Shown here in pieces: positions 1 through 64,000 of a stretch of DNA of 64,000 nucleotides. The stretch covers positions 558,001 through 622,000 of the forward strand of contig NZ_CP014206.1 in the NCBI RefSeq assembly GCF_001563225.1, written 5' to 3'. The notes beneath the pieces are model-generated. The model was not told where the DNA came from and made no database searches. It saw only the letters and a list, made by a program, of their open reading frames with translations. The position numbers were made by a program, and so were the translations under genes. Source of the stretch: Pseudodesulfovibrio indicus (lineage in GTDB: Bacteria > Desulfobacterota > Desulfovibrionia > Desulfovibrionales > Desulfovibrionaceae). The first letter of the stretch is position 1; the number at the start of each line of letters is the position of its first letter.

Positions 1-252
1 TTCCAGGAACCGGGCGGCCATGCCGGCTATGAGCGGGTCCAGCGGCGGGACCACCGAGGAGATGACGCACGCCTCGATCTCCGTGGGTTCGATCCCTTCG
101 CGCAGGAGGATGGACTCGATCTTGAGTCCCCAGTCGTCGTCGGTGTTGGCCGGGCGGGTCGGCAGGGTGTAGCTCTCGTGGAGTCCCTGCTCGTCGGCCA
201 GGCAGAGTTTGGTGTTGGTGTTTCCGGCGTCGAACAGCAGCGTCTTGCCCAT
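1..252 (-). CDS. coaX: Type III pantothenate kinase, N-terminal 84 residues (cut by window edge)
   Basis: The first 84 residues of a CoaX-type pantothenate kinase, which phosphorylates pantothenate in the first step of coenzyme A synthesis in the cytoplasm. The ASKHA-fold phosphate loop DAGNTNTK lies at residues 8-15 and the family motif ISSVVPP at about 64-70. The ATG at 252 has a good ribosome binding site (AAGGAGA) seven bases upstream. The C-terminal two thirds lie outside the window. A second CoA gene, coaBC, lies at 44 kb. Family assignment is secure from the two motifs; completeness cannot be judged. Confidence 0.88.
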   Translation of the reverse strand, partial: MGKTLLFDAGNTNTKLCLADEQGLHESYTLPTRPANTDDDWGLKIESILLREGIEPTEIEACVISSVVPPLDPLIAGMAARFLE

Positions 253-301
253 GGCGGTCTCTCCTTGGCAGCATTTCTACCCTTTTCGGCGCAAAAGACA
301 A

Positions 302-333
302 GGCCCGCGCCATGCAACGGCATGACGCGGGCC
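302..333 (-). terminator. Rho-independent terminator after the chemoreceptor gene
   Basis: Two 14-base arms (302-315 and 320-333) pair with one mismatch around a 4-base AACG loop. On the minus strand the stem is followed by a T-rich run (TTGTCTTTTG), so it fits termination of the chemoreceptor transcript just before coaX. Confidence 0.7.
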
Positions 334-355
334 CGCACTAAGGAGGAGTAAGGAA

Positions 356-2560
356 TCAGAATCGTTCAAACTCGGTGTCGTCGCCCATGTCCAGGTCCAG
401 GCCTCCGCCCGGGGACTTGGGCGCGGCCTTGGGTCCGTCCTTGGGCGACGCCTTGGGCGCGGCCTGGGGCAGCGCCTTGGCCCGGGAAGGCCCGGCGGAG
501 GCCACGACCCGCTTCGTCCTGGGCGGCTGCGCCATGCGGGCGCTCCCTTCCAGCCGGAAATAGCCGATGATCTGCTGCAGTTGCAGGGCGTGGGACGACA
601 GGGTCTCGGAGGCGGCGGCCACGTGCTCGGACTCGGCAGCGTTCTGCTGGACCACGCGGTCCAGTTCCAGGACGGCGTTCTTGATCTGGGACGCGCCCGT
701 GCTCTGCTCCTCGCTGCTCACGGATATCTCGCGGATCAGCTCCGCCGTGCGGGTGATATCCGGGACCATCTTGTCGAGCATGGTCCCGGCCTGTTCCGCG
801 ATGGCCACGGAGTTGGCGGACAGCTCGCTGATCTCGGCCGCGGCCACGCCGCTGCGCTCGGCCAGCTTGCGGACCTCGGCGGCGACCACGGCGAATCCCT
901 TGCCGTGCTCGCCCGCGCGGGCCGCCTCGATGGCCGCGTTGAGCGCCAGCAGGTTGGTCTGGCGCGCGATCTCCTCGATGATGGCGATCTTGTCCGCAAT
1001 CAGGCGCATGGCCTCCACGGTCTGGGTCACGGACCGGCCGCCCTCTTCGGCGTCGCCCGCCGCCTGACGGGCGATCTCCTCGGTCTGCCGGGCGTTGTCC
1101 GTGTTCTGCTCGATGTTGGCGGTCATCTCCTCCATGGAGGCGGAGACCTCTTCCACCGCGCTGGCCTGGTTGGACGCGCCTTCGGCCAGGGCCGTGGAGG
1201 TGTTGGTCAGCTCCGCGCTGCCCATGGTCACGGATTCCGCCGCCGCCTGGACGTTGGAGACCACCTCGCGAAGCTTCTCGCCCATGGCGTTGACCGCTTC
1301 GCCCAGGTCGTCCATCTCGTCGCGCATGCCCCCCTTGCGGACGGCGAGCTTCGGCACGTCCAGGTCGCCCTGGTTGATGTCGGCCATGACCGTCACCGTG
1401 GTGCCGATGGCAAGGCTCATCTTGCGGGCGAAGAAGATGAAGCAGACCACGCCCACCAGGAGCATGGCCGCGCCGATGCCCACGGTCCACCACTTGGTGG
1501 ACTGCAGGGCGCTGTCCGTGGCCCGCTGGCCCTCCATGAACTCGTCGAGATAGCCGGTGCCGAGAATCACCCAGTCCCAGGGCTTGAAATACACGGCGCT
1601 CAGGATGGCGGTGCGCGCGTCGCCCGCCATGGGCAGATCGGTCTCGATGGTCACCACCTTGCCGTCCGCTTCCTTGGCCTGCCTGGCCAGTTCCCGATAG
1701 ACGTCCGCGCCGGAAACGTCCTTCTCGTCAAAGATGGACTGCCCCTCCCTGCCGGTGTCCTTGTGGATCTTGATCACGCCTTCGGAAGAGCCGGACCCGC
1801 CGAACACGGTCAATGCCCCGGACGCGCCCAGCTGCACGGACTTGAATCCCCGGCGCAGCTGCTCCACGCCCTCCTGGAGGATGCCCACGTACAGACAGCC
1901 GATGACCTTGCCCGATCCGTCCTTGATGGGCCGGTACTGGGTCAGGTACCAGGCGTTGACCACGAAGGCCGTGCCCCGGAAGGTCTCCCCGGCCTTGATG
2001 GACTGGGCCACGGCCGAGGAACTGGGGATGTAGGTGCCCACGGCGCGCTTGCCGTCGGTCTTGAGGATGTTGGTGGCCACCCGCAGGAGGTCGCCGGAGC
2101 TATTCATGGTCTGGAACACCGTACAGGTGGTCCCCGTGAGCTTCATTATCTCGTCCACCAGGGGCGTGGGCTTGTTCGGGTCGGCGTTCTGGCCCAGCCA
2201 CTCGGTGCCCAGGGCCATCTCCGGAAGGTTCACGCTGGTCCCTTCCTTGGTGATCTGGTTGACCGCCTTCCACTCCACGTCGCCGTCCAGGAGGCCCAGC
2301 CCGCCGCCGCGCTCCACGATGTCCAGGACCACCCGCATGTCGTTCTCCAACTGCTTGGTCAGGGTGGCGTGCTGGGTGTCGAGCAGGTTTCGGGCGTCGT
2401 CCACGGCCAGGGTCATTTCCTTCTGGGCCTGGATATTGAAATGCTTGGTCAGGGTCCTGGAGACCTTGGAGCTCTGCCACAGGAGGATGCCGAGGATGCC
2501 TGCCGCAGTCAGGCCGACCAGGACTGTACCCAGCACGGTGAGCTTGGGACCTATCTTCAT
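356..2560 (-). CDS. Methyl-accepting chemotaxis protein with periplasmic Cache domain
   Basis: A 734-residue chemoreceptor. A first membrane helix (about 7-29) is followed by a large periplasmic sensor of the Cache type (about 35-350), a second helix (about 356-378), a HAMP linker (about 380-435) and the coiled-coil signalling domain. The hairpin tip with [20 protein letters not shown] falls at about 528-550. A Pro/Ala/Lys-rich flexible tail ends in EFERF, which fits the aromatic-x-x-aromatic pattern of the CheR/CheB-docking pentapeptide, so this receptor may tether its own adaptation enzymes. The ligand is unknown. It is monocistronic, with a terminator at 302-333 and the divergent bd-like operon upstream. 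Confidence 0.93.
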
Positions 2561-2748
2561 GTCTTTCTCCCTGGAATTCCGGTTGGGTGTCTTTAACCAT
2601 ACCCTAACACAATCCGACCCGGACGCAATTATAATTCGCCAAAGATTAAAGAGGTGTATATTCTAACAGGAGTCCGTCTTTGTTGTGTCGTCCGTTCAAT
2701 TATTCTATAAGACGGCAATTATACCCGCAACGCCACAAGGAGTGACCC

Positions 2749-3792
2749 GTGAATCCAGCTTCCCTCATCCCGCTGGCAGAGCCGATACCTATCCACTGGG
2801 CTTGGTTCGACATCCTGCTCATAGCCACCTTCGCGGCCCACGTGCTGTTCATGAACGCCCTGCTCGGCTCCGCGGTCATCGGGCTGGCCCACGCCCTGCG
2901 CGGCGACGGCGGGATCATCCGCGAGGCGGGCAAGAAGCTCCCCCCCCTGCTGGCGCTGACCATCAACATGGGCGTTGCACCCCTGCTCTTCCTGCAGGTC
3001 AACTACGGCAATTTCGACTACGTCAGCTCCGTGCTCATGGGCGGCTGGTGGCTGGCGGTCATCGCGGTCCTCCTCTACTCCTACTACGGGTTCTACGCCT
3101 ACAAGTTCAAATACGACACAATGGGGCCGAGACTGCGCACCCTGCTCTTCGGAACCTCGCTTCTGGGATTGTTCTACGTGGGCTTCATGTTCTCCAACAA
3201 CATGACCCTGATGCTCCGGCCCGAGGCGTGGACCCGGTATTTCGAGACCACCGCCGGGTTCCTCAACTGGTCCGACCCGGCCCTCTATCCCCGGTTCCTG
3301 CACATGATGCTCGGGGCCGGGGCCGTGGGCGGGCTGTTCGTGGCCCTGCTCGGCCAGGTCCGGGGCAAGGACGACATGGTGACCACCGGCATGTGGTGGT
3401 TCACCCGGACCACCCTGGCCAACCTGGCCGTGGGCGTGTGGTTCCTCATGGCCCTGCCCAACGAGGTGCTGACCGCGCTCATGGGCGGCAACCTCCCGGC
3501 CACCCTGACCCTGGTCGCGGCCCTGCTGGCCGTGGGCGGCGCGCTCTACGCGGGCTTCAAGGGCCAACCCCGGCAGACCGCAGGCTGGGCCGTGGCCACC
3601 GTGTTCCTCATGGCCTGCGTCCGCCACTGGGTGCGCGCCCTGTACCTCGCGCCGTGGTTCACCATCGAATCCCTGCCCGTGACCAACCGGTACGGGTCCT
3701 TCTACCTGTTCGTCGGCTTCCTGGTCGCGGGAGGCGCGATCATCGCCTACATGCTCAAACTCTATTTCAAATCCAGGCAGGGGAGGGCGTAG
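2749..3792 (+). CDS. Polytopic membrane subunit of a bd-like/multiheme cytochrome complex
   Basis: A 347-residue protein made almost wholly of hydrophobic segments (about nine helices). The GTG start at 2749 is chosen because AAGGAG sits seven bases upstream. Only 3 bases separate its stop from the next gene, which encodes a cytochrome bd subunit I-like protein fused to a c-type cytochrome, so the two very probably form one complex. The position suggests a partner analogous to CydB, but I see no diagnostic CydB motif. His residues at helix ends (HWAWFD near residue 16, HVLFMN near 31, HMMLG near 185) could be haem or quinone ligands; that is inference. Confidence 0.75.
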   Translation: MNPASLIPLAEPIPIHWAWFDILLIATFAAHVLFMNALLGSAVIGLAHALRGDGGIIREAGKKLPPLLALTINMGVAPLLFLQVNYGNFDYVSSVLMGGWWLAVIAVLLYSYYGFYAYKFKYDTMGPRLRTLLFGTSLLGLFYVGFMFSNNMTLMLRPEAWTRYFETTAGFLNWSDPALYPRFLHMMLGAGAVGGLFVALLGQVRGKDDMVTTGMWWFTRTTLANLAVGVWFLMALPNEVLTALMGGNLPATLTLVAALLAVGGALYAGFKGQPRQTAGWAVATVFLMACVRHWVRALYLAPWFTIESLPVTNRYGSFYLFVGFLVAGGAIIAYMLKLYFKSRQGRA

Positions 3793-3795
3793 ATC

Positions 3796-6303
3796 ATGGA
3801 TTATCCCATCTGGCAACTGACCACCCTCGGCGGCGGCTTCTGGATCGCGCTCATCGCCACCCTCCACGTCTACGTGGCCCACTTCGCCGTGGGCGGCGGC
3901 CTGTTCCTGGTGCTCACCGAGCGGGCGGCCTACAAGTCCGGCAACCCGCATCTGCTCAAGTACGCGCGCAAGCACTCCCGGTTCTTCCTGCTCCTGACCA
4001 TGGCCTTCGGCGGCGTGTCCGGCGTGGCCATCTGGCTGACCGTGGCCCTGCTCGCGCCCCAGGCGACCATCACCCTCATCCATCAGTTCGTGTTCGGCTG
4101 GGCCGCGGAGTGGGTCTGCTTCCTGGGCGAGATCGTGGCCCTGATCATCTACTACTACACCTGGGACTCCATGGAGCGCCGGGACCACATGATCGTGGGC
4201 TGGCTCTACTTCCTGTTCGGCTGGCTGTCCCTGTTCCTGATCAACGGGATCATCGGCTTCATGCTGACCCCCGGCCAATGGCTGGAGACCCGCAGCTTCT
4301 GGGACGGCTTCTTCAACCCGTCGTTCTGGCCCTCGCTGGTCTTCCGGACCTTCTTCTCGGCGGTCTGCGCCGGGCTGTTCGGGTTCGTCACGGCCACGCG
4401 CATCGAGGACGAGAAGACGCGGCTGTCCACGGTCCGCACCTGCTCGGCCTGGACCGTGCTCGGCGTGCTGGCCGTGTTCCTGTCCGGCTGGTGGTATGTG
4501 GCGGCCATGCCGCCCGAGCAGCACGAGATGATCGTGCTCAAGTCCATCCGGGTCCTCAACTTCATGCAGTACTTCTGGATCTTCGGCATCGCCACCCTGG
4601 TGGGCGGCCTGCTGCTGGCCGTGAAGACGCCCCGGCGCATGTCCTTTGTCCTCGCCCTGGTGGTCCTGGTGGTGGGCCAGGGGCTGTTCGGCTCCTTCGA
4701 GTTCATCCGCGAGGCCGGGCGCAAGCCGTACCTCATCTGGGACACGGTCTACTCCTCGTCCATCGTCAAGGCGCAGGTGCCGGTGCTCAACCAGAACGGC
4801 GTCCTGGCCTCGGCCAAGTGGGCCCCGCCCGAGGTCAGAAACGGCATCACCGAGGACAACGTCAAGACCGCGGGCGCGTTCCTGTTCCAGCTCGAATGCT
4901 CGGCCTGCCACTCCATCCACGGCCCCATGAACGAAATCACCAAGCGCACCGCGCAATATGACGTGGGGGGCATGGACGCCTTCCTGACCGGCATGGGCAA
5001 GCTGAACCGCTACATGCCGCCCTTCATCGGTACCCCCGAGGAGCGCATGGCCCTGGCCCGGTACATCGCCGAGGACCTGAACGGCCACGCCCCGGTGACC
5101 GCGGGCGCCGCCCCGGAGATGGCCGAGACCGCGCCCGCGCCGTTTGACACCGAGACCTCCGAGTACACCCTGGTGGCCTGGTGCTCGCGCGGCATGGGCT
5201 TCTTCTCCCAAAACGACAAGTGGACCCTGCTGCCGCCCATGAACGTCATCCGCGCCCAGCTGGTGCGGCGCGATCCCTCGCCCGAGCGGGTCGCCGACGA
5301 CGTGACCATCGGCTACGCCATCGAATCCGACCAGGAGGACCCGAACCTGACCGGGGAGCTGGCCTACAGGGACGACGCGGGCCGGTTCGAGGCCCAGGTC
5401 GCCATCCCGCCCTATTCCACGGAGGGGTACAACCCCCTGCCCATCGTCACCCTGACCGCCAAGGACGCGGACGGCAACGTGCTGGCCACGGCCAAGCTCG
5501 CCGCGCCCACCTCGGACCAGATGGGCTGCCGCAACTGCCACAGCGGCGACTGGGACCGCGACGGTTCCGGCATCGCCACGGCAACGGTGGAAAACATCCT
5601 GGCCACCCACGACCGCATGAACTCCACCAGGCTCGCCCAGACCCAGGGCGTGGTGGAATGCACGGCCTGCCACGACGACCCGATCCAGAACGCCGAGGGC
5701 AACGCGGACAAGCCCAACCTGTCCGCCGCCATCCACGGCGTGCACGCCATCTACATGGAAGGCCGCGAGGCCGAGGGGTCCTGCCTGAAGTGCCACCCCA
5801 ACTCCACCCTGCGCGGCCAGCACGAGGCGGTCGGCTTCGTGTGCACCGACTGCCACGGCATGATCGAGGACCTGGCCATCTCCCTGCTCAAGGCCGAAGT
5901 GATCCGGGGCGTTCCCGGCGCGGGCCGCATCCTGGCCCGGCTGACGCCCAGGACCATGACCAACAAGGAGGCCATCAATCCTCGCCGGCCGTGGCTCAAC
6001 GAGCCCGACTGCCTGACCTGCCACGTGGACTTCTCGCCGCCCGAGACGGACTCCGCGTTCAACGCCTGGACCGAGGGACCGGACCAGCTCTTCGCGGCCC
6101 GCCGCGACGACATGGACGCCATGCACTGCGGTGCGTGCCACGGCTCGCCCCACGCCATCTACCCGGCCACCGCCAGGGACAACGTCATGCCGCTCCAGTA
6201 CATGGACCAGGCCCAGCCCCTGGGGGCCAACGGCAACTGCACGGTCTGCCACCGCGAATCCATGGACTACCCGGCCCATCATCCCGGCATGGGGTTGGAG
6301 TAG
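3796..6303 (+). CDS. Cytochrome bd subunit I-like membrane protein fused to an octahaem c-type cytochrome
   Basis: An 835-residue fusion. Residues 1 to about 350 form a polytopic membrane domain with CydA-like layout: a conserved early His in HVYVAHFAVGGG, then GGVSG, a Glu-containing helix (WAAEWVCFLGE) and an INGIIGFMLTPG segment. The remainder, predicted periplasmic, holds eight CxxCH haem-attachment motifs: CSACH (first Cys near residue 368), CRNCH, CTACH, CLKCH, CTDCH, CLTCH, CGACH and CTVCH. The first lies in a class I cytochrome-like segment and the other seven in residues about 577-825. It probably moves electrons between quinol and periplasmic c-type cytochromes, or reduces oxygen. 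Direction and substrate cannot be read from sequence. A strong terminator follows. Confidence 0.85.
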   Translation: MDYPIWQLTTLGGGFWIALIATLHVYVAHFAVGGGLFLVLTERAAYKSGNPHLLKYARKHSRFFLLLTMAFGGVSGVAIWLTVALLAPQATITLIHQFVFGWAAEWVCFLGEIVALIIYYYTWDSMERRDHMIVGWLYFLFGWLSLFLINGIIGFMLTPGQWLETRSFWDGFFNPSFWPSLVFRTFFSAVCAGLFGFVTATRIEDEKTRLSTVRTCSAWTVLGVLAVFLSGWWYVAAMPPEQHEMIVLKSIRVLNFMQYFWIFGIATLVGGLLLAVKTPRRMSFVLALVVLVVGQGLFGSFEFIREAGRKPYLIWDTVYSSSIVKAQVPVLNQNGVLASAKWAPPEVRNGITEDNVKTAGAFLFQLECSACHSIHGPMNEITKRTAQYDVGGMDAFLTGMGKLNRYMPPFIGTPEERMALARYIAEDLNGHAPVTAGAAPEMAETAPAPFDTETSEYTLVAWCSRGMGFFSQNDKWTLLPPMNVIRAQLVRRDPSPERVADDVTIGYAIESDQEDPNLTGELAYRDDAGRFEAQVAIPPYSTEGYNPLPIVTLTAKDADGNVLATAKLAAPTSDQMGCRNCHSGDWDRDGSGIATATVENILATHDRMNSTRLAQTQGVVECTACHDDPIQNAEGNADKPNLSAAIHGVHAIYMEGREAEGSCLKCHPNSTLRGQHEAVGFVCTDCHGMIEDLAISLLKAEVIRGVPGAGRILARLTPRTMTNKEAINPRRPWLNEPDCLTCHVDFSPPETDSAFNAWTEGPDQLFAARRDDMDAMHCGACHGSPHAIYPATARDNVMPLQYMDQAQPLGANGNCTVCHRESMDYPAHHPGMGLE

Positions 6304-6323
6304 AACGGACCACACACGAAACC

Positions 6324-6358
6324 AAAGGGGCCGGCGCAATGACGCGCCGGCCCCTTTT
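6324..6358 (+). terminator. Strong Rho-independent terminator after the bd-like operon
   Basis: A 14-bp GC-rich stem (6324-6337 with 6344-6357) has an AAA start, a short loop and a closing TTTT. It begins 20 bases after the stop codon at 6303. Confidence 0.85.
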
Positions 6359-6428
6359 GCATGCGAAACGGATTGCGGATCAGGCCTCTTTTTGTATTTC
6401 CCCCTCATTGACAGGCCCAACAATTATC

Positions 6429-6456
6429 GTTTAACAATGATTAATCATCGTCAAAC
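6429..6456. promoter_or_regulatory. 28-bp imperfect palindrome, candidate operator of the XRE/DUF2975 pair
   Basis: The two 14-base halves (6429-6442 and 6443-6456) are complementary at 12 positions, with the perfect core ATGATTAATCAT at 6437-6448. The element ends three bases before the AAGGAG ribosome binding site of the DUF2975 gene. Its AT-rich sequence and symmetry fit a dimeric Cro/CI-type repressor such as the one encoded at 7026. Repressor identity is inferred from proximity only. Confidence 0.5.
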
Positions 6457-6471
6457 AATAAGGAGCCATCC

Positions 6472-7017
6472 ATGGACACAATAACGAAGCCGAGCAGGCG
6501 TTTTGCCATTCTCTTTCGAGCCCTCTTTTATATCCACCCTGTCATACTGTTCGTCTTCTGGATGTCTTTCGACCCCACCGACAGCACGGGGTGGCTGGGC
6601 TTCAAGACGCTGAGCATCCTATCGGAAAACGGCACCGTTCCCGATATCGACACCTGGCAGCGCATTGCCTGTTTCGGCGTGGCGATGCTTCCCGGCACGG
6701 CGATCATGTATGTATATCTGGCCCTTTCCCGGCTGTTCGGCCTGTACGGTCGCGGCGTGTTCTTCGGAAAGGAAAACGTGTCCTGCTACCGCTCGATCGC
6801 CTACGGACTCATTGCCCAGCAATTCCTGTTCGTCGTGGAGGAAACAGTGCAGACGCTCTTGCTGACCATCCGCAATCCCGAAGGGCAGAGGATGCTCTCC
6901 GTGGGTTTCGACGACGCCAATGTTTCCCTTATTGTCGTGGGGCTCATGATCATCCTTATCTCCAGGATCATGGATGAAGGCCGCAAAATCCAGGAAGAAC
7001 AAAGCCTCACCGTTTAA
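6472..7017 (+). CDS. DUF2975-family integral membrane protein
   Basis: A 181-residue protein with four predicted membrane helices (about 12-32, 64-86, 108-131 and 148-166) and short charged ends. The size, four-helix layout and downstream partnership with a small XRE regulator are typical of the DUF2975 family, whose biochemical role is not established. AAGGAG lies six bases before the ATG. The gene is less GC-rich than its neighbours and sits between a strong terminator and a convergent gene, so the two-gene cassette may have been acquired. Eight bases separate it from the regulator. Confidence 0.8.
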   Translation: MDTITKPSRRFAILFRALFYIHPVILFVFWMSFDPTDSTGWLGFKTLSILSENGTVPDIDTWQRIACFGVAMLPGTAIMYVYLALSRLFGLYGRGVFFGKENVSCYRSIAYGLIAQQFLFVVEETVQTLLLTIRNPEGQRMLSVGFDDANVSLIVVGLMIILISRIMDEGRKIQEEQSLTV

Positions 7018-7025
7018 GGACAGCC

Positions 7026-7241
7026 ATGGCGATACTCATCAATCTCGACATGATGCTTGCGAAACGGAAGGTCAGCTCCAAGGAATTGGCTGAAGCCATC
7101 GGGATAACGCAACAGAACCTTTCCATTCTCAAGACGGGCAAGGCAAAGGCTGTCCGCTTCTCCACCTTGAATGCCATATGCAGCCATCTGGATTGCCAAC
7201 CGGGCGATATTCTTCAATATGAGCAAGACGTTGAGGAGTAG
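7026..7241 (+). CDS. Small XRE-family (Cro/CI-type) transcriptional regulator
   Basis: A 71-residue helix-turn-helix protein that is nearly all DNA-binding domain: SSKELAEAIGITQQNLSILK (about residues 17-36) is the HTH, followed by the typical helix pair ending in LDCQPGDILQY. Such YozG-like single-domain regulators commonly follow DUF2975 genes. It lies 8 bases after that gene with its own ribosome binding site (AAGGA), so the two are co-transcribed and it probably controls its own promoter, perhaps through the palindrome at 6429-6456. Confidence 0.85.
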   Translation: MAILINLDMMLAKRKVSSKELAEAIGITQQNLSILKTGKAKAVRFSTLNAICSHLDCQPGDILQYEQDVEE

Positions 7242-7256
7242 GCACCGTGTCGGGGG

Positions 7257-8786
7257 TCACCCTTCCCTGTCCATGGACCGGTAGTTGATGGCCTCGGCCA
7301 GATGGTCCGGGCCGATGGTCGCCGCCCCGGCCAGGTCGGCGATGGTCCGGCTGATGCGCAGGACGCGGGTATAGGCCCGGGCGGACAGCCCCAGCTTCTC
7401 CACGGCCCGGCGCAGGAAGTCGTGCTCGCCCCTGCCCAGCGCGCAGAATTCCTCCAGGGCGGAGCCGTCCAGCTCGGCGTTGAGGGAGAAATGGCGGCCC
7501 GCGTACCGTTCGGCCTGGACCTTCCGGGCCGCGAGGATGCGGCCGCGCATGGACGCGGAGTCGATCTCGCTGCGCGCCTGGCGCAGGTCCTCGTAGGGCA
7601 CGGCGGGCACGTCCACGTGCAGGTCGATCCGGTCCAGCAGCGGCCCGGAGATGCGCCCCCGGTAGCGCTGCACGGCCAGCGGAGAGCAGGTGCACGGGTG
7701 GGTGGCGTCCGACAGATAGCCGCACGGGCAGGGGTTCATGGCGGCCACGAGCATGACGTCCGCCGGATAGCGCAGGGTCATGAGCGACCGGGAGATGGAC
7801 ACCTCGCCGTCCTCCAGGGGCTGGCGCAGGACCTCCAGCACGGCCTTCTTGAACTCCGGCATCTCGTCCAGGAAGAGCACGCCCCGGTGGGCCAGGGAGG
7901 TCTCCCCGGGCTGCGGATAGCGCCCGCCGCCCACCAGCCCCACGTCCGAGATGGTGTGGTGCGGGGTGCGGAAGGGCCGGGTGACCATCAGGGCCTGGTC
8001 AGCGGGGAGCAGTCCGGCCACGGAATAGATCTTGGTCACCTCCAGGGCCTCGTCAAAGGAGAGGGGCGGCAGGACCGTGGGGATGCGCTTGGCGAGCATG
8101 GTCTTGCCCGAGCCCGGAGGGCCGATGAACAGCAGGTTGTGGCCGCCCGCCGCCGCGATCTCCACGGCCCGCTTGGCGTGCTCCTGGCCCTTGACCTCGC
8201 CGAAGTCGCACAGGTGGGTGGTCCGCTCGTTCCACAGGGTGTCGATGTCCACGCTGGCGGGCTCGATCTCCTCCTCGCCCAGCAGCATGCGCACCACATT
8301 CGAGAGGCTGTCCGCGCCGATGACGGTCAGGTCCCCGGCCACCGCGCCCTCGCGCCCGTTGGCCCGGGGGACGATGATCCCCCTGCCGCCGTCGCGCCGC
8401 GCGGCCAGAGACAGGGGCAGCACGCCGGGCACGGCCTTGAGGTCCCCGGACAGGGAAAGCTCGCCCGCCATGAACCAGCCGTCCACGTTCTCGGGCGGGA
8501 TCACGCCCATGGCGGCGAGGATGCCCACGGCCAGGGGCAGGTCGTAGCCGCTGCCCTCCTTGCGCACGTCCGCCGGGGCGAGGTTCACGGTGATCCGCGC
8601 GGGCGGCACCTTGAACCCGCAGTTCTTGAGGGCCGCGAAGACGCGCTCCTTGGACTCGCGCACCGCGCCCTCTGCCAGGCCGACCATGGTGAACGCGGGC
8701 ATGCCCGAGCGGGACAGGTCCACTTCGAGCTCTACCTTGAAGGCGTCGATGCCCATGAGGGCGGCGCAGGCGATGTTGGCGATCAT
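7257..8786 (-). CDS. comM: YifB/ComM-family Mg-chelatase-like AAA+ ATPase
   Basis: A 509-residue protein with the three-part architecture of YifB/ComM: an N-terminal Lon-protease S5-like ChlI domain (about 1-170), a central AAA+ module with Walker A GPPGSGKT (about 219-226) and Walker B LFLDEMPEF (about 299-307), and a C-terminal Mg-chelatase helical domain. ComM homologues act as hexameric helicases that promote branch migration during integration of transformed DNA; that role is known for the family in naturally competent species and only inferred here. The gene converges on the XRE gene, leaving 15 bases between them. Confidence 0.93.
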   Translation of the reverse strand: MIANIACAALMGIDAFKVELEVDLSRSGMPAFTMVGLAEGAVRESKERVFAALKNCGFKVPPARITVNLAPADVRKEGSGYDLPLAVGILAAMGVIPPENVDGWFMAGELSLSGDLKAVPGVLPLSLAARRDGGRGIIVPRANGREGAVAGDLTVIGADSLSNVVRMLLGEEEIEPASVDIDTLWNERTTHLCDFGEVKGQEHAKRAVEIAAAGGHNLLFIGPPGSGKTMLAKRIPTVLPPLSFDEALEVTKIYSVAGLLPADQALMVTRPFRTPHHTISDVGLVGGGRYPQPGETSLAHRGVLFLDEMPEFKKAVLEVLRQPLEDGEVSISRSLMTLRYPADVMLVAAMNPCPCGYLSDATHPCTCSPLAVQRYRGRISGPLLDRIDLHVDVPAVPYEDLRQARSEIDSASMRGRILAARKVQAERYAGRHFSLNAELDGSALEEFCALGRGEHDFLRRAVEKLGLSARAYTRVLRISRTIADLAGAATIGPDHLAEAINYRSMDREG

Positions 8787-8956
8787 GGTTCTTCAGTCCT
8801 GCTTGACGGTTCGGGAAGCAAATATCGACAGCTATACACGGATATGCATTGCCCTGTAAACACCCATTTCGTTTCACTTCTTTTGGCACAGATTGAGTAA
8901 AACCTCCAAACCGCTATTGTGGCTTTCCTCCGCATGGAGTATCCGAGCCATAAACC

Positions 8957-10135
8957 ATGACCACCTCACGCTCACTCTGCAATTTCGGCTTCATTGCACT
9001 CAACCTCCTCGTCCTGTTCGCTTTCAGCAACCTGGCGGTCTTTTTCAATTTCTACGGTTTCCTCTCGCAGCTGCCCATCCCCTCCCAATGGTACGGCGTG
9101 CTCATCGGCGCTTTCTCGGCCAGCGCCCTGGTCATCCGGCCCGTCATCAGCGCCCGGCTTTCGGCCGACAACGCCGCCGGGGCCATCGGCGTCGGCCTGA
9201 TGCTGACGGTGGTCTCACTGCTGCTCTATGCGCACGTCGTCTCCCTGGTTCCCATGCTGCTGCTGCGGATGCTGCACGGCGCGGCGTACGTCACCATGAT
9301 GTCGGCTTCGGTGACCCTGCTCATGGTCTTCATGCCGCCGGAGAAGAGCGGCCAGGGTTTCGGCATCATCACCATCATGACCCTGTTTCCCTACGCGGTG
9401 ATTCCCTACGTGCTGGAGCATGGGCTGTCCGGCGTGCCGATCGGCAGGGTCTATACCTATACGGCACTGCTGATGATCCCCCCGGCCTGCCTGCTCCTGC
9501 CGCTTTCGAGGCGGGTGCGTTCAGCCCGGTCCAGGCTGCCCGAAAGCGGGGGGGCCATGCCCAAAGGGAGCCTGTGGATCAACCTCCGGCAGCCGAAAGT
9601 CCTCATGTTGCTGGCAGCCAACGGACTGGTCTTCTGCGTCTTTTCTTCGATGTTCTTCTTTCTCAAGACCTTCTGCGCCATGTCCGGCCTTGGCGACCCC
9701 GGCCTCTTCTTCACCTGTGCGACAGCGGTGATGATTGCCGTCCGATTCTTTCTCGGCCCTCTCTTCGACAAGTTGGACAAGGGAATCCTGGCCGCCGTCA
9801 GCCTGCTCCTGTTCGCCGCAGGCGTCCTGATGCTCGCCGCCATGAACTCCCTGGCCGTTTTTTACGCCGCGGCCATCGTCTACGGGGCGGGGGTGGGCTC
9901 GGCCACTCCGCTCATGAACGGCCTGATGTTCACCATCTCCCAACCGCAGTATCGCGGCCTGAATACCAACCTCATGCTCGAAATGGTCGATGCGGGATTC
10001 TTCCTCGGCCCTGCGGCGTGCGGCCTGGCCCTGGCCGCAGGACTCGGCGTCACGCCGATTCTGGCCGGTTGCGTTGCAGCCCTGTTCCTTTCCGCCGGCC
10101 TGATGGGCCTGCTCAGAAACTCCAACCCCCAATGA
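8957..10135 (+). CDS. Major facilitator superfamily transporter
   Basis: A 392-residue protein with the 12-helix pattern of an MFS permease, in two halves joined by a basic loop (RRVRSARSRLPESGG, about 191-205). The substrate is not evident, but the short protein and lack of an insert fit the drug/metabolite exporter-like families. The ATG at 8957 gives the first helix directly (about 10-32). The next gene starts one base after its stop, so the transporter and the HATPase-GNAT protein are translationally linked. No conventional ribosome binding site is obvious for this start. Confidence 0.85.
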   Translation: MTTSRSLCNFGFIALNLLVLFAFSNLAVFFNFYGFLSQLPIPSQWYGVLIGAFSASALVIRPVISARLSADNAAGAIGVGLMLTVVSLLLYAHVVSLVPMLLLRMLHGAAYVTMMSASVTLLMVFMPPEKSGQGFGIITIMTLFPYAVIPYVLEHGLSGVPIGRVYTYTALLMIPPACLLLPLSRRVRSARSRLPESGGAMPKGSLWINLRQPKVLMLLAANGLVFCVFSSMFFFLKTFCAMSGLGDPGLFFTCATAVMIAVRFFLGPLFDKLDKGILAAVSLLLFAAGVLMLAAMNSLAVFYAAAIVYGAGVGSATPLMNGLMFTISQPQYRGLNTNLMLEMVDAGFFLGPAACGLALAAGLGVTPILAGCVAALFLSAGLMGLLRNSNPQ

Positions 10136-10136
10136 C

Positions 10137-11645
10137 ATGCATCATCCAGCAGAAACCCCCGTCCGAATCTTCCTCGCCAAACTGAGTCTCCCGGTTCGCA
10201 AGCTCATGGTCCGAACCGCCGTTGAATGCGCGAACCAGGTGGCCCGGACGCTCTCCTTCGACAGCAAGGAGACCTTTGCCGTCAAACTGGCCGTGGACGA
10301 AGCATTCAGCAACGCCGTCGACCATTTCTCCGGTTCCCCCGACGACGAACAGGTGCATCTCGAATTTTACGTGGAGGGGGACAGCCTGGTCGTCTCCATC
10401 CGGGAGAAAGGGATACCCTTCGACCAGAGCCGGGCGGAACGCTTCACGCCCGGCGACCTGGAGAGCGCCAACAAGCCGGGCCTGGGGTCGCTGCTCATGC
10501 TCAACGCCATGGATTCGGTGGAACTCTTCGTCCACGGGCGGCAAGGGAAGGAGGTCCGCCTGACGAAAAAACTGCGCTATGGAGCCATCCCCGCCGATCT
10601 GCTGGGCACCAGGCCGATCAGGCGCAGGGAGAAACGGCCCACGGTCGCCGATCCGGAGATCCGGCTGGCCCGGGTCGAGGACCTGTCCGAAGTCTGCCGC
10701 CTCGCCTGGCGGTGCTACGGCTTCACCCAGGAGGAGCTCCTCTACGACCTTGAGGCGCTCACCCGCAAGGTCGAGAGCGGCGAATTCAAATCCGTCATCG
10801 CCGTCGACCCGGAGAGCGGCGCCCTGATCGGCCACGAGGGCTTCAAGTACCACGACCCCTCGGTCAAGGTCCCCGAACTGGGACTGGCGTTCGTCGATCC
10901 GGCCTACCGCTCCCCCGGCCTGCCCCTGAAAATGGCCCGGTTCCTGTACGACAGGGCCATTGCCGAAGGGGACCGGGGCATTTTCGACTGCTCCGTGACC
11001 ACGCACACGTTCTCGCAAAAAGCCATGCAGGAAATGGGGTCAAGACCCTGCTGCCTCATGCTGGGCATCGCCGCTTCGGGCATGCAGGCGCGGGAACTGG
11101 CGACATCGAAGCAGGAAAAAGGGTCGGTGATGAACCACTACTTCGCCATTGACCGTTCGCCCAAAACGATCTTCATCCCCGAACGCCACAGGGCCATGGC
11201 CGAAGACATATACCGGTGGATGGACGTCCCGCGGGAGTTCGGCCACTCCGAGACGCGGGCTCCCGAGGGCGAATCCTCGGTCAGCGTGTTCCCCCTGCCG
11301 GACGAACTGAATGTCGCCTTCATCGTCGTGCACGCCATCGGCAAGGACTCCGAGAGGGAGGTGTCGGAAGGATTGCAGCAGTGCCGAGCGGAGCGAAAGG
11401 ATGCCGTCTATCTCTTCCTGCCCGCCGACGTGCCCGCCTCCCCTTTTCTGGTGGACCGATGCGAGAAAATGGGCTTCTTCCTCGCCGGGGTCATGCCGCA
11501 CGTCCACGGCGGACAGGACCGCGTGCTGCTCCAATTCGTGGACATACCGATCGATTTCGACGCAATCAGGATATACGGGGACATGTCCCGCCAGCTGAAG
11601 TCCTACGTCATGAGCGAACAGGAACGGGTGCGGAGCCAGAGATAA
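10137..11645 (+). CDS. Fusion of an RsbW-like serine-kinase/ATPase domain with GNAT-type acetyltransferase domains
   Basis: A 502-residue multidomain protein. Residues about 1-150 form an anti-sigma-factor-type HATPase (GHKL) domain, with the N-box in VDEAFSNAVDH and a G-box-like KPGLGSLLMLNAMD. Residues about 170-300 look like a GNAT acetyltransferase (PEIRLARVEDLSEVCRLA, then AFVDPAYRSPGLPLKMARFLYD around the acyl-CoA loop). The C-terminal 150 residues resemble a second, degenerate GNAT fold. RsbW-type kinases bind and phosphorylate STAS antagonists, but no STAS or sigma partner is encoded nearby. The start follows the MFS stop by one base without a clear ribosome binding site, so coupling or a downstream start (GTC-ATG at about 10207) is possible. 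Confidence 0.8.
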   Translation: MHHPAETPVRIFLAKLSLPVRKLMVRTAVECANQVARTLSFDSKETFAVKLAVDEAFSNAVDHFSGSPDDEQVHLEFYVEGDSLVVSIREKGIPFDQSRAERFTPGDLESANKPGLGSLLMLNAMDSVELFVHGRQGKEVRLTKKLRYGAIPADLLGTRPIRRREKRPTVADPEIRLARVEDLSEVCRLAWRCYGFTQEELLYDLEALTRKVESGEFKSVIAVDPESGALIGHEGFKYHDPSVKVPELGLAFVDPAYRSPGLPLKMARFLYDRAIAEGDRGIFDCSVTTHTFSQKAMQEMGSRPCCLMLGIAASGMQARELATSKQEKGSVMNHYFAIDRSPKTIFIPERHRAMAEDIYRWMDVPREFGHSETRAPEGESSVSVFPLPDELNVAFIVVHAIGKDSEREVSEGLQQCRAERKDAVYLFLPADVPASPFLVDRCEKMGFFLAGVMPHVHGGQDRVLLQFVDIPIDFDAIRIYGDMSRQLKSYVMSEQERVRSQR

Positions 11646-11738
11646 CCCCTCGGCCGCCCGGCGGGGCATCCCGAACAAGGCGTGCATACGGGAAGACGAA
11701 TAATAATTGCGCAACAGGAGGGGAGAAACAAGACTACT

Positions 11739-11756
11739 CTGAGCCATAATGCTCAG
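11739..11756. promoter_or_regulatory. Short inverted repeat upstream of the second chemoreceptor
   Basis: CTGAGC and GCTCAG flank a 6-base AT-rich centre in the leader, followed by TATATTACC and a strong AAAGGAG ribosome binding site. It could be an operator or a small leader hairpin; nothing else supports a role. Confidence 0.3.
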
Positions 11757-11778
11757 TATATTACCAAAGGAGTGACCA

Positions 11779-13695
11779 ATGGGCATCCGCTCTAAGCTCT
11801 TTCTTCCCCTGCTGGCCATGGCCCTGGTCATGCTCGTCGGCGGATATCTCAGCCTCAATTCCCAGTTCACCAAACTGGAGCAATCCTTTGTCTCCCTGAT
11901 CATGCAGGGCAAGATCGAGGACCTCCGCGAATCCATCTCGCAGATGTCCTCCGGCGCGCTGCAACAGGCCGCGCTGTTCAGCCGCATGCCCGCCGTGATC
12001 GAGGCATACGCCACGGCCAACGAGGGCAACATGGAGGACGAGGCCGACCCCCGGCTCCAGGAGGCGAGGGACCAGCTCCGCGCATCCCTGGCCCCGGTAC
12101 TCAAGGGGTACAAGGATAACCTGGGGCAGAAATTCCAGGTCCATTTCCACCTGCCCACCGCGCGCAGCCTGCTGCGGGCCTGGCGCGACAAGCAGGCCAA
12201 GCGCGACGGCAAGTGGGTGGACGTTTCCGACGATCTCTCCGGATTCCGCAACACGGTCATCGACGTGAACAGGAACCGCAAGCCCGTGCTGGGCATCGAG
12301 CCGGGCCGGGGCGGGTTCACCATCCGCGGGCTGGCCCCGGTGACCGCGCCCGACGGCACCCACCTCGGCTCGGTGGAGGTGCTCCAGGGGTTCGATTCCA
12401 TCCTCAAGACCATGGAGACCACGAGCAACCTCCAGGCGCTCCTGTACATGGACGCAGGGCTGCTGCCGGTGACCACCCAGCTGCGCGACCCGGCCAAGAA
12501 CCCGGTCAGGGACGGCAAGTACGTGCTCATCTTCGGCCAGGACAACGCCGACCTGCGCGAGCTGGCCGGCGGCGAGCTGCTGACCGCGGGCATGCAGGGC
12601 GAGATCATCGAGGTCCTGGGCCACAACGGCCTGGCCGCCTTCCCGGTCAAGGACTACAAGGGCGACGCCATCGGCACCATCGTCCTGTCCATGGACATCT
12701 CCGACCAGCAGGCCCTCATCTCCACCGTGGTCTGGATGGTCGGCCTGGGCCTCCTCCTGGTGGTCGTGGTCCCCCTCTTGATCATCTTCTGGGTGGTCCA
12801 GCGCTCCATCAAGGCGCCCATCGCCAAGTGCGCCGACATGGCCTCGCGCATCGCCCAGGGCGACCTCAAGAGCGTGGCCTGCGAGACCCGCTCCGACGAG
12901 ATGGGCGTCATCCTCTCGGCCATGACCGACATGAACGCCCACCTCTCCGATACCATCCAACAGATCCAGACCATCTCCGGCGACGTGGCCGACGGCTGCC
13001 AGGAGCTCTCGGACGCGAGCAATTCCCTGTCCGAAGGCGCTTCGCGCCAGGCCGCGGGCATCGAGGAAGTGGCCGCCAGCCTGGAGGAGATGTCCGGCAG
13101 CACCCGGCATACGGCCGACATCGCCCACCGCACCGAGACCCTCGCGACCAAGGCGGCCAGGGACGCCGAGACCGGCGGACAGGCCGTGGACCGGACCGTT
13201 TCGGCCATGAAGAGAATCGCCGACGAGATCGGGATTATCGAGGAGATCGCCCGGCAGACCAACCTGCTGGCCCTGAACGCGGCCATCGAGGCCGCCCGCG
13301 CGGGCGAGGCGGGCAAGGGCTTTGCCGTTGTCGCGGCCGAGGTGCGCAAGCTGGCCGAACGCAGCGGCACCGCGGCGGCGGGCATCAGCGAACTGTCCTC
13401 CAGCAGCGTGGCCGTGGCCGAGGAGGCCGGGGAGCTGCTCAAGCGCATGGTCCCGGACATCAAGAGCACCGCCGAACTGATCCAGGAGATATCGGCGGCC
13501 TCCAACGAACAGAACCTGGGCATCGAGCAGGTGTCCAAGGCCATCCAGGAATCGGAATCAGTGGTCCAGGCCAACGCCTCCACCGCCCAGGTGGTGTCCG
13601 GAGCCGCTTCCGCCCTGTCCGAAAGCTCCAGGAGCCTGCACCAGGCCATCAGCCATTTCCAGCTGGACGACGGCCAGTGCCTGGACCGCTATTAG
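11779..13695 (+). CDS. Methyl-accepting chemotaxis protein with double-Cache-like periplasmic domain
   Basis: A 638-residue chemoreceptor. A membrane helix at about 7-25 is followed by a periplasmic sensor (about 30-310) with Cache-like stretches such as [20 protein letters not shown], a second helix at about 315-340, HAMP (about 340-395) and the signalling coiled coil with [20 protein letters not shown] near residue 493. Unlike the receptor at 356-2560 it lacks a C-terminal CheR-docking pentapeptide, ending in GQCLDRY, so its methylation would depend on other receptors in an array. AAAGGAG lies six bases before the ATG. A bidirectional terminator follows. Confidence 0.93.
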
Positions 13696-13714
13696 CGGGA
13701 CGCGGACGAAAAAG

Positions 13715-13749
13715 GGCCCCCCGCACGCATGGCGTGCGGGGGGCCTCTT
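13715..13749. terminator. Bidirectional terminator between chemoreceptor and histidine kinase
   Basis: A perfect 14-bp GC-rich stem (13715-13728 with 13732-13745) has a 3-base loop, with AAAAA on the left side and TCTTCATT on the right. It can therefore end transcripts from both converging genes. Confidence 0.8.
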
Positions 13750-13765
13750 CATTGATCGGATACCC

Positions 13766-14743
13766 TTATTCCTGGGGCAGGGATTCCACCGGGAGGGTCA
13801 CGATAAACCGCGACCCCCTGCCGAGCGAGCTCTCCACCGAGATGGTCCCCCGGTTGAACTCCACGCTGCGCTTGACGATGGACAGCCCGATGCCGAGCCC
13901 GGAGACCTTGGGCGGGTTGCCGTAGGCCCCCTGGCGGAAGGGTTCGAAGATGGTGGGCAGGTCCTCGGCGGCTATGCCGCTGCCCGAGTCCGCCACGGTC
14001 AGGACCAGCGCCTCGGGTTCTGTCCGGTACTCCAGCCCTACCCGGACCTCTCCGGCCTCGGTGTGCTTCATGGCGTTGCCCACCAGGTTGAGGGCAATGA
14101 GCCGCAGGGCGTTTTCGGCCCCCAGCACGGCCCCGGGCACGTCCCGGTCCAGGTCCACGCAAAGGGCCACGCCCTGGTTCAGGGTCAGGGGCGCGGCGAT
14201 CTCCCGGACGGACTCCAGGAGCGCTTCGGGGGAAAAACGATTGCGGGCAGGACCCAGGGAGTCCTGGCGGGAATATTCGAGGACATTCTCCACCAGCACG
14301 CCCAGCCGCCTGGCCGAGGCCTCGGCCAGCCCGACGAGCTCCTGCCGTTCCACCGGGTCCCGGGTCAGCTCTATGAGTTGCAGGGCGTCCACGATGCCCA
14401 CCAGCGGGCTCTTCAACTCGTGGCAGGCGGTGGTCAGAAACTCTTCCTTGGAGTCGGCGAGGGCGCGCAGCTCCTCGTGGACCACGGCCAGCTGGCGGCG
14501 GGACTCCTCCAGCAGCCTTGCCCGGCGGCGCAGCTCACGCATCCGGTTCAGGGAGAAGATGACGAGGCAGATGAGGACGGCGGGCAGCATCATGGCCATC
14601 TCGTCCAACTCCCACCCCTCGTGGCTCCTGGAGAAGACCATAAAGGACTCGTAGGCGTCCATGTGGATGAACAGCCCGGTTCCGAGAACCAATATGGCGC
14701 AATACAGGAGCAACTCCCAGGCATGCTTTCTGGCTGCTATCAT
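13766..14743 (-). CDS. Membrane-bound sensor histidine kinase (orphan)
   Basis: A 325-residue kinase. Two membrane helices (about 10-28 and 48-66) bracket a short periplasmic loop. A coiled coil (70-100) leads into the HisKA domain with the phosphoacceptor His108 in ACHELKSPL, and the HATPase domain contains NLVGNAMKHT (N box), VADSGSGIA (G1) and GLGIGLSIV (G2). The small periplasmic loop suggests sensing within the membrane or by a partner. No response regulator gene adjoins it, so its output is unknown. It converges with the chemoreceptor on a shared terminator. Confidence 0.9.
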   Translation of the reverse strand: MIAARKHAWELLLYCAILVLGTGLFIHMDAYESFMVFSRSHEGWELDEMAMMLPAVLICLVIFSLNRMRELRRRARLLEESRRQLAVVHEELRALADSKEEFLTTACHELKSPLVGIVDALQLIELTRDPVERQELVGLAEASARRLGVLVENVLEYSRQDSLGPARNRFSPEALLESVREIAAPLTLNQGVALCVDLDRDVPGAVLGAENALRLIALNLVGNAMKHTEAGEVRVGLEYRTEPEALVLTVADSGSGIAAEDLPTIFEPFRQGAYGNPPKVSGLGIGLSIVKRSVEFNRGTISVESSLGRGSRFIVTLPVESLPQE

Positions 14744-14979
14744 GGCGCGAAGCTAGCACAGCTCCCAAGCGAAGCAAGGCCGGTATACGGGGCATTGCCC
14801 GAAGGATAGCCCCCTTAATCAATTCAATATCCCGTAATCACGTAATAAATTTGTTTTACCCCCAGTTGCGATTTATAACGTCGGCATATGTTCCGGCCGT
14901 TGGAGCGGCGCAACCAACCCTGGATTCCCGGTCCGTTACCTGTTAAAACCAGACCGCCACGACAACCCATGGAGGATTC

Positions 14980-15528
14980 ATGCGGAACTTATTGCTTGCC
15001 CTGATGCTCGTGCTGACCCTGGTCGCCTGCTCCGCCAAGGACGAGGGCGTCCAACAGCCCGTTCCCGAAGCGCCCCAGGCCGAAGCCCCGGACACCGCGT
15101 CCGCCGAGGCCCCCCCGGCGAAGGCGAGCAATGGCCCCGTGTCCACCAATACCGTCAGGGACGTCGTCCCGGAAGGGCCCGCGGGGACCGTGCAACTGAC
15201 CAACGGCAGCACCATGGAGCTGACCGAGCTGATCAAGCTGGGAGACTACTACCTGTACATCTCCGGCAAGCTCAACGGCCGCTCCTCCACCGTGGTCAGC
15301 CTGACCCGCTTCCGCGACCTCCAGAAGTGGAGCTCCATCGTCTTCAAGGACCCGCGCACCTTCGTCGTCACCAACAAGAAGGGCAAGGAATGGTCGTTCG
15401 AGGACGCCGCCCTGTACCTGGGCACGGACAAGCCAGGCATGTACGCCTTCAAGACCCTCAACACCCGGTACGACGTGGTCCCGGTCGAGATCCCCAAAAA
15501 CGAGATCGCCATCATCACCTTCAAATAG
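14980..15528 (+). CDS. Hypothetical lipoprotein
   Basis: A 182-residue protein with a lipoprotein signal: a charged start (MRN), a hydrophobic stretch and the lipobox LVAC with Cys17. An Ala/Pro/Glu-rich linker (about 18-50) leads to a compact domain of about 125 residues rich in beta-strand-like stretches (VQLTNGSTMELTELI, DYYLYISGKLNGR). I do not recognise the family. It stands alone between the kinase and the MerR-like gene. The ATG has GGAGG eight bases upstream. Confidence 0.75.
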   Translation: MRNLLLALMLVLTLVACSAKDEGVQQPVPEAPQAEAPDTASAEAPPAKASNGPVSTNTVRDVVPEGPAGTVQLTNGSTMELTELIKLGDYYLYISGKLNGRSSTVVSLTRFRDLQKWSSIVFKDPRTFVVTNKKGKEWSFEDAALYLGTDKPGMYAFKTLNTRYDVVPVEIPKNEIAIITFK

Positions 15529-15586
15529 CGCAACGGCCCCGCCCCGCGACTGCGTGCGACGGGCCGGGAAATCACGGCCGCCTCCC

Positions 15587-15615
15587 TTGACGTCTAGAGC
15601 TTTTCTAGATAGTAG
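15587..15615 (+). promoter_or_regulatory. Promoter whose 17-bp spacer is the palindrome TCTAGA-N5-TCTAGA
   Basis: TTGACG at 15587-15592 is a good -35 hexamer. The next 17 bases (15593-15609) are exactly TCTAGAGCTTTTCTAGA, and a weak -10 (TAGTAG) follows. A palindrome that exactly fills the spacer is the geometry used by MerR-type activators, and a MerR-like gene begins 277 bases downstream. The rest of the 363-base stretch from 15529 to 15891 shows a tandem GGTGACGATT repeat at 15656-15675 and a doubtful small ORF. Confidence 0.5.
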
Positions 15616-15692
15616 ATCGGTAAGTTTCGTTCTTTGTATTGTATTATTTTTCAAGGGTGACGATTGGTGACGATTCCGCGCAAGGAGGAAAG

Positions 15693-15914
15693 GTGATCCG
15701 ACTCTCGTTTGGCTCCGTACCCCGCAAAGTGGTTGTCAGGCTTGGCAAAACGAACACCCTCACCCGTAACAACGCACCGCGCCCGAAGGCGGTTTCCTGC
15801 ATCTGGGACAGCAGGCTCAATCGCCGCCCCCGGCGGCTGAACCTGGCCACCCGCTCCACCGCCCTCGTCAACCCCAGGATGAACAGCTACCATGGCAGAT
15901 ACCTATACGCATAA
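15693..15914 (+). CDS. Doubtful small ORF (73 residues) overlapping the MerR-like gene start
   Basis: A GTG at 15693 is preceded by a near-perfect ribosome binding site (AAGGAGG), and the frame runs to a stop 23 bases inside the MerR-like gene. The predicted product is very basic (many Arg) with no recognisable motif or hydrophobic segment. The ribosome binding site is the only positive evidence. It could be a leader peptide coupled to the regulator, or the region could be an untranslated leader RNA. Confidence 0.22.
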   Translation: MIRLSFGSVPRKVVVRLGKTNTLTRNNAPRPKAVSCIWDSRLNRRPRRLNLATRSTALVNPRMNSYHGRYLYA

Positions 15915-16890
15915 GGACCTGGCCGGACTCTGCGGAGTCTCCGAGACCACCATCAAGAGCTACCGGCGCAAGTTTCCCGGCTTCATACCGGTGATGACCA
16001 AGGGCAAGCCCATCCGCTTCAAGCCCGAAGCGGGCCAGGTCTGCCTCAAGATCCGCGACTGCTTCGCCAAGGGCATGTCCGTGAACGAGACCTACAAGGT
16101 CTTAAAGGAAAACTTTAAGGAAGAGCCTTCCGCGCGCCGCAGGTCCGCCCCCGCCCAGGGTGCGGCCGCCCAGCCCGCCTCCGCTCCCGCCGGGGTCTCC
16201 GCCGACTATCTGGAGAAGTTCTTCGCCACCGCCGGGCAGATGATGCAGGGCATGGCAGGGCTGGCCACGGCCCAGGCCCGGTCCGAGCAGCGGCTGCGCA
16301 AGGTCGAGGCTGCCCTGGAGAAGCTGGTGGAGATCGAGACCGAAAACAAGGCGCTCTTCGCCCGGCTGCTGGACCGGGACCAGGCGGGTCCCGCGCCCGA
16401 GGCCGAACCCGTCGCCGAACCGGCGGTCGCGCCGACCCCCGCGCCGGAACAGCGGGTGCGCGCCCGCAAGATCGTCAACGTGCGCGGAGAGGACGGCGGG
16501 GTCGATTCCTACGCCCTGGAGCAGGACAACGCCGGGCCGTCCATGGAACACCCGTCCGACGCCTTCCTGAACACCCCCATCGTCATCCGCAACGACCAGG
16601 GCGAGTTTCTCGGCGTGCCCGGCAGGCTGGCCCTGTCCGGGTTCGTCGCCATCCTCACCCGCGATGCCGAGGAGACCGGCTCGGTGCGCACCTTCTGGAC
16701 GCGACAGGAGGATGCCTGGGTCTTCACCATGGACGCCCCGGACGGCAACTCCCACGCCCTGCACTTCGTTTCCACCACCACCCCGCGCGGCAATCTCGTG
16801 GTGCTCCTCGAACACCTCGACCTGAACGGCAGCCGGACCTCGCCCCAGTTCCTCCAGGAATTCTTCCGCCAGGTGAAGGACAAGGCCTGA
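15892..16890 (+). CDS. MerR-like HTH regulator with long linker and C-terminal domain
   Basis: A 332-residue protein. The N-terminal 70 residues form a MerR/excisionase-type winged helix (YTHKDLAGLCGVSETTIKSY; then GKPIRFKPEAGQVCLKI as the wing). An Ala/Pro linker follows, then a coiled-coil-like stretch (about 105-160), a second Ala/Pro linker and a C-terminal domain of about 110 residues with alternating strands. The effector domain is not recognisable. A second gene of similar N-terminal plan is at 42840. The ATG at 15892 has only a weak GGA upstream. It probably controls its own promoter at 15587-15615. Confidence 0.75.
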   Translation: MADTYTHKDLAGLCGVSETTIKSYRRKFPGFIPVMTKGKPIRFKPEAGQVCLKIRDCFAKGMSVNETYKVLKENFKEEPSARRRSAPAQGAAAQPASAPAGVSADYLEKFFATAGQMMQGMAGLATAQARSEQRLRKVEAALEKLVEIETENKALFARLLDRDQAGPAPEAEPVAEPAVAPTPAPEQRVRARKIVNVRGEDGGVDSYALEQDNAGPSMEHPSDAFLNTPIVIRNDQGEFLGVPGRLALSGFVAILTRDAEETGSVRTFWTRQEDAWVFTMDAPDGNSHALHFVSTTTPRGNLVVLLEHLDLNGSRTSPQFLQEFFRQVKDKA

Positions 16891-16954
16891 CGGCCCTCCG
16901 GCCCGGACCCGACAAAGGGGAGCGGGACCGGACCGCCGCAGATCGGGGGATGCA

Positions 16955-17728
16955 ATGATCCACTACCAAAAGGGAACCTATGCGCGGGACGGCGTCCGGC
17001 TGGGCGCGACCTCGCCCGCCCTGCTCCACGGGGCCGGGTTCGGCGAGATCCTGTACCACAACGGCTGGGAGCTGTGCCACCTGGACCTCCATCTGGACCG
17101 GCTGCTGCACGCCCTACGCTCCTACGGCGTGCCGTACGAAACCGTGGATTTCCATGACGTGGTCACCGAACTTCTCGACCGCAACGGGCTGCGCGGCCAA
17201 CCCGCGCGCGTGGACATCCTCTATCCCCTGGACTCCGGCACGGCCACCCCTGTGGTCACCGCCCGGCCCCATGAGCCCAAGCCGTACAAGGCCTACCGGC
17301 TGTGTTTCTGCGAGGAGCGCCACCTTTCGGCCCTGGCCGGACACCGGACCGCCAACGGGCTGTTCCACCATCTGGCCCGGCAGCGGGCCCGCGCCCGCGG
17401 CTTCGACGACGCGGCCCTCTTCGACATGGAGGACAACCTCCTGGAGGCCACGCGCGGCGCGCTCGTCTTCGAAAAGCAGGGCGTCTTCGCCTGCGTGGAC
17501 TCCCCCTACCGGCAGCCGTCCATCGCCCTGGACATCGCCCGCCGGGTCCTCGACATCCTGCCCTTGCGCATTCCCCAGGACGAGCTGCCCGACTTCCGCC
17601 ACGCCTACATCCTCAACTCCCTCATCGGCATGCGTCCGGTGGTCTCTCTGGGTGAGACCGGGTTCGTTCCCGACGCCGACGCCTGCAACAGGGTGTCGGA
17701 GGCCGTACTCCTCACTCCCGCCTCCTGA
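16955..17728 (+). CDS. Class IV aminotransferase-fold protein lacking the PLP lysine
   Basis: A 257-residue protein with the fold-type IV (IlvE/DAAT/PabC) layout: ALLHGAGFGEIL near residues 23-34, LDLHLDRLLHAL near 47-58, and the distal glutamate in LLEATRGALVF near 160-170. Relatives of this length include aminodeoxychorismate lyase (PabC), the folate-pathway enzyme. At the position of the PLP-bound lysine (DIKSLN-type motif) it reads GHRTAN, so the residue is Arg131 (codon CGG at 17345-17347). Normal PLP catalysis therefore looks unlikely. It may be a non-catalytic or repurposed member. The gene lies 64 bases after the MerR-like gene. Confidence 0.75.
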   Translation: MIHYQKGTYARDGVRLGATSPALLHGAGFGEILYHNGWELCHLDLHLDRLLHALRSYGVPYETVDFHDVVTELLDRNGLRGQPARVDILYPLDSGTATPVVTARPHEPKPYKAYRLCFCEERHLSALAGHRTANGLFHHLARQRARARGFDDAALFDMEDNLLEATRGALVFEKQGVFACVDSPYRQPSIALDIARRVLDILPLRIPQDELPDFRHAYILNSLIGMRPVVSLGETGFVPDADACNRVSEAVLLTPAS

Positions 17729-17828
17729 CCGACTCCGTTCCGCCGTTTCCGCCCGCCCCGAAAACCGTTGCCAACCGGCGTTTCAAAAGGGTACGCCCTT
17801 AATGTACACTTTGTGCTTGCAATTCTTT

Positions 17829-17845
17829 TTAGGAATCATTACTAA
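17829..17845. promoter_or_regulatory. Imperfect 17-bp palindrome upstream of rubrerythrin, PerR/Fur-like
   Basis: TTAGGAATCATTACTAA pairs with itself at 14 of 17 positions and is AT-rich against the GC-rich background. It lies 63 bases before the rubrerythrin start. Its length, composition and position resemble PerR/Fur-family boxes, and rubrerythrin genes are known PerR targets in Desulfovibrio and other anaerobes. The identification is inference. Confidence 0.45.
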
Positions 17846-17907
17846 ATAGCGACTGTACACGATCGGCCCGCGAGCCGAATGAAAACCAAACCATAAGGAG
17901 AAGACCG

Positions 17908-18408
17908 ATGACCAAGACCATGGACAACCTCAAGGCCGCCTTTGCCGGGGAATCCCAAGCCAACCGCAAATATCTCGCCTTTGCCGACAAGGCCGAGGCC
18001 GACGGCAAACCGGGCGTGGCCAAGCTGTTCCGCGCCGCCGCCGCCGCCGAGACCATCCACGCCCACGCCCACCTGCGGCTGATGAAGGGCGTCGGCACCA
18101 CCGAGGAGAACCTCAAGGCCGCCATCTCCGGCGAGACCTACGAGTTCGAGAAGATGTATCCGGAGATGATGGAGGACGCCAAGGCCGAGGGCGAGAACGC
18201 CATCCTGCGCTACTTCGGTTTCGCCAACGAGGCCGAGAAGATCCACGCCGCCCTGTACACCGAGGCCCTGGAGGCCGAGTCCGACGTCTTCGCCGACGCC
18301 GAGTTCTACATCTGTTCCGTGTGCGGCCACACCCAGGACGGCGAGCCCCACGACAAGTGCCCCATCTGCGGCGCGGCCGCCAAGGCGTACAAGAAAGTCG
18401 ACGCCTAG
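17908..18408 (+). CDS. rbr: Rubrerythrin
   Basis: A 166-residue two-domain iron protein that reduces hydrogen peroxide to water in the cytoplasm, part of the anaerobe's oxidative stress defence. The ferritin-like diiron domain shows GESQANRKY, AETIHAHAHL, EFEKMYPEM and NEAEKIHAAL, which provide the Glu/His ligands. The C-terminal rubredoxin-like domain has CSVCG and CPICG, binding one iron through four cysteines. Length is slightly below the 190-residue classical form. AAGGAG lies eight bases before the ATG. It appears monocistronic, with a palindromic operator candidate upstream and a terminator downstream. Confidence 0.96.
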   Translation: MTKTMDNLKAAFAGESQANRKYLAFADKAEADGKPGVAKLFRAAAAAETIHAHAHLRLMKGVGTTEENLKAAISGETYEFEKMYPEMMEDAKAEGENAILRYFGFANEAEKIHAALYTEALEAESDVFADAEFYICSVCGHTQDGEPHDKCPICGAAAKAYKKVDA

Positions 18409-18430
18409 CCCCGTCCACCGCCCTTTTCCG

Positions 18431-18470
18431 CGCCGCCCCGCTCCTCGCCGGAACGGGGCGGCGTTGTTCT
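18431..18470 (+). terminator. Rho-independent terminator after rubrerythrin
   Basis: CGCCGCCCCG (18431-18440) pairs with CGGGGCGGCG (18454-18463), followed by TTGTTCTTT. Confidence 0.8.
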
Positions 18471-18522
18471 TTCCGCCCGTGCGCCCTGTACAAAGCGGGA
18501 CAGGAAAGGTACACAGGACGGC

Positions 18523-19236
18523 ATGATGGTCAATGTCGAACATCTGTCCTACAACTTCGGCGCCTATTGGGCGCTGAAGGACATCTCCTTCACCCTGGAC
18601 CGGGGGGAGTTCCTCTTCCTCACCGGCCACTCCGGGGCGGGCAAGACCACCCTCCTGCGGCTGCTCTACGGCGCACTCCCCGTGAACCGGGGAAGGGCCA
18701 GCGTGGCCGGATTCCAGCTCAACAACCTGCGCCGCCGCGACATCCCCCGGCTGCGCCGCAAGGTCGGCGTGGTCTTCCAGGACTTCAAGATCCTCCCGGA
18801 ACGCACGGTCTTCGACAACGTGGCCATGGCGCTGGAGGTGCGCGGCATGGACCGCACCCACCTGGAACGCCGCGTGCGCGCCATCATCCGCGCCCTCGGC
18901 CTGGAGACCAAGAGCTATTCCCAATGCCGGCGGCTGTCCGGCGGCGAACAGCAGCGCGTGGCCATCGCCCGGTCAATGGTCGCCAACCCGGAACTCATCC
19001 TGGCCGACGAGCCCACCGGCAACCTGGATGTGGACCTGACCCTGCACCTGATGGAAATCTTCAAGCAGTTCCATACCTACGGCACCTCGGTCATCATGGC
19101 CACCCACTCCACCGAGGTCCTCGAGTGCGTGCCCAACGCGCGCATCCTGCACCTTCAGGACGGACGGATCACCGAAAACGGCGACTCCCCGCCGGACACC
19201 CCTGACGACGCCGAATTCGGGGAGGTCTCCCTGTGA
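18523..19236 (+). CDS. ftsE: Cell-division ABC transporter ATP-binding protein FtsE
   Basis: A 237-residue ATPase that works with FtsX at the division septum to control periplasmic peptidoglycan hydrolases. It carries Walker [10 protein letters not shown] (about 34-42), the Q loop VVFQDFKIL, the signature LSGGEQQR (about 139-146) and Walker [13 protein letters not shown]. The VFQDFKIL Q-loop variant is typical of FtsE. The start may be either of two adjacent ATGs (18523 or 18526). Its stop overlaps the ftsX start by four bases (GTGA), so the pair is translationally coupled. Confidence 0.94.
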
Positions 19237-20108
19237 TCGGCCAGTTCCTGCGCCTCACCCTGCGCGGCGTGGCCGACCTTCGGCTGCACCCCTTCGCCCA
19301 GCTGCTCACCCTGCTCGCCGTGGGCATGGTCACCCTGCTCACGGGCCTCATCCTCCTGGCCATGCACAACGTCAACCTGGAGCTGCTCAAGACGCGCGGC
19401 CAGGTGGAATTCCAGATCTACTGGAAGGCCACCGCCGATGCGGACCAGGTGGTCAAGGACTGGGACGCCGTGCGCAAGCTCGACCATCTCCGGTCCTTCA
19501 AGACCTTCACCCCGGACAACGCCCTGACCGAGCTGGCCTCCACCCTCGGCGAGACCGGCGATTTCTCCTGGCTCGCGGACAACAACCCGCTGCCCTACTC
19601 CGGCCTGGCCTTCTTTGCCGTGCCGCCCGAGGCCCAGCAGGAGGGATGGGCCACCCGGCTGCTCACGGACCTCAAGTCCCTGCCCGGCGTGGACAAGGTC
19701 AACTACGCCCCGTTCCAGGCGGACCTGGCCCAAGGCTGGCGCACCCTGGCCCAGCTCGTGGTCTGGCCGATCATCGGCTTCCTCGGCCTGGTGGTCGCCC
19801 TGGTGGTCCACAATACCATCAAGCTCTCGCTCCTGACCCGCATGGACGAGGTCGAAATCCTCTCCCTGGTCGGGGCCAGCCCCGCCTACATCCGCTGGCC
19901 CCTGCTCACCGGCGGCCTGTTCCAGGGCCTCATCGGCTCCGGCCTGGGCATCGGCCTGCTGGCTATCGTCCACTCCTTCATCGAAGAAGCCCTCAACTTC
20001 CCACCCTTCATGATCCAGATCCAGTTCATCCCCATCGAACAGGTCCTGATCCTGGCCGGATCGGTCACCCTCGTCTCCATCATCTCCAGCTGGGTGGCCA
20101 TAAAGTAA
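19233..20108 (+). CDS. ftsX: Cell-division permease FtsX
   Basis: A 291-residue membrane protein with one N-terminal helix (about 22-44), a periplasmic domain (about 45-165) and three C-terminal helices of the FtsX superfamily (about 168-192, 220-245 and 262-290), followed by a two-residue tail. VVHNTIKLSLLTRMDEVEIL after the second helix is the conserved coupling region contacting FtsE. GTG start within GTGA overlapping the ftsE stop. Stem-loop element A starts within six bases after the stop and probably terminates the transcript. Confidence 0.92.
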   Translation: MIGQFLRLTLRGVADLRLHPFAQLLTLLAVGMVTLLTGLILLAMHNVNLELLKTRGQVEFQIYWKATADADQVVKDWDAVRKLDHLRSFKTFTPDNALTELASTLGETGDFSWLADNNPLPYSGLAFFAVPPEAQQEGWATRLLTDLKSLPGVDKVNYAPFQADLAQGWRTLAQLVVWPIIGFLGLVVALVVHNTIKLSLLTRMDEVEILSLVGASPAYIRWPLLTGGLFQGLIGSGLGIGLLAIVHSFIEEALNFPPFMIQIQFIPIEQVLILAGSVTLVSIISSWVAIK

Positions 20109-20113
20109 GGCGC

Positions 20114-20240
20114 GCCTCCGGCGGCCAGGGGGGAAGGGGAAGAGGGGAACCCTTTGTAAAGGGCTTCCCCTCTTCCCCTTCCCCCCTGGACCCCCCAACC
20201 CCATCTCCCCTCCGAAACTTTTTATAGCCGCCTTCGGCGG
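20114..20240 (+). repeat. Intergenic stem-loop element, copy A (downstream of ftsX)
   Basis: Head GCCTCCGGCGGCC (20114-20126). The main stem pairs 20125-20155 with 20158-20189, 31 bp with one bulged base and a 2-base GT loop. A C-rich spacer leads to the tail GAAACTTTTTATA, and then a small hairpin CCGCC-TTC-GGCGG. It is the longest stem of the family. The T-run after a GC-rich stem suggests it terminates ftsEX transcription. Confidence 0.8.
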
Positions 20241-20357
20241 GGCAGTTTACAGCACTAATTCTTCTATGGAGCGTTTTTGGGGCAAAGCCCCAAACAGCGG
20301 CTCTCGCCCCCGCACGTCCATCCGGACAAGGCACCCCCACGCACCCAACTCCCGTGA

Positions 20358-20477
20358 GGCTTTGGAGAGTGGGTCAGCCGTGCATTTCTTCAAGGGGGAT
20401 TTGACCGCAGCGTAGCCTTCTACGTGAGGATCAAATCCCCCTTGAAGAAATGTGCGGATGGCCCGCTATCCAAAGCC
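20358..20477. repeat. 120-bp near-perfect palindromic element (REP/MITE-like)
   Basis: Two 58-base arms (20358-20415 and 20420-20477) match as inverted repeats at about 47 positions around a CCTT centre. The 22 bases 20383-20404 are perfectly complementary to 20431-20452. No ORF lies within. The upstream stretch 20241-20357 holds only a short hairpin (TTTGGGGC-AAA-GCCCCAAA near 20275-20293). Whether it is a terminator, a protein-binding site or a non-autonomous mobile element cannot be told from one copy. Confidence 0.75.
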
Positions 20478-20534
20478 GAAAAAAAGAGCCGCTCTTGCCG
20501 GGGGAAAGGATGACAATCCCGGCAAGAGCGGCTC
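20478..20534 (-). terminator. Terminator of the 53-residue small gene
   Basis: A perfect 17-bp stem (20486-20502 with 20518-20534) is followed on the minus strand by a run of seven T residues (20479-20485). It begins 41 bases after the stop codon of the small ORF at 20575-20736, which supports that ORF being transcribed. Confidence 0.8.
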
Positions 20535-20574
20535 ATACCCGCATGGTGACTGGGAACCTTGCGGCTCCCGAAAT

Positions 20575-20736
20575 CTAGAACCCGCGCGTGAACAGCGTCA
20601 GGGCGAAGGCGGCCACGGTCGAGGAGACCGTGCGGATGCGCGCGCGGTTGTTGCGGCGCGGACGGGCGGCATCGGTGCGGTTGGCGTCATTGCGCATATG
20701 CATCATGGCCAGTCGGGTATCGTTATCCATGCTCAT
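20575..20736 (-). CDS. Small hypothetical protein (53 residues)
   Basis: An ATG at 20736 is preceded by AAAGGAG at good spacing. The product has a Met/Asp/Asn-rich N-terminus, a very basic middle (RPRRNNRARIR) and a hydrophobic C-terminal stretch (TVSSTVAAFALTLF), suggesting a small membrane-associated protein. No family is recognised. A strong terminator directly downstream on the same strand supports it as a real gene. The 174 bases to the LysR gene on the other strand are AT-rich, with a TCTGAT/ATCAGA inverted repeat (20847-20852, 20869-20874), probably the shared divergent promoter region. Confidence 0.6.
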   Translation of the reverse strand: MSMDNDTRLAMMHMRNDANRTDAARPRRNNRARIRTVSSTVAAFALTLFTRGF

Positions 20737-20910
20737 CTTCCTGCTCCTTTCACTTGTCACCATCTGGGCGGATTCCCATGACTGCACAATTACGGATGGT
20801 GCCGTAATCAATCCAATTGTTTTGTTTGATGCAGTTGTTCAGTATTTCTGATGACAATTCCAATCTTAATCAGATATGATTATACCCAAGATCAGGGAGG
20901 GTGATCGCGC

Positions 20911-21792
20911 ATGGAACTCTACCAGTTGAAGACCTTTGTGGTGGTGGCCGAGGAAGGCCATCTGACCCGCGCCTCGGTACGGCTGCACACCAGCCAGCCC
21001 TCGGTTTCCGCGCACATCAAGGCGCTGGAGGAGGAGCTGGAGACCATGCTCTTCATCCGCACGCCCAAGGGGATGCGCCTGACCGAGGCGGGCGAGCGGC
21101 TCAAAACCAAGGCCGAAAACGTGCTCCGGGCCGCGCACGAGCTGCGGCTGGAGGCGCGGAACATGGGCGACGAGCTGGTGGGCGACCTGTCGCTCGGGCT
21201 GAACACCGATGCGGAATACCTGCGCATCGTGCCCCTGCTGACCGCCCTGGCCGCGGACCATCCCAAGATCACGCTCCAGATACAGCAGCGCGCCTCGACC
21301 TCGGTACAGGGCGCGATCCGCGCGGGCGAGCTGGACTGCGGGTTCATCTTCGGCGAGCCGCGCCACTCCGAGCTGAACGCCATCCACCTGGAAGACACCC
21401 GCTTTTTTGTCGCCGTGCCGGACATCTGGAAGGACAAGATGGAGCAGGGGCTGGTGGCCCTGGCCGACCTGCCCTGGATCATGGACCCGTCGGACAACCC
21501 GCTGCAAAAGCTCATCGAGCCGTTCTTCAAGTCACACGGGATCAAGCCCTCGAACCAGCTGGAGGTGGACGGCGACGAGGTCATCCGCGTGCTCGTGGCC
21601 GCCGGAAAAGGGGTCTCGTTCCTGCGCCGGAACGAGGTCCTGGCCGCCAACCGCATCGGCCAGCCCGTGCACGCCCTGTCCTTCGACGAACTGTCCATTC
21701 AGGCCAACTTCGTCTATCTCAAGCGGCACGACGAGGACCCGGTCATGCGGGCGGTCATCGAACACGTCAAGCGGTGCTGGGAACTGGAATAG
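20911..21792 (+). CDS. LysR-family transcriptional regulator (first of three paralogues)
   Basis: A 293-residue LysR regulator. The winged HTH occupies residues 1-60 (MELYQLKTFVVVAEEGHLTR, TSQPSVSAHIKALEEEL), a linker helix follows, and residues about 90-293 form the periplasmic-binding-protein-like effector domain. The inducer is unknown. GGGAGG lies nine bases before the ATG. It is closely related in its first 40 residues to the two LysR genes on the opposite strand just downstream, and it converges on them with three bases between stops. It is divergent from the 53-residue gene, its likeliest local target. Confidence 0.9.
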   Translation: MELYQLKTFVVVAEEGHLTRASVRLHTSQPSVSAHIKALEEELETMLFIRTPKGMRLTEAGERLKTKAENVLRAAHELRLEARNMGDELVGDLSLGLNTDAEYLRIVPLLTALAADHPKITLQIQQRASTSVQGAIRAGELDCGFIFGEPRHSELNAIHLEDTRFFVAVPDIWKDKMEQGLVALADLPWIMDPSDNPLQKLIEPFFKSHGIKPSNQLEVDGDEVIRVLVAAGKGVSFLRRNEVLAANRIGQPVHALSFDELSIQANFVYLKRHDEDPVMRAVIEHVKRCWELE

Positions 21793-21795
21793 GGA

Positions 21796-22689
21796 TCAGC
21801 AACCCTCTTCCGGCCACAGGGAGCGGACCACGTCCGCCAGGGCGCGGATGGACGGGTCGTTCTCCCGGCTCTTGGGATGGGCGAAGGTGATGTTCAGGGA
21901 GAGCAGCGGCCCGGTCTCGCAGATCACGGCGACCCCGTCCCGGACCATGGCGTCCGCATCGGTCTCCTTGAGCAGGGACACGCCCTTGCCCGCGGCCACC
22001 AGCTCGCGGATCACGTCCTCGGAGTCCGCCTCGATATAGTCGGTGATCTCGATGCCCGACCCCTCGAACACGCCGTCCAGGACCTTCATGAACGGGCACT
22101 CCCGGTCCGGCCGGACCCACGGCAGGGCCGCCAACTGGTCGAGCGCCATGCCCTGCACCCGCGCGGACCACGCCGCCGGGGCCACCACCCGCACCGGAAT
22201 CTCCTTCAGCGGAATGCCCAGGACCTCGGGATAGGGATTGTCGAAGAACGAGAACCCCGCGTCGATGCGCCGGTCGCGCACGTCGCGCAGGATGGACCCG
22301 GAGTTGCCCTGCTGGAACTTGAGCCGGAGCTTGGGATGGCTCGCGGCCATGGCCGCCGACAGCTCGGCCACGCGCAGGAACGCGGTGTCCGTATTCAGGG
22401 CGATGGTCAGCGATCCGGTCAGCTCCTCGCGGTAGGAGGCCGCCAGGTTGGCCATGTCCGAGGCCGCCAGCAGCACCGAGTCCGCCTTGAGCTTCAGCCC
22501 GGCGCCCGCCTCGGTCAGCTGCATGCCGCGCGGGGTGCGCACGAACAGGGGCAGCCCCAGCTCCTCCTCCAAAGCCTTGACGTGCCCGCTCACCGCGGGC
22601 TGGCTGGCGAAAATGCGCTCGGCGGCCTTGGTCAGGTTGCCCTCCTCGGCCACGGCCACGAACGTCCTGAGCTGATACAGTTCCATCAT
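21796..22689 (-). CDS. LysR-family transcriptional regulator (second paralogue)
   Basis: A 297-residue LysR regulator with N-terminal MMELYQLRTFVAVAEEGNLT, the recognition region SQPAVSGHVKALEEEL and an effector domain from about 90. Its start (ATG 22689, or 22686) overlaps the stop of the upstream LysR gene as ATGA, so the two are one transcriptional and translational unit. Shared sequence with the first and third paralogues points to local duplication. Target genes and inducer are unknown. Confidence 0.9.
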   Translation of the reverse strand: MMELYQLRTFVAVAEEGNLTKAAERIFASQPAVSGHVKALEEELGLPLFVRTPRGMQLTEAGAGLKLKADSVLLAASDMANLAASYREELTGSLTIALNTDTAFLRVAELSAAMAASHPKLRLKFQQGNSGSILRDVRDRRIDAGFSFFDNPYPEVLGIPLKEIPVRVVAPAAWSARVQGMALDQLAALPWVRPDRECPFMKVLDGVFEGSGIEITDYIEADSEDVIRELVAAGKGVSLLKETDADAMVRDGVAVICETGPLLSLNITFAHPKSRENDPSIRALADVVRSLWPEEGC

Positions 22690-23567
22690 CCCTCCCAGGT
22701 GCGCCGCACCAGCTCGATGAGCGCGCCCATGGACGGCAGGTCGCCGTCACCCTTGCGGTACACGAAATTCACTTCCACCGGATGCCGCCCCACCAGGACG
22801 CACTCCGCGGCCTGGCCTGACGCGAGCATGGCCGCCACCTCGTCCTCGCGGACCAGGGCCAACGCCTTGCCCTCCACCACCAGCGGCCGGATGACCTCCT
22901 CGGAGTCCGCGCCGATGGTCCGCGCCGGGACGATGCCGAACCGGTTGAACAGCTCCAGCTGCAACTCCCGGAACGGGCTGTGGCTCGCGGGCATGACCCA
23001 GGTGTAGGCCGAGAGCGCCGCCGCGTCGGCCTTGGCCAGCGCCTCGCCCCAGGCCGCCGCGCCCATGATCGAATAGGTCGGCTCGGCCAGCTTGATGGCC
23101 TCCAGGTCGCGGTACGGGTTGCCCGCGAACACGAAGCCCGCGTCCAGGTTCCTGGCCCGGATCTCGCTCAGGATCACCCCGGAGGGGGACTGGATGAGCT
23201 TCAGATTCAGCTTGGGGAACCGCTCGCTCAACAGGTCGATGAGGCTCGTGGCCTTCAGGAACGCGGGGTCCGTGCACAGCCCCAGCGCCACCTGGCCCGC
23301 CACCTCGCCGCCGAGCGTCACGGCCCGCGCCTTGAGGGTGTTGGCCGAGGCCAGGACCTCGATGGCGTCCTGGACCAGCTCGGCCCCCGCCGGGGTCAGC
23401 TCCACGCCGCGAGACGCGCGGTCGAACAGCCGGACCCCCAGCTCCTCCTCCAGCGCCTTGATGTGCGCCGAGACCGCGGGCTGGGTGGCGTGCACGCGCT
23501 TGCCCGCACGGGTGAAGTTCCCTTCCTCGGCCACGGCCACGAACGTCCTGAGCTGATAGAGTTCCAT
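22686..23567 (-). CDS. LysR-family transcriptional regulator (third paralogue)
   Basis: A 293-residue LysR regulator. The ATG at 23567 is chosen over an in-frame TTG at 23594, because it gives the same MELYQLRTFVAVAEEGN start as its two neighbours and has AAGGGGG just upstream. The HTH (TQPAVSAHIKALEEELGVRL) is near residues 28-47 and the effector domain runs from about 90 to 293. It is divergent from the tandem small membrane protein genes at 23712 and 23992, which are therefore candidate targets. It is coupled to the second LysR gene by a four-base overlap. Confidence 0.9.
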   Translation of the reverse strand: MELYQLRTFVAVAEEGNFTRAGKRVHATQPAVSAHIKALEEELGVRLFDRASRGVELTPAGAELVQDAIEVLASANTLKARAVTLGGEVAGQVALGLCTDPAFLKATSLIDLLSERFPKLNLKLIQSPSGVILSEIRARNLDAGFVFAGNPYRDLEAIKLAEPTYSIMGAAAWGEALAKADAAALSAYTWVMPASHSPFRELQLELFNRFGIVPARTIGADSEEVIRPLVVEGKALALVREDEVAAMLASGQAAECVLVGRHPVEVNFVYRKGDGDLPSMGALIELVRRTWEG

Positions 23568-23711
23568 GCCCCCTTCATACTCGCCCGCCACCAAAGGAGC
23601 AATCGCTATTCCTTATACCGGGCCTCGCCCCTTCCAATTGGACCGCGCGCCGCATTTCAGCGCATTTGTCCCGGTATCGATCAGAAAACCGCAGGACCAA
23701 AGGAGCCGATC

Positions 23712-23870
23712 ATGCACCCATGCAGCTTTTGGCGCTATCTCCTCAACCCCGAGGAAACCGGCGCTCCTTGGGGCCGGCCCGCCGCCCCCTGCCTGAGGCA
23801 AGCCGCCAAGGCCCTCTTCTGGCTGAGCATCTCCATCCTCCTCGGGCTCGGGCTCGGCCAGTTGGCCTGA
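23712..23870 (+). CDS. Small single-pass membrane protein (52 residues), copy 1 of a tandem pair
   Basis: A 52-residue ORF with AAGGAG six bases before the ATG. The N-terminal half has W-x-Y-L-x2-P-E-E-T-G-x-P-W (residues about 7-20), and residues about 34-50 form a single hydrophobic helix ending in GLGQLA. The same pattern recurs in the next gene (W-x-Y-L, PED, PW, then a helix ending GISQLV), so the two are paralogues despite low overall identity. No known family comes to mind. The conserved pattern and ribosome binding site together make it convincing as a gene. Confidence 0.7.
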   Translation: MHPCSFWRYLLNPEETGAPWGRPAAPCLRQAAKALFWLSISILLGLGLGQLA

Positions 23871-23991
23871 CGCGATCCATCAGATTTCCTTATGTCCGCC
23901 GTCACGCATCATTATTGGACCGGCCCGCGCCCTTTGCATAGGAGGGAGCCAGACATTGCCCGATCAACGGCTTCCACCCGAGGAGGACAGG

Positions 23992-24165
23992 ATGAAGAAG
24001 AACTACAACGGCTGGCTGTACCTGGTGTACCCCGAAGACTCCACCGGCATGCCCTGGGACGAATCCGTGCGCAGGACCGCCAACAGCCCGCTCGGCATCG
24101 TCAAGGTGATGCTCTGGGTTTCCGTGTCCATGGTCGTCAGCATGGGCATCAGCCAACTCGTCTAA
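23992..24165 (+). CDS. Small single-pass membrane protein (57 residues), copy 2 of a tandem pair
   Basis: A 57-residue ORF starting at ATG 23992, with GAGGAGG upstream. It shares with the gene at 23712 the N-terminal motif (WLYLVYPEDSTGMPW, residues 8-22), and it has one hydrophobic helix at about 37-54 ending in GISQLV. Both leaders also share the stretch ATTGGACCG. A strong terminator follows at 24234. The duplication suggests two subunits or two alternative forms of one small membrane factor; function is unknown. Confidence 0.72.
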   Translation: MKKNYNGWLYLVYPEDSTGMPWDESVRRTANSPLGIVKVMLWVSVSMVVSMGISQLV

Positions 24166-24233
24166 CTCTTTTCAGGCCGGCTCCCCCCGCTTAGAACGCC
24201 GGCCCATATATGACCTTTTGAGGTCCTCTCCGG

Positions 24234-24288
24234 CAACAGCCGGGTTCCCCAGGATTCGTCCCGGAACCCGGCTGTTGTTTATTTTTTG
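24234..24288 (+). terminator. Terminator after the small membrane protein pair
   Basis: A perfect 15-bp stem (24234-24248 with 24263-24277) is followed by TTTATTTTTT. Confidence 0.88.
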
Positions 24289-24298
24289 CGCGGGAGGC

Positions 24299-24414
24299 GC
24301 CTCCGGCGGCCGGGGGAAGGGGAGAGGGAAACCTTTTGGAAAAGGTTTCCCTCTCCCCTTCCCCCGGACCCCCATCCCCTCTCCCTTCCAAAACTTTTTG
24401 GGTCGCTTCGCGAG
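24299..24414 (+). repeat. Intergenic stem-loop element, copy B
   Basis: Head GCCTCCGGCGGC (24299-24310). A perfect 28-bp stem pairs 24310-24337 with 24340-24367 around a 2-base loop, then the C-rich spacer, TCCAAAACTTTTTGGG and the small hairpin TCGC-TTC-GCGA. It sits just downstream of an ordinary terminator, so termination alone does not explain it. The stretch 24415-24579 holds no gene I can support. Confidence 0.78.
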
Positions 24415-24579
24415 GTTGGGCTGACAGGAATAAACAACTCTCTTCACCCAAAGTCCCGACACGCCGCTCAGACTCTTTTCCCTGTCCGTCGCCCGGTCCG
24501 CCGTCCCCTCCTTCAACAACCCACACAATCCACCCCCAATCACCAGACAAACCACTCCCCTCCCGCTCCCGACGAACCC

Positions 24580-24749
24580 GAGCGAAGCGAGCGATAAAAA
24601 GCTTTGAAGGGGGAGTCCAGAGGGGGAAACTTTCTCGACAAATCCGCAGGACAGCGGATTTGGACCGCGCCCTCTTTGGGGCGCGACCCCGAAGGGGTGC
24701 GGGCCATGGACGGCCAGCATCAAAGTTTCCCCCTCTGGCCGCCGGAGGC
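24580..24749 (-). repeat. Intergenic stem-loop element, copy C, with an 88-base multi-hairpin insert (downstream of fabI)
   Basis: In minus-strand orientation it shows the head GCCTCCGGCGGCC (24749-24737) and a 17-bp outer stem (24722-24738 with 24617-24633). Between the arms lies an insert with further hairpins: 9 bp (24639-24647/24654-24662), 7 bp (24666-24672/24679-24685) and 5 bp (24686-24690/24694-24698). Then come the C-rich spacer and the tail CAAAGCTTTTTATCG. The whole would fold as a multi-branched structure directly after the fabI stop. Confidence 0.7.
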
Positions 24750-24761
24750 ATTCTTCTCCTC

Positions 24762-25526
24762 CTACACGCCCATGATGTTATAGCCGGAGTCCACGAAGAC
24801 GACGTCTCCGGTGGTGCCGGTGGAGAGGTCGGAGGCGAGGTAGAGGGCGCATTTGCCCACGTCGTCGATGGTGATGTTTCTGTGCAGGGGCGCTTTTTCC
24901 TCGATGCGGCCGAGTATGGTCTTGAACCCGGAGATGCCGGAGGCGGCCATGGTCTTGACCGGCCCGGCGGAGATGGCGTTGATGCGGATGCCGTTTTCGC
25001 CCAGGTCCACGGACAGGTAGCGCACGCACGCCTCCAGGGCGGCCTTGGCCACGCCCATGGCGTTGTAGTTGGCCACGACCTTGCCCGCCCCGTAGTAGCT
25101 GAGGGTCAGGACGGAGGAGCCGGGCGAGAAGAGCGGTTCGAAGGCGCGGCACAGGGCGACCAGGGAGTAGGAGGAAACGTCCAGGGCGACCTTGTACCCC
25201 TCGCGGCTGGTGTCGATGAACCGTCCCTTGAGGTCGTCGCGGTTGGCATAGGCGATGGAGTGGACGAGGATGTCCACGTTGCCCCATTTCTCGCGCACCA
25301 GGTCCGCGCCGGTCGCGATCTCCTGGTCCGAGGTGACGTCGCATTTGAACATGAACTCGCCGTTCAGCTCCTCGCTGATAGGGGCAAGGCGGCGCTCTAT
25401 GGGGTCGGCGGCGTAGCTGAACGCCAGCCGCGCGCCGTGTTCCTTGAACTGCCGGGCAATGCCGTAGGCGATGGACCGGTCGTTGACCACGCCGAAGATC
25501 AGGGCCTTCTTATCCTTGAGCAGCAT
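24762..25526 (-). CDS. fabI: Enoyl-[acyl-carrier-protein] reductase (NADH), FabI
   Basis: A 254-residue short-chain dehydrogenase/reductase of the FabI type, catalysing the last reduction of each fatty-acid elongation cycle in the cytoplasm. The atypical FabI nucleotide loop reads IFGVVNDRSIAYGIA (about 10-24). The catalytic Tyr-x6-Lys is in NYNAMGVAK, with another conserved Tyr in LSYYGA just before it. HSIAYA and SAGPVKT are further FabI-type stretches. Length is normal. It lies 69 bases after the glycosyltransferase gene and is followed by element C. Confidence 0.95.
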   Translation of the reverse strand: MLLKDKKALIFGVVNDRSIAYGIARQFKEHGARLAFSYAADPIERRLAPISEELNGEFMFKCDVTSDQEIATGADLVREKWGNVDILVHSIAYANRDDLKGRFIDTSREGYKVALDVSSYSLVALCRAFEPLFSPGSSVLTLSYYGAGKVVANYNAMGVAKAALEACVRYLSVDLGENGIRINAISAGPVKTMAASGISGFKTILGRIEEKAPLHRNITIDDVGKCALYLASDLSTGTTGDVVFVDSGYNIMGV

Positions 25527-25595
25527 GATGACTCCTTTGGTTGGAAGGAGTGTACCGCGCCCGGGGATTCAGTGCGACGAAAAATTTGTCCGGGC

Positions 25596-26783
25596 TCAGT
25601 CCCCGGCCTGCATGTCACCGGTCTGCATATTTAGGTAGACCTTTTCCAGGATGCGGGCGGAGTTCTCGGCCCCGTCCAGGTCCAGGTGCAGGGGCGCGGC
25701 CTTGCGGTCCAACCCTTCGCGCATGAGCGGCACCAGGCGTTCGGGACCGAGGTCCTCCTCGGTGATGACCTTGAGGCCGCCCTTTTCCTCGATCCGCCGG
25801 GCGCGCATGTTCTGCTCCCGGTTCTGGAGGAACGGGTACATGAGCCCGAAGGTGTTGGTGGCCAGCAGGTTCATGGTGGTGTTGTAGCCGCCCAGGGAAA
25901 CCGAGAGCGCGGCCAGGTCGAGGTAGGCCAGGAACCGCTTGGTGAACCGCTTCACGGTGATGTGCGGGTGGGCTTCGGCCTCGGCCTGCAGGCGGAGGAA
26001 CTCGTCCTCCTCGGCGTAGGGACCGGCAAAGACCATCATCCGGTGCGGGTGGGTCTCGTTGAGCACGGGGGAAGCGGCCATGACGCCGCGCAGCAGGTCG
26101 CGGCCGATGTGCCCGCCGCCCACGGACGCGACCACCAGCGGGGTGTCGCCGAGGTTCAGCTCGGCGGCCAGGGCAGCGGTTCCGGCGGGGTCGGGCTTGC
26201 GGGCCACGTACCCGGTGTAGTGGACCTCGGGCACGATGCCCTCCACGCCGGGGAAGGTCTCGTCAAGGCGCACCAGGTTGGGGTCCGAGTGGACCAGGAC
26301 GTGGTCGAAATTCGGGTTCAGGTAGCCGTGGACGCGCTCCACCTGGCGCTGCATGTCCTTCTTCTCCACCAGGATGTCGCGCACGGAGCAGACCGCCCGG
26401 CACTTGCCGTATTCGCCCTTGCGGACCTTCTTCAGGATGGGCAGCAGCTCGAACCGGAACTTCTTGCGCCCGAAGGGGAAGAGCTCGACCATGAAGATAT
26501 CGGGCTGGTATTCGGCCATGATTTCCTTGAACAATTTCAGGCGGCGGATCAGGACCTCGTCCACCTCGGCACCCTCTTCCAAGGGGATGAACCGGGTGAA
26601 CTTGGCGTCCATCATCAGGCCGGGCAGCTGGATGCGGGTCATGTTGGCTGGCGGCTCGAAATCCACCTCGGCCCCGCCGGTGACCAGGATGATCTCGTGG
26701 TCCTTGAGGGCCTTGACGATTTCCAGGGACCGGAACATGTGGCCCACGCCGAGCACGTGCTGGCAGTAGAAGACGATGCGCAT
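25596..26783 (-). CDS. MurG-like predicted glycosyltransferase
   Basis: A 395-residue protein with the two-domain GT-B pattern. N-terminal MRIVFYCQHVLGVGHMFRSL is the nucleotide-sugar transferase opening seen in COG4671-type proteins. The C-terminal half has VVASVGGGHIGRDLL and LSVSLGGYNTTMNLLA, resembling the donor-binding GGxN region of MurG. ATG 26783 overlaps the TAA of the upstream phosphatase by one base. The set of two glycosyltransferases and a phosphatase, tightly coupled, suggests synthesis of a surface glycoconjugate. Acceptor and sugar are unknown. Confidence 0.8.
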   Translation of the reverse strand: MRIVFYCQHVLGVGHMFRSLEIVKALKDHEIILVTGGAEVDFEPPANMTRIQLPGLMMDAKFTRFIPLEEGAEVDEVLIRRLKLFKEIMAEYQPDIFMVELFPFGRKKFRFELLPILKKVRKGEYGKCRAVCSVRDILVEKKDMQRQVERVHGYLNPNFDHVLVHSDPNLVRLDETFPGVEGIVPEVHYTGYVARKPDPAGTAALAAELNLGDTPLVVASVGGGHIGRDLLRGVMAASPVLNETHPHRMMVFAGPYAEEDEFLRLQAEAEAHPHITVKRFTKRFLAYLDLAALSVSLGGYNTTMNLLATNTFGLMYPFLQNREQNMRARRIEEKGGLKVITEEDLGPERLVPLMREGLDRKAAPLHLDLDGAENSARILEKVYLNMQTGDMQAGD

Positions 26784-27376
26784 TACAGCTCCATATTGAG
26801 TTCGCCCAGGGCGAGTTCGTTGTCCAGGCATTCGATGCGGTGCAGCCGGTACGGCTTGAAGGGGACGGGGTCCGAGGGCATGAACTCCAGGCCGGACAGG
26901 GCGTAGGTCAGACACTTGAGCACCCCGTTGTGGGTGACCACGAGCACGGACTCGCCGGGGTGCGCGACCGAGAAGTCGATGAGCGCGTCGCAGGCCCGCA
27001 TGAGCACCTCGTCGCGGCTCTCGCCCCCTTGGGGCCGGAAGCCGAAGCCCCGGTATTCCTCGCGCCCGACCTTCTTGCGCAGCTCCTTGAGCTCCGGCTT
27101 GGTCAGTCCGGTCCAGTCGCCCCAGTCCTGTTCGCCGAGGCGCGGGTCCTCGAAGACCGGCAACCCGAGCGTTTCGTTGATGATCGCCGCCGTCTCGCGG
27201 GCGCGGGACAGCGCGCTGGTCAGGATGCAGTCCAGGCCGCCCCCGGCCAGGGACCCGGCCCAGGCGCGGGCCATGCCGCGTCCCTCCTCGTTGAGCGGGA
27301 TATCGGTGTTGCCCTGGATGCGGCGGTCGCGGTTCCAGTCGGTGAGACCGTGCCGCATGCAGAAATAGGTGGTCAT
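26783..27376 (-). CDS. Histidine phosphatase family protein
   Basis: A 197-residue phosphoglycerate-mutase-like phosphatase. The catalytic motif CMRHGLTDWNRDRRIQG is at residues about 6-22, with the phosphohistidine in RHG. The second-site histidine lies in VVTHNGVLKCL near residue 150. Relatives include alpha-ribazole phosphatase (CobC) and GpmB-type phosphatases, and the sequence alone does not pick one. Its start overlaps the stop of the upstream glycosyltransferase as ATGA and its stop touches the next start, so all three genes are coupled. Confidence 0.85.
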   Translation of the reverse strand: MTTYFCMRHGLTDWNRDRRIQGNTDIPLNEEGRGMARAWAGSLAGGGLDCILTSALSRARETAAIINETLGLPVFEDPRLGEQDWGDWTGLTKPELKELRKKVGREEYRGFGFRPQGGESRDEVLMRACDALIDFSVAHPGESVLVVTHNGVLKCLTYALSGLEFMPSDPVPFKPYRLHRIECLDNELALGELNMEL

Positions 27377-28488
27377 GATCGGGTCCTCCGGGACACCAGT
27401 AGGCGCATGATTTCGTTCATCCTGTCGTAGTTCCTGCGGGCGTCGTGCTCCTCGGCCACATAGCCGGGGGCCGCCTTGGCCAGCCGGGCGCACAGACCCG
27501 GATCGCGCACCAGGGCGTCCACCCCCTGGGTGAACGCCTCCAGGTTCGCCCCGGTGATCAGGCCGGTGCGGTCGTGGGCCACCACCTGGGGCGCGCCCTC
27601 GTCGTCGGTGGCCACCACGGGCAACCCGCATTGCTGGGCCTCCAGATAGACCATGCCCACGCTCTCCTTCAAGCCCGGAAAGGCGAAGAAATCGGCGGCC
27701 GCGAAAAATTCCCCCAGTTTCTCCCGCCGGACCATCCCGGTGAAGACCACCCGGTCGCCGAGCAGCTCCCCGGCCTCCCCTTCCAGCTCCCGGCGCAGCG
27801 GGCCGTCCCCGGCCACGGCCAGGAACAGGTCGCGCCGCCGCGAGAGCAGGTCCGCGCAGGTCCGGAAGACCCAGCGCAGCCCCTCGGCCTTGACCCCGGC
27901 GCGCATCATTGCCGCCGTGGCCACGACCTTTGCGCCGCCCGTGTTCCAGGACTCGCGCAGCCGCCGGCCGCCCTCCTCGTCTCGGGTCAGCAATCCGGCG
28001 GGCAGGCCCGGGCGGATGTGCGTATAGCGATCGGACGGCAACAGCCAGGAGCAACCCCGGAGGTCGTTGAGCCGGTTGCAGAAGAGGTGGTCCGCCCGGA
28101 GCATGGCCCGCCTGTTGAGCCGGAATCCCGGCCAGGTGGCGAGCTTTTTGCCCCGTTTGGGGGCGTAGCTCGCCTGGACCAGGCAATAGGGAACGTCCAG
28201 CCGGGCCGCACCGTCGGGCCCGAACACGTCCGGGACCTTGTAATAGGAGCCGTAGGTCAGCCAGAGGTCCGCCCCGCGCGCGGCCTCGACCATGCGGTCC
28301 AGGGCGCGCCGCGCCGGGAACCAGCGCGACGGGTGCTTCCAGATTTCCTTGGCCGAGAAGTGCGGCAGCGGGATTACCTCGCTGCCCAGTTCGCGCAGGG
28401 CCGCCGCCAGGTCGCGGACAATGGTCACGTCACCGGAAACGGTGGTGTGATCAAGGGGCTTGAACGGGGTGCACAGGGCTATCTTCAC
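27373..28488 (-). CDS. GT4-family glycosyltransferase
   Basis: A 371-residue GT-B glycosyltransferase. The C-terminal Glycos_transf_1 domain carries FLAVAGDGPLRRELE, VVFTGMVRREKLGEFFAAADFFAFPGLKES split across the donor site, and the EX7E-like ESVGMVYLEAQQCGLPVVAT. The N-terminal acceptor domain begins MKIALCTPFKPLDHTTVSGD. There is no membrane segment, so it acts at the cytoplasmic face. It starts 21 bases after the TPR lipoprotein gene and overlaps the phosphatase gene by four bases. Confidence 0.88.
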   Translation of the reverse strand: MKIALCTPFKPLDHTTVSGDVTIVRDLAAALRELGSEVIPLPHFSAKEIWKHPSRWFPARRALDRMVEAARGADLWLTYGSYYKVPDVFGPDGAARLDVPYCLVQASYAPKRGKKLATWPGFRLNRRAMLRADHLFCNRLNDLRGCSWLLPSDRYTHIRPGLPAGLLTRDEEGGRRLRESWNTGGAKVVATAAMMRAGVKAEGLRWVFRTCADLLSRRRDLFLAVAGDGPLRRELEGEAGELLGDRVVFTGMVRREKLGEFFAAADFFAFPGLKESVGMVYLEAQQCGLPVVATDDEGAPQVVAHDRTGLITGANLEAFTQGVDALVRDPGLCARLAKAAPGYVAEEHDARRNYDRMNEIMRLLVSRRTRS

Positions 28489-28509
28489 GGCTCTCTCCCA
28501 GGAGCGGGG

Positions 28510-29337
28510 TCACTGGGACGGCGGCGGCACCAGAGGCAGTGGCTCCGGCTCCACCTCGGGCAGGTTGGCCAGCCTGGTCTCCACCACCTTGGGATTCGGG
28601 TAGGTGGTCAGGATGGACTCCAGGAGGGCGCGGGCCTTGGCGTACTCGCGGTCGTTCTCATAGATGTCGGCCAGCAGGAAGGTCCCAAGGGCGCGCGTCT
28701 CGTCGGACACGTCCTTGAGGGCCAGGAGGGAGTCCAGGGTCTTGACCGCCTGGGACCAGCTGGAGATGAAGCTGTAGCTCTGGGCCAGCTCGTAGAGGCA
28801 TTTGGCCTTGGCCTCGTTGTCGCGGGCCGAGTCCGCGCAGTTCTCCAGGGTGGCGGCCACCAGATCGTAACTGCCCATGTTCCGGTACAGCCGGGCCATG
28901 CGCAGCTGGGTCCGGTAGATGTGATCCGGGTTGCCCTGGGCGTGGATCAGGCACTTCTCGAACGCCTCGATGGCCTTTGAGGTGTTGCCCAGCTCGGAAT
29001 AGACCTCGCCCAGCTGGAACATGATCTTCCAGGCCGTGTCGCGGTCCTCGCCCAGCTCCAGGTACATGGCCTCCAGCAGGACCACGGCCCGGTCGAAGTC
29101 GCCCTTGATGGTCACGGCGATCTCGGCCAGCCGGTCCCACGCCTCCTTGCGGAACTTGCCCTGCGGCTCCACCTGGAGATACCGCTCGTAGTCCTTCTCG
29201 GCCTCCAGGTAGAATCCCTTGGAATAGGATTCGCGCGCCCGCTCGATGTCCTCCTGGCCGGGGGACGACGGGGACGAGCAGGCCGCGGCGATGCACATCG
29301 CCGCGGCCAGCAGTATCAGCGTCAGTATGCGTCGCAT
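28510..29337 (-). CDS. TPR-repeat lipoprotein
   Basis: A 275-residue secreted lipoprotein starting at ATG 29337. The signal is MRRILTLILLAAAMCIAAAC with the lipidated Cys20. The rest is a series of tetratricopeptide-like helical pairs (for example GFYLEAEKDYERYLQVEP, LGNTSKAIEAFEKCL, SWSQAVKTLDSLLAL), ending in a Pro-rich tail. TPR lipoproteins of this kind usually scaffold envelope complexes. It lies seven bases downstream of gyrA, so it shares that transcript despite the unrelated role. An upstream in-frame start inside gyrA is possible but would ruin the signal peptide. Confidence 0.85.
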   Translation of the reverse strand: MRRILTLILLAAAMCIAAACSSPSSPGQEDIERARESYSKGFYLEAEKDYERYLQVEPQGKFRKEAWDRLAEIAVTIKGDFDRAVVLLEAMYLELGEDRDTAWKIMFQLGEVYSELGNTSKAIEAFEKCLIHAQGNPDHIYRTQLRMARLYRNMGSYDLVAATLENCADSARDNEAKAKCLYELAQSYSFISSWSQAVKTLDSLLALKDVSDETRALGTFLLADIYENDREYAKARALLESILTTYPNPKVVETRLANLPEVEPEPLPLVPPPSQ

Positions 29338-29344
29338 GGCGTCC

Positions 29345-31792
<2,448 letters not shown>

Positions 31793-31833
31793 TCCTTACT
31801 TGCCTCCTAGGATGCCGGGTCCGCGTGATGGGT

Positions 31834-31911
31834 GCCTCCGGCGGCTCAAGAACCCTTTGGAAAGGGTTCTTGAGAATCTCCTAAACTTTTTGTGTCGCCG
31901 CCGGTTTTCGG
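31834..31911 (+). repeat. Intergenic stem-loop element, copy D (in the gyrB-gyrA gap)
   Basis: Head GCCTCCGGCGGC (31834-31845). A perfect 13-bp stem pairs 31846-31858 with 31861-31873, then the tail CTAAACTTTTTGTGTCGCCG. It points opposite to gyrA transcription and lies in the gyrA leader. Confidence 0.78.
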
Positions 31912-31993
31912 TCTGTGAGCCCCGTCACGTCCTGGCGGCGTTGGTTCTTATTTATTTAAAAAACTTACGCTATTTTCGGTCTTCCCCGCCAAG

Positions 31994-32066
31994 GGCGGGC
32001 GATAAAAAGTTCTGGAAGGGGGTCCGGGGGAAACCTCTTTCAAGAGGTTTCCCCCGGTCTTCCTCC
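31994..32066 (-). repeat. Intergenic stem-loop element, copy E (downstream of gyrB)
   Basis: On the minus strand, just past the gyrB stop, the order is CGGGAGG, a perfect 16-bp stem (32042-32057 with 32024-32039), GGACCCCCTT and the tail AGAACTTTTTATCG. The GCCTCCGGCGGC head is replaced. It is oriented to terminate gyrB transcripts. Confidence 0.75.
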
Positions 32067-32072
32067 CGAAAC

Positions 32073-34469
<2,397 letters not shown>

Positions 34470-35639
34470 TTATGCGTTTTCCTCGGTATAGTAGGTCTCT
34501 TCCTGGATCATCATCGGCATGACGATGACCTGGTAGTCCTTGTCGTCGGGACCGGTCACCCCGCACGGGGCCTCGGTGCCGGTCAGGGTGAACTTCACGG
34601 TGGCGGAGTTGAAGTGGTTCAGGATCTCGATCAGGTTCCGGGTGGGGAAGGCGATGCGCGCCATGTCGCCGGAGAACCCGGCGTCAATGGACTCCCGGGC
34701 CGTGCCCGTCTCCTGGCCCTGGGCCGAGATCGTCACCTCGCCCTCGCCGAAGGTGAAGTAGGCGCAGCGGTTGGAGTCGGTGTTGAACAGGGCCACGCGG
34801 GAGAGCGCGTCCACCAGGTCGAGGCGGTTGACCTCAAGGGTGGAGACGTTGTCGTCGTTCAGCCGGGACAGGAAATTGTTGTAGTTGGGATACTGGTAGT
34901 AGGACAGCGGCAGGGTGAAGGTCTCGCGCTTGTCGCCGGTGCGGAAGAAGAGCCGCTTGTTGGAGATGGCCAGCTCGATCTCGTCGGCGGTGAGCCATTT
35001 CTTCAGTTCGGCGAGGTACTTCTTCTGGATCAGCACGCCCTCTTCGGGAAGCATGGAGTGGATGTCGTCGTTGACGAAGTTGAGCATGGCGAACTGGTGG
35101 CCGTTCAGGCCGCAGACCTCCACGGTGTTCACGCCGTCCTTCTCGCGGGGGACGAAGTAGATGCAGGCGATGGCCTCCATGGAGTCCTCGTCGGAGATGC
35201 AGAAGGAAATCTTCTCGATGATTTCATGCAGGAAGTCGCCGGACCAGTAGACCGTGTTGTCCTCCGGGAAGGTGGAGAACTTCTGGAACCACTCGGGGTC
35301 GTTCACCGGGAACTTGTACTTGCGGGCCTTCTGCTCCACCAGCACGTTCTGGTTGGCTTCGTCCGTGCGGATGGTCAGCTCGCCCTGGTCGGACCTGAGC
35401 TGCTTGACCAGGTCATAGAACGCCCTGCCCTGCACGCCTGCCAATCCCTCGCCCTCCAGGGCCGCCGGATAGGAGCCCATGAATTCCAGGTTGGAATCCG
35501 TGCTCATGACATTGAGGCTCCCGTTCTCGCACTGCAGCCAGATGGTCCGGAGGAAGGCGGCGCCCGTTTTGGCCGGGATGATGTTCGCCGACTTCTGGAG
35601 TCCTTCAATGATTTCATCTCTGTTCACTTTCAGAAACAT
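34470..35639 (-). CDS. dnaN: DNA polymerase III sliding clamp (beta subunit)
   Basis: A 389-residue beta clamp, the ring that tethers the replicative polymerase. The start MFLKVNRDEIIEGLQKSANI and the three-domain repeat pattern are typical. The C-terminal peptide-binding motif region is VMPMMIQEE. AAGGAGA lies eight bases before the ATG. The 147 bases to dnaA are AT-rich and presumably hold its promoter; I see no strong terminator there. The gene abuts gyrB, the usual order near a chromosomal origin. Confidence 0.95.
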   Translation of the reverse strand: MFLKVNRDEIIEGLQKSANIIPAKTGAAFLRTIWLQCENGSLNVMSTDSNLEFMGSYPAALEGEGLAGVQGRAFYDLVKQLRSDQGELTIRTDEANQNVLVEQKARKYKFPVNDPEWFQKFSTFPEDNTVYWSGDFLHEIIEKISFCISDEDSMEAIACIYFVPREKDGVNTVEVCGLNGHQFAMLNFVNDDIHSMLPEEGVLIQKKYLAELKKWLTADEIELAISNKRLFFRTGDKRETFTLPLSYYQYPNYNNFLSRLNDDNVSTLEVNRLDLVDALSRVALFNTDSNRCAYFTFGEGEVTISAQGQETGTARESIDAGFSGDMARIAFPTRNLIEILNHFNSATVKFTLTGTEAPCGVTGPDDKDYQVIVMPMMIQEETYYTEENA

Positions 35640-35786
35640 AAAAAATATCTCCTTGATTGAGATTTATTACCTCGGTTCCTTTGTTCCTTTCTAACCTAAG
35701 AACCTGGTTTTATTCATTTTTTAAAGCACACCCATTGTCACGAGTTGCGAACGGGATATGCCAAAAGTACCTGGATTCGACTTGGA

Positions 35787-37085
35787 TCACGACATGCGAC
35801 ATTTATTCTTCAACGTTTTCAACAGTTGTTTCAGTTCGAAGTCATCTTCTTGTAATTGATCGATTTTTTTGACCGAGTACAGGACCGTGGAGTGGTCCTT
35901 GCCGCCGAAGGCGCGACCCAGGGCCGGGTAGGACGTGTTCAGCATCTGGCGGCACAGGTACATGGCCACCTGGCGGGCGTGGGCGATGTGCTGGTGCCGC
36001 TTGGTGCCGGTCAGGTCCTTGACGTGGACGCTGAAATGCTCGGCCACCACGCTGAGGATCTTCTTGGGCGTCAGATCGTCGGTGGTCTTTTCCTCGGTGT
36101 TGGCCAGGATGTGTTCGAAATCCTTCTGGGAGAGGTCCTGTTTGACCAGCTCCTTGAAGGCGAACAGCTTGAGCAGGATGCCCTGGAGATAGCGGAAGTC
36201 GGTGAACCGCTGGGCCAGGGTCAGGATCTGCTCCTTGTTCAGGGAGAGCCGCTTGGCGCGCGCCTGGCGCTGGATGTACCCCACCCTGATCTCCAGGTCC
36301 GGCTCCTTCAGGGTGACGATCAATCCCCAGCCCAGGCGGGACTGGAGGTTGTCGTCCAGGAAGTCGTAGCTGGTGACCTTTTCCCGGCAGGCCAGGACCA
36401 TCTGCTTCTTGTTGTCGTAGAAGTGGTTGAAGATATTGACCAGTTCCTGCTGGAAATGGGGGTGTTCCTTGATCTTGTGGAAGTCGTCGATAAACAGGAA
36501 TTCATATTCGAACAGGTAGTTTCGCGCCTTGAACGGGTCGCCCTTGAAGCGGATGGAGTACAGGGAGTTGAGCTCATCCAGGGAGCCGATGAATATGGTC
36601 GAGTAGTCGTGCTTCTTGCTGATCTCGTTGGCCACGGACTTGAGCAGGTGGGTCTTGCCCGACCCGCCCGGCCCGCAGATGATGAACGGATTGAACAGGG
36701 AACCGGACTGCTTGGCCACCTCTTTGGCCGAGGCGATGGGAAAATAGTTCTTCTTGTTGATCAGAAAGGTCTCGAAGGTGAATTCCTGGCCAAAGGGAAA
36801 ATCGATGCGCTTGACCACGTCGGCCACCTGGACACCCTTGGAACGTTCCGGGGTCTCGGTGTCCTTGTAGCTCACCAGATAGCCGTTTCCGAGGAACATG
36901 TTCAGCTGGGCCTCGAACTTGTCCTGGATGTCCGACTCGAACCATTTGGCAAAAAACGCATGGGGAAAACCCACGGTCAGCCGCTTGTTGTCATCGGAAT
37001 AATCGAACGTCAGCGGGTCGAACCAGCGCTTGAGTTCCTCATCCGTGCAGGTCTGGAGCAGGTGTTGGCGAAATGATTCTTTCAC
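35787..37085 (-). CDS. dnaA: Chromosomal replication initiator DnaA (divergent form)
   Basis: A 432-residue DnaA. After an N-terminal domain I of about 80 residues and a short linker comes the AAA+ domain, with Walker A GPGGSGKTHLL (about 136-146) and Walker B EFLFIDDFHKI. The C-terminal DNA-binding domain IV has RQVAMYLCRQ and FGGKDHSTVLYSVKKI, the DnaA signature. Compared with textbook DnaA (GGVGLGKTH, IDDIQFL, FGGRDHTTV) several motifs are altered. The start codon is GTG with no strong ribosome binding site. Synteny with dnaN-gyrB-gyrA confirms the identification. Confidence 0.93.
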   Translation of the reverse strand: MKESFRQHLLQTCTDEELKRWFDPLTFDYSDDNKRLTVGFPHAFFAKWFESDIQDKFEAQLNMFLGNGYLVSYKDTETPERSKGVQVADVVKRIDFPFGQEFTFETFLINKKNYFPIASAKEVAKQSGSLFNPFIICGPGGSGKTHLLKSVANEISKKHDYSTIFIGSLDELNSLYSIRFKGDPFKARNYLFEYEFLFIDDFHKIKEHPHFQQELVNIFNHFYDNKKQMVLACREKVTSYDFLDDNLQSRLGWGLIVTLKEPDLEIRVGYIQRQARAKRLSLNKEQILTLAQRFTDFRYLQGILLKLFAFKELVKQDLSQKDFEHILANTEEKTTDDLTPKKILSVVAEHFSVHVKDLTGTKRHQHIAHARQVAMYLCRQMLNTSYPALGRAFGGKDHSTVLYSVKKIDQLQEDDFELKQLLKTLKNKCRMS

Positions 37086-37330
37086 GGTGTGATTTGGATA
37101 ATCCCAACTGATTGAATTTACAGTGTTTAAAAAATCAATTTCGCAGTCTAAAAAAACTCCCGAAATTCATGTGATTCTATACCCCAAAATGGCCCCAAAG
37201 CCAAGCATTTCCGCCAAATTTTCCGCCCTGCCGAGCGCGCAAGCGGGTTTTTCCCAGACGCGCGCCGCAGTTGTTGAAAACATGCCTGAAACGGAAAGTT
37301 TTCCTCTTTCGGGAGAGTTTTTCACAGCCG
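37086..37330. other. Candidate replication-origin/dnaA promoter region
   Basis: This non-coding stretch upstream of dnaA is notably AT-rich near dnaA (37100-37190), then mixed. A near-consensus DnaA box lies at 37093-37101 (minus strand TTATCCAAA, 8 of 9 bases of TTATCCACA), and TTTTTCACA at 37319-37327 matches at 7 of 9. No dense cluster of boxes is visible, so the origin may instead lie in another gap. From 37331 to 37450 I see only the leader of the next gene. Confidence 0.35.
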
Positions 37331-37450
37331 GTCCGGCACGAGGAAAACAAGCCTGTTTTCCTTCGCGCGAAATTGGATTACAAGTGGTGGACTTCGAGAA
37401 TGGAACAACACCCCCGCGGATCTGTCCGCCGGGGGCGGAGGCAGATAGGA

Positions 37451-38620
37451 ATGGCAGATTTCAAAGTGAACAAGACGGTAGGCGAGATCAACGAACGCAT
37501 CCGCAAGGGCAAGGCCGTGGTGGTCAACGCCGAGGAGATGATCGAGATCGTGCGCCGCGAAGGCAAGGTCCGGGCCGCCGAACAGGTCGACGTGGTCACC
37601 ACCGGCACCTTCTCGCCCATGTGCTCCTCGGGGCTGCTCTTCAACATCGGCCAGCAACCGCCGGTGATGAAGGTCTCCAAGCTCTGGCTGAACAACGTGC
37701 CCTGCTACTGCGGCATTGCCGCCGTGGACGCCTATATCGGCGCCACCGAGCCGTCCGAGGACGATCCCCTGAACAAGGTCCACCCCGGCCGCTTCGCGTA
37801 CGGCGGAGCGCATGTCATGGAGGACCTGCTGCGCGGCAAGGCCGTGCACCTGCGGGCCGAGGCCTACGGCACGGACTGCTACCCCCGGCGCGAGCTGGAC
37901 AAGGACATCACCCTGGCTGACCTGCCCAACGCCGTGATGCTCAATCCGCGCAACTGCTACCAGAACTACAACGCGGCCGTGAACCTGACCAGCCGCACCA
38001 TCTATACCTACATGGGACCGCTCAAGGCCAACTGCTCCAACGTCAACTTCGCCACCGCCGGGCAGCTCTCCCCCGCCTTCAACGATCCCTACTTCAAGAC
38101 CATCGGCATGGGGACGCGCATCTTCCTGGGCGGCGGCATCGGCTACGTCATCGGCGAAGGCACCCAGCACGTGCAGAAACCCAAGCGCAACGAGCGCGGC
38201 ATCCCGGAGAACGGGTCCGGCACGCTCATGCTCAAGGGCGATTTCAAGAAGATGGACGTCCGCTACGTGCGCGCCCAGTCCCTGGTGGGCTACGGCCCGT
38301 CCCTGGCGCTCGGCGTGGGCATCCCCATCCCCATCCTCAACGAGGAGATCGCCTGGTTCACCGGCGTCAGCGACGAGGACATCACCATGCCGGTCAAGGA
38401 CTACGGATACGACTACCCCAACGGCATCCCCCGCGAACTGGCCCGCGTGACCTTCGCGGAGCTCAAGTCCGGCGAGGTCACCGTCAACGGCAAGAAAACC
38501 GCCACCGTCCCGGTTACGTCCTACACCATGTCCCTGGAAGTGGCCGACAAACTCAAGGAATGGATACTCAAGGGAGATTTCCTCCTGACCGAAAAACAGG
38601 ACGACATCCCGAGTTATTAA
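37451..38620 (+). CDS. DUF39 homocysteine biosynthesis protein
   Basis: A 389-residue protein of the DUF39/HcyBio family, shown in Methanosarcina and Desulfovibrio to be needed for making homocysteine from aspartate semialdehyde and sulfide by a route lacking the classical acyl-homoserine steps. Candidate catalytic cysteines are C85 and C87 in NNVPCYCGIAAVDAYIG. Glycine-rich GTRIFLGGGIGYVIG is another conserved stretch. ATG 37451 gives the family-typical start (MADFKVNKTVGEINERI), and an in-frame upstream extension looks spurious. It is divergent from dnaA and followed by element F. The C-terminal ferredoxin/NIL partner of some homologues is not adjacent. Confidence 0.9.
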   Translation: MADFKVNKTVGEINERIRKGKAVVVNAEEMIEIVRREGKVRAAEQVDVVTTGTFSPMCSSGLLFNIGQQPPVMKVSKLWLNNVPCYCGIAAVDAYIGATEPSEDDPLNKVHPGRFAYGGAHVMEDLLRGKAVHLRAEAYGTDCYPRRELDKDITLADLPNAVMLNPRNCYQNYNAAVNLTSRTIYTYMGPLKANCSNVNFATAGQLSPAFNDPYFKTIGMGTRIFLGGGIGYVIGEGTQHVQKPKRNERGIPENGSGTLMLKGDFKKMDVRYVRAQSLVGYGPSLALGVGIPIPILNEEIAWFTGVSDEDITMPVKDYGYDYPNGIPRELARVTFAELKSGEVTVNGKKTATVPVTSYTMSLEVADKLKEWILKGDFLLTEKQDDIPSY

Positions 38621-38627
38621 GAAGAAT

Positions 38628-38711
38628 GCCTCCGGCGGCCAGGGGGGAAACTTTTGAAAAGTTTCCCCCCTGGACCCCCTTTCCAAACTTTTTGTGTGCC
38701 TTCGGCAAGTG
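38628..38711 (+). repeat. Intergenic stem-loop element, copy F (downstream of the DUF39 gene)
   Basis: Head GCCTCCGGCGGCC (38628-38640). A perfect 17-bp stem pairs 38639-38655 with 38657-38673, then ACCCCCTTTCC, the tail AAACTTTTTGTGTG and the mini-hairpin GCC-TTC-GGC. It starts seven bases after the stop codon. The following 38712-38825 shows no gene. Confidence 0.8.
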
Positions 38712-38825
38712 CGTGCGGGGCCTGTGTTTCAAGGTCTGTTTCTGTTAGGGGACAGGCCTTTTTTCATGCCCATTGTGCGCACTCTTTGAACGAATTGTCC
38801 GAATTGCCAAACCATCCTCAACCCA

Positions 38826-38924
38826 CCCCGCGAAGCGGCTCCAAAAAGTTTGGGAAAAGGTGGGGATGGGGGGCTGGGGGCATCAAAAAAGGGTCCTGTC
38901 AGCGTCAGCTGACAGGACCCTTTT
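38826..38924 (-). repeat. Stem-loop element, copy G, with a replaced stem (downstream of the 2-oxoacid oxidoreductase operon)
   Basis: On the minus strand a 13-bp stem (38908-38920 with 38891-38903), flanked by AAAA and TTTTTT, is followed by a C-rich spacer, then CCCAAACTTTTTGGAG and the mini-hairpin CCGC-TTC-GCGG. The spacer and tail match the family while head and stem differ. The stem alone is a bidirectional terminator. Confidence 0.65.
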
Positions 38925-38943
38925 ATTGGTGCCTATCCCGCGA

Positions 38944-39486
38944 CTAGGCGACGTGTTTGGCGCCGGCTTCGATGGCCTTGGTATTGGCCGGGATGAGCTT
39001 GTGGTAGTGCGGGGAGATGACGTTTTCGAGGGACCCGATGACGGCATCCAGGGAGATGATCCCGGAGGCCTGGACGAAGGCGCCGATGGCGACCATGTTG
39101 GCCATGCGGGTATTGCCCAGCTCGTCGGCGATCTCGTTGCAGGGAACCCCGTAGCACTTGAGGCGGTCCGTATCGGCCAGCTCCATGTCGATGAGCGAGG
39201 AGTTGATGATGTGGATGCCGCCGTCCACCACGCGCGGCTGGAACTTGTCGAGCGACGGGCGGTTCATGGCGATGAGGGATTTGGGCCGGTGGATGATGGG
39301 CGAGCCGATGTCTTCTTCGGAGAGCACCACCGTGCAGTTGGCGGTGCCGCCGCGCATCTCCGGGCCGTAGACCGGGATGTAGGTGACGTTCAGGCCGTCC
39401 TTCATGCCCGCGTAGGCCAGCAGGTTGCCGATGAGCATGACGCCCTGGCCGCCGAATCCGGCGATGATGGAGTCGATGTAGCGCAT
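38944..39486 (-). CDS. 2-oxoacid:ferredoxin oxidoreductase, gamma subunit
   Basis: A 180-residue gamma subunit (Kor/VorC type), which contributes part of the CoA/2-oxoacid site. The N-terminal [18 protein letters not shown] and [12 protein letters not shown] are the family signatures. Together with the alpha, beta and ferredoxin genes upstream it forms an oxygen-sensitive enzyme that converts a 2-oxoacid plus CoA to acyl-CoA, CO2 and reduced ferredoxin, or the reverse. ATG 39486 overlaps the stop of the beta gene by one base. It is the last gene of the operon. Confidence 0.93.
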
Positions 39487-40256
39487 TAGCAGACACCTCC
39501 TTCCTCGGACACGTCCTTGTAGACGCCCAGCGGGAAGTACGGGATCATTTCATTGGTGATCCGCTCGTTGGCCGCCAGCGGGGTCATCTTCCAGTTGGTG
39601 GGGCAGCCGGAGAGCAGCTCCACGAACCCGAAGCCGGTGTTGTTCAGCTGGAACTCGAAGGCCTTTTTCAGGTATTTCTTGGCCTTCTTGATGTTGGCCA
39701 CGGTGTTGAGCGCACCGCGCGCGGCAAAGGCCACGCCGCCCAGGGAGGCGATGATCTCGGTCATGCGGATGGGCGCGCCCTCGTGGGTCTGGCAGCGGCC
39801 GGCCGGGGTGGTGGTCGTGCGCTGGCCGATGAGGGTGGTCGGGGCCATCTGGCCGCCGGTCATGCCGTACACGGTGTTGTTGACGAAGACCACGCACATC
39901 TTCTCGCCGCGGTTGGCGGCGTGCATGATCTCGGCCATGCCGATGGAGGCCAGGTCGCCGTCGCCCTGGTAGGTGAAGACGAAGTGGTCGGGCCGAGAGC
40001 GCTTGACGCCGGTGGCCACCGCCGGGGCGCGGCCGTGGGGCGCTTCGACGGCGTCCACGTTCAGATAGTTGTAGAGGAAGACCGAGCAGCCGATGGAGGT
40101 GGTCATGAGAGTCTTCTCGGCCAGGTTCATCTCGTCGAGCAGCTCGCCGATGAGCCGGTGGGCGATGCCGTGGTGGCAGCCCGGGCAGTAGTGGGTCGCC
40201 CGGTCGATGACGCTCTCGGGCCGGTCAAAGACAAGTTTTTCATTCATTTCGGACAT
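39486..40256 (-). CDS. 2-oxoacid:ferredoxin oxidoreductase, thiamine-diphosphate-binding beta subunit
   Basis: A 256-residue beta subunit. The thiamine diphosphate/magnesium motif runs from YQGDGDLASIGMAEI to FVNNTVYGMTGGQMAPT. HYCPGCHHGIAHRL near residue 16 holds the conserved CxxC that contributes to an iron-sulfur site or structure in Kor/Vor beta subunits. Its ATG follows the alpha-subunit stop directly, with no spacer. A separate ferredoxin-like subunit in the operon matches the four-subunit Vor/Kor organisation. Confidence 0.94.
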   Translation of the reverse strand: MSEMNEKLVFDRPESVIDRATHYCPGCHHGIAHRLIGELLDEMNLAEKTLMTTSIGCSVFLYNYLNVDAVEAPHGRAPAVATGVKRSRPDHFVFTYQGDGDLASIGMAEIMHAANRGEKMCVVFVNNTVYGMTGGQMAPTTLIGQRTTTTPAGRCQTHEGAPIRMTEIIASLGGVAFAARGALNTVANIKKAKKYLKKAFEFQLNNTGFGFVELLSGCPTNWKMTPLAANERITNEMIPYFPLGVYKDVSEEGGVC

Positions 40257-41327
40257 TTATTTACCCTCCAGGCAGTTGAGGATCGGCTCCTCGAGTTCGT
40301 CCGGGGTGGGCAGGTTGCCGGGGTAGATGGCGTAGAAGTCGGAGTCCGCCACGGTCCGGATGGCCAGGCGCACGTCGTCGACCATCTGGCCGAGGTTGTG
40401 TTCGATGGTCAGGAACCGCTTGCCCTGCTTGGCCAGGGCCAGGAGGTCGTCGGACGGGAACGGGTACAGGGTGATGGGCCGGAACAGGCCGACCTTCTTG
40501 CCCTCGGCGCGGAACTTGCGCACAGCGGACTTGGCGATGCGGCCGATGGAGCCGTAGGCGCAGACGATGAGGTCCGCGTCCTCGGTTTCGAACTGCTCGG
40601 CCTCGGCCAGGTCCTTCCAGGAGTCGTATTTGGCCTGGAGGTGCTGGTTCTGGCCCGCAAGGGCACCCTCTTCCAGGAACAGGGACTTGATGAGGCGCTT
40701 TTCACGGCCGTTGTCGCGGCCGGTGATGGCCCAGTCGCGGCCCCCTTCCTCGTCCACGTTTTCCGGGGTCCAGGGGGTGATCGGTTCCTTCATCTGGCCG
40801 AGGATGGCGTCGCCGAGGATGAGCACCGGGGTGCGGTGCTTGAAGGCGATGTCAAAGGCGCGGATGGTCAGATCGTAGGCCTCCTGCACGGTGCCGGGTC
40901 CCAGGGTGAAGTGGCGGTAGTCGCCGTGTCCGCCGCCCCGGGTGGACTGGTAGTAGTCGCCCTGCGCCGGGCCGATGTCACCCAGGCCCGGGCCGCCGCG
41001 GTTCATGTTCACGACCACGGCGGGGATTTCGGATCCCGCCATGTAGGAGATGGCTTCCTGCTTCAGGGACATGCCGGGCGAGGAGGAAGAGGTCATGGCG
41101 CGCACGCCGGCGGCGCCTGCGCCGAGCAGCATGTTGGCGGCGGCCACTTCGGATTCGGCCTGGACGAAGTCGCCGCCGGCCTTGATCATCTCGGAGGACA
41201 TGAATTCGGGGATGTCGTTCTGCGGGGTGATCGGGTAGCCGAAGAAGCACTTGCACTTGGCGGCCAGTGCGCCGCGCGCGATGGCCTCGTTGCCCTTGAC
41301 GAAAATACGTTCCGGTTTCTTGCTCAT
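40257..41327 (-). CDS. 2-oxoacid:ferredoxin oxidoreductase, alpha subunit (VorB/KorA type)
   Basis: A 356-residue alpha subunit with CKCFFGYPITPQNDIPEFM (pyrimidine-binding domain start), the conserved EVAAANMLLGAGAAGVRAMT stretch and GGPGLGDIGPAQGDYYQ. Length and motifs match the VorB/KorA proteins that act on branched-chain 2-oxoacids or 2-oxoglutarate. Substrate cannot be fixed by eye, although the compact 350-residue form is usually annotated as 3-methyl-2-oxobutanoate dehydrogenase VorB. One base separates the ferredoxin stop from this start. Confidence 0.92.
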   Translation of the reverse strand: MSKKPERIFVKGNEAIARGALAAKCKCFFGYPITPQNDIPEFMSSEMIKAGGDFVQAESEVAAANMLLGAGAAGVRAMTSSSSPGMSLKQEAISYMAGSEIPAVVVNMNRGGPGLGDIGPAQGDYYQSTRGGGHGDYRHFTLGPGTVQEAYDLTIRAFDIAFKHRTPVLILGDAILGQMKEPITPWTPENVDEEGGRDWAITGRDNGREKRLIKSLFLEEGALAGQNQHLQAKYDSWKDLAEAEQFETEDADLIVCAYGSIGRIAKSAVRKFRAEGKKVGLFRPITLYPFPSDDLLALAKQGKRFLTIEHNLGQMVDDVRLAIRTVADSDFYAIYPGNLPTPDELEEPILNCLEGK

Positions 41328-41328
41328 G

Positions 41329-41562
41329 CTACTTCCCCTCTTTCTTCTTTGGGGTCCTGTACACTTTGATCGCCACGTCCGGGCAGATCTGGGCGCAGGA
41401 TGCGCAGCCGGTACATTTGTCCTTGTCGGCCTCGGGAACCTCGGCGACCTTGTAGCCGCTGACGTTGAACCGGTCAGACTGGACGATGATGTCGACGGGA
41501 CAGACGGTGGTACAGAGCAGGCACCCCTTGCACCGGTCTTCCTGGACCTCGATTCGAGACAT
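41329..41562 (-). CDS. 2-oxoacid:ferredoxin oxidoreductase, 2x[4Fe-4S] delta subunit
   Basis: A 77-residue dicluster ferredoxin with CKGCLLCTTVCPVD (about 11-24) and CTGCASCAQICPD (about 50-62), two [4Fe-4S] sites that carry electrons from the thiamine-diphosphate centre to soluble ferredoxin. It is the first gene of the four-gene operon, 43 bases after queA on the same strand. The C-terminal KKKEGK tail is basic. Confidence 0.94.
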   Translation of the reverse strand: MSRIEVQEDRCKGCLLCTTVCPVDIIVQSDRFNVSGYKVAEVPEADKDKCTGCASCAQICPDVAIKVYRTPKKKEGK

Positions 41563-41605
41563 GAATTGCTCCAGTTCGTTTGAAATGGTTAGAGGTTAGC
41601 CAATT

Positions 41606-42688
41606 TCAAAGGATGAGCATGGCGTCGCCGTAGGAAAAGAAGCGGAACCCCTGTTCCAGGGCGAGGGCGTATGCATCCAGAATGGTGTTTCTGCCAGCAA
41701 GAGCCGAGATCATAATGATGAGCGACGATTCTGGCAAATGGAAGTTCGTCAGAATACCGTCGATCACCTTGAAAGTATAGCCCGGCGATATGAAAATGTC
41801 TGTTTCCCCACGGAATTCGCGGATTTCCCCGGCCTCGCGGACCATGCCCTCCAGAGTCCGCGCGCTGGTGGTGCCCACGGCGATGACGGGCCGTCCCTCG
41901 GCCTTGGCCCGCAGCACGGCCTCGGCCGTATGGACCGGGACCTCGATGTATTCCGCGTGCATGCGGTGGTCGCGGATGTCCGGGCAGCGCACCGGGCTGA
42001 AGGTGCCGTAGCCCACGTAGAGCGTGACCTCGGCCCATTCGATGCCCTTGTCCGCGATCCGCTTGCGCAGCTCGGGCGTGAAGTGCAGCCCGGCGGTGGG
42101 CGCGGCCACGGACCCGGTCTTGGATTTGTCGGAATAGGTGGTCTGGTACCGCTCGCGGTCGGCGGCCCCATCCGGGCGCTTGATGTACGGCGGCAGCGGC
42201 AGATGGCCCAGGGTGTCGAAAAGCGTCTTGAGGTCGCCCCGCCAGCGCAGCTCGACCTTCCAGCGCCCGAACTCGCCCGGCTCCAGCGCGATCAGGGAGA
42301 AGTCGTCGGCAAAGGAGACCGTGGTCCCCGGTTTCGGCCCCTTGGAGGCGCGCAGCAGCCCCTCGGCCCGGGCCGAGAACCAACCCCCCTTCTCCGCCGG
42401 TTCGATGAGCGGCAGGGGCGTGAGCAGCAGGAACTCCACCTGGCCGCCCGTGGGCTTGGTGCCGAAGACGCGAGCCGGGATGACGCGCGAGTTGTTGGCC
42501 ACCAACAGGCAGTTGTCCGGCAGGTGGTCGAGCAGATCGGCAAAGGGGACGGGCGTCCTGGTCCCGGCCTTGCGGTCGAGCACCAGCAGCCGGGAACCGT
42601 CGCGTTTTTCGGCGGGTTCCTGGGCGATGCGATCCTCGGGCAGGTCGTAGTCGTAGCTGGAGAGTCTGTAATCCTCGGGTATTTCCAT
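41606..42688 (-). CDS. queA: tRNA preQ1(34) S-adenosylmethionine ribosyltransferase-isomerase
   Basis: A 360-residue QueA, which transfers and isomerises ribose from S-adenosylmethionine onto 7-aminomethyl-7-deazaguanine at the wobble base of queuosine tRNAs. Recognisable family stretches are YDLPEDRIAQEPAEKRD at the start, NNSRVIPARVFG, SVAAPTAGLHFTPEL, VGYGTFSPVR and YTFKVIDGILTNFHLPES near the end. Length is normal. The upstream 150 bases to the MerR-like gene form a divergent promoter region. The 2-oxoacid oxidoreductase operon follows in the same direction. Confidence 0.96.
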   Translation of the reverse strand: MEIPEDYRLSSYDYDLPEDRIAQEPAEKRDGSRLLVLDRKAGTRTPVPFADLLDHLPDNCLLVANNSRVIPARVFGTKPTGGQVEFLLLTPLPLIEPAEKGGWFSARAEGLLRASKGPKPGTTVSFADDFSLIALEPGEFGRWKVELRWRGDLKTLFDTLGHLPLPPYIKRPDGAADRERYQTTYSDKSKTGSVAAPTAGLHFTPELRKRIADKGIEWAEVTLYVGYGTFSPVRCPDIRDHRMHAEYIEVPVHTAEAVLRAKAEGRPVIAVGTTSARTLEGMVREAGEIREFRGETDIFISPGYTFKVIDGILTNFHLPESSLIIMISALAGRNTILDAYALALEQGFRFFSYGDAMLIL

Positions 42689-42839
42689 AAATATATGTCC
42701 GGTTCGTGCTGAGACCCCTGTTCTACAACACCTGGAATTTCAACGGAATCTTTTTCTTTTCTAATTAAATCAGTCAGCTATGCCCCTGCGACCGTATTTT
42801 ATGCAAGGGGCTTGATATTGGCGGTATTCATGGTATTCC

Positions 42840-43520
42840 ATGTACATGAATTGGCTTTCCGTGGCTGAGATAGCCAAACTCACCCGCATCCCCGCGCCGA
42901 CCGCCCGCCGGTACGCAGCCCTGTTCAAGGACTTCCTGGGGGGCCGCAAGATCGGTCGCGTCACCAAGTATCCGGAAGATTCCGTGGTCGTCTTCGAGCG
43001 CATCTCGCGATTGTACGGCGAGGGTTTCGTCACCAGCGAGATCGAGGAGCGGCTGCACAGCGAATTTCCCCGGACCATCGACGTGGAGCACCGCCCGGCT
43101 TCAGCGCCCGTGGAAGGGTTCGCCGACATGGCGTCCACCTTCAACGACGTACTCTCCCGTGTGGCGGGATGCATGGAGGTCATCGCCAACCAGAAGGCGA
43201 TCATCGACAGCCAGCAGGAGGACATCCGCAAGCTCAAGACCGCGTTCGTCCTCCTGGCCCGCAGCCAGAAGCGGATCAAGCAGCTGCCCGCCTCCGACCT
43301 CCTGGCCCTGCCCGCGGACATCGTGGAGCAGACCAGGGCGCTGGAGGCAAAGGACGCCGAGATCGAGGAGATGGCCGTGAAGCTGACCTTCGACACCTCG
43401 GACATCAAGGCCAAGCTGCAGATACTCGAGAGCGAGCTGGTGCGCCTTCGCAAGGACAGGCGGGAGATGGAAAAATACCTCCAGGACAAGATCGACCGGC
43501 TCAAGGAGTCCGCGTCCTGA
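42840..43520 (+). CDS. MerR-like HTH regulator with C-terminal coiled coil
   Basis: A 226-residue protein. Residues about 1-75 form a MerR-type winged helix (WLSVAEIAKLTRIPAPTARR, then VTKYPEDSVVVFERISRLYG). Residues about 100-226 are predominantly charged helix with heptad-like spacing, ending in a long coiled coil (ILESELVRLRKDRREMEKYL). The plan parallels the regulator at 15892, but no small-molecule domain is visible. Either of two nearby ATGs (42840 or 42846) could be the start, and neither has a clear ribosome binding site. It lies 50 bases upstream of a lipoprotein gene. Confidence 0.75.
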   Translation: MYMNWLSVAEIAKLTRIPAPTARRYAALFKDFLGGRKIGRVTKYPEDSVVVFERISRLYGEGFVTSEIEERLHSEFPRTIDVEHRPASAPVEGFADMASTFNDVLSRVAGCMEVIANQKAIIDSQQEDIRKLKTAFVLLARSQKRIKQLPASDLLALPADIVEQTRALEAKDAEIEEMAVKLTFDTSDIKAKLQILESELVRLRKDRREMEKYLQDKIDRLKESAS

Positions 43521-43570
43521 AGAAGAACCAAAATTCCCGTATCCGCGCGATACGGTCTAGGGAGACAATC

Positions 43571-44038
43571 ATGCGTACATTCATCAAAACCCTTCTTCCG
43601 CTTCTGCTCGTCGGTCTCCTGGCCGCCTGTAACGCGACCCGGACCAGTCCCGCGCCCAGCGGCGACGGCGCGGGCCAGACCGCCGAGACACAGTATCAGG
43701 AACCGGACTATTACCTCGATTTCGACGACATCATGATCCCCAAGGAGATCAGCTATATCAACGACGAGTCCTACAAGCTCGACAACACCAAGTTCCGGGC
43801 CGCCATCATGAAGTTCAAGGGCCGCGTCGAGATCCTCGAACTGGTCCAGTACTTCCTGAACAACATGGCCAAGGACAACTGGAAGCTCGTCTCCAACAAC
43901 AAGGCAGCCACGGTCCACGTGCTGAACTTCGAGAAGTTCAACAAGAGCTGCGTGATCCAGATCAACGACAGCTTCGCCACTTCGACCACCACCATCTTCG
44001 CGGTAGAGGTCAAGGACGGCGAGCTCAAGGGCAAGTAG
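43571..44038 (+). CDS. Hypothetical lipoprotein
   Basis: A 155-residue secreted lipoprotein starting at ATG 43571, with GGGAGA upstream. The signal MRTFIKTLLPLLLVGLLAAC has the lipobox LAAC with Cys20. A polar linker precedes a domain of about 110 residues resembling the small alpha/beta DUF-type modules (MKFKGRVEILELVQYFLNNM, WKLVSNNK). I cannot name the family. It is four bases upstream of coaBC, probably in one transcript with it and the MerR-like gene. Confidence 0.8.
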   Translation: MRTFIKTLLPLLLVGLLAACNATRTSPAPSGDGAGQTAETQYQEPDYYLDFDDIMIPKEISYINDESYKLDNTKFRAAIMKFKGRVEILELVQYFLNNMAKDNWKLVSNNKAATVHVLNFEKFNKSCVIQINDSFATSTTTIFAVEVKDGELKGK

Positions 44039-44042
44039 CTCC

Positions 44043-45269
44043 ATGCAGCCGCATTACGGGTTTGCCGGTTTCATGGGCAAGCGCGTCCATCTGGGCGTGA
44101 CCGGCTCCATCGCCGCGTTCAAGGCCATCGACCTGTTGCGCTCCCTGCTCCAGGCCGATTGCATGGTCTCGGCGACGCTGACCGATTCCGCCTGCCGTTT
44201 CGTGCAGCCCCTCTCCTTCGAGGCCCTGGGCGCGTCCCCGGTGTACTCCGCCATGTTCGCGGCCACCCCGGACGCGGACACCGCCTTCGGCCATCTGGAA
44301 CCGGGCCAGGTCGCGGACGTCATGGTCATCGCGCCCGCCACCGCATCGACCATCGCGCGTCTCGCCCACGGGCTGGCGGACGACATGCTCTCCTGCCAGG
44401 CCCTCGCATTCCCCGGTCCCAAGCTCGTGGCTCCGGCCATGAATCCGCGCATGTGGGAGGCCCCCGCCACCCGGCGCAACTGGGACATGCTCGGCGACCT
44501 CGGGTATATCCGCATCAGCCCCGACTCCGGGTCCGTGGCCTGCGGCGACGTCGGCTCCGGGCGGCTTGCACCCGTGGACGAGATTCTGATCCAGACCCTG
44601 CGCGCGCTCGCGCCCAAGGACCTGGAGGGACGCAAGGTGCTGATCACCCTCGGCCCCACGCGCGAGCAATGGGACGCGGTCCGGTTCTGGTCCAATCCGT
44701 CCAGCGGCACCATGGGCGCGTGCATGGCCATGGCCGCCTATCTGCGCGGGGCCGACGTGACCGTGGTCGCCGGACCCACCGCGCTGACCTTTCCCTGCGA
44801 CATGGGCGTGGTCCCGGTCCGGAGCGCCCGCCAGATGTATGAGGCGTGCACCGACCTGTGGCCGGATATGGACATGGGCTGCCTGACCGCCGCCGTGGCC
44901 GACTACCGGCCCGTTCCCTTTGGTGAGACCAAGTTCAAGAAGAATACCTCGGCGGGTTCCGGCATCACCGTGGAGTTCGAGACCAACCCGGATATCCTCA
45001 AAACCCTCGGCCAGAGCAAGCGCGAGGGACAGAAGCTCATGGGCTTCGCCGCCGAGACCGGCAACCTGCGCGAAGAGGCGGCCCGCAAGCTCGAGACCAA
45101 GAACCTGGACCTCATCGCGGCCAACGACATTTCGCGCGCAGGCAGCGGCTTCGGCGTCGCCACCAACGAGATGTTTGTGCTCGACAGCAAGGGCCGCAAG
45201 GAACAATGGCCGCAACTGCCCAAGACCGAAGTGGCGTGGAGATTATGGGATCACCTTCTGCTCGACTGA
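44043..45269 (+). CDS. coaBC: Bifunctional phosphopantothenoylcysteine decarboxylase / phosphopantothenate-cysteine ligase
   Basis: A 408-residue Dfp protein with two steps of coenzyme A synthesis. The flavin-dependent CoaC domain (about 10-185) has GVTGSIAAFKAIDLL, the active-site His84 in GHLEPGQVADVMVIAPATAST and the substrate clamp APAMNPRMW. The CoaB ligase domain (about 195-408) has ITLGPTREQWDAVRFWSNPSSG and ends with the dimer/CTP region KKNTSAGSG and LIAANDISR. ATG 44043 is taken, though Met11 would also give a normal-length protein. The next gene starts inside its last 25 bases. Confidence 0.94.
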   Translation: MQPHYGFAGFMGKRVHLGVTGSIAAFKAIDLLRSLLQADCMVSATLTDSACRFVQPLSFEALGASPVYSAMFAATPDADTAFGHLEPGQVADVMVIAPATASTIARLAHGLADDMLSCQALAFPGPKLVAPAMNPRMWEAPATRRNWDMLGDLGYIRISPDSGSVACGDVGSGRLAPVDEILIQTLRALAPKDLEGRKVLITLGPTREQWDAVRFWSNPSSGTMGACMAMAAYLRGADVTVVAGPTALTFPCDMGVVPVRSARQMYEACTDLWPDMDMGCLTAAVADYRPVPFGETKFKKNTSAGSGITVEFETNPDILKTLGQSKREGQKLMGFAAETGNLREEAARKLETKNLDLIAANDISRAGSGFGVATNEMFVLDSKGRKEQWPQLPKTEVAWRLWDHLLLD

Positions 45270-45960
45270 ACGTCCGCGAGAACCTGAGACCCTGGATCGA
45301 GTCCGGACTGGAGTTCGTCTACGCTCCCGGCGGCCTGGTCGTCGAGGAGCGTGACGGCGATCTAACGCGGTCGTCGGCCTCGCCTGCCGCCCATCCCGTT
45401 CAACCCGCCGCACCCTCGGCACCGTCCGCGCCCGGGCGACCCGCTCCGCAGGCGCGAGAACCGCAAGTACAGGCACGGCCCGCACCGCCCCCCGCGCGCA
45501 ACAGGCTCCCTCGGGCGCGAATTTTCCCGAACCGTGGAATTCCTTCCTGCGGTTCACCAAGCCCGACGCCCGGGTGGTCATGACCTACATGGAGCTGGGG
45601 CTCGACCTTGGCGGTCAGTCCGACCCCCGCCGCCGCGCCGTGCTCAAGAATCTCCAGGCCCATTTGAAATGGCCCCCCGGGACCATCAACTTCTGGCCGG
45701 TGGCCGCCCTGGTAAACGGCACGCTTCAGCCGGACACCGCCCTTTTCTGGCGCGGGTGGGAACTCTGGCACGCCCCGCACGTCATCTGTTTCGGCGACGA
45801 GGCGTTGCGCGTCATCCTGCCCGACGCCGACCCGGGCACCACCACCCATCTGCTGGAAAACGTCATCGTCCACAAGCTGCCTCCCATCGGCCAGCTGGTG
45901 GGTCTGCTCCCCCACGAGCAGCAGATGGCCGTGGATTCCGTGGCCAACATCCGTCTGTGA
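45245..45960 (+). pseudogene. Hypothetical protein gene interrupted by a -1 frameshift at a C-run
   Basis: ATG 45245 (GGAG six bases upstream, overlapping the coaBC end) opens a frame giving MGSPSARLNVRENLRPWIES and a Pro/Ala-rich linker. That frame runs into RNRLPRARIFPNRG and stops at 45583. Shifting by one base at the six-C run 45488-45493 restores a sensible continuation (APSGANFPEPWNSF, then VVMTYMELGLDLGGQS) to the stop at 45960. One extra C would give a single protein of about 238 residues. The C-terminal domain (PPGTINFWPVAALV, HVICFGDEALRVILP) is not recognised. It may be a true mutation, a sequencing error or a programmed shift. Confidence 0.65.
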
Positions 45961-46275
45961 TCCACGTTTTTTTCGTATTCCCCGAATTTCGCTCAAAATC
46001 GACTTGTGGCGCATTTTATCGTCCGGCTCCCACCCGTGCCCAAAATTCCCGAAAAATCGCGAATGCGCACAATTTCGAGCGAAGCCCCCGCAAACGCACG
46101 GATACCAACGGTTTCCGGGCTCCCCACAGGGCGGACCCGGCGGCTGAGCACGGAATAGGCCACATGAAGTGTACACATCGGCCGTTTTTTGGAGCTGGTG
46201 GTGCATGCGGGTGCAAATGGCAAACTTGCCCTTGAGGCATGGTGTGGAGTATGAGCTGTGTGCGGCATCCATTCC

Positions 46276-46303
46276 TTGACTGAAATCGAACAGGATGTAC
46301 CAT
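46276..46303 (+). promoter_or_regulatory. Candidate promoter of the epimerase gene
   Basis: TTGACT (46276-46281) and TACCAT (46298-46303) are separated by 16 bases and lie 57 bases before the start codon. The rest of the 399-base stretch 45961-46359 has no gene I can support. It contains a GTGTACAC palindrome near 46169. Confidence 0.4.
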
Positions 46304-46359
46304 GCCGCTTCCCTACACGAGAGTGACCTGACAACAAACCAGGGACAAGGACATTACAT

Positions 46360-47364
46360 ATGAAGATACTTGTGACCGGAGCCGCAGGCTTCATCGGATT
46401 CCACCTTTCCCGGCGGCTGACCGCCGAGGGCCACGAGGTCGTCGGCCTCGACAACTTGAACGACTACTACGACGTGAACCTCAAGAAGGCGCGGCTCAAG
46501 ATTCTTGAGGAGTCTCCCCTTTTCAAGCATGTGAACATCTCGCTGCAGGACGATCAGCCCATGAAGGAGCTGTTTGCCGCCGAGAAGTTCAGCCATGTGG
46601 TCAACCTGGCCGCCCAGGCGGGCGTGCGCTACTCCATCGAGAACCCCAAATCCTACATCGACTCCAACGTAGTCGGATTTCTCAATATTCTCGAAGGTTG
46701 CCGCCACAATGGCGTGGAGCACCTGGTCTATGCCTCCAGTTCCTCGGTGTACGGCCTGAACACCAAGATGCCGCTGAATCCGCACGAGGGCGTTGATCAT
46801 CCCATGAGCCTGTATGCGGCCACCAAGAAGGCCAACGAAATGATGGCCCACTCCTACTCGAGCCTCTACGACCTGCCCACCACCGGGTTGCGCTTCTTTA
46901 CGGTCTATGGGCCGTGGGGCCGCCCGGACATGGCGCTGTTCCTGTTCACCAAGAACATCATCGAGGGCAAGCCCATCAACGTCTTCAACTACGGCAAGAT
47001 GCGCCGTGATTTTACCTACATCGACGACATCGTCGAAGGCGTGGTCCGAGTGCTGAAGAACACCGCCGCCCCGAACCCGAACTGGGACGGCGACAAGCCG
47101 GACCCGTGCACCAGCTCGGTGCCCTTCCGGGTCTACAACATCGGCAACAATTCCGTGGTCGAGCTGTCCCGCTACATCGAGGTGATCGAGGAAGTGGTCG
47201 GCAAAAAGGCCATCTACAACTACATGCCCATGCAGGCCGGCGATGTTCCCGCCACCGAGGCGGACGTGTCCGACCTCCAGGCAGACGTCGGCTTCAAGCC
47301 CGACACCACTATCGAGGTCGGCATCCGCAACTTCATCGAGTGGTACCAGGAATATTACGGCTGA
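46360..47364 (+). CDS. NAD-dependent epimerase, probable UDP-glucuronate 4-epimerase
   Basis: A 334-residue extended short-chain dehydrogenase. It has the NAD loop [12 protein letters not shown] (about 6-17), the catalytic region ASSSSVYG and YAATKKANE (Tyr-x3-Lys), and [13 protein letters not shown] after the second strand, which is characteristic of UDP-glucuronate 4-epimerases supplying UDP-galacturonate for polysaccharides. [14 protein letters not shown] is the sugar-binding segment. Length is normal. It is monocistronic, with its own promoter candidate and a terminator at 47387. Confidence 0.93.
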
Positions 47365-47386
47365 TCACTGCGATGATTTCGTGAGC

Positions 47387-47416
47387 AAGGGGTGGCGAGA
47401 GCCACCCCTTTTTTTT
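47387..47416 (+). terminator. Rho-independent terminator after the epimerase
   Basis: A perfect 10-bp stem AAGGGGTGGC (47387-47396) with 47401-47410, a GAGA tetraloop and a run of T residues. Confidence 0.92.
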
Positions 47417-47490
47417 ACTCCATTTTCACGCAGTGCCGCTTGCGTTTGTTTTTCTTTCAGCCTACGACATTCAAAGCAGACAGTGGACAT

Positions 47491-47506
47491 TGTTTCACGT
47501 GAAACA
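47491..47506. promoter_or_regulatory. parS: parS site 1 (centromere-like ParB binding site)
   Basis: TGTTTCACGTGAAACA is an exact match to the classical 16-bp bacterial parS palindrome to which ParB loads. It lies 100 bases upstream of parA. Confidence 0.95.
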
Positions 47507-47525
47507 CCCCCCTTTCGAGGCTGAT

Positions 47526-47541
47526 TGTTTCACGTGAAACA
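47526..47541. promoter_or_regulatory. parS: parS site 2 (centromere-like ParB binding site)
   Basis: A second perfect TGTTTCACGTGAAACA, 35 bp from the first (start to start). A TTG at 47525 would start ParA inside this site, which argues for the downstream start at 47591. Confidence 0.95.
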
Positions 47542-47590
47542 GGCGACGGAATCTCGAACGCACCAAAATGAGCTTGAAAGCGAGGGGCCT

Positions 47591-48364
47591 GTGGCGAGAA
47601 AAATCGTGATTGCGAATCAGAAAGGCGGGGTCGGCAAAACCACGACCGCCATCAATCTGGCGGCGTCCCTGGCCGTAATGGAAAAAAAAGTGCTGCTGGT
47701 GGACTGCGATCCCCAGGGCAACGCCTCCAGCGGGTTGGGTTACTACCCCGGCGACAAGCGGGAAAATGTCTACACCGTCCTGTTCGATCCCAAGAAGATT
47801 CACAAGGCCATTTACCACACCGGAATCCCCTTCCTGGACATCCTGCCGGGAACACAGGATCTGGTGGGTGCCGAAATCGAACTGGTGGACAAGTTCGGGC
47901 GCGAATATTACGTGCGTGATCTGGTCGATCAGGTGGACAATGAATACGATTTCATCCTCATCGACTGCCCCCCTTCCCTGGGGCTTCTGACCGTCAATGC
48001 CCTGTGCGCCGCTACGGAACTGCTGGTCCCGTTGCAGTGCGAGTATTACGCATTGGAGGGCATCGCGCAGTTGCTCATGACCTACGAACTGGTGCGCAAG
48101 CGGCTCAATCCCGGTCTCGATATCCTGGGCGTGGTCCTGACCATGTACGATTCCAGAAACAGGCTGTCCTGGCAGGTGAAGAATGAGGTGCGCAAGGCCT
48201 TTCCGCAGCACCTGTTCGAGACGATCATTCCGCGAAACGTGCGCTTGTCCGAGGCGCCGAGCTTCGGCAAGCCGGTGATCGATTACGATATCAAGTCGAG
48301 GGGCGCCGAGGCGTATCTCGCCCTGGCCCAGGAAGTGGAGCGCAGCTCCACGGTGCACGGCTAG
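47591..48364 (+). CDS. parA: Chromosome partitioning ATPase ParA (Soj family)
   Basis: A 257-residue ParA that uses ATP-driven DNA binding to move ParB-parS complexes apart. The deviant Walker A KGGVGKTTTAINLA is near residues 12-25, with VLLVDCDPQGNASSGLG and LIDCPPSLGLLTVNAL as Walker A' and B. GTG 47591 is chosen because GAGGGG lies just upstream and the product begins at the family-typical ARKIVIANQKGG. The longer frame reads through parS. Its transcript converges with a zinc-ribbon gene on a shared terminator. Confidence 0.95.
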   Translation: MARKIVIANQKGGVGKTTTAINLAASLAVMEKKVLLVDCDPQGNASSGLGYYPGDKRENVYTVLFDPKKIHKAIYHTGIPFLDILPGTQDLVGAEIELVDKFGREYYVRDLVDQVDNEYDFILIDCPPSLGLLTVNALCAATELLVPLQCEYYALEGIAQLLMTYELVRKRLNPGLDILGVVLTMYDSRNRLSWQVKNEVRKAFPQHLFETIIPRNVRLSEAPSFGKPVIDYDIKSRGAEAYLALAQEVERSSTVHG

Positions 48365-48381
48365 GCTGGTCTTTGAAGAAA

Positions 48382-48410
48382 AGCCGCCGTCCCGGATGGG
48401 AGCGGCGGCT
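48382..48410. terminator. Bidirectional terminator between parA and the zinc-ribbon gene
   Basis: AGCCGCCGTCCC pairs with GGGAGCGGCGGCT (one bulge, GGAT loop). TTTTCTTC follows on the minus strand, so it best serves the zinc-ribbon gene. Confidence 0.65.
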
Positions 48411-48424
48411 CGGTCGGCTGATTA

Positions 48425-48850
48425 TCAGTACCGCCCTTCCTTGGAGGCGTTCTTGGCCTCGATGAAGGGGGTGCATTCGGTGGAGATCTTGTCCTTGAAG
48501 TGCTTCTTGACCACCTTGGCCCGGCAGCTCATGCACTTGAAGGAGACGAGACCGGCCAGGTTGGCGCTGGTCAGGCGGAATTTGCGAGGATCGTCCGCGG
48601 CCCAGTCTTCGGTGCTGTTGCCGCAGTGCTCGCAGGCCACGTCGGTGTCCACCGGATAGGGAAAATCCCAGTACTGCTGCAGGGTTTCCCAGTCGGCCAG
48701 CGGCTCGGGCTTTTCGGCCTCGGCCGGGGTGTCCCGGATGCCCAGGCAGTTCATGACCTGATCGCGAACAGCGGTCCAGGCCGGGGCCGTGAGCAGGGCT
48801 CCGATGAGGTTGCCGTCTTTGTCGAAGAGTTCGGTGATGTGGTCAGACAT
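48425..48850 (-). CDS. Zinc-ribbon hypothetical protein
   Basis: A 141-residue protein with two CxxC pairs, CEHCGNS near residue 73 and CMSCRAK near residue 108, spaced as a zinc ribbon. The N-terminus (MSDHITELFDKDGNLIGALL) resembles a small strand-rich domain. No family is recognised. It lies between parA and parB on the opposite strand, with its start 93 bases from parB, an unusual interruption of the parAB pair. It may be a lineage-specific gene of DNA or metal handling; the function is unknown. Confidence 0.8.
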   Translation of the reverse strand: MSDHITELFDKDGNLIGALLTAPAWTAVRDQVMNCLGIRDTPAEAEKPEPLADWETLQQYWDFPYPVDTDVACEHCGNSTEDWAADDPRKFRLTSANLAGLVSFKCMSCRAKVVKKHFKDKISTECTPFIEAKNASKEGRY

Positions 48851-48943
48851 GTGTGCTCCGGGGTTAGGATATGCTTCGGGGCGTTATAGGCACTACGGCC
48901 TTTTAGGGCAAGGATGAAATTTCAAGCGCGAGGAGCGTCTTAT

Positions 48944-49861
48944 ATGGCATTAGGTAACAGGGGACTTGGACGAGGGTTGGATGCGCTGCTCGGCGGCGTG
49001 CGCGAAGACGAGAAGATCACTTCCGACGCTGCAGAGGTACTCCAGATTCCGGTGGATTCCATCTCCCCCAACCCGCACCAGCCCCGGCGCGAGTTTTCCG
49101 AGGAGGGGCTGAACGACCTGGCCGCCTCCATAGGCACGCGCGGCGTGCTCCAGCCGATCCTGGTCCGCCCTCTGGGGGGCCGGAACTTCGAGTTGGTGGC
49201 GGGCGAGCGGCGGCTGCGCGCTTCCAAGCTGGCCGGGCTGACCGAAATCCCCTCCCTGGTCAGGGAGATGACCGACCAGGAAAGCCTGGCCATCGCCCTG
49301 ATCGAGAACCTGCAACGCGAGGACCTGAACGCCATTGAGGAGGCGCTCGGCTACCAGCGGTTGCAGCAGGAGTTCGGCCTGAGCCAGGATGAACTGGGCC
49401 GCCAGGTGGGCAAGAGCCGCTCCGCGGTGGCCAATGCCCTGCGGCTGCTCAACCTGCCCGCCCCGGTTCAGGCGGACATCCAGCAGGGCGTCCTGAGCGC
49501 GGGGCATGGCCGGGCGATCATGGCGATTGTTGATGCCGAACCGCAGGCCGAGCTGCACCGCCGCATCGCCGAAAACGGGCTCACCGTGCGCCAGGCCGAA
49601 GCCCAGGCGTCCTTCTTCAAGCAGAACAAGCGGCTGCCCGGCGCGGACGAAATCGGCACCCCCGCCTCCCCTTCGGAAGCCAAACCGGAGCCCAAGCCCC
49701 TGGACCCGCGTCTGGAGTCTCTCCAGGCCCAGCTTTCTGATTTGTTGGGGCTTACGGTCAAGATTTCCGGATCGACAGAAAAGGGCAAGGTGACGGTAAG
49801 TTATACTGCTGAAGATGATTTGCGGTCTGTTGCGGAAAAGCTCGGCGGCGAGTTCGCGTAA
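48944..49861 (+). CDS. parB: Chromosome partitioning protein ParB (Spo0J family)
   Basis: A 305-residue ParB. The N-terminal GLGRGLDALLGG motif contacts ParA. The CTPase/ParB box region has NPHQPRREF and GERRLRASKLAG, and the central HTH (GLSQDELGRQVGKSRSAVANAL) reads parS. The C-terminal dimerisation domain begins near residue 240. ATG 48944 is preferred over an upstream in-frame start because GAGGAG lies eight bases away and the product starts at MALGNRGLGRG, typical of the family. Two perfect parS sites lie 1.4 kb upstream. Confidence 0.95.
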   Translation: MALGNRGLGRGLDALLGGVREDEKITSDAAEVLQIPVDSISPNPHQPRREFSEEGLNDLAASIGTRGVLQPILVRPLGGRNFELVAGERRLRASKLAGLTEIPSLVREMTDQESLAIALIENLQREDLNAIEEALGYQRLQQEFGLSQDELGRQVGKSRSAVANALRLLNLPAPVQADIQQGVLSAGHGRAIMAIVDAEPQAELHRRIAENGLTVRQAEAQASFFKQNKRLPGADEIGTPASPSEAKPEPKPLDPRLESLQAQLSDLLGLTVKISGSTEKGKVTVSYTAEDDLRSVAEKLGGEFA

Positions 49862-50026
49862 ACCCCTGCCGCCTTCCCCGGAGCGGTCTTTGGGCGCAAC
49901 CCCGCCCTCATCGTGAGCGGGCCTGATCATCGGTCGTGTTACGGCAATAACGCCCTTCTCGGCAAGGGTGATGACAACTTGAAAACCACTTAAACCAACG
50001 GCAAGAAAACATTGGTTGTTTACGAT

Positions 50027-51040
50027 ATGTCACATGAAATGATGCTGGCGGCGGTCGAGTCCCTGAAGGGGCACAAGGTCATGATCATCGGTGATCTGAT
50101 GCTCGATCATTACCTCATGGGCGAGGTGGAGCGCATTTCTCCCGAAGCCCCGGTCCCCGTGGTCCGCGTGGAAAAGGAATCCTTCCTGCTGGGCGGGGCG
50201 GGCAACGTGGCCCGGAACATCGCCGATCTCGGCGGCCTGCCGCTGCTCATCGGCACCGTGGGCCGGGACCAGAACGGCGGGGTCCTCGAAAATCTCTGCA
50301 CCCAGGCAGGGCTGACCACCCGGCTCATCCACGACGGCGACCGTCCGACCACGGTCAAGACCCGGATCATCGCCCACAACCAGCAGGTGGTGCGCGTGGA
50401 CCAGGAACGGGTCGCCCCCCTCTCCCCGGACGGAATGGACCGCCTCTTCGAGCTGCTCGAATCCACCCTTGACGATTACGCGGTGATCATCCTGTCCGAT
50501 TACGGCAAGGGGTTCATTTGCAGGGAGTTCATGGACCGGTTCCTGCCCATGATCAAGGGCATGCCCACCCCGCCCAAGGTACTGGTGGACCCCAAGACCG
50601 TGAACTACGACCTGTACCAGGGCGTGGACCTGCTGACCCCCAACACCAAGGAGGCCGGCGAGGGCGCGTCCATGGTCGTGACCGGGCGAGAGTCGGTCAT
50701 CGAGGCTGGCCGGGCCATCTTCAAGCGGCTCAATTGCCGCAACCTGCTCATCACCCTCGGCCCGGACGGCATGGCGCTGTTCGAGGGAACCGACACCATC
50801 CGCCATATCCCGACCTTCGCCCGCAAGGTCTTCGACGTCACCGGAGCCGGGGACACGGTGATCGCCACCACCGCCCTGGGGCTGGCCTCGGGCATGGACC
50901 TGCTGACCGCCTGCACCCTGGCCAACTACGCGGCCGGCGTGGTCGTGGCCCAGGTGGGCGCGGCCACGGCCTCCCCTGCCGATCTCAAGGAAACCATAGA
51001 AGAATTGCCTGAACCAAAGGTGACGTACTGGAAGGAATGA
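50027..51040 (+). CDS. rfaE1: D-glycero-beta-D-manno-heptose-7-phosphate kinase (HldE N-terminal-type)
   Basis: A 337-residue PfkB-family sugar kinase that adds the 1-phosphate to heptose 7-phosphate for the lipopolysaccharide inner core. Diagnostic stretches are MIIGDLMLDHYLMGEVERISPEAP split over residues about 16-39, GGAGNVARNIADLGG, SDYGKGF, LTPNTKEAGE and the ATP/catalytic motif VTGAGDTVIA near residue 275. There is no fused cytidylyltransferase, so it is the stand-alone RfaE1 form and a separate RfaE2 would be needed. ATG 50027 has no strong ribosome binding site. The next gene overlaps or closely follows. Confidence 0.93.
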   Translation: MSHEMMLAAVESLKGHKVMIIGDLMLDHYLMGEVERISPEAPVPVVRVEKESFLLGGAGNVARNIADLGGLPLLIGTVGRDQNGGVLENLCTQAGLTTRLIHDGDRPTTVKTRIIAHNQQVVRVDQERVAPLSPDGMDRLFELLESTLDDYAVIILSDYGKGFICREFMDRFLPMIKGMPTPPKVLVDPKTVNYDLYQGVDLLTPNTKEAGEGASMVVTGRESVIEAGRAIFKRLNCRNLLITLGPDGMALFEGTDTIRHIPTFARKVFDVTGAGDTVIATTALGLASGMDLLTACTLANYAAGVVVAQVGAATASPADLKETIEELPEPKVTYWKE

Positions 51041-51066
51041 CCGGTTCGCGCCACGGAGCCAACGCC

Positions 51067-52362
51067 ATGAAGGAACTCGATTTCGCCACTCGGATAGACC
51101 ATCTCGGCAAACCGAACATCAAGAGCCCGCTGGGTAACGTGCGGTTCGTGGATGAGGGTTCGCCCGTGACCCTCATGCTCACCTCCGGCGAGCTGACGGA
51201 GCTGGATGCCGATGTTCTCCAAAAGGACTTCGAGAAGGCCGGGCCGCGCGAGCACATCTATTTCGACCCGTCCAAGGTCAAGTGCGCCATCGTCACCTGC
51301 GGCGGCATCTGCCCGGGCATCAACGACGTCATCAGGGCCATCGTCATGGAGGCCCACCACCGCTACGGCATCCGCCACGTACTCGGCATCACCAACGGGC
51401 TGCGCGGGTTCATCCCAGAGTACGGCTACGACGTGAAGTCGCTGACCCCTGAGGTCGTGTCCCACATCCACCAGTTCGGCGGAACCATCCTCGGCTCGTC
51501 GCGCGGGTTGCAGGAGGCCGAGGAGATCGTTGACTCCCTGGAGCGGCTCAACGTCAACATCCTCTTCGTCATCGGCGGCGACGGGGCCATGCGCGCCGCC
51601 AAATCCATCGTCGAGGAAGTTTCACAGCGCAAGCGGAAGATCGCGGTCATCGGCATCCCCAAGACCATCGACAACGACATCAACTTCATCACCCGCTCCT
51701 TCGGCTTCGACACCGCGGTGGAAAAGGGGGCGGAGGTCATTCAGTGCGCCCACGTCGAGGCCACGGGCGTGGACATGGGCGTCGGCCTGGTCAAGCTCAT
51801 GGGCCGCGAGGCCGGGTTCATCGCGGCCCAGGCCACCCTGGCCATGCAGGAGGTCAACTTCCTCCTGGTCCCGGAGGTCCCCTTCACCCTGGAAGGCCAA
51901 GGCGGTTTGCTGGAGGCCGTTGAAAAGCGGCTGAAGGAGCGCAAGCACTCGCTGATCGTCTGCGCCGAGGGCGCCGGTCAGGACCTGGTGGGCGGCGAAC
52001 CGGAGCGTGATCCGTCCGGCAACCCCAAGCTGGGCGACATCTGCGGCCTGATCCAGCAGAGCCTCAAGAACCATTTCAACGACAAGGGCCAGGAGATCAA
52101 CCTGAAATTCATTGATCCCAGCTATTTGATCCGTTCTGTCCCGGCCAATGCCAGCGACCGGGTCTATTGCGGATTCCTCGGTCAGAACGCCATGCACGCG
52201 GCCATGGCCGGAAAGACCGGCATGGTCATCACCCGGCTCAAGTCGAGCATGGTCCACCTGCCGCTGGACCTGGTGGCCGTGAAGCGGCGGCGCATCAATA
52301 CCAACTCCGACTGGTGGTGCTCCGTCATGGAGGCCACGGGTCAGCGCGAGTACATGAAGTAG
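51067..52362 (+). CDS. 6-phosphofructokinase, group related to PPi-dependent enzymes but with ATP-type motif
   Basis: A 431-residue phosphofructokinase of glycolysis. The long N-terminus before TCGGICPGINDVIR and PKTIDNDINFITRSFGFDTA place it with the TP0108-like/long PFK branch. GGDGAMRAA has Gly where strictly PPi-dependent enzymes have Asp (GGDDS), pointing to ATP as phosphoryl donor, while KTIDND (Lys) is the PPi-like residue; this combination is known from ATP-using members such as the trypanosome enzyme. ATG 51067 is chosen for GGAG eight bases upstream; ATG 51037, overlapping the kinase stop as ATGA, is the alternative. Confidence 0.88.
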   Translation: MKELDFATRIDHLGKPNIKSPLGNVRFVDEGSPVTLMLTSGELTELDADVLQKDFEKAGPREHIYFDPSKVKCAIVTCGGICPGINDVIRAIVMEAHHRYGIRHVLGITNGLRGFIPEYGYDVKSLTPEVVSHIHQFGGTILGSSRGLQEAEEIVDSLERLNVNILFVIGGDGAMRAAKSIVEEVSQRKRKIAVIGIPKTIDNDINFITRSFGFDTAVEKGAEVIQCAHVEATGVDMGVGLVKLMGREAGFIAAQATLAMQEVNFLLVPEVPFTLEGQGGLLEAVEKRLKERKHSLIVCAEGAGQDLVGGEPERDPSGNPKLGDICGLIQQSLKNHFNDKGQEINLKFIDPSYLIRSVPANASDRVYCGFLGQNAMHAAMAGKTGMVITRLKSSMVHLPLDLVAVKRRRINTNSDWWCSVMEATGQREYMK

Positions 52363-52461
52363 CTCAGCTACCTACCCGCTCTCCCTTCAAAGGATACCAA
52401 TGGGATACATAAGATTGTGGGGTGACGGTGCACCCGGTGTGCGGCCGGAAAAAAGTACAAA

Positions 52462-52490
52462 AAAAGGGGGCGCGAAGCCCCCTTTTGCAT
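52462..52490. terminator. Bidirectional terminator between phosphofructokinase and the 134-residue gene
   Basis: AAAAGGGGGC (52462-52471) pairs with GCCCCCTTTT (52477-52486), with A-rich and T-rich flanks. Confidence 0.85.
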
Positions 52491-52507
52491 GTCGATGGCG
52501 GTGAAAA

Positions 52508-52912
52508 CTATTCGTTTGCGGCGAGGCGGCGGCGGACCTGCTCGGAAACCTGGCTGCCAGTGCTCTCCTTTTCGGACTCCATGGCCACGGCCAGGAGCTC
52601 GAAGAGCTGGTCATAACTGAATTCGAGGCTGAGGCTGCCGTTGGTCACGATGCAGGACTCCTCGCGCTCCTCAACGCGGTACGCACGGCGCTCGCGGGCA
52701 TGACCGATGGCGGAGATGATGCCGTAGGCGAGCTTTCCGTCCTCGCCCCTGTACAGCTTCTCCATGGTCAACATGCCGGTGCCGTCGTCGAAATACATCT
52801 CTTCGCCGATGAGATGGCCGGTGACGTCGATGTCCTGGCCGAAATCATTGGGAAGGTTCACGTTGAGGATAGGGTCGTTTCCGTCGTGACCGCCTACCAT
52901 TCTTTTCGACAT
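52508..52912 (-). CDS. Conserved hypothetical protein (134 residues)
   Basis: A 134-residue soluble protein starting at ATG 52912, with AAGGAGAGAGG upstream. It is acidic overall (MYFDDGTGMLTMEKLYRGED, then REESCIVTNGSLSLEF) with no signal peptide, membrane segment or metal motif. I do not recognise the family. It lies 10 bases downstream of the excisionase-like gene and is surely co-transcribed with it, so it may be regulated by or act with that DNA-binding protein. Confidence 0.75.
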   Translation of the reverse strand: MSKRMVGGHDGNDPILNVNLPNDFGQDIDVTGHLIGEEMYFDDGTGMLTMEKLYRGEDGKLAYGIISAIGHARERRAYRVEEREESCIVTNGSLSLEFSYDQLFELLAVAMESEKESTGSQVSEQVRRRLAANE

Positions 52913-52922
52913 GCCTCTCTCC

Positions 52923-53174
52923 TTAATCCAGTGGGAGTTTGAACTGATCCGGCTCCCGTTCCTTTTTGCCCGTTGGAACAGGCGCATTCATTCCACTCTC
53001 GATGAATTCCATCAAGCTTTGTTCCGGTACCCGCCATTGGGACCCGATCTTCACGGCCTTGATGTCGCCGCCCGTGATCAACCTGTAGGCAGTCCGCTGA
53101 TGGACCCGCAAATAGTCCGCGACCTCACGCACGGTGAGGAGTTTGGGCGGCTTGGGAACATCTCTGCTGTCCAT
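52923..53174 (-). CDS. Excisionase-family (MerR-like winged helix) DNA-binding protein
   Basis: An 83-residue protein whose central part is a HTH_17 domain: LLTVREVADYLRVHQRTAYRLI (HTH, about 12-33) and VKIGSQWRVPEQSLMEFI (wing and following helix). Such domains occur in phage excisionases and in small transcription factors. No integrase, phage or plasmid gene is nearby, so a regulatory role is likelier than excision. A basic Pro-rich tail follows. It leads the two-gene unit with the 134-residue protein. Confidence 0.85.
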   Translation of the reverse strand: MDSRDVPKPPKLLTVREVADYLRVHQRTAYRLITGGDIKAVKIGSQWRVPEQSLMEFIESGMNAPVPTGKKEREPDQFKLPLD

Positions 53175-53207
53175 AATGTCACAATCTTACCTACGATGTT
53201 CATTCAT

Positions 53208-53275
53208 TGACATAAGGTGTCAAAGATTGTCAACAAAGTACAACGCTGTGCAACAATCTCTAGAAAAAATCTAGA
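53208..53275. promoter_or_regulatory. Upstream regulatory region of the excisionase-like gene with several palindromes
   Basis: The palindrome TGACATAAGGTGTCA (53208-53222) lies 34 bases before the start codon. GATTGT (53225-53230) and ACAATC (53253-53258) form an interrupted inverted repeat. The 17-bp TCTAGA-N5-TCTAGA (53259-53275) matches the site at 15593. On the minus strand TTGACA (53233-53228) can serve as a -35. The wider stretch 53276-53653 is AT-rich for this genome and shows no gene I can support. Confidence 0.45.
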
Positions 53276-53653
53276 CAACGACCTAAAGAACGATATTACG
53301 GGAAGTTGTTGTTAATTACGGAAGGCATATCAGATTTCCGGCCAAAAAATAATGGGGAAAAGCCACAAATCAGACTTTTTCTTTACGGCCGGGTTACCGC
53401 ACGCGGACGGAAAGAACTACACGGATAGACCCGTCCGGTCAAATGGAAGTTTGAATAAATTATAGAGGAATTTTAGAGTGTTGTTTAAACGGCTCTATGC
53501 GGACTGGATCCGGGAACAAAACCCGTGCATCTTGCTTGGAGGCGGTTGAAGAACAGGGTTCGAGCGTGAAGAGCCAACTCCCGGCACAGACTGAATATAG
53601 TGGAATGCATTGCTTGGAGAAGCTTTTGCGGATGGTTGTGGAGAGGGGTAAGG

Positions 53654-54127
53654 TCAGTGGTCTACTTCGTCCAGGAGGACGAGCACGGTTTCCTGAAGGT
53701 CGTCTTCGAGGCGTCCGGTCATTTGTTTAAGAATTCTGCGGAAGTATTTTCGGTCATTGATGGTCAGCCCCTGGTTGACCACGGACTGGAGGTCGTCGAT
53801 GGCGGCCAGCACGATTTTTTGCAGCCCCCTGCCCTGTTGCGTGAGGCGGATAACGGTCTGTCTCCGGTCCTTGGGGTTTCGGGTTCTGGTCAAGAGCCCG
53901 TCCCGTTCCATGCGGGCCAGGGAATTGGACAGCGTGGCCTGCTCCACGTCGAGCAGGCCGTGCAGCGCCTTCTGGGTCACGCCGTCCTTTGCCCACAATC
54001 GGAAAAGAATATCCAGATAGCCGGGCAGGACCCCGTGCGGTTGGAGCCGATTGGCCAAGGCCCGCGCATAGAGGCGGTTGAACTTGGCCATGGAGGAAGC
54101 GAACTGATGTTCCGCGTTGTAATCCAC
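53654..54127 (-). CDS. MarR-family transcriptional regulator
   Basis: A 157-residue winged-helix regulator. The core GVTQKALHGLLDVEQATLSN (recognition helix region, about 51-70), then LARMERDGLLTRTRNPKDRRQTVIRLT containing the Asp-x-Arg wing motif, is typical of MarR. Flanking helices form the dimer. It is divergent from the MATE pump gene with 180 bases between starts, so it is probably the repressor of that pump and of itself. No clean palindrome stands out in the gap. Confidence 0.93.
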   Translation of the reverse strand: MDYNAEHQFASSMAKFNRLYARALANRLQPHGVLPGYLDILFRLWAKDGVTQKALHGLLDVEQATLSNSLARMERDGLLTRTRNPKDRRQTVIRLTQQGRGLQKIVLAAIDDLQSVVNQGLTINDRKYFRRILKQMTGRLEDDLQETVLVLLDEVDH

Positions 54128-54307
54128 GTTTTTCCCTAGGATTTTGGTTTGGTGCAGGAAAATATATAGCAGGCTGTAGGCCGTATCTCAAGCGCCAAGT
54201 TTTGGCTGAATCCGCTTTACCTCCGGAATGAGGCGGTATAGGTTGCACTGGGGGTATGAACCCTTGCCTCCAACTAGGTTTGGCCCGAGGGCCAAGGATC
54301 AACTATC

Positions 54308-55708
54308 ATGATGAGTTTAAAGAAGCGCTGGAGTGCGCGAGCCGGCTACCGGGAGGCCCTGCAAATTGGCCTGCCCCTGGTAATCAGCATGATCTCCAAT
54401 ACGGTGATGACCTTCACCGACCGTATTTTCCTGGGAAATTATTCGTTGGAGTCGCTGGCGGCATCGGTCCCGGCCAGCATCGCCGCGTTCCTGTTCCTCT
54501 CCTTCTTCATGGGCGTGAGCGAGTACGTGAACGTCTTCATCGCCCAGTACACCGGTTCGTGCCGACACCACGACGTGGGGCGGGCGCTGTGGCAGGGCAT
54601 CTGGTTCGCCATCCCGTCCGGCATCTTCCTGGCCCTGCTCTGTTTGGTGGCCGATCCCCTGTTCCGGCTCGGCGGCCATCCGGCGGAGGTCCAGCGGCTG
54701 GAGGTGATCTATTTCCAGATCCTGACCGTGGGCAGCGGGCCGTTCCTGCTCGGCGTGTGCCTGTCCAACTTCTTTGCCGGGCGCGGGTTGACCAAGCCGG
54801 TCATGCTCATCAGCATCTGCTCGGTGATCATCAATATCCCGCTGGATTACTGTCTGATCAACGGCGTTGGGCCGTTCCCCGAGCTGGGCATCGCCGGGGC
54901 GGGCATCGCCACCGTGGTCGGGTTCACTCTGCCCATGGTCGTCTATTCGGTGCTGATCTTCACCCGCGAGAACGAGAAGCAGTTCCGGGTCCTGTCCGCC
55001 TGGCGGTTCGACCGCGATCTGTTCGGCCGGTTTCTGTACTACGGCTTGCCGGGTGGGGTTGAGTTCTTTCTCGATATCTTCGCCATCTCCTTCTTCGTCT
55101 TCATGATCGGGCGGTTCGGGCCGGTGGAGCTGGCCTCGACCAACGCGGTCTTCTCCATCTACAACCTGGCCTTCCTGCCGACCCTCGGTCTGCACGTGGC
55201 GGCCTCGATCATGGTCGGGCAGGCCATGGGCGACCGCCAGCCGGACCGGGCGGCCTTTGCCACCCATTCCGTGCTCCACCTGGCCATGGGCTACATGGGG
55301 GTGATGGCCCTGCTGTTCGTGTGCTTCCCGGACATGCTCATGAACCTGTTCCGGTCCCGGAACGACGTGGGCGATTTCGACGCGGTGCTGCGGATGGGCG
55401 TGGTCCTCATGCGCTACTGCGCGGTGTTCACGCTCATCGACGCCGTGGCCATCGTCTACGTGGGCGGGCTCAAGGGCGCGGGCGACACCCGGTACACCAT
55501 GCTGGTCATGGGCTGCGCGTCCCTGGCGTGCATCGTCGGGCCGCTGATCGTCCTGCACCATCTGGGCCTGACCTCCATCCACGGACCCTGGATCTGTCTG
55601 CTGCTGTACGTCATGGTCCTGGCGACCGCCTTCGCGGTCCGGTTCCGCAAGGGGCCTTGGCGGCGCATCGACCTCATAGGAAGGAACGCGAAGCCCGAAA
55701 GAGGTTGA
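54308..55708 (+). CDS. MATE-family multidrug efflux transporter
   Basis: A 466-residue membrane protein with 12 predicted helices in two homologous halves (PLVISMISNTVMTFTDRIFL opens the first; PGGVEFFLDIFAISFFVFMI opens the second), the NorM-like MATE arrangement. Such pumps export cationic drugs in exchange for sodium ions or protons. The substrate cannot be predicted. Divergence from a marR gene supports drug- or metabolite-responsive control. Start at ATG 54308 (MMSLKKRW). The larE gene begins 31 bases after its stop. Confidence 0.92.
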   Translation: MMSLKKRWSARAGYREALQIGLPLVISMISNTVMTFTDRIFLGNYSLESLAASVPASIAAFLFLSFFMGVSEYVNVFIAQYTGSCRHHDVGRALWQGIWFAIPSGIFLALLCLVADPLFRLGGHPAEVQRLEVIYFQILTVGSGPFLLGVCLSNFFAGRGLTKPVMLISICSVIINIPLDYCLINGVGPFPELGIAGAGIATVVGFTLPMVVYSVLIFTRENEKQFRVLSAWRFDRDLFGRFLYYGLPGGVEFFLDIFAISFFVFMIGRFGPVELASTNAVFSIYNLAFLPTLGLHVAASIMVGQAMGDRQPDRAAFATHSVLHLAMGYMGVMALLFVCFPDMLMNLFRSRNDVGDFDAVLRMGVVLMRYCAVFTLIDAVAIVYVGGLKGAGDTRYTMLVMGCASLACIVGPLIVLHHLGLTSIHGPWICLLLYVMVLATAFAVRFRKGPWRRIDLIGRNAKPERG

Positions 55709-55739
55709 ACCTCTCAAGGCCGTGGGCTAACTTAACCGT

Positions 55740-56501
55740 ATGACACTTGAAAGCCTTGTTTTCAGCATCCGGAATCTGGCGGGCATGGAGCGGCAGGGGG
55801 CGGTGGCATTTTCCGGGGGCGTGGACAGCGCCCTCGTTGCTGCCGCAACGCAGAGAGCTCTGGGCCATCGGGCAGTTGCCTGCACCGTGGTCAGCGAGTT
55901 GACCACGGGGCGCGATCTGTTGCGGGCTTCCGAGGCCGCCGCGGCCATCGGCATACGGCACATCGAGCTGCCGGTCTCCGCCCTGGCCGTGGCCGGTGTG
56001 CGGCGAAACCAGTCCGATCGCTGCTACCACTGCAAACAGCTGGTCTTTCGTACCATTCAGGAGGCGGTGGGCGATTCGGCGCTGCTCTTGGACGGGACCA
56101 ATGACGAGGACGATCCGGCCCGGCCGGGCATGAAGGCCGCCCTCGAATTCGGGGTTTTTTCCGGGCTCAAGAAGAGCGGGCTGCGCAAGGCCGACGTTCG
56201 CAGGCTGGCGCGGGAAATCGGGTTGCCCAACTGGGACGCCCACTCCGAGAGCTGCCTGGCCACCCGCGTCAGGGAGGGGCAGGAGCTCTCGGTGGAGATC
56301 CTGACCGGCATCGAGGCCATGGAGAGCCGGCTCGACGAGTTCGGTGTCCACACGGCCAGGGTGCGCATTGATAATCTGGTGGCAACCGTGGAGTTTGAAC
56401 CACAATACTCTGAAATTATGGAAACAAATCGTGATAATATCGTGGCGCAGGCGCGCCGCTTAGGGTTGAGATCATGCCTCTTCAAGGAGTGGCGGGGATG
56501 A
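55740..56501 (+). CDS. larE: LarE, sulfur transferase for nickel-pincer cofactor synthesis
   Basis: A 253-residue PP-loop protein that adenylates and then sulfurates the biscarboxylated pyridinium intermediate of the nickel-pincer cofactor. The PP-loop SGGVDSALVA is at residues 25-34. Three cysteines stand at the expected sites: Cys95 and Cys98 in CYHCKQ and Cys172 in ESCLATR. Single-Cys LarE enzymes sacrifice their own sulfur, while three-Cys forms are reported to hold a [4Fe-4S] cluster and act catalytically, so this is probably the latter. Its end overlaps larB by four bases. Confidence 0.93.
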   Translation: MTLESLVFSIRNLAGMERQGAVAFSGGVDSALVAAATQRALGHRAVACTVVSELTTGRDLLRASEAAAAIGIRHIELPVSALAVAGVRRNQSDRCYHCKQLVFRTIQEAVGDSALLLDGTNDEDDPARPGMKAALEFGVFSGLKKSGLRKADVRRLAREIGLPNWDAHSESCLATRVREGQELSVEILTGIEAMESRLDEFGVHTARVRIDNLVATVEFEPQYSEIMETNRDNIVAQARRLGLRSCLFKEWRG

Positions 56502-57262
56502 GTCTTGACCGTTTGCTCGACGATTTCGAGGCGGGCCGCATCACCAGGGAACAGCTCAAGCGGGAGATGTCGGGCAGCGCCTTCATCGACGTTGGTTGCG
56601 CCAAACTCGATCATCACCGGGCCGAACGTACGGGCGGTCCAGAGGTGGTCTATTGCGAAGGCAAGAGCCCCGATCAGGTGGCCGTGATCTTTGATCGGTT
56701 GCTGCGCGCCAACGGCCGGGTGCTGGGAACCCGCGCCGGTCGCGAACATTTCGAGGCCGTGAGCGGCCTGGATAACGCGCGTTTCGATCCGGTTTCGCGG
56801 TTGATCACGGCCGGATCATCGGCGGTCGACCTGGAAGGCAAGGTAGTGGTCGTGTCGGCCGGGACTTCGGACACGCCCGTGGCCGAGGAGGCCGCCGGTA
56901 CCGCCGAATTCCTGGGGAGTTTTGTCGTCCGGCACTTCGACTGCGGCGTGGCGGGCATCCACCGGCTGTTCTCGGTCATGGGCGAAATCAACGACGCCTC
57001 CGTGATCATCGCCGTGGCGGGCATGGAAGGGGCGCTTCCCTCGGTCATCGGCGGGCTGGCCCTGCCGCCCATCGTGGCCGTGCCGACCAGCGTGGGCTAC
57101 GGGGCGAATTTCCAGGGGCTGGCTCCCCTGCTGACCATGATGAACTCGTGCGCGCCCGGCGTGGGCGTGGTGAACATCGACAACGGATTCGGCGCCGGCT
57201 ACCTGGCGCACAAGATAAACATGCTCGCCCTTGGGGGCGGACAACGGACGGAGCGCGCGTGA
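56498..57262 (+). CDS. larB: LarB, pyridinium-3,5-biscarboxylic acid mononucleotide synthase
   Basis: A 254-residue protein homologous to PurE in its C-terminal half, carboxylating nicotinic acid adenine dinucleotide as the first step of the nickel-pincer cofactor pathway. PurE-like stretches are VVVSAGTSDTPVAEEAA, IIAVAGMEGALPSVIGGL and VAVPTSVGYG. ATG 56498 forms an ATGA overlap with the larE stop and has AAGGAG eight bases upstream. It is coupled to larC through a GTGA overlap at its end. Confidence 0.93.
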   Translation: MSLDRLLDDFEAGRITREQLKREMSGSAFIDVGCAKLDHHRAERTGGPEVVYCEGKSPDQVAVIFDRLLRANGRVLGTRAGREHFEAVSGLDNARFDPVSRLITAGSSAVDLEGKVVVVSAGTSDTPVAEEAAGTAEFLGSFVVRHFDCGVAGIHRLFSVMGEINDASVIIAVAGMEGALPSVIGGLALPPIVAVPTSVGYGANFQGLAPLLTMMNSCAPGVGVVNIDNGFGAGYLAHKINMLALGGGQRTERA

Positions 57263-58014
57263 GCACGGTATTTCTGGATTGTTCCACCGGCGTGAGCGGC
57301 GACATGCTGCTGGCGGCCCTGAGCCACGCCCTGGAGGAATGGCGCGGGCCGGGAGCCGGTTTCGCCTTTCTCGACAAGGCATTGGCATCCCTGAAGCTGG
57401 AAGGGTTTCGGCTCGCATGGTCGGAAAAGCGGATTGCGGGCATCCGCACCCAGCACGTGGACGTGATTTCGACCCTGGACCAGCCCCTTCGCCACTACAC
57501 GGACCTGCGCGCGATCATCGAGAACAGCGGCATGCCCGCCCGGGCCGGGGAGAGATCCGTGCGCGCCCTGCGCCTTCTGGGCGAGGCCGAGGCCAAGGTC
57601 CACGGCGTGGAACTGGAAGCGGTTCATTTCCACGAAATCGGCGCTGTGGATACCCTTGCGGATATTTGTGGAGCAATGCTCCTTCTGGACGCGCTGGAGG
57701 CCGGGGACGTGGTCGTCGGGCCGGTCGATCTTGGGTCCGGTTTCGTGCACTGCGCGCACGGCGTTTTGCCAGTTCCGGCACCTGCTTGCGCAGAGCTGGC
57801 CAAGGGGCTGATCACCTTCGGCTCGGACTGCGCCATGGAGCGCGCCACCCCCACCGGCCTGGCCATCTTGCGGACTGTTGCGGATGAGTTCGGTCCCCTG
57901 CCCATGGGAACCCTTCTCGGGGTGGGATACGGGTCCGGCGGGCGGTCCTCTGACGAGCAACCCACCTATGTCCGGGCCATGGTCTTGGAGCGGGTTGCGG
58001 AAACCGGTCGGTGA
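57259..58014 (+). CDS. larC: LarC N-terminal-domain protein (nickel chelatase, LarC1 part only)
   Basis: A 251-residue protein beginning at GTG 57259 (overlapping the larB stop). It matches the N-terminal domain of LarC, the CTP-using nickel insertase that completes the pincer cofactor: FLDCSTGVSGDMLLAAL, VHFHEIGAVDTLADI and ATPTGLAILR. Typical LarC is around 400 residues with a C-terminal LarC2 domain that binds CTP. Here the frame ends after the first domain and the next gene (DUF3431) begins at once, so LarC2 is absent. No lactate racemase larA is in the window. Confidence 0.88.
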   Translation: MSTVFLDCSTGVSGDMLLAALSHALEEWRGPGAGFAFLDKALASLKLEGFRLAWSEKRIAGIRTQHVDVISTLDQPLRHYTDLRAIIENSGMPARAGERSVRALRLLGEAEAKVHGVELEAVHFHEIGAVDTLADICGAMLLLDALEAGDVVVGPVDLGSGFVHCAHGVLPVPAPACAELAKGLITFGSDCAMERATPTGLAILRTVADEFGPLPMGTLLGVGYGSGGRSSDEQPTYVRAMVLERVAETGR

Positions 58015-58027
58015 CGGGAGCGGGAAA

Positions 58028-58692
58028 GTGCGTGACGACCTCATGGTGATCATCGCCCGCTACCGCGAGGACGTGTCCTGGGCGGACGAGCTGGGCTTTG
58101 ATCACGTGGTCTACGACAAGAGCGGCGATCCGGTACAAAACGCCCGGCCACTGCCGAACATCGGGCGGGAAGCCCACACCTATTTCTCCCACATCGTGGC
58201 CGAGTACGACCGGCTGGCACCCATGAACGTCTTCCTCCAGGGCGACCCCTTTGATCATTTGGATGATCATGGCCGGGCCATTGTGGAGACCTTGCGGAAC
58301 CGTCTTGCGGATATTGCGGATCACCGCGTTCCGTTCAAGGGGCTGGCGTGGTTCAAACTGAAGAGCGACGCGCTGGGGCGTCCCCACGATCTGGACAAGC
58401 CCGAGAACAAGGGCCGCTGGGCGGGTTGGGGTCGGGACATCCCGGTGGGCGAGCTCTTCGAGCGGCTGTTCGGGGTGCCCATGCCGACCCAGATTATCTG
58501 CCGCGCACCCACGGGCAATTTCTGCGTCACGGCGGAGCGCATCCGCACCCGCCCCGCGCATTCTACCAATACTGCCTCCGCCTGGTGGAGGCCGATCCCC
58601 AAGACGAGCGCAACACCGGGCACGCCTTCGAACGGCTCTGGCAACACATCTTCAACGGCAATACCGGCTGGAACCGCGAACGGTACGAATAG
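58028..58692 (+). pseudogene. DUF3431-family protein gene with a -1 frameshift near its 3' end
   Basis: GTG 58028 (or ATG 58043) opens a frame with the DUF3431 motifs VIIARYREDVSW, YDKSG, LPNIGREAHTYFSHI and VFLQGDPFDHLDD. Glycan-modifying or glycosyltransferase-like roles have been guessed for this family; none is proven. After ERIRTRP the frame turns to low-complexity Thr/Ser/Gly and misses the expected end. A one-base shift at the C4 run 58552-58555 restores RAFYQYCLRLVEAD, then HAFERLWQHIFNG, ending at 58692. One extra C would give an intact protein of about 221 residues. Confidence 0.7.
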
Positions 58693-58707
58693 CTCCGGGA
58701 GGACGTC

Positions 58708-59928
58708 ATGCTGCCCCTGAACTTGAACATCGCCCTGTCGTCGCTCTCCGCGCACAAGCTGCGGGCCGTGCTGGCCATGCTCGGGGTCTTCCTGGGGGCG
58801 CTGGCCTTCACCGGGGTGCAGCACGTCTCCAAGATCATGGTCCGGCAGTCCGAGATCGAGACCGAGAAACTCGGCCCGAATCTGTTCTCGGTTATGGCCG
58901 GGTCCGTACGCTTCACCCGTGGCGGCGGCATGCGCCAGTCGGGCGGCTCCCGCAACTTTTTACTCTCCGACGCCCAGGCGATCATCGATACCGTGCCCGG
59001 CGTGCTGGCCGGGACGCCGTTCATCACCGCGACCATGCCCGTGCGCGGCGACGCTGCGGCCGTGAACACCCAGGTCATGGCCTGCTGGCCCAATTACCAG
59101 CAGATCCGCAGCTTCCGGGCCGACATCGGGCGGTTCTTCGACTGGCGCGAGGTCGAGGCCCGGGCCAAGGTCTGTGTCCTGGGCCGAAAGACCGCCGAGC
59201 GGCTGTTCGGCAAGCCGGAGCTGGCCGTGGGCAAGGACGTCTACATGTTCCGGGCGGGCTTCCGCGTGCTCGGGGTCATGGAGACCAAGGGCCGCGACGT
59301 TTCCGGGCAGGACCAGGACGAGGTCATGCTCCTGCCCATCACCACCTACATGCGGCGGGCCAGCAACCAGCAATGGATTTCCGGGGTGTTCCTCCAGTTG
59401 GACAAGGACGCCGGGGTGGAAGCGGTCACGGCGGCGGTCAACGCGGTCATGCGCGAGCGCCACGGCATCGGCCCGGGCGAGGACGACGACTTCACGGCCC
59501 TGTCCGCGGCCGACGCCATCGAATTGCAGCGCCAGGCCCTGGACCTGATGACCACCTTGGGCGGGATCTCCTCGACCATCTCCTTTGCCGTGGGCGGCAT
59601 GGGCATCCTGTCCATCATGATCCTGGTGGTCCGCTCCCGCCGCGTGGAGATCGGGGTGCGCCGCGCCGTGGGCGGGCGGCGCAGGGACATCGTCCGCCAG
59701 TTCCTGTTCGAGTCCGGGCTGATGGCCGGTCTGGGCGGCGGGCTGGGCGTGGTCGTGACCGTGATCCTGGTGGTGGTCGGGTGCTCTCTCGCCAAGCTGC
59801 CGCTGATCATCGACCCGGTCAGCCTGGCCGTGACCCTGTTCGGCTCCTGCCTCCTGGGGGTCGCCGCCGGGGCCTACCCGGCCTGGCAGGCCGCCAATAT
59901 CGAGATCCTCGACGTTCTCAAGTCCTGA
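58708..59928 (+). CDS. MacB-like ABC transporter permease
   Basis: A 406-residue permease with one N-terminal helix (about 20-40), a large periplasmic MacB_PCD-type domain (about 45-270) and a C-terminal FtsX-superfamily core of three helices (about 285-312, 335-362 and 372-394). VVRSRRVEIGVRRAVGGRRR is the conserved coupling loop that meets the ATPase. No ATP-binding subunit or adaptor gene adjoins it; the RND adaptor at 61983 belongs to another system. It may share an ATPase encoded elsewhere. The upstream 15 bases to the DUF3431 gene contain GGGAGG. Confidence 0.88.
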   Translation: MLPLNLNIALSSLSAHKLRAVLAMLGVFLGALAFTGVQHVSKIMVRQSEIETEKLGPNLFSVMAGSVRFTRGGGMRQSGGSRNFLLSDAQAIIDTVPGVLAGTPFITATMPVRGDAAAVNTQVMACWPNYQQIRSFRADIGRFFDWREVEARAKVCVLGRKTAERLFGKPELAVGKDVYMFRAGFRVLGVMETKGRDVSGQDQDEVMLLPITTYMRRASNQQWISGVFLQLDKDAGVEAVTAAVNAVMRERHGIGPGEDDDFTALSAADAIELQRQALDLMTTLGGISSTISFAVGGMGILSIMILVVRSRRVEIGVRRAVGGRRRDIVRQFLFESGLMAGLGGGLGVVVTVILVVVGCSLAKLPLIIDPVSLAVTLFGSCLLGVAAGAYPAWQAANIEILDVLKS

Positions 59929-59969
59929 TCCCGATTTCCCTTTTATTCCAATATATTATCATAATACAT

Positions 59970-59999
59970 AGCGGGCTAACAATCGATGAATAGCCCGCT
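59970..59999 (+). terminator. Hairpin downstream of the MacB-like permease
   Basis: AGCGGGCTA (59970-59978) pairs with TAGCCCGCT (59991-59999) around a 12-base loop. There is no T-run after it on the plus strand, so a terminator role is moderate; TATGTATTATG follows on the minus strand. Confidence 0.45.
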
Positions 60000-60094
60000 G
60001 AGAAGAAGGGTGCGCGCTCAACGGGCCGTCCTGCCGGGTTGCCCTTCGGCGTCCTCTTGCGGACGGGCTTGACTTTCCGTCGGGGCGCGAATAA

Positions 60095-60123
60095 TGAACA
60101 TGTTCAGTAAGTGAACGTGTTCA
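60095..60123. promoter_or_regulatory. Tandem TetR-type operators upstream of the first tetR gene
   Basis: The perfect palindrome TGAACATGTTCA (60095-60106) and the near-copy TGAACGTGTTCA (60112-60123) lie directly before the AAGGAGG ribosome binding site. Spacing of 17 bp between starts and overlap with the likely promoter fit autorepression by the TetR protein at 60137. The same GTGAAC half-site occurs before the second tetR gene. Confidence 0.65.
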
Positions 60124-60136
60124 ACAAGGAGGCCAC

Positions 60137-60775
60137 ATGAGCGAGGAGACCACCCTGCGCGAGCGGCGCAAGCGGGAGACGCGGGACCGGATTCAGGCCG
60201 CGGCCCGAAAGCTGATCACCGAGCGCGGGTTCGAGGGGACGACCATGCGCGGGCTGGCCCGCGAGGCCGGGGTCGGGGTCGGGACCATCGCCCTGCACTT
60301 CTCGGACAAGACGTCGCTGCTCTTCTCCACCTTCTTCGACGAGATCGGGGCGGTCTCCCAGCGGGCCGTGTCCACCGCCCCCCGGGACGGTTCCCTGCGC
60401 GCCATCTTCCTGCATCTGCTCCGGGTCATGTACGGCTACTACGGCGAGCACACCCTGTTCCTGCGGTCTGTGGTCAAGGAGGCGCTTTTCGCCACGGGCG
60501 AATGGCGGGCCCGGTTCGATTGCCAGCTCGTCGAGGTGGTCGGCCAGGTGGCGGAGCTGATCGAGGCGCGCAAGGCGACCGGAGAGGTCCGGCGCGGGGC
60601 GTCCGGCGCGGATGTGGCCATGGTCTGCTGGGCGCTGTACGCCAACGGCCTGATCGACGGGCTCAACCGTGAAACCTTTGACGCAGAGGCGCAGGTGGCC
60701 CGGGTGGCCCCGCTCCTCGACGTGGTTCTGGTCGGGGTGCTGGCCGAACCGTCCCAAGGAGGCGAACATGGATAG
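60137..60775 (+). CDS. TetR-family transcriptional regulator
   Basis: A 212-residue TetR regulator. The N-terminal HTH reads RDRIQAAARKLITERGFEGT, then LAREAGVGVGTIALHFSDKTSL (recognition helix, about 40-61). Residues 70-212 form the helical ligand-binding and dimer domain. AAGGAGG lies six bases before the ATG. Two operator-like palindromes sit immediately upstream. Its last eight bases overlap the DUF2867 gene, so the two are coupled and that protein is a likely partner or target. Confidence 0.92.
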   Translation: MSEETTLRERRKRETRDRIQAAARKLITERGFEGTTMRGLAREAGVGVGTIALHFSDKTSLLFSTFFDEIGAVSQRAVSTAPRDGSLRAIFLHLLRVMYGYYGEHTLFLRSVVKEALFATGEWRARFDCQLVEVVGQVAELIEARKATGEVRRGASGADVAMVCWALYANGLIDGLNRETFDAEAQVARVAPLLDVVLVGVLAEPSQGGEHG

Positions 60776-61289
60776 ACGGGATGTTGAACGGCTGCCGGGC
60801 ATGGCGGGGCTGACCCAGGGCGCGGACCACGTGGACGTGCACACCATGGAGGGGACCGGCTCGGTCGCGGACGTGGCGGCCGCCCTGCTCTCCCACCGGC
60901 CCGGGTGGATGGTCTTTTTGTGGAAGGTGCGCACGGTCCTGCTCCGGCTGCTCGGCCAGGGCGGCCGCATCGTGCCCGAACCGGCCCGCCTGACCGGCGC
61001 GACCCTCCCCAAGTCGGTGGGAGACAAGGCGAGCTTCCTGACCGTGATCCGGTCCGACGGCGAGAGCCACTGGGTGGCCGGGGCGGGGGAGAGCCACCTG
61101 GACGCCGAGGTCGGGGTGGTCGCCGAGCCGCTGGCGGGCGGACGCAGCCGGTTCCATGTGGTCACCGTGGTCCGCTACCGCAATCCGGCCGGGCGCATCT
61201 ATTTCAACGTCATCCGGCCGTTCCATCATCTGGTGGTCGACTCCGCCTTGCGCGCAGCCCTGCGCCGGGGTCGGAACGGTGACCAATGA
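60768..61289 (+). CDS. DUF2867-like protein
   Basis: A 173-residue soluble protein. The layout (an early segment VDVHTMEGTGSVADVAAALL, a mid hydrophobic stretch WMVFLWKVRTVLLRLLG, strands ending RFHVVTVVRYRNPAGRIYF, and PFHHLVV at the end) resembles DUF2867 proteins, which have an SRPBCC-like ligand-binding fold. Function is unknown. It overlaps the tetR gene by eight bases with AAGGAGG upstream, suggesting that it acts on or binds the same small lipid-like effector. Confidence 0.72.
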   Translation: MDRRDVERLPGMAGLTQGADHVDVHTMEGTGSVADVAAALLSHRPGWMVFLWKVRTVLLRLLGQGGRIVPEPARLTGATLPKSVGDKASFLTVIRSDGESHWVAGAGESHLDAEVGVVAEPLAGGRSRFHVVTVVRYRNPAGRIYFNVIRPFHHLVVDSALRAALRRGRNGDQ

Positions 61290-61298
61290 AACGATCCT

Positions 61299-61331
61299 GT
61301 GAACACTGTTTACAAAGTGAACGGAGTTTGC
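61299..61331. promoter_or_regulatory. TetR-type operator candidates upstream of the second tetR gene
   Basis: GTGAACACTGTTTAC (61299-61313) is an imperfect palindrome, and GTGAACGGAGTTTGC (61317-61331) is a related half-conserved copy 18 bp further. Both share the GTGAAC half-site with the operators at 60095-60123. Confidence 0.5.
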
Positions 61332-61343
61332 TAGCCGAGGGCC

Positions 61344-61970
61344 ATGACAATCAGGAACCGTCGTGAACGGGACAAGGACAGGATGCGCCGCCGCATTCTG
61401 GACGCGGCCAAGCAGCTCTTCGTGCGCGAGGGGTACGACAACGTGTCCATGCGGCGCATCGCCACCAAGATCGAGTACAGCCCCGCCGCCCTGTACCGCT
61501 ATTTCCGCAACAAGCGCGAGATATTGTCGGTGCTGCGCGAGGAGGCGTTCGCGCGCTTCGTGGAGCGCCAGGAAAAGGGGCGCGAACAGTATCCGGACCC
61601 CATGGAACGGTTGCGGGCCGGGTCAAGGGAATACATCCGGTTCGCCCTGAGCGAGCCGGACCACTACCACCTCATGTTCGGGGCCTCCTGCGACGAAGTG
61701 GACCTGGACGGTGAATGGGCCGAGAGCGCCATGCGCTCCTTCGAAATCCACCGCGCCAACGTGGTCGAATGCGTGGCCACCGGCTGGTTCGGGGAAGTGG
61801 ACAGCGACGTCCTGGTCTTCGCCCTGTGGTCCCAGCTGCACGGACTGGTGAACCTCATTGCGACCGGCCAGGTGTCGGTCCTGAGCCGTGAAGCGGACCT
61901 GGACACCCTGTTGGACAACATCATCGGCTTCTGGCTGCGCCCCGGCGCGGGGACGCCGATCAAGGAATAA
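61344..61970 (+). CDS. TetR-family regulator of the adjoining RND efflux genes
   Basis: A 208-residue TetR regulator. The HTH spans RILDAAKQLFVREGYDNVSM and IATKIEYSPAALYRYFRNKR (about 16-55), followed by an effector domain with WF-containing helices. It lies 12 bases upstream of the RND adaptor gene, a standard arrangement in which the TetR protein represses its own pump operon until an efflux substrate binds. Operator-like repeats precede the gene. Confidence 0.92.
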   Translation: MTIRNRRERDKDRMRRRILDAAKQLFVREGYDNVSMRRIATKIEYSPAALYRYFRNKREILSVLREEAFARFVERQEKGREQYPDPMERLRAGSREYIRFALSEPDHYHLMFGASCDEVDLDGEWAESAMRSFEIHRANVVECVATGWFGEVDSDVLVFALWSQLHGLVNLIATGQVSVLSREADLDTLLDNIIGFWLRPGAGTPIKE

Positions 61971-61982
61971 AGGTTGAGAATC

Positions 61983-63086
61983 ATGAAACGGATATGCGCA
62001 CCCCTGCTCTTTCTCGCGGCGCTGATCCTCACGGCGGTCCTTGTGGCCGGGTGCGGCAACGACCGTCCCGAGGCGGACGGTTCCGCCGGGAGCTCCCTGC
62101 CGGGTTCGGCCCTGGCCGAAGCGGCCCAGGCCGAGGTGGTCACCCCGCCCCGCCCGCCCGCCCCTGGCTCCACCGAGACCTTCGTGGCCCGTTCCGCGGC
62201 CCGGCGTTCGTCCCTGACCGGGTTCACCCGCGCCCGCAATGCCATGACCCTGGTCAGCGAGGAATCCGGCCGGGTGCGGCGCGTACTGGCCGACGTGGGC
62301 GATACCCTGGACCCGACCGGGCTGTTCGCCGAGCTGGACACCACCTTCATCGAGTTGGACCTGGCCGCCAACCGCGCGGACCAGGAGCGGCTCAAGTCCG
62401 ACCTGGATTACAACAAGAAGGAGATGGACCGCTACGAGGCGCTGGTCAAGAACGGCACCGCGCCCCAGTCCACCCTGGACTCCAACGTCCGCGCCCACCA
62501 GGCCGCCCTGCAACAGCTGCGGGCCAAGCAGGTGGAGGAGCGGGTGCTGCTGGAGCGGCTCAAGCGGTGCGACCTCTTCGGCCCGGCGGGCTGGAAGGTC
62601 GTCACCCGGTACATCGAGCCGGGCGAGTGGATCACCAAGGGCGAGCAGGTGGCCGAGCTGGGCCGGTACGACGTGCTGCTCGTGCCGTTCGCCCTGACCA
62701 GCGAGGAATACCGCGCCCTCAAGGACATGGGCGATACCCTGACCCTGCGCCTCACCGACCTGGGCGGTACGGTCCGGGCCAAGGTGGCCCGCGTCTCGCC
62801 CGGTTTCGACGCCCAGACGCGCAAGATCAACGTGGACCTGGAGATAGCCGAGGGCGACTTCGAGTTCCGGGGCGGCATCCGCACCGAGTTGGACATCGGC
62901 CTGCCCGATCCGGGCGGTGCGGTGCTCGTGCCGCAGTCCGCGCTGGTCAAGGCGTACGAGGAATACTTCCTGATGACCCCGGACAACCAGCGGGTGCGGG
63001 TGGTCCTGCTCGGCGCGGACGACGACCTGCGCCGGGTGACCGGACCGGACGTCCGCCCCGGCGACGTCTTCCTGCTCAACCCCTAG
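61983..63086 (+). CDS. RND efflux periplasmic adaptor (membrane fusion protein), lipoprotein
   Basis: A 367-residue adaptor starting at ATG 61983. The signal has the lipobox VAGC with Cys24, anchoring it in the inner membrane. A Pro-rich linker, a lipoyl-like segment (SEESGRVRRVLADVGDTL), a helical hairpin (about 115-190, LAANRADQERLKSDLDYNKK onward) and a beta-barrel half (VVTRYIEPGEWITKGEQVAEL) follow the AcrA/MexA order. It bridges the RND pump encoded next to an outer-membrane channel. The gap to the pump gene is 13 bases. Confidence 0.92.
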   Translation: MKRICAPLLFLAALILTAVLVAGCGNDRPEADGSAGSSLPGSALAEAAQAEVVTPPRPPAPGSTETFVARSAARRSSLTGFTRARNAMTLVSEESGRVRRVLADVGDTLDPTGLFAELDTTFIELDLAANRADQERLKSDLDYNKKEMDRYEALVKNGTAPQSTLDSNVRAHQAALQQLRAKQVEERVLLERLKRCDLFGPAGWKVVTRYIEPGEWITKGEQVAELGRYDVLLVPFALTSEEYRALKDMGDTLTLRLTDLGGTVRAKVARVSPGFDAQTRKINVDLEIAEGDFEFRGGIRTELDIGLPDPGGAVLVPQSALVKAYEEYFLMTPDNQRVRVVLLGADDDLRRVTGPDVRPGDVFLLNP

Positions 63087-63099
63087 GACCGGAGCCGCC

Positions 63100-64000
63100 A
63101 TGTCAGACAAAACGCCGGTCCAGCGCCTCATAGGGTTGACTCTGGGGCAGAAGGTCTTCGTCAACCTGATGTTCGTCCTGCTCATGGTCGTGGGCGTGTT
63201 CTGCGTCTTGGACCTGCCCGTGGAGCGCTATCCGGACGTGCGCATGGGCAAGGTGGTCATCTCCGGCTTCCTGCCCGGCGCCAGCCCGGACGAGGTCGAG
63301 ACCCTGGTCACCCGCAAGATCGAGGACGCCCTGGAGGACCTGGAGAACGTGGAGTTCATCCGCTCCCGCTCCTTCCGCCAGCGCTGCTCCATCATGGTCA
63401 AGTTCCTGGACGACACGGACTACGACAGACTGTACGACGAACTGCGCTTCAAGGTGCTGTCCATCCAGAACGACCTGCCCGAGGACATGGACCCCCCGAC
63501 CTTCACCGTCATTCGGGTCTCGGAGTGGCTTCCGGTCCTGTCCGTGAACCTGCTCGGCGATCGCTCCAACCGCGCCCTGAGCCTCATGGCCGACGAGTTG
63601 AAGCTGCCGTTGCAGTCCATCCCGGGGGTCAAGGAAGTGCAGGTGGACGGCGAGTATTCGCGCGAGTTCCACGTGGCCCTGGACCCGGCCAAGATGATGC
63701 GCCTCGGCGTGACCTTCGACCAGGTGGGCCAGGCGCTGCAAGGGGCCAACGTATCGGTCCCGGCGGGCGATTTCATCAGCGATTCCGGTGAATACGTCAT
63801 CGTGGTGGACCAGAAGTTCCGGTCCCGCGAGGAGGTCGCCCGGACCATCGTGCGGCGCGACCTGGACGGCTCCTTCGTGACCGTGCGCGACGTGCTCAGC
63901 GAGGCGGGCATGAACTACCGCGACCCGTTCGTGATCTCCTCGGTCAACGGCATGGACGCGGTTTCGATCAAGGTCCTCAAGACCCCGGAGGGCAACGCCC
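63100..64000 (+). CDS. RND-family efflux pump inner-membrane transporter, N-terminal 300 residues (cut by window edge)
   Basis: The first 300 residues of an AcrB/MexB-superfamily permease. A membrane helix at about 17-37 (VFVNLMFVLLMVVGVFCVL) is followed by the porter domain: PGASPDEVETLVTRKIEDAL, VEFIRSRSFRQRCSIMVKF, DLPEDMDPPTF and LPLQSIPGVKEVQVDGEYSR. These are hallmark positions of the HAE1 family of proton-driven exporters. ATG 63100 has GGAG five bases upstream. The remaining 700 or so residues lie beyond the window. Confidence 0.93.
   Translation, partial: MSDKTPVQRLIGLTLGQKVFVNLMFVLLMVVGVFCVLDLPVERYPDVRMGKVVISGFLPGASPDEVETLVTRKIEDALEDLENVEFIRSRSFRQRCSIMVKFLDDTDYDRLYDELRFKVLSIQNDLPEDMDPPTFTVIRVSEWLPVLSVNLLGDRSNRALSLMADELKLPLQSIPGVKEVQVDGEYSREFHVALDPAKMMRLGVTFDQVGQALQGANVSVPAGDFISDSGEYVIVVDQKFRSREEVARTIVRRDLDGSFVTVRDVLSEAGMNYRDPFVISSVNGMDAVSIKVLKTPEGNA

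Follow-up and report, generated by a model that had tools for sequence, protein, structure and literature searches.

A dispersed intergenic element of Pseudodesulfovibrio indicus with a putative third strand that follows its own hairpin arm

Copies of the element in the window

The window, a 64,000-nucleotide stretch of the Pseudodesulfovibrio indicus contig NZ_CP014206.1 (positions 558,001 to 622,000), carries gyrB, gyrA, an ftsX-like gene and a fabI-like gene, with copies of a dispersed element between the genes. Genes were called with a codon model retrained on gyrA, gyrB, dnaN and dnaA, and the starts and stops given here are those calls, not a curated annotation. The families of the training genes were verified afterwards by profile, the DnaA model scoring just below the cut-off.

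An earlier note had listed seven copies (A to G), each described as a fixed head, a stem-loop, a C-rich spacer, a fixed tail and a mini-hairpin with a TTC loop. The coordinates were essentially right; the exact head, GCCTCCGGCGGC, was present in only five of the seven (A, B, C, D and F). The parts were located as follows, "third strand" being the name used here for the segment between the hairpin and T5.

20114–20125, plus: copy A, head GCCTCCGGCGGC, 5 nt past the stop of the ftsX-like gene (19233–20108)
20125–20189, plus: copy A, hairpin with two 31-nt arms and a 3-nt loop, its first base being the last of the head
20190–20218, plus: copy A, third strand, parallel to the 5' arm
20219–20223, plus: copy A, T5
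20227–20240, plus: copy A, mini-hairpin with TTC loop, an exchangeable module
24299–24310, plus: copy B, head, downstream of an ordinary terminator
24310–24367, plus: copy B, hairpin with two 27-nt arms
24368–24394, plus: copy B, third strand
24395–24399, plus: copy B, T5
24738–24749, minus: copy C, head, 12 nt past the stop of the fabI-like gene (24762–25526, minus)
24617–24738, minus: copy C, 17-nt arms with an 88-nt loop insert (24634–24721) between them; similar inserts at loci L038 and L053
24601–24616, minus: copy C, third strand ending in AAAGC; in insert-free related copies the arms end in CTTTC
24596–24600, minus: copy C, T5
31834–31845, plus: copy D, head, directed away from the start of gyrA (29345–31792, minus)
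31845–31874, plus: copy D, hairpin with 13-nt arms
31875–31886, plus: copy D, third strand
31887–31891, plus: copy D, T5
32024–32057, minus: copy E, headless hairpin past the stop of gyrB (32073–34469, minus)
32009–32023, minus: copy E, third strand, AGAAC over the arm end CTCTT
32004–32008, minus: copy E, T5
38628–38639, plus: copy F, head, 7 nt past the stop of the gene at 37451–38620
38639–38673, plus: copy F, hairpin with 16-nt arms
38674–38688, plus: copy F, third strand
38689–38693, plus: copy F, T5
38698–38706, plus: copy F, mini-hairpin GCCTTCGGC
38843–38873, minus: copy G, remnant with third strand and T5, the 5' arm and loop being gone
38885–38924, minus: ordinary terminator (by eye), taken in the note for the stem of copy G and lying outside the element

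Two copies depart from the full layout. Copy E (32066–31994, minus) has the hairpin, third strand and tail and lacks the head. Copy G (38924–38826, minus) is what a deletion has left next to an ordinary terminator; behind this terminator come GATGCC, a remnant of the head, then the final bases of a 3' arm, the third strand and the tail. Copies A, B, D, F and G have the tail AAACTTTTT, whereas C has AAAGCTTTTT and E has AGAACTTTTT. The TTC mini-hairpin is not universal, D and E deviating. It is an exchangeable module, because copies with the same stem bear different mini-hairpins. As had been noted, the stems differ while their arms stay complementary, five copies (A, C, E, F and G) lie behind a stop codon, copy B follows a terminator (by eye), and copy D faces the start of gyrA.

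Spread and placement of the family

The 12-nt head was found in 141 exact copies in the 3.97-Mb genome of P. indicus, compared with 4 matches of the backward control. All 36 genomes of the genus that were examined, P. indicus included, contained exact heads (4 to 157 each; backward controls 0 to 9). The element is thus a dispersed family with fixed ends and a copy count well beyond chance. The proposal of such a family with a fixed head and tail was confirmed, and the doubt that further copies might be missing or the ends not conserved beyond the seven was removed, because heads occur throughout the genus sample and in other phyla.

The full pattern was patchy within the taxonomic family (11 of 79 genomes, counting P. 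indicus and three of the same genus). Among the loci listed from the named genome collection, the same architecture was seen in Aminicenantes and some Clostridia, and 35 of the 80 listed loci passed an automatic architecture test. Failures included all 7 Desulfoluna loci, all 3 of one Acidobacteriota bin and 10 of 12 from Pseudodesulfovibrio, six of which were printed with pairing running into an inserted module. Single loci failed from Acutalibacter, Oscillospiraceae, Anaeromassilibacillus, another Clostridia bin, Bradyrhizobium, Saprospiraceae, Phycisphaerae, Rokubacteria, Spirochaetaceae, Leisingera, Nitrospirae and others. The genomic context in other taxa, judged from few loci, was mixed. 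A search of the open-access literature, which misses most subscription papers, returned no paper describing the element; the letters of its head, up to base 11, occur in four papers, none of them titled on repeats.

In P. indicus, 101 of 106 examined heads were intergenic; relative to the gene behind the head, 77 were sense and 24 antisense. These counts were set beside the E. coli PIT/boxC/TM_ECO motifs, which, according to the available part of Holder et al. 2015 (PMC4666352), are likewise dispersed, intergenic and composed of three blocks permitting an intrastrand triplex, and which show no strand bias. Among close neighbours, 26 of 27 pairs were inverted, facing tail to tail, and 20 of these 26 combined a long with a non-long member (classes corrected by eye); the same text describes five close inverted pairs in strain MG1655, each joining two types. 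It also places TM_ECO motifs nearer the origin in MG1655 and not in other strains or bacteria; here, 55 of 100 listed heads lay at most 750 kb from dnaA. No replication strand bias was seen among these 100 (45 co-directional, 55 opposed, with the origin assumed at dnaA).

Of the sense heads, 47 of 77 lay −1 to 18 nt past the called stop codon. This recalls uptake signal pair terminators, in which, in the available part of the TransTermHP paper (PMC1852404), repeats are also concentrated at gene ends; unlike those signals, which number 1,000 or more, the element has 141 exact heads, lacks adjacency of stem and T-run and has common antisense copies. The view that termination alone does not explain the family was supported, because codirectional regions held 22 sense and 23 antisense heads and because 15 of 22 copies farther from the stop sat behind an ordinary terminator. 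By script, 22 of 37 near copies had no ordinary terminator on either side, as had 67 of 103 controls lacking an exact sense head.

It is very unlikely that the copies are ordinary terminators, or hairpins of a 3' UTR, whose C-rich tail is unstructured and serves, for instance, as a Rho loading stretch. Strong hairpins shortly past stops and a C-rich, G-poor tail would suit this explanation. Against it, a simple scan listed no main stem of A, B, D, E or F, a result of low power given 17 sites versus 15.4 in shuffles and the terminator of G also missed. The Rho-independent layout of a GC-rich stem directly abutting a T-run was not found: T5 lies beyond the third strand, the A-run of which begins 5–26 nt after clean stems. 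Rfam gave no match above the gathering cut-off in the window and nothing at E 1 at the gyrA loci of five relatives. The 87 sub-threshold Rfam hits in 20000–39000 were nearly all to microRNA models, as is typical of long hairpins.

Correspondence of the third strand with its arm

The segment previously taken for a C-rich spacer, together with AAAC, was found to correspond, base for base and in parallel orientation, to the arm of its own hairpin. The statement that pairing rather than sequence is kept is thus right for the stem and omits the conserved third strand. When own third strands were compared with those of other copies by permutation (79 distinct elements), the z score was 18.8 for parallel complement, 8.4 for antiparallel complement, 8.4 for mirror identity and 0.9 for parallel identity. 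The values for 58 elements from other genomes, fetched with a pattern demanding AAACTTTTT and hence biased in their tails, were 13.9, 7.9, 5.1 and 1.2, respectively. Antiparallel pairing of spacer and arm by strand exchange was rejected as the weaker relation in both sets.

Third strands were also swapped between arms that were nearly equal in length and differed at 3 or more positions. In P. indicus, over 58 distinct arms, the own third strand fitted better in 325 of 392 swaps and worse in 52; in other genomes, it fitted better in 222 of 266 and worse in 32. With arms merely different, it fitted better in 143 of 204 swaps and worse in 57 in the sister genome G080. The copies are related, so these counts are not independent events. 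A composition effect, as expected of an unstructured C-rich tail, would give no such copy-specific order.

The length of the third strand scales with that of the stem. In other genomes, the A-run of the tail was as long as the T-run of the arm in 52 of 55 elements (r 0.96); in P. indicus, this held for 36 of 47 (r 0.61). The C-runs agreed in 51 of 54 elements of the former and in 40 of 51 of the latter, one substituted base being counted. The T5 behind the third strand was fixed and independent of the arm T-run (r −0.06 in other genomes, −0.09 in P. indicus). The rule was also seen in short members without long G-runs. At orthologous sites of the sister species, 3 of 7 pairs fitted their own third strand better, 1 equally and 3 less well; the script had misplaced one arm among these seven. 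At the gyrase locus, by eye, not all relatives of copy D kept the rule.

A selfish repeat of the REP/MITE type, in which the match between arm and third strand would reflect descent from a few master copies without triplex function, seems rather unlikely. The varying copy number within the genus (4 to 157), the patchy occurrence in the family, yet in distant phyla, and the 8 of 29 genus genomes with an element-free gyrB-gyrA junction of 14–15 nt speak for it. It is opposed by the swap results and by the sharing of sites with the sister species, exact heads being present in both species at 10 of 16 intergenic sites compared, a count favoured by picking stretches around the sister's own heads. 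Moreover, we know of no copying step that would yield a parallel complement. Spreading, as proposed in the earlier note, is plausible; a Y1 transposase, the only mobiliser sought, was rejected, as PF01797 had no match in the P. indicus genome. To our knowledge, REP/BIME elements with RAYT resemble the element in being many short, palindromic, intergenic units in mosaics with exchangeable modules, and differ from it in having a Y1 transposase of the RAYT/IS200 type and no third strand. A GTAG or CGTC tag lies beside the REP palindrome (PMC3733652, available part).

The third strand mostly followed a code, formulated on the P. indicus genome: G and apical C are faced by C, A is faced by T or A, and T is faced by A. 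Before the point where the purines change strand, in 76 elements of P. indicus, G faced C in 702 of 736 triplets, and A faced T in 288, A in 99 and C in 16, with 68 skips; after it, C faced C in 137 and G in 8, and T faced A in 192, C in 12 and T in none. In other genomes, the latter counts were 70 and 8 for C facing C and G, and 144 and 2 for T facing A and T. Skipped bases clustered ahead of the switch. The C-over-C and A-over-A departures are conservative, because the alignments rewarded plain complement. One count from the other genomes runs against the code: outside the run of apical pyrimidines, C faced G 12 times and C twice.

Candidate folds and related motifs

Members consist of three blocks in a row, of which the third mirrors one arm and is parallel-complementary to the other, as in intrastrand triplex motifs. 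C over apical C and A over part of A are fixed departures from this arrangement. A G-quadruplex on the bottom strand or an i-motif on the top strand is extremely improbable: the bottom strand of long members is rich in G-runs, but neither structure requires a mirrored run order, and short members nearly free of G-runs obey the same rule.

Read on the bottom strand, the code gives G over G-C and A or T over A-T pairs, which are purine-motif triplets; such triplexes do not form in RNA, according to the available part of Holder et al. 2015 (PMC4666352). An RNA triplex terminator was also considered, in which the C/U-rich third strand of the gene-sense transcript would zip into the hairpin leaving RNA polymerase and pull on U5, the triplex replacing the usual layout of a stem adjoining the U-tract. 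A T5 adjoining the third strand irrespective of run lengths agrees with this, as do the 47 of 77 sense heads close to stops and the 22 of 37 near copies without an ordinary terminator nearby, but the last holds equally for 67 of 103 controls. Pyrimidine-motif RNA rules give neither C over C-G after the switch (137 C, 8 G) nor A over A-T before it (99), about half of the codirectional heads are antisense (23 versus 22), and an ordinary terminator already precedes 15 of 22 far copies; such a terminator is therefore unlikely. The structured RNA 3' end suggested earlier was not favoured, as bottom-strand DNA accommodates the code better than the RNA does and the orientation of the copies shows no link to transcription.

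Judged from the sequence, it is somewhat probable that the core from GCCTCCGGCGGC to AAAC-T5 is built for three-stranded folding, with a hairpin and a third strand along its own 5' arm. The layout would be that of an intrastrand triplex, apparently best read on the bottom DNA strand. The bottom (gene-antisense) strand would fold with a purine-type third strand in the major groove, following the purines of one arm and, past the strand switch, those of the other, and stopping at the hairpin loop. The position of the copies suggests, more weakly, that the fold may be a structural barrier at gene edges, acting as a polymerase brake or as a boundary when the strand is exposed. The element would have spread and been maintained much like the E. 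coli PIT/boxC or REP elements. A bottom-strand triplex does not account for the fixed T5.

The element resembles the E. coli PIT/TM_ECO motifs, although the TM_ECO consensus, CCCTCNCCC N3-6 GGGNGAGGG N3 GGGNGAGGG, had no exact match on either strand of the P. indicus genome. In the available part of Holder et al. 2015 (PMC4666352), TM_ECO appears as a single, almost invariant class II sequence of 37 nt (Y-R-R), whereas the present element reads R-Y-Y on the top strand and R-R-Y below and has many stems of up to 31 nt, a purine strand switch, and a fixed head, tail and T5. Two findings reported there count against the triplex reading: TM_ECO gave no guanine protection in vivo, and earlier work on PIT elements cited in that text, which includes that of Hoyne and Maher, found a polymerase block in vitro and no in vivo effect, promoter or terminator activity. 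The ITxF database described in the same text holds 988,588 motifs and could contain short members of the present family.

The in vivo role of intrastrand triplexes has long been open because the best-studied motifs, PIT/TM_ECO of E. coli, are nearly invariant and therefore show little covariation. The present element varies widely with its three strands matched, which makes the question tractable by comparative genomics and compensatory mutants. Tentatively, a natural DNA element common to several phyla may fold into a single long intramolecular triplex, with up to about 28 triplets and a one-base skip where it crosses between the purine strands, and may be preserved by three-strand covariation. 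If this is true, it would be, within the literature searched, the first comparative evidence of selection maintaining intrastrand triplexes in living cells, as punctuation at gene edges.

Composition of the family

The earlier note had described seven window copies, A to G, as sharing a head, a stem and a tail. The family was real, but the exact 12-nt head was present only in A, B, C, D and F; reading of all seven sites revealed that copy E had no head and that copy G was a remnant adjoining an ordinary terminator. The P. indicus genome (GCF_001563225.1) contained 141 heads (75 and 66 by strand) versus 4 matches of a backward control, the head reversed. The head was found in 36 of 36 genomes of the genus, this one counted, at 4 to 157 copies each (controls, 0 to 9).

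In total, 106 exact heads were read in 56 stretches of the own genome and the window, and the script's rule gave a hairpin for 85 of them. The parts followed the order head, hairpin, spacer, AAAC, a fixed T-run (T5) and one of several exchangeable mini-hairpins; in some copies a further module separated the head from the hairpin. The spacer was not arbitrary: it was the parallel-read complement of the 5' arm, with fixed departures, and together with AAAC it is referred to here as the third strand. In copy B, for example, arm GGGGGAAGGGGAGAGGGAAACCTTTT was accompanied by third strand CCCCCATCCCCTCTCCCTTCCAAAAC. In arm and loop, CTTTCGAG corresponded to AAAGC in the third strand, and CTCTTGA corresponded to AGAAC.

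The loop of copy C held an 88-nt insert of small hairpins (24634-24721, minus strand). Similar inserts, one of them shorter, were seen in the same loop type in stretches L038 and L053 (genome positions about 1,283,322 and 2,531,415); such an insert is a repeat nested within a repeat. The head-to-hairpin module GGGGCGCTGCCCC-GGA-CCCCGC (or G3/C3) was seen in L018, L029, L034, L050 and L054 and, by eye, also obeyed the parallel third-strand rule. Another type of dispersed repeat, GGAGCGTTTTTGGGGC-AAA-GCCCCAAACAGCGG, occupied some of the intergenic regions that also contain the element (20267-20300 in the window, L010 and L027).

Third strand and its base code

As parallel complement, the own third strand scored 13.65 versus 9.36 with those of other copies (79 distinct elements; z 18.8). 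Among alternative comparisons, antiparallel complement and mirror identity each reached z 8.4 and parallel identity 0.9. For 58 elements of other genomes, the corresponding z values were 13.9 (parallel complement), 7.9, 5.1 and 1.2. When swaps were restricted to arms of near-equal length with at least three differences, the own strand was better in 325 of 392 swaps and worse in 52 in the own genome, and better in 222 of 266 and worse in 32 in other genomes; in the sister-species genome G080, where arms were merely different, it was better in 143 of 204 and worse in 57, these swap counts not being independent events because the copies are related.

In 76 distinct own-genome elements, arm G stood opposite C in 702 of 736 cases, and A stood opposite T in 288, A in 99 and C in 16, with 68 skips. 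After the switch, where the arm turns from purine to pyrimidine, C was opposite C (137) or G (8), and T was opposite A (192), C (12) or T (0). The code was set down after the own genome had been seen, and other genomes served as the subsequent test. Their agreement covered positions after the switch (C with C 70, with G 8; T with A 144, with C 4, with T 2) and, for the most part, those before it (G with C 172, with A 18; A with T 87, with A 29). In these other genomes, counter to the code, C outside the apical run was opposite G in 12 cases and opposite C in 2. Skips were clustered directly before the switch in the own genome and were more scattered in the others.

The tail A-run equalled the arm T-run in 52/55 other-genome and 36/47 own-genome elements, and C-runs were equal in 51/54 and 40/51 (one substituted base counted). 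The T5 did not track the arm T-run. Own-genome copies were retrieved through the head sequence only, and 35/47 of them had a tail T-run of 5; T5 was biased in other genomes since nearly all loci were fetched by a pattern requiring AAACTTTTT.

Viewed on the bottom strand, the third strand placed G over G-C and A or T over A-T, and after the switch nearly always T. Parallel G.GC and T.AT triplets are permitted. Purine-motif triplets are given as G.GC, A.AT and T.AT by Holder et al. (PMC4666352). The bottom-strand pattern fits these triplets and then parallel G.GC and T.AT; a top-strand RNA triplex fits the code less well.

An automatic test for head, hairpin, third strand and tail was passed by 35 of 80 loci among the matches listed, and several other taxa failed. 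Passing loci included 24/31 from three genomes of Candidatus Aminicenantes (332, 108 and 597 heads), 2/2 from Ruminococcus sp. YE71 (6 heads; controls throughout, 0 to 2) and 1/1 from each of two Clostridia bins; the same architecture occurred in Desulfovibrionaceae and one further bin. Desulfoluna spongiiphila had 1252 exact heads versus 6 control matches, and 0/7 Desulfoluna loci passed. In the Desulfoluna loci read (L103, L117, L130 and L160), the head was followed by a different palindrome without a third strand, with another repeat, whose loop reads TCGTTCCTC, nearby.

Placement and history

Of the 106 heads, 101 were intergenic and 5 lay within called genes. A same-strand gene preceded 77, and 47 of these began -1 to 18 nt past the stop codon. 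An ordinary terminator stood before none of 37 near copies and after 15; for 22 farther copies, it lay between stop and head in 15 and behind the tail in 8. Control regions contained one in 36/103. Another 24 heads faced the start of an opposite-strand gene, and six of these (L009, L015, L025, L029, L035 and L036) lay 4-7 nt from the called start codon, where the head's reverse complement GCCGCCGGAGGC, containing GGAGG, could serve as a Shine-Dalgarno sequence.

A stricter selection comprised 71 elements; 69 of these had the head closer to the gene edge, and in each of the 13 regions with two elements the two stood tail to tail. Among the heads read, 26 of 27 neighbouring pairs spaced at most 1200 bp apart were also tail to tail. 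With classes corrected by eye, 20/26 facing pairs combined a long member with a non-long one (expected 13.3, p 0.011); before correction, the script counted 13/17, with 8.6 expected (p 0.044). Of the 103 heads followed by CR, 100 places were listed, and 55 of these lay within 750 kb of dnaA (p 0.0004, dnaA taken as the origin).

The gyrB-gyrA junction was 14-15 nt long and lacked the element in 8 of the 29 genus genomes having the locus, own counted. By eye, a clear E-like unit followed gyrB in the own genome and in L214, and L213 had a similar hairpin without the tail. Between the own genome and G080, whose stretches were picked around its own heads, 16 orthologous intergenic regions had an exact head in either and 10 in both. 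When co-change of arm and third strand was examined at seven orthologous sites, the fit to the own third strand, compared with that of the other genome, was better in 3, equal in 1 and worse in 3, one arm having been misplaced by the script. A gyrA leader sequence like AAGTTTnGGAGATTC was, by eye, kept in relatives L205, L206, L212, L214, L225, L227 and L229, its stem varying and the third-strand rule weakening. Leaders of L205, L212, L214, L225 and L227 had no Rfam match at E 1; this type of leader may represent a conserved RNA of its own.

Relation to known triplex motifs

The element belongs to a known kind, the intrastrand triplex motifs (PIT, boxC, TM_ECO). The TM_ECO consensus had no match in the own genome. 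According to Holder et al. (PMC4666352), TM_ECO is found in E. coli K-12 as five closely spaced inverted pairs, each joining two types, and lies closer to the origin, a bias absent in other strains; they observed no guanine protection in vivo. The present element resembles it in its close inverted pairs joining two types and in placement toward the origin. Several features look new: copies vary widely although their three strands stay in register, the purines switch strand, head and T5 are fixed, and the element is spread over phyla. We infer that the strand would form a triplex, and the element may act as a barrier at gene edges.
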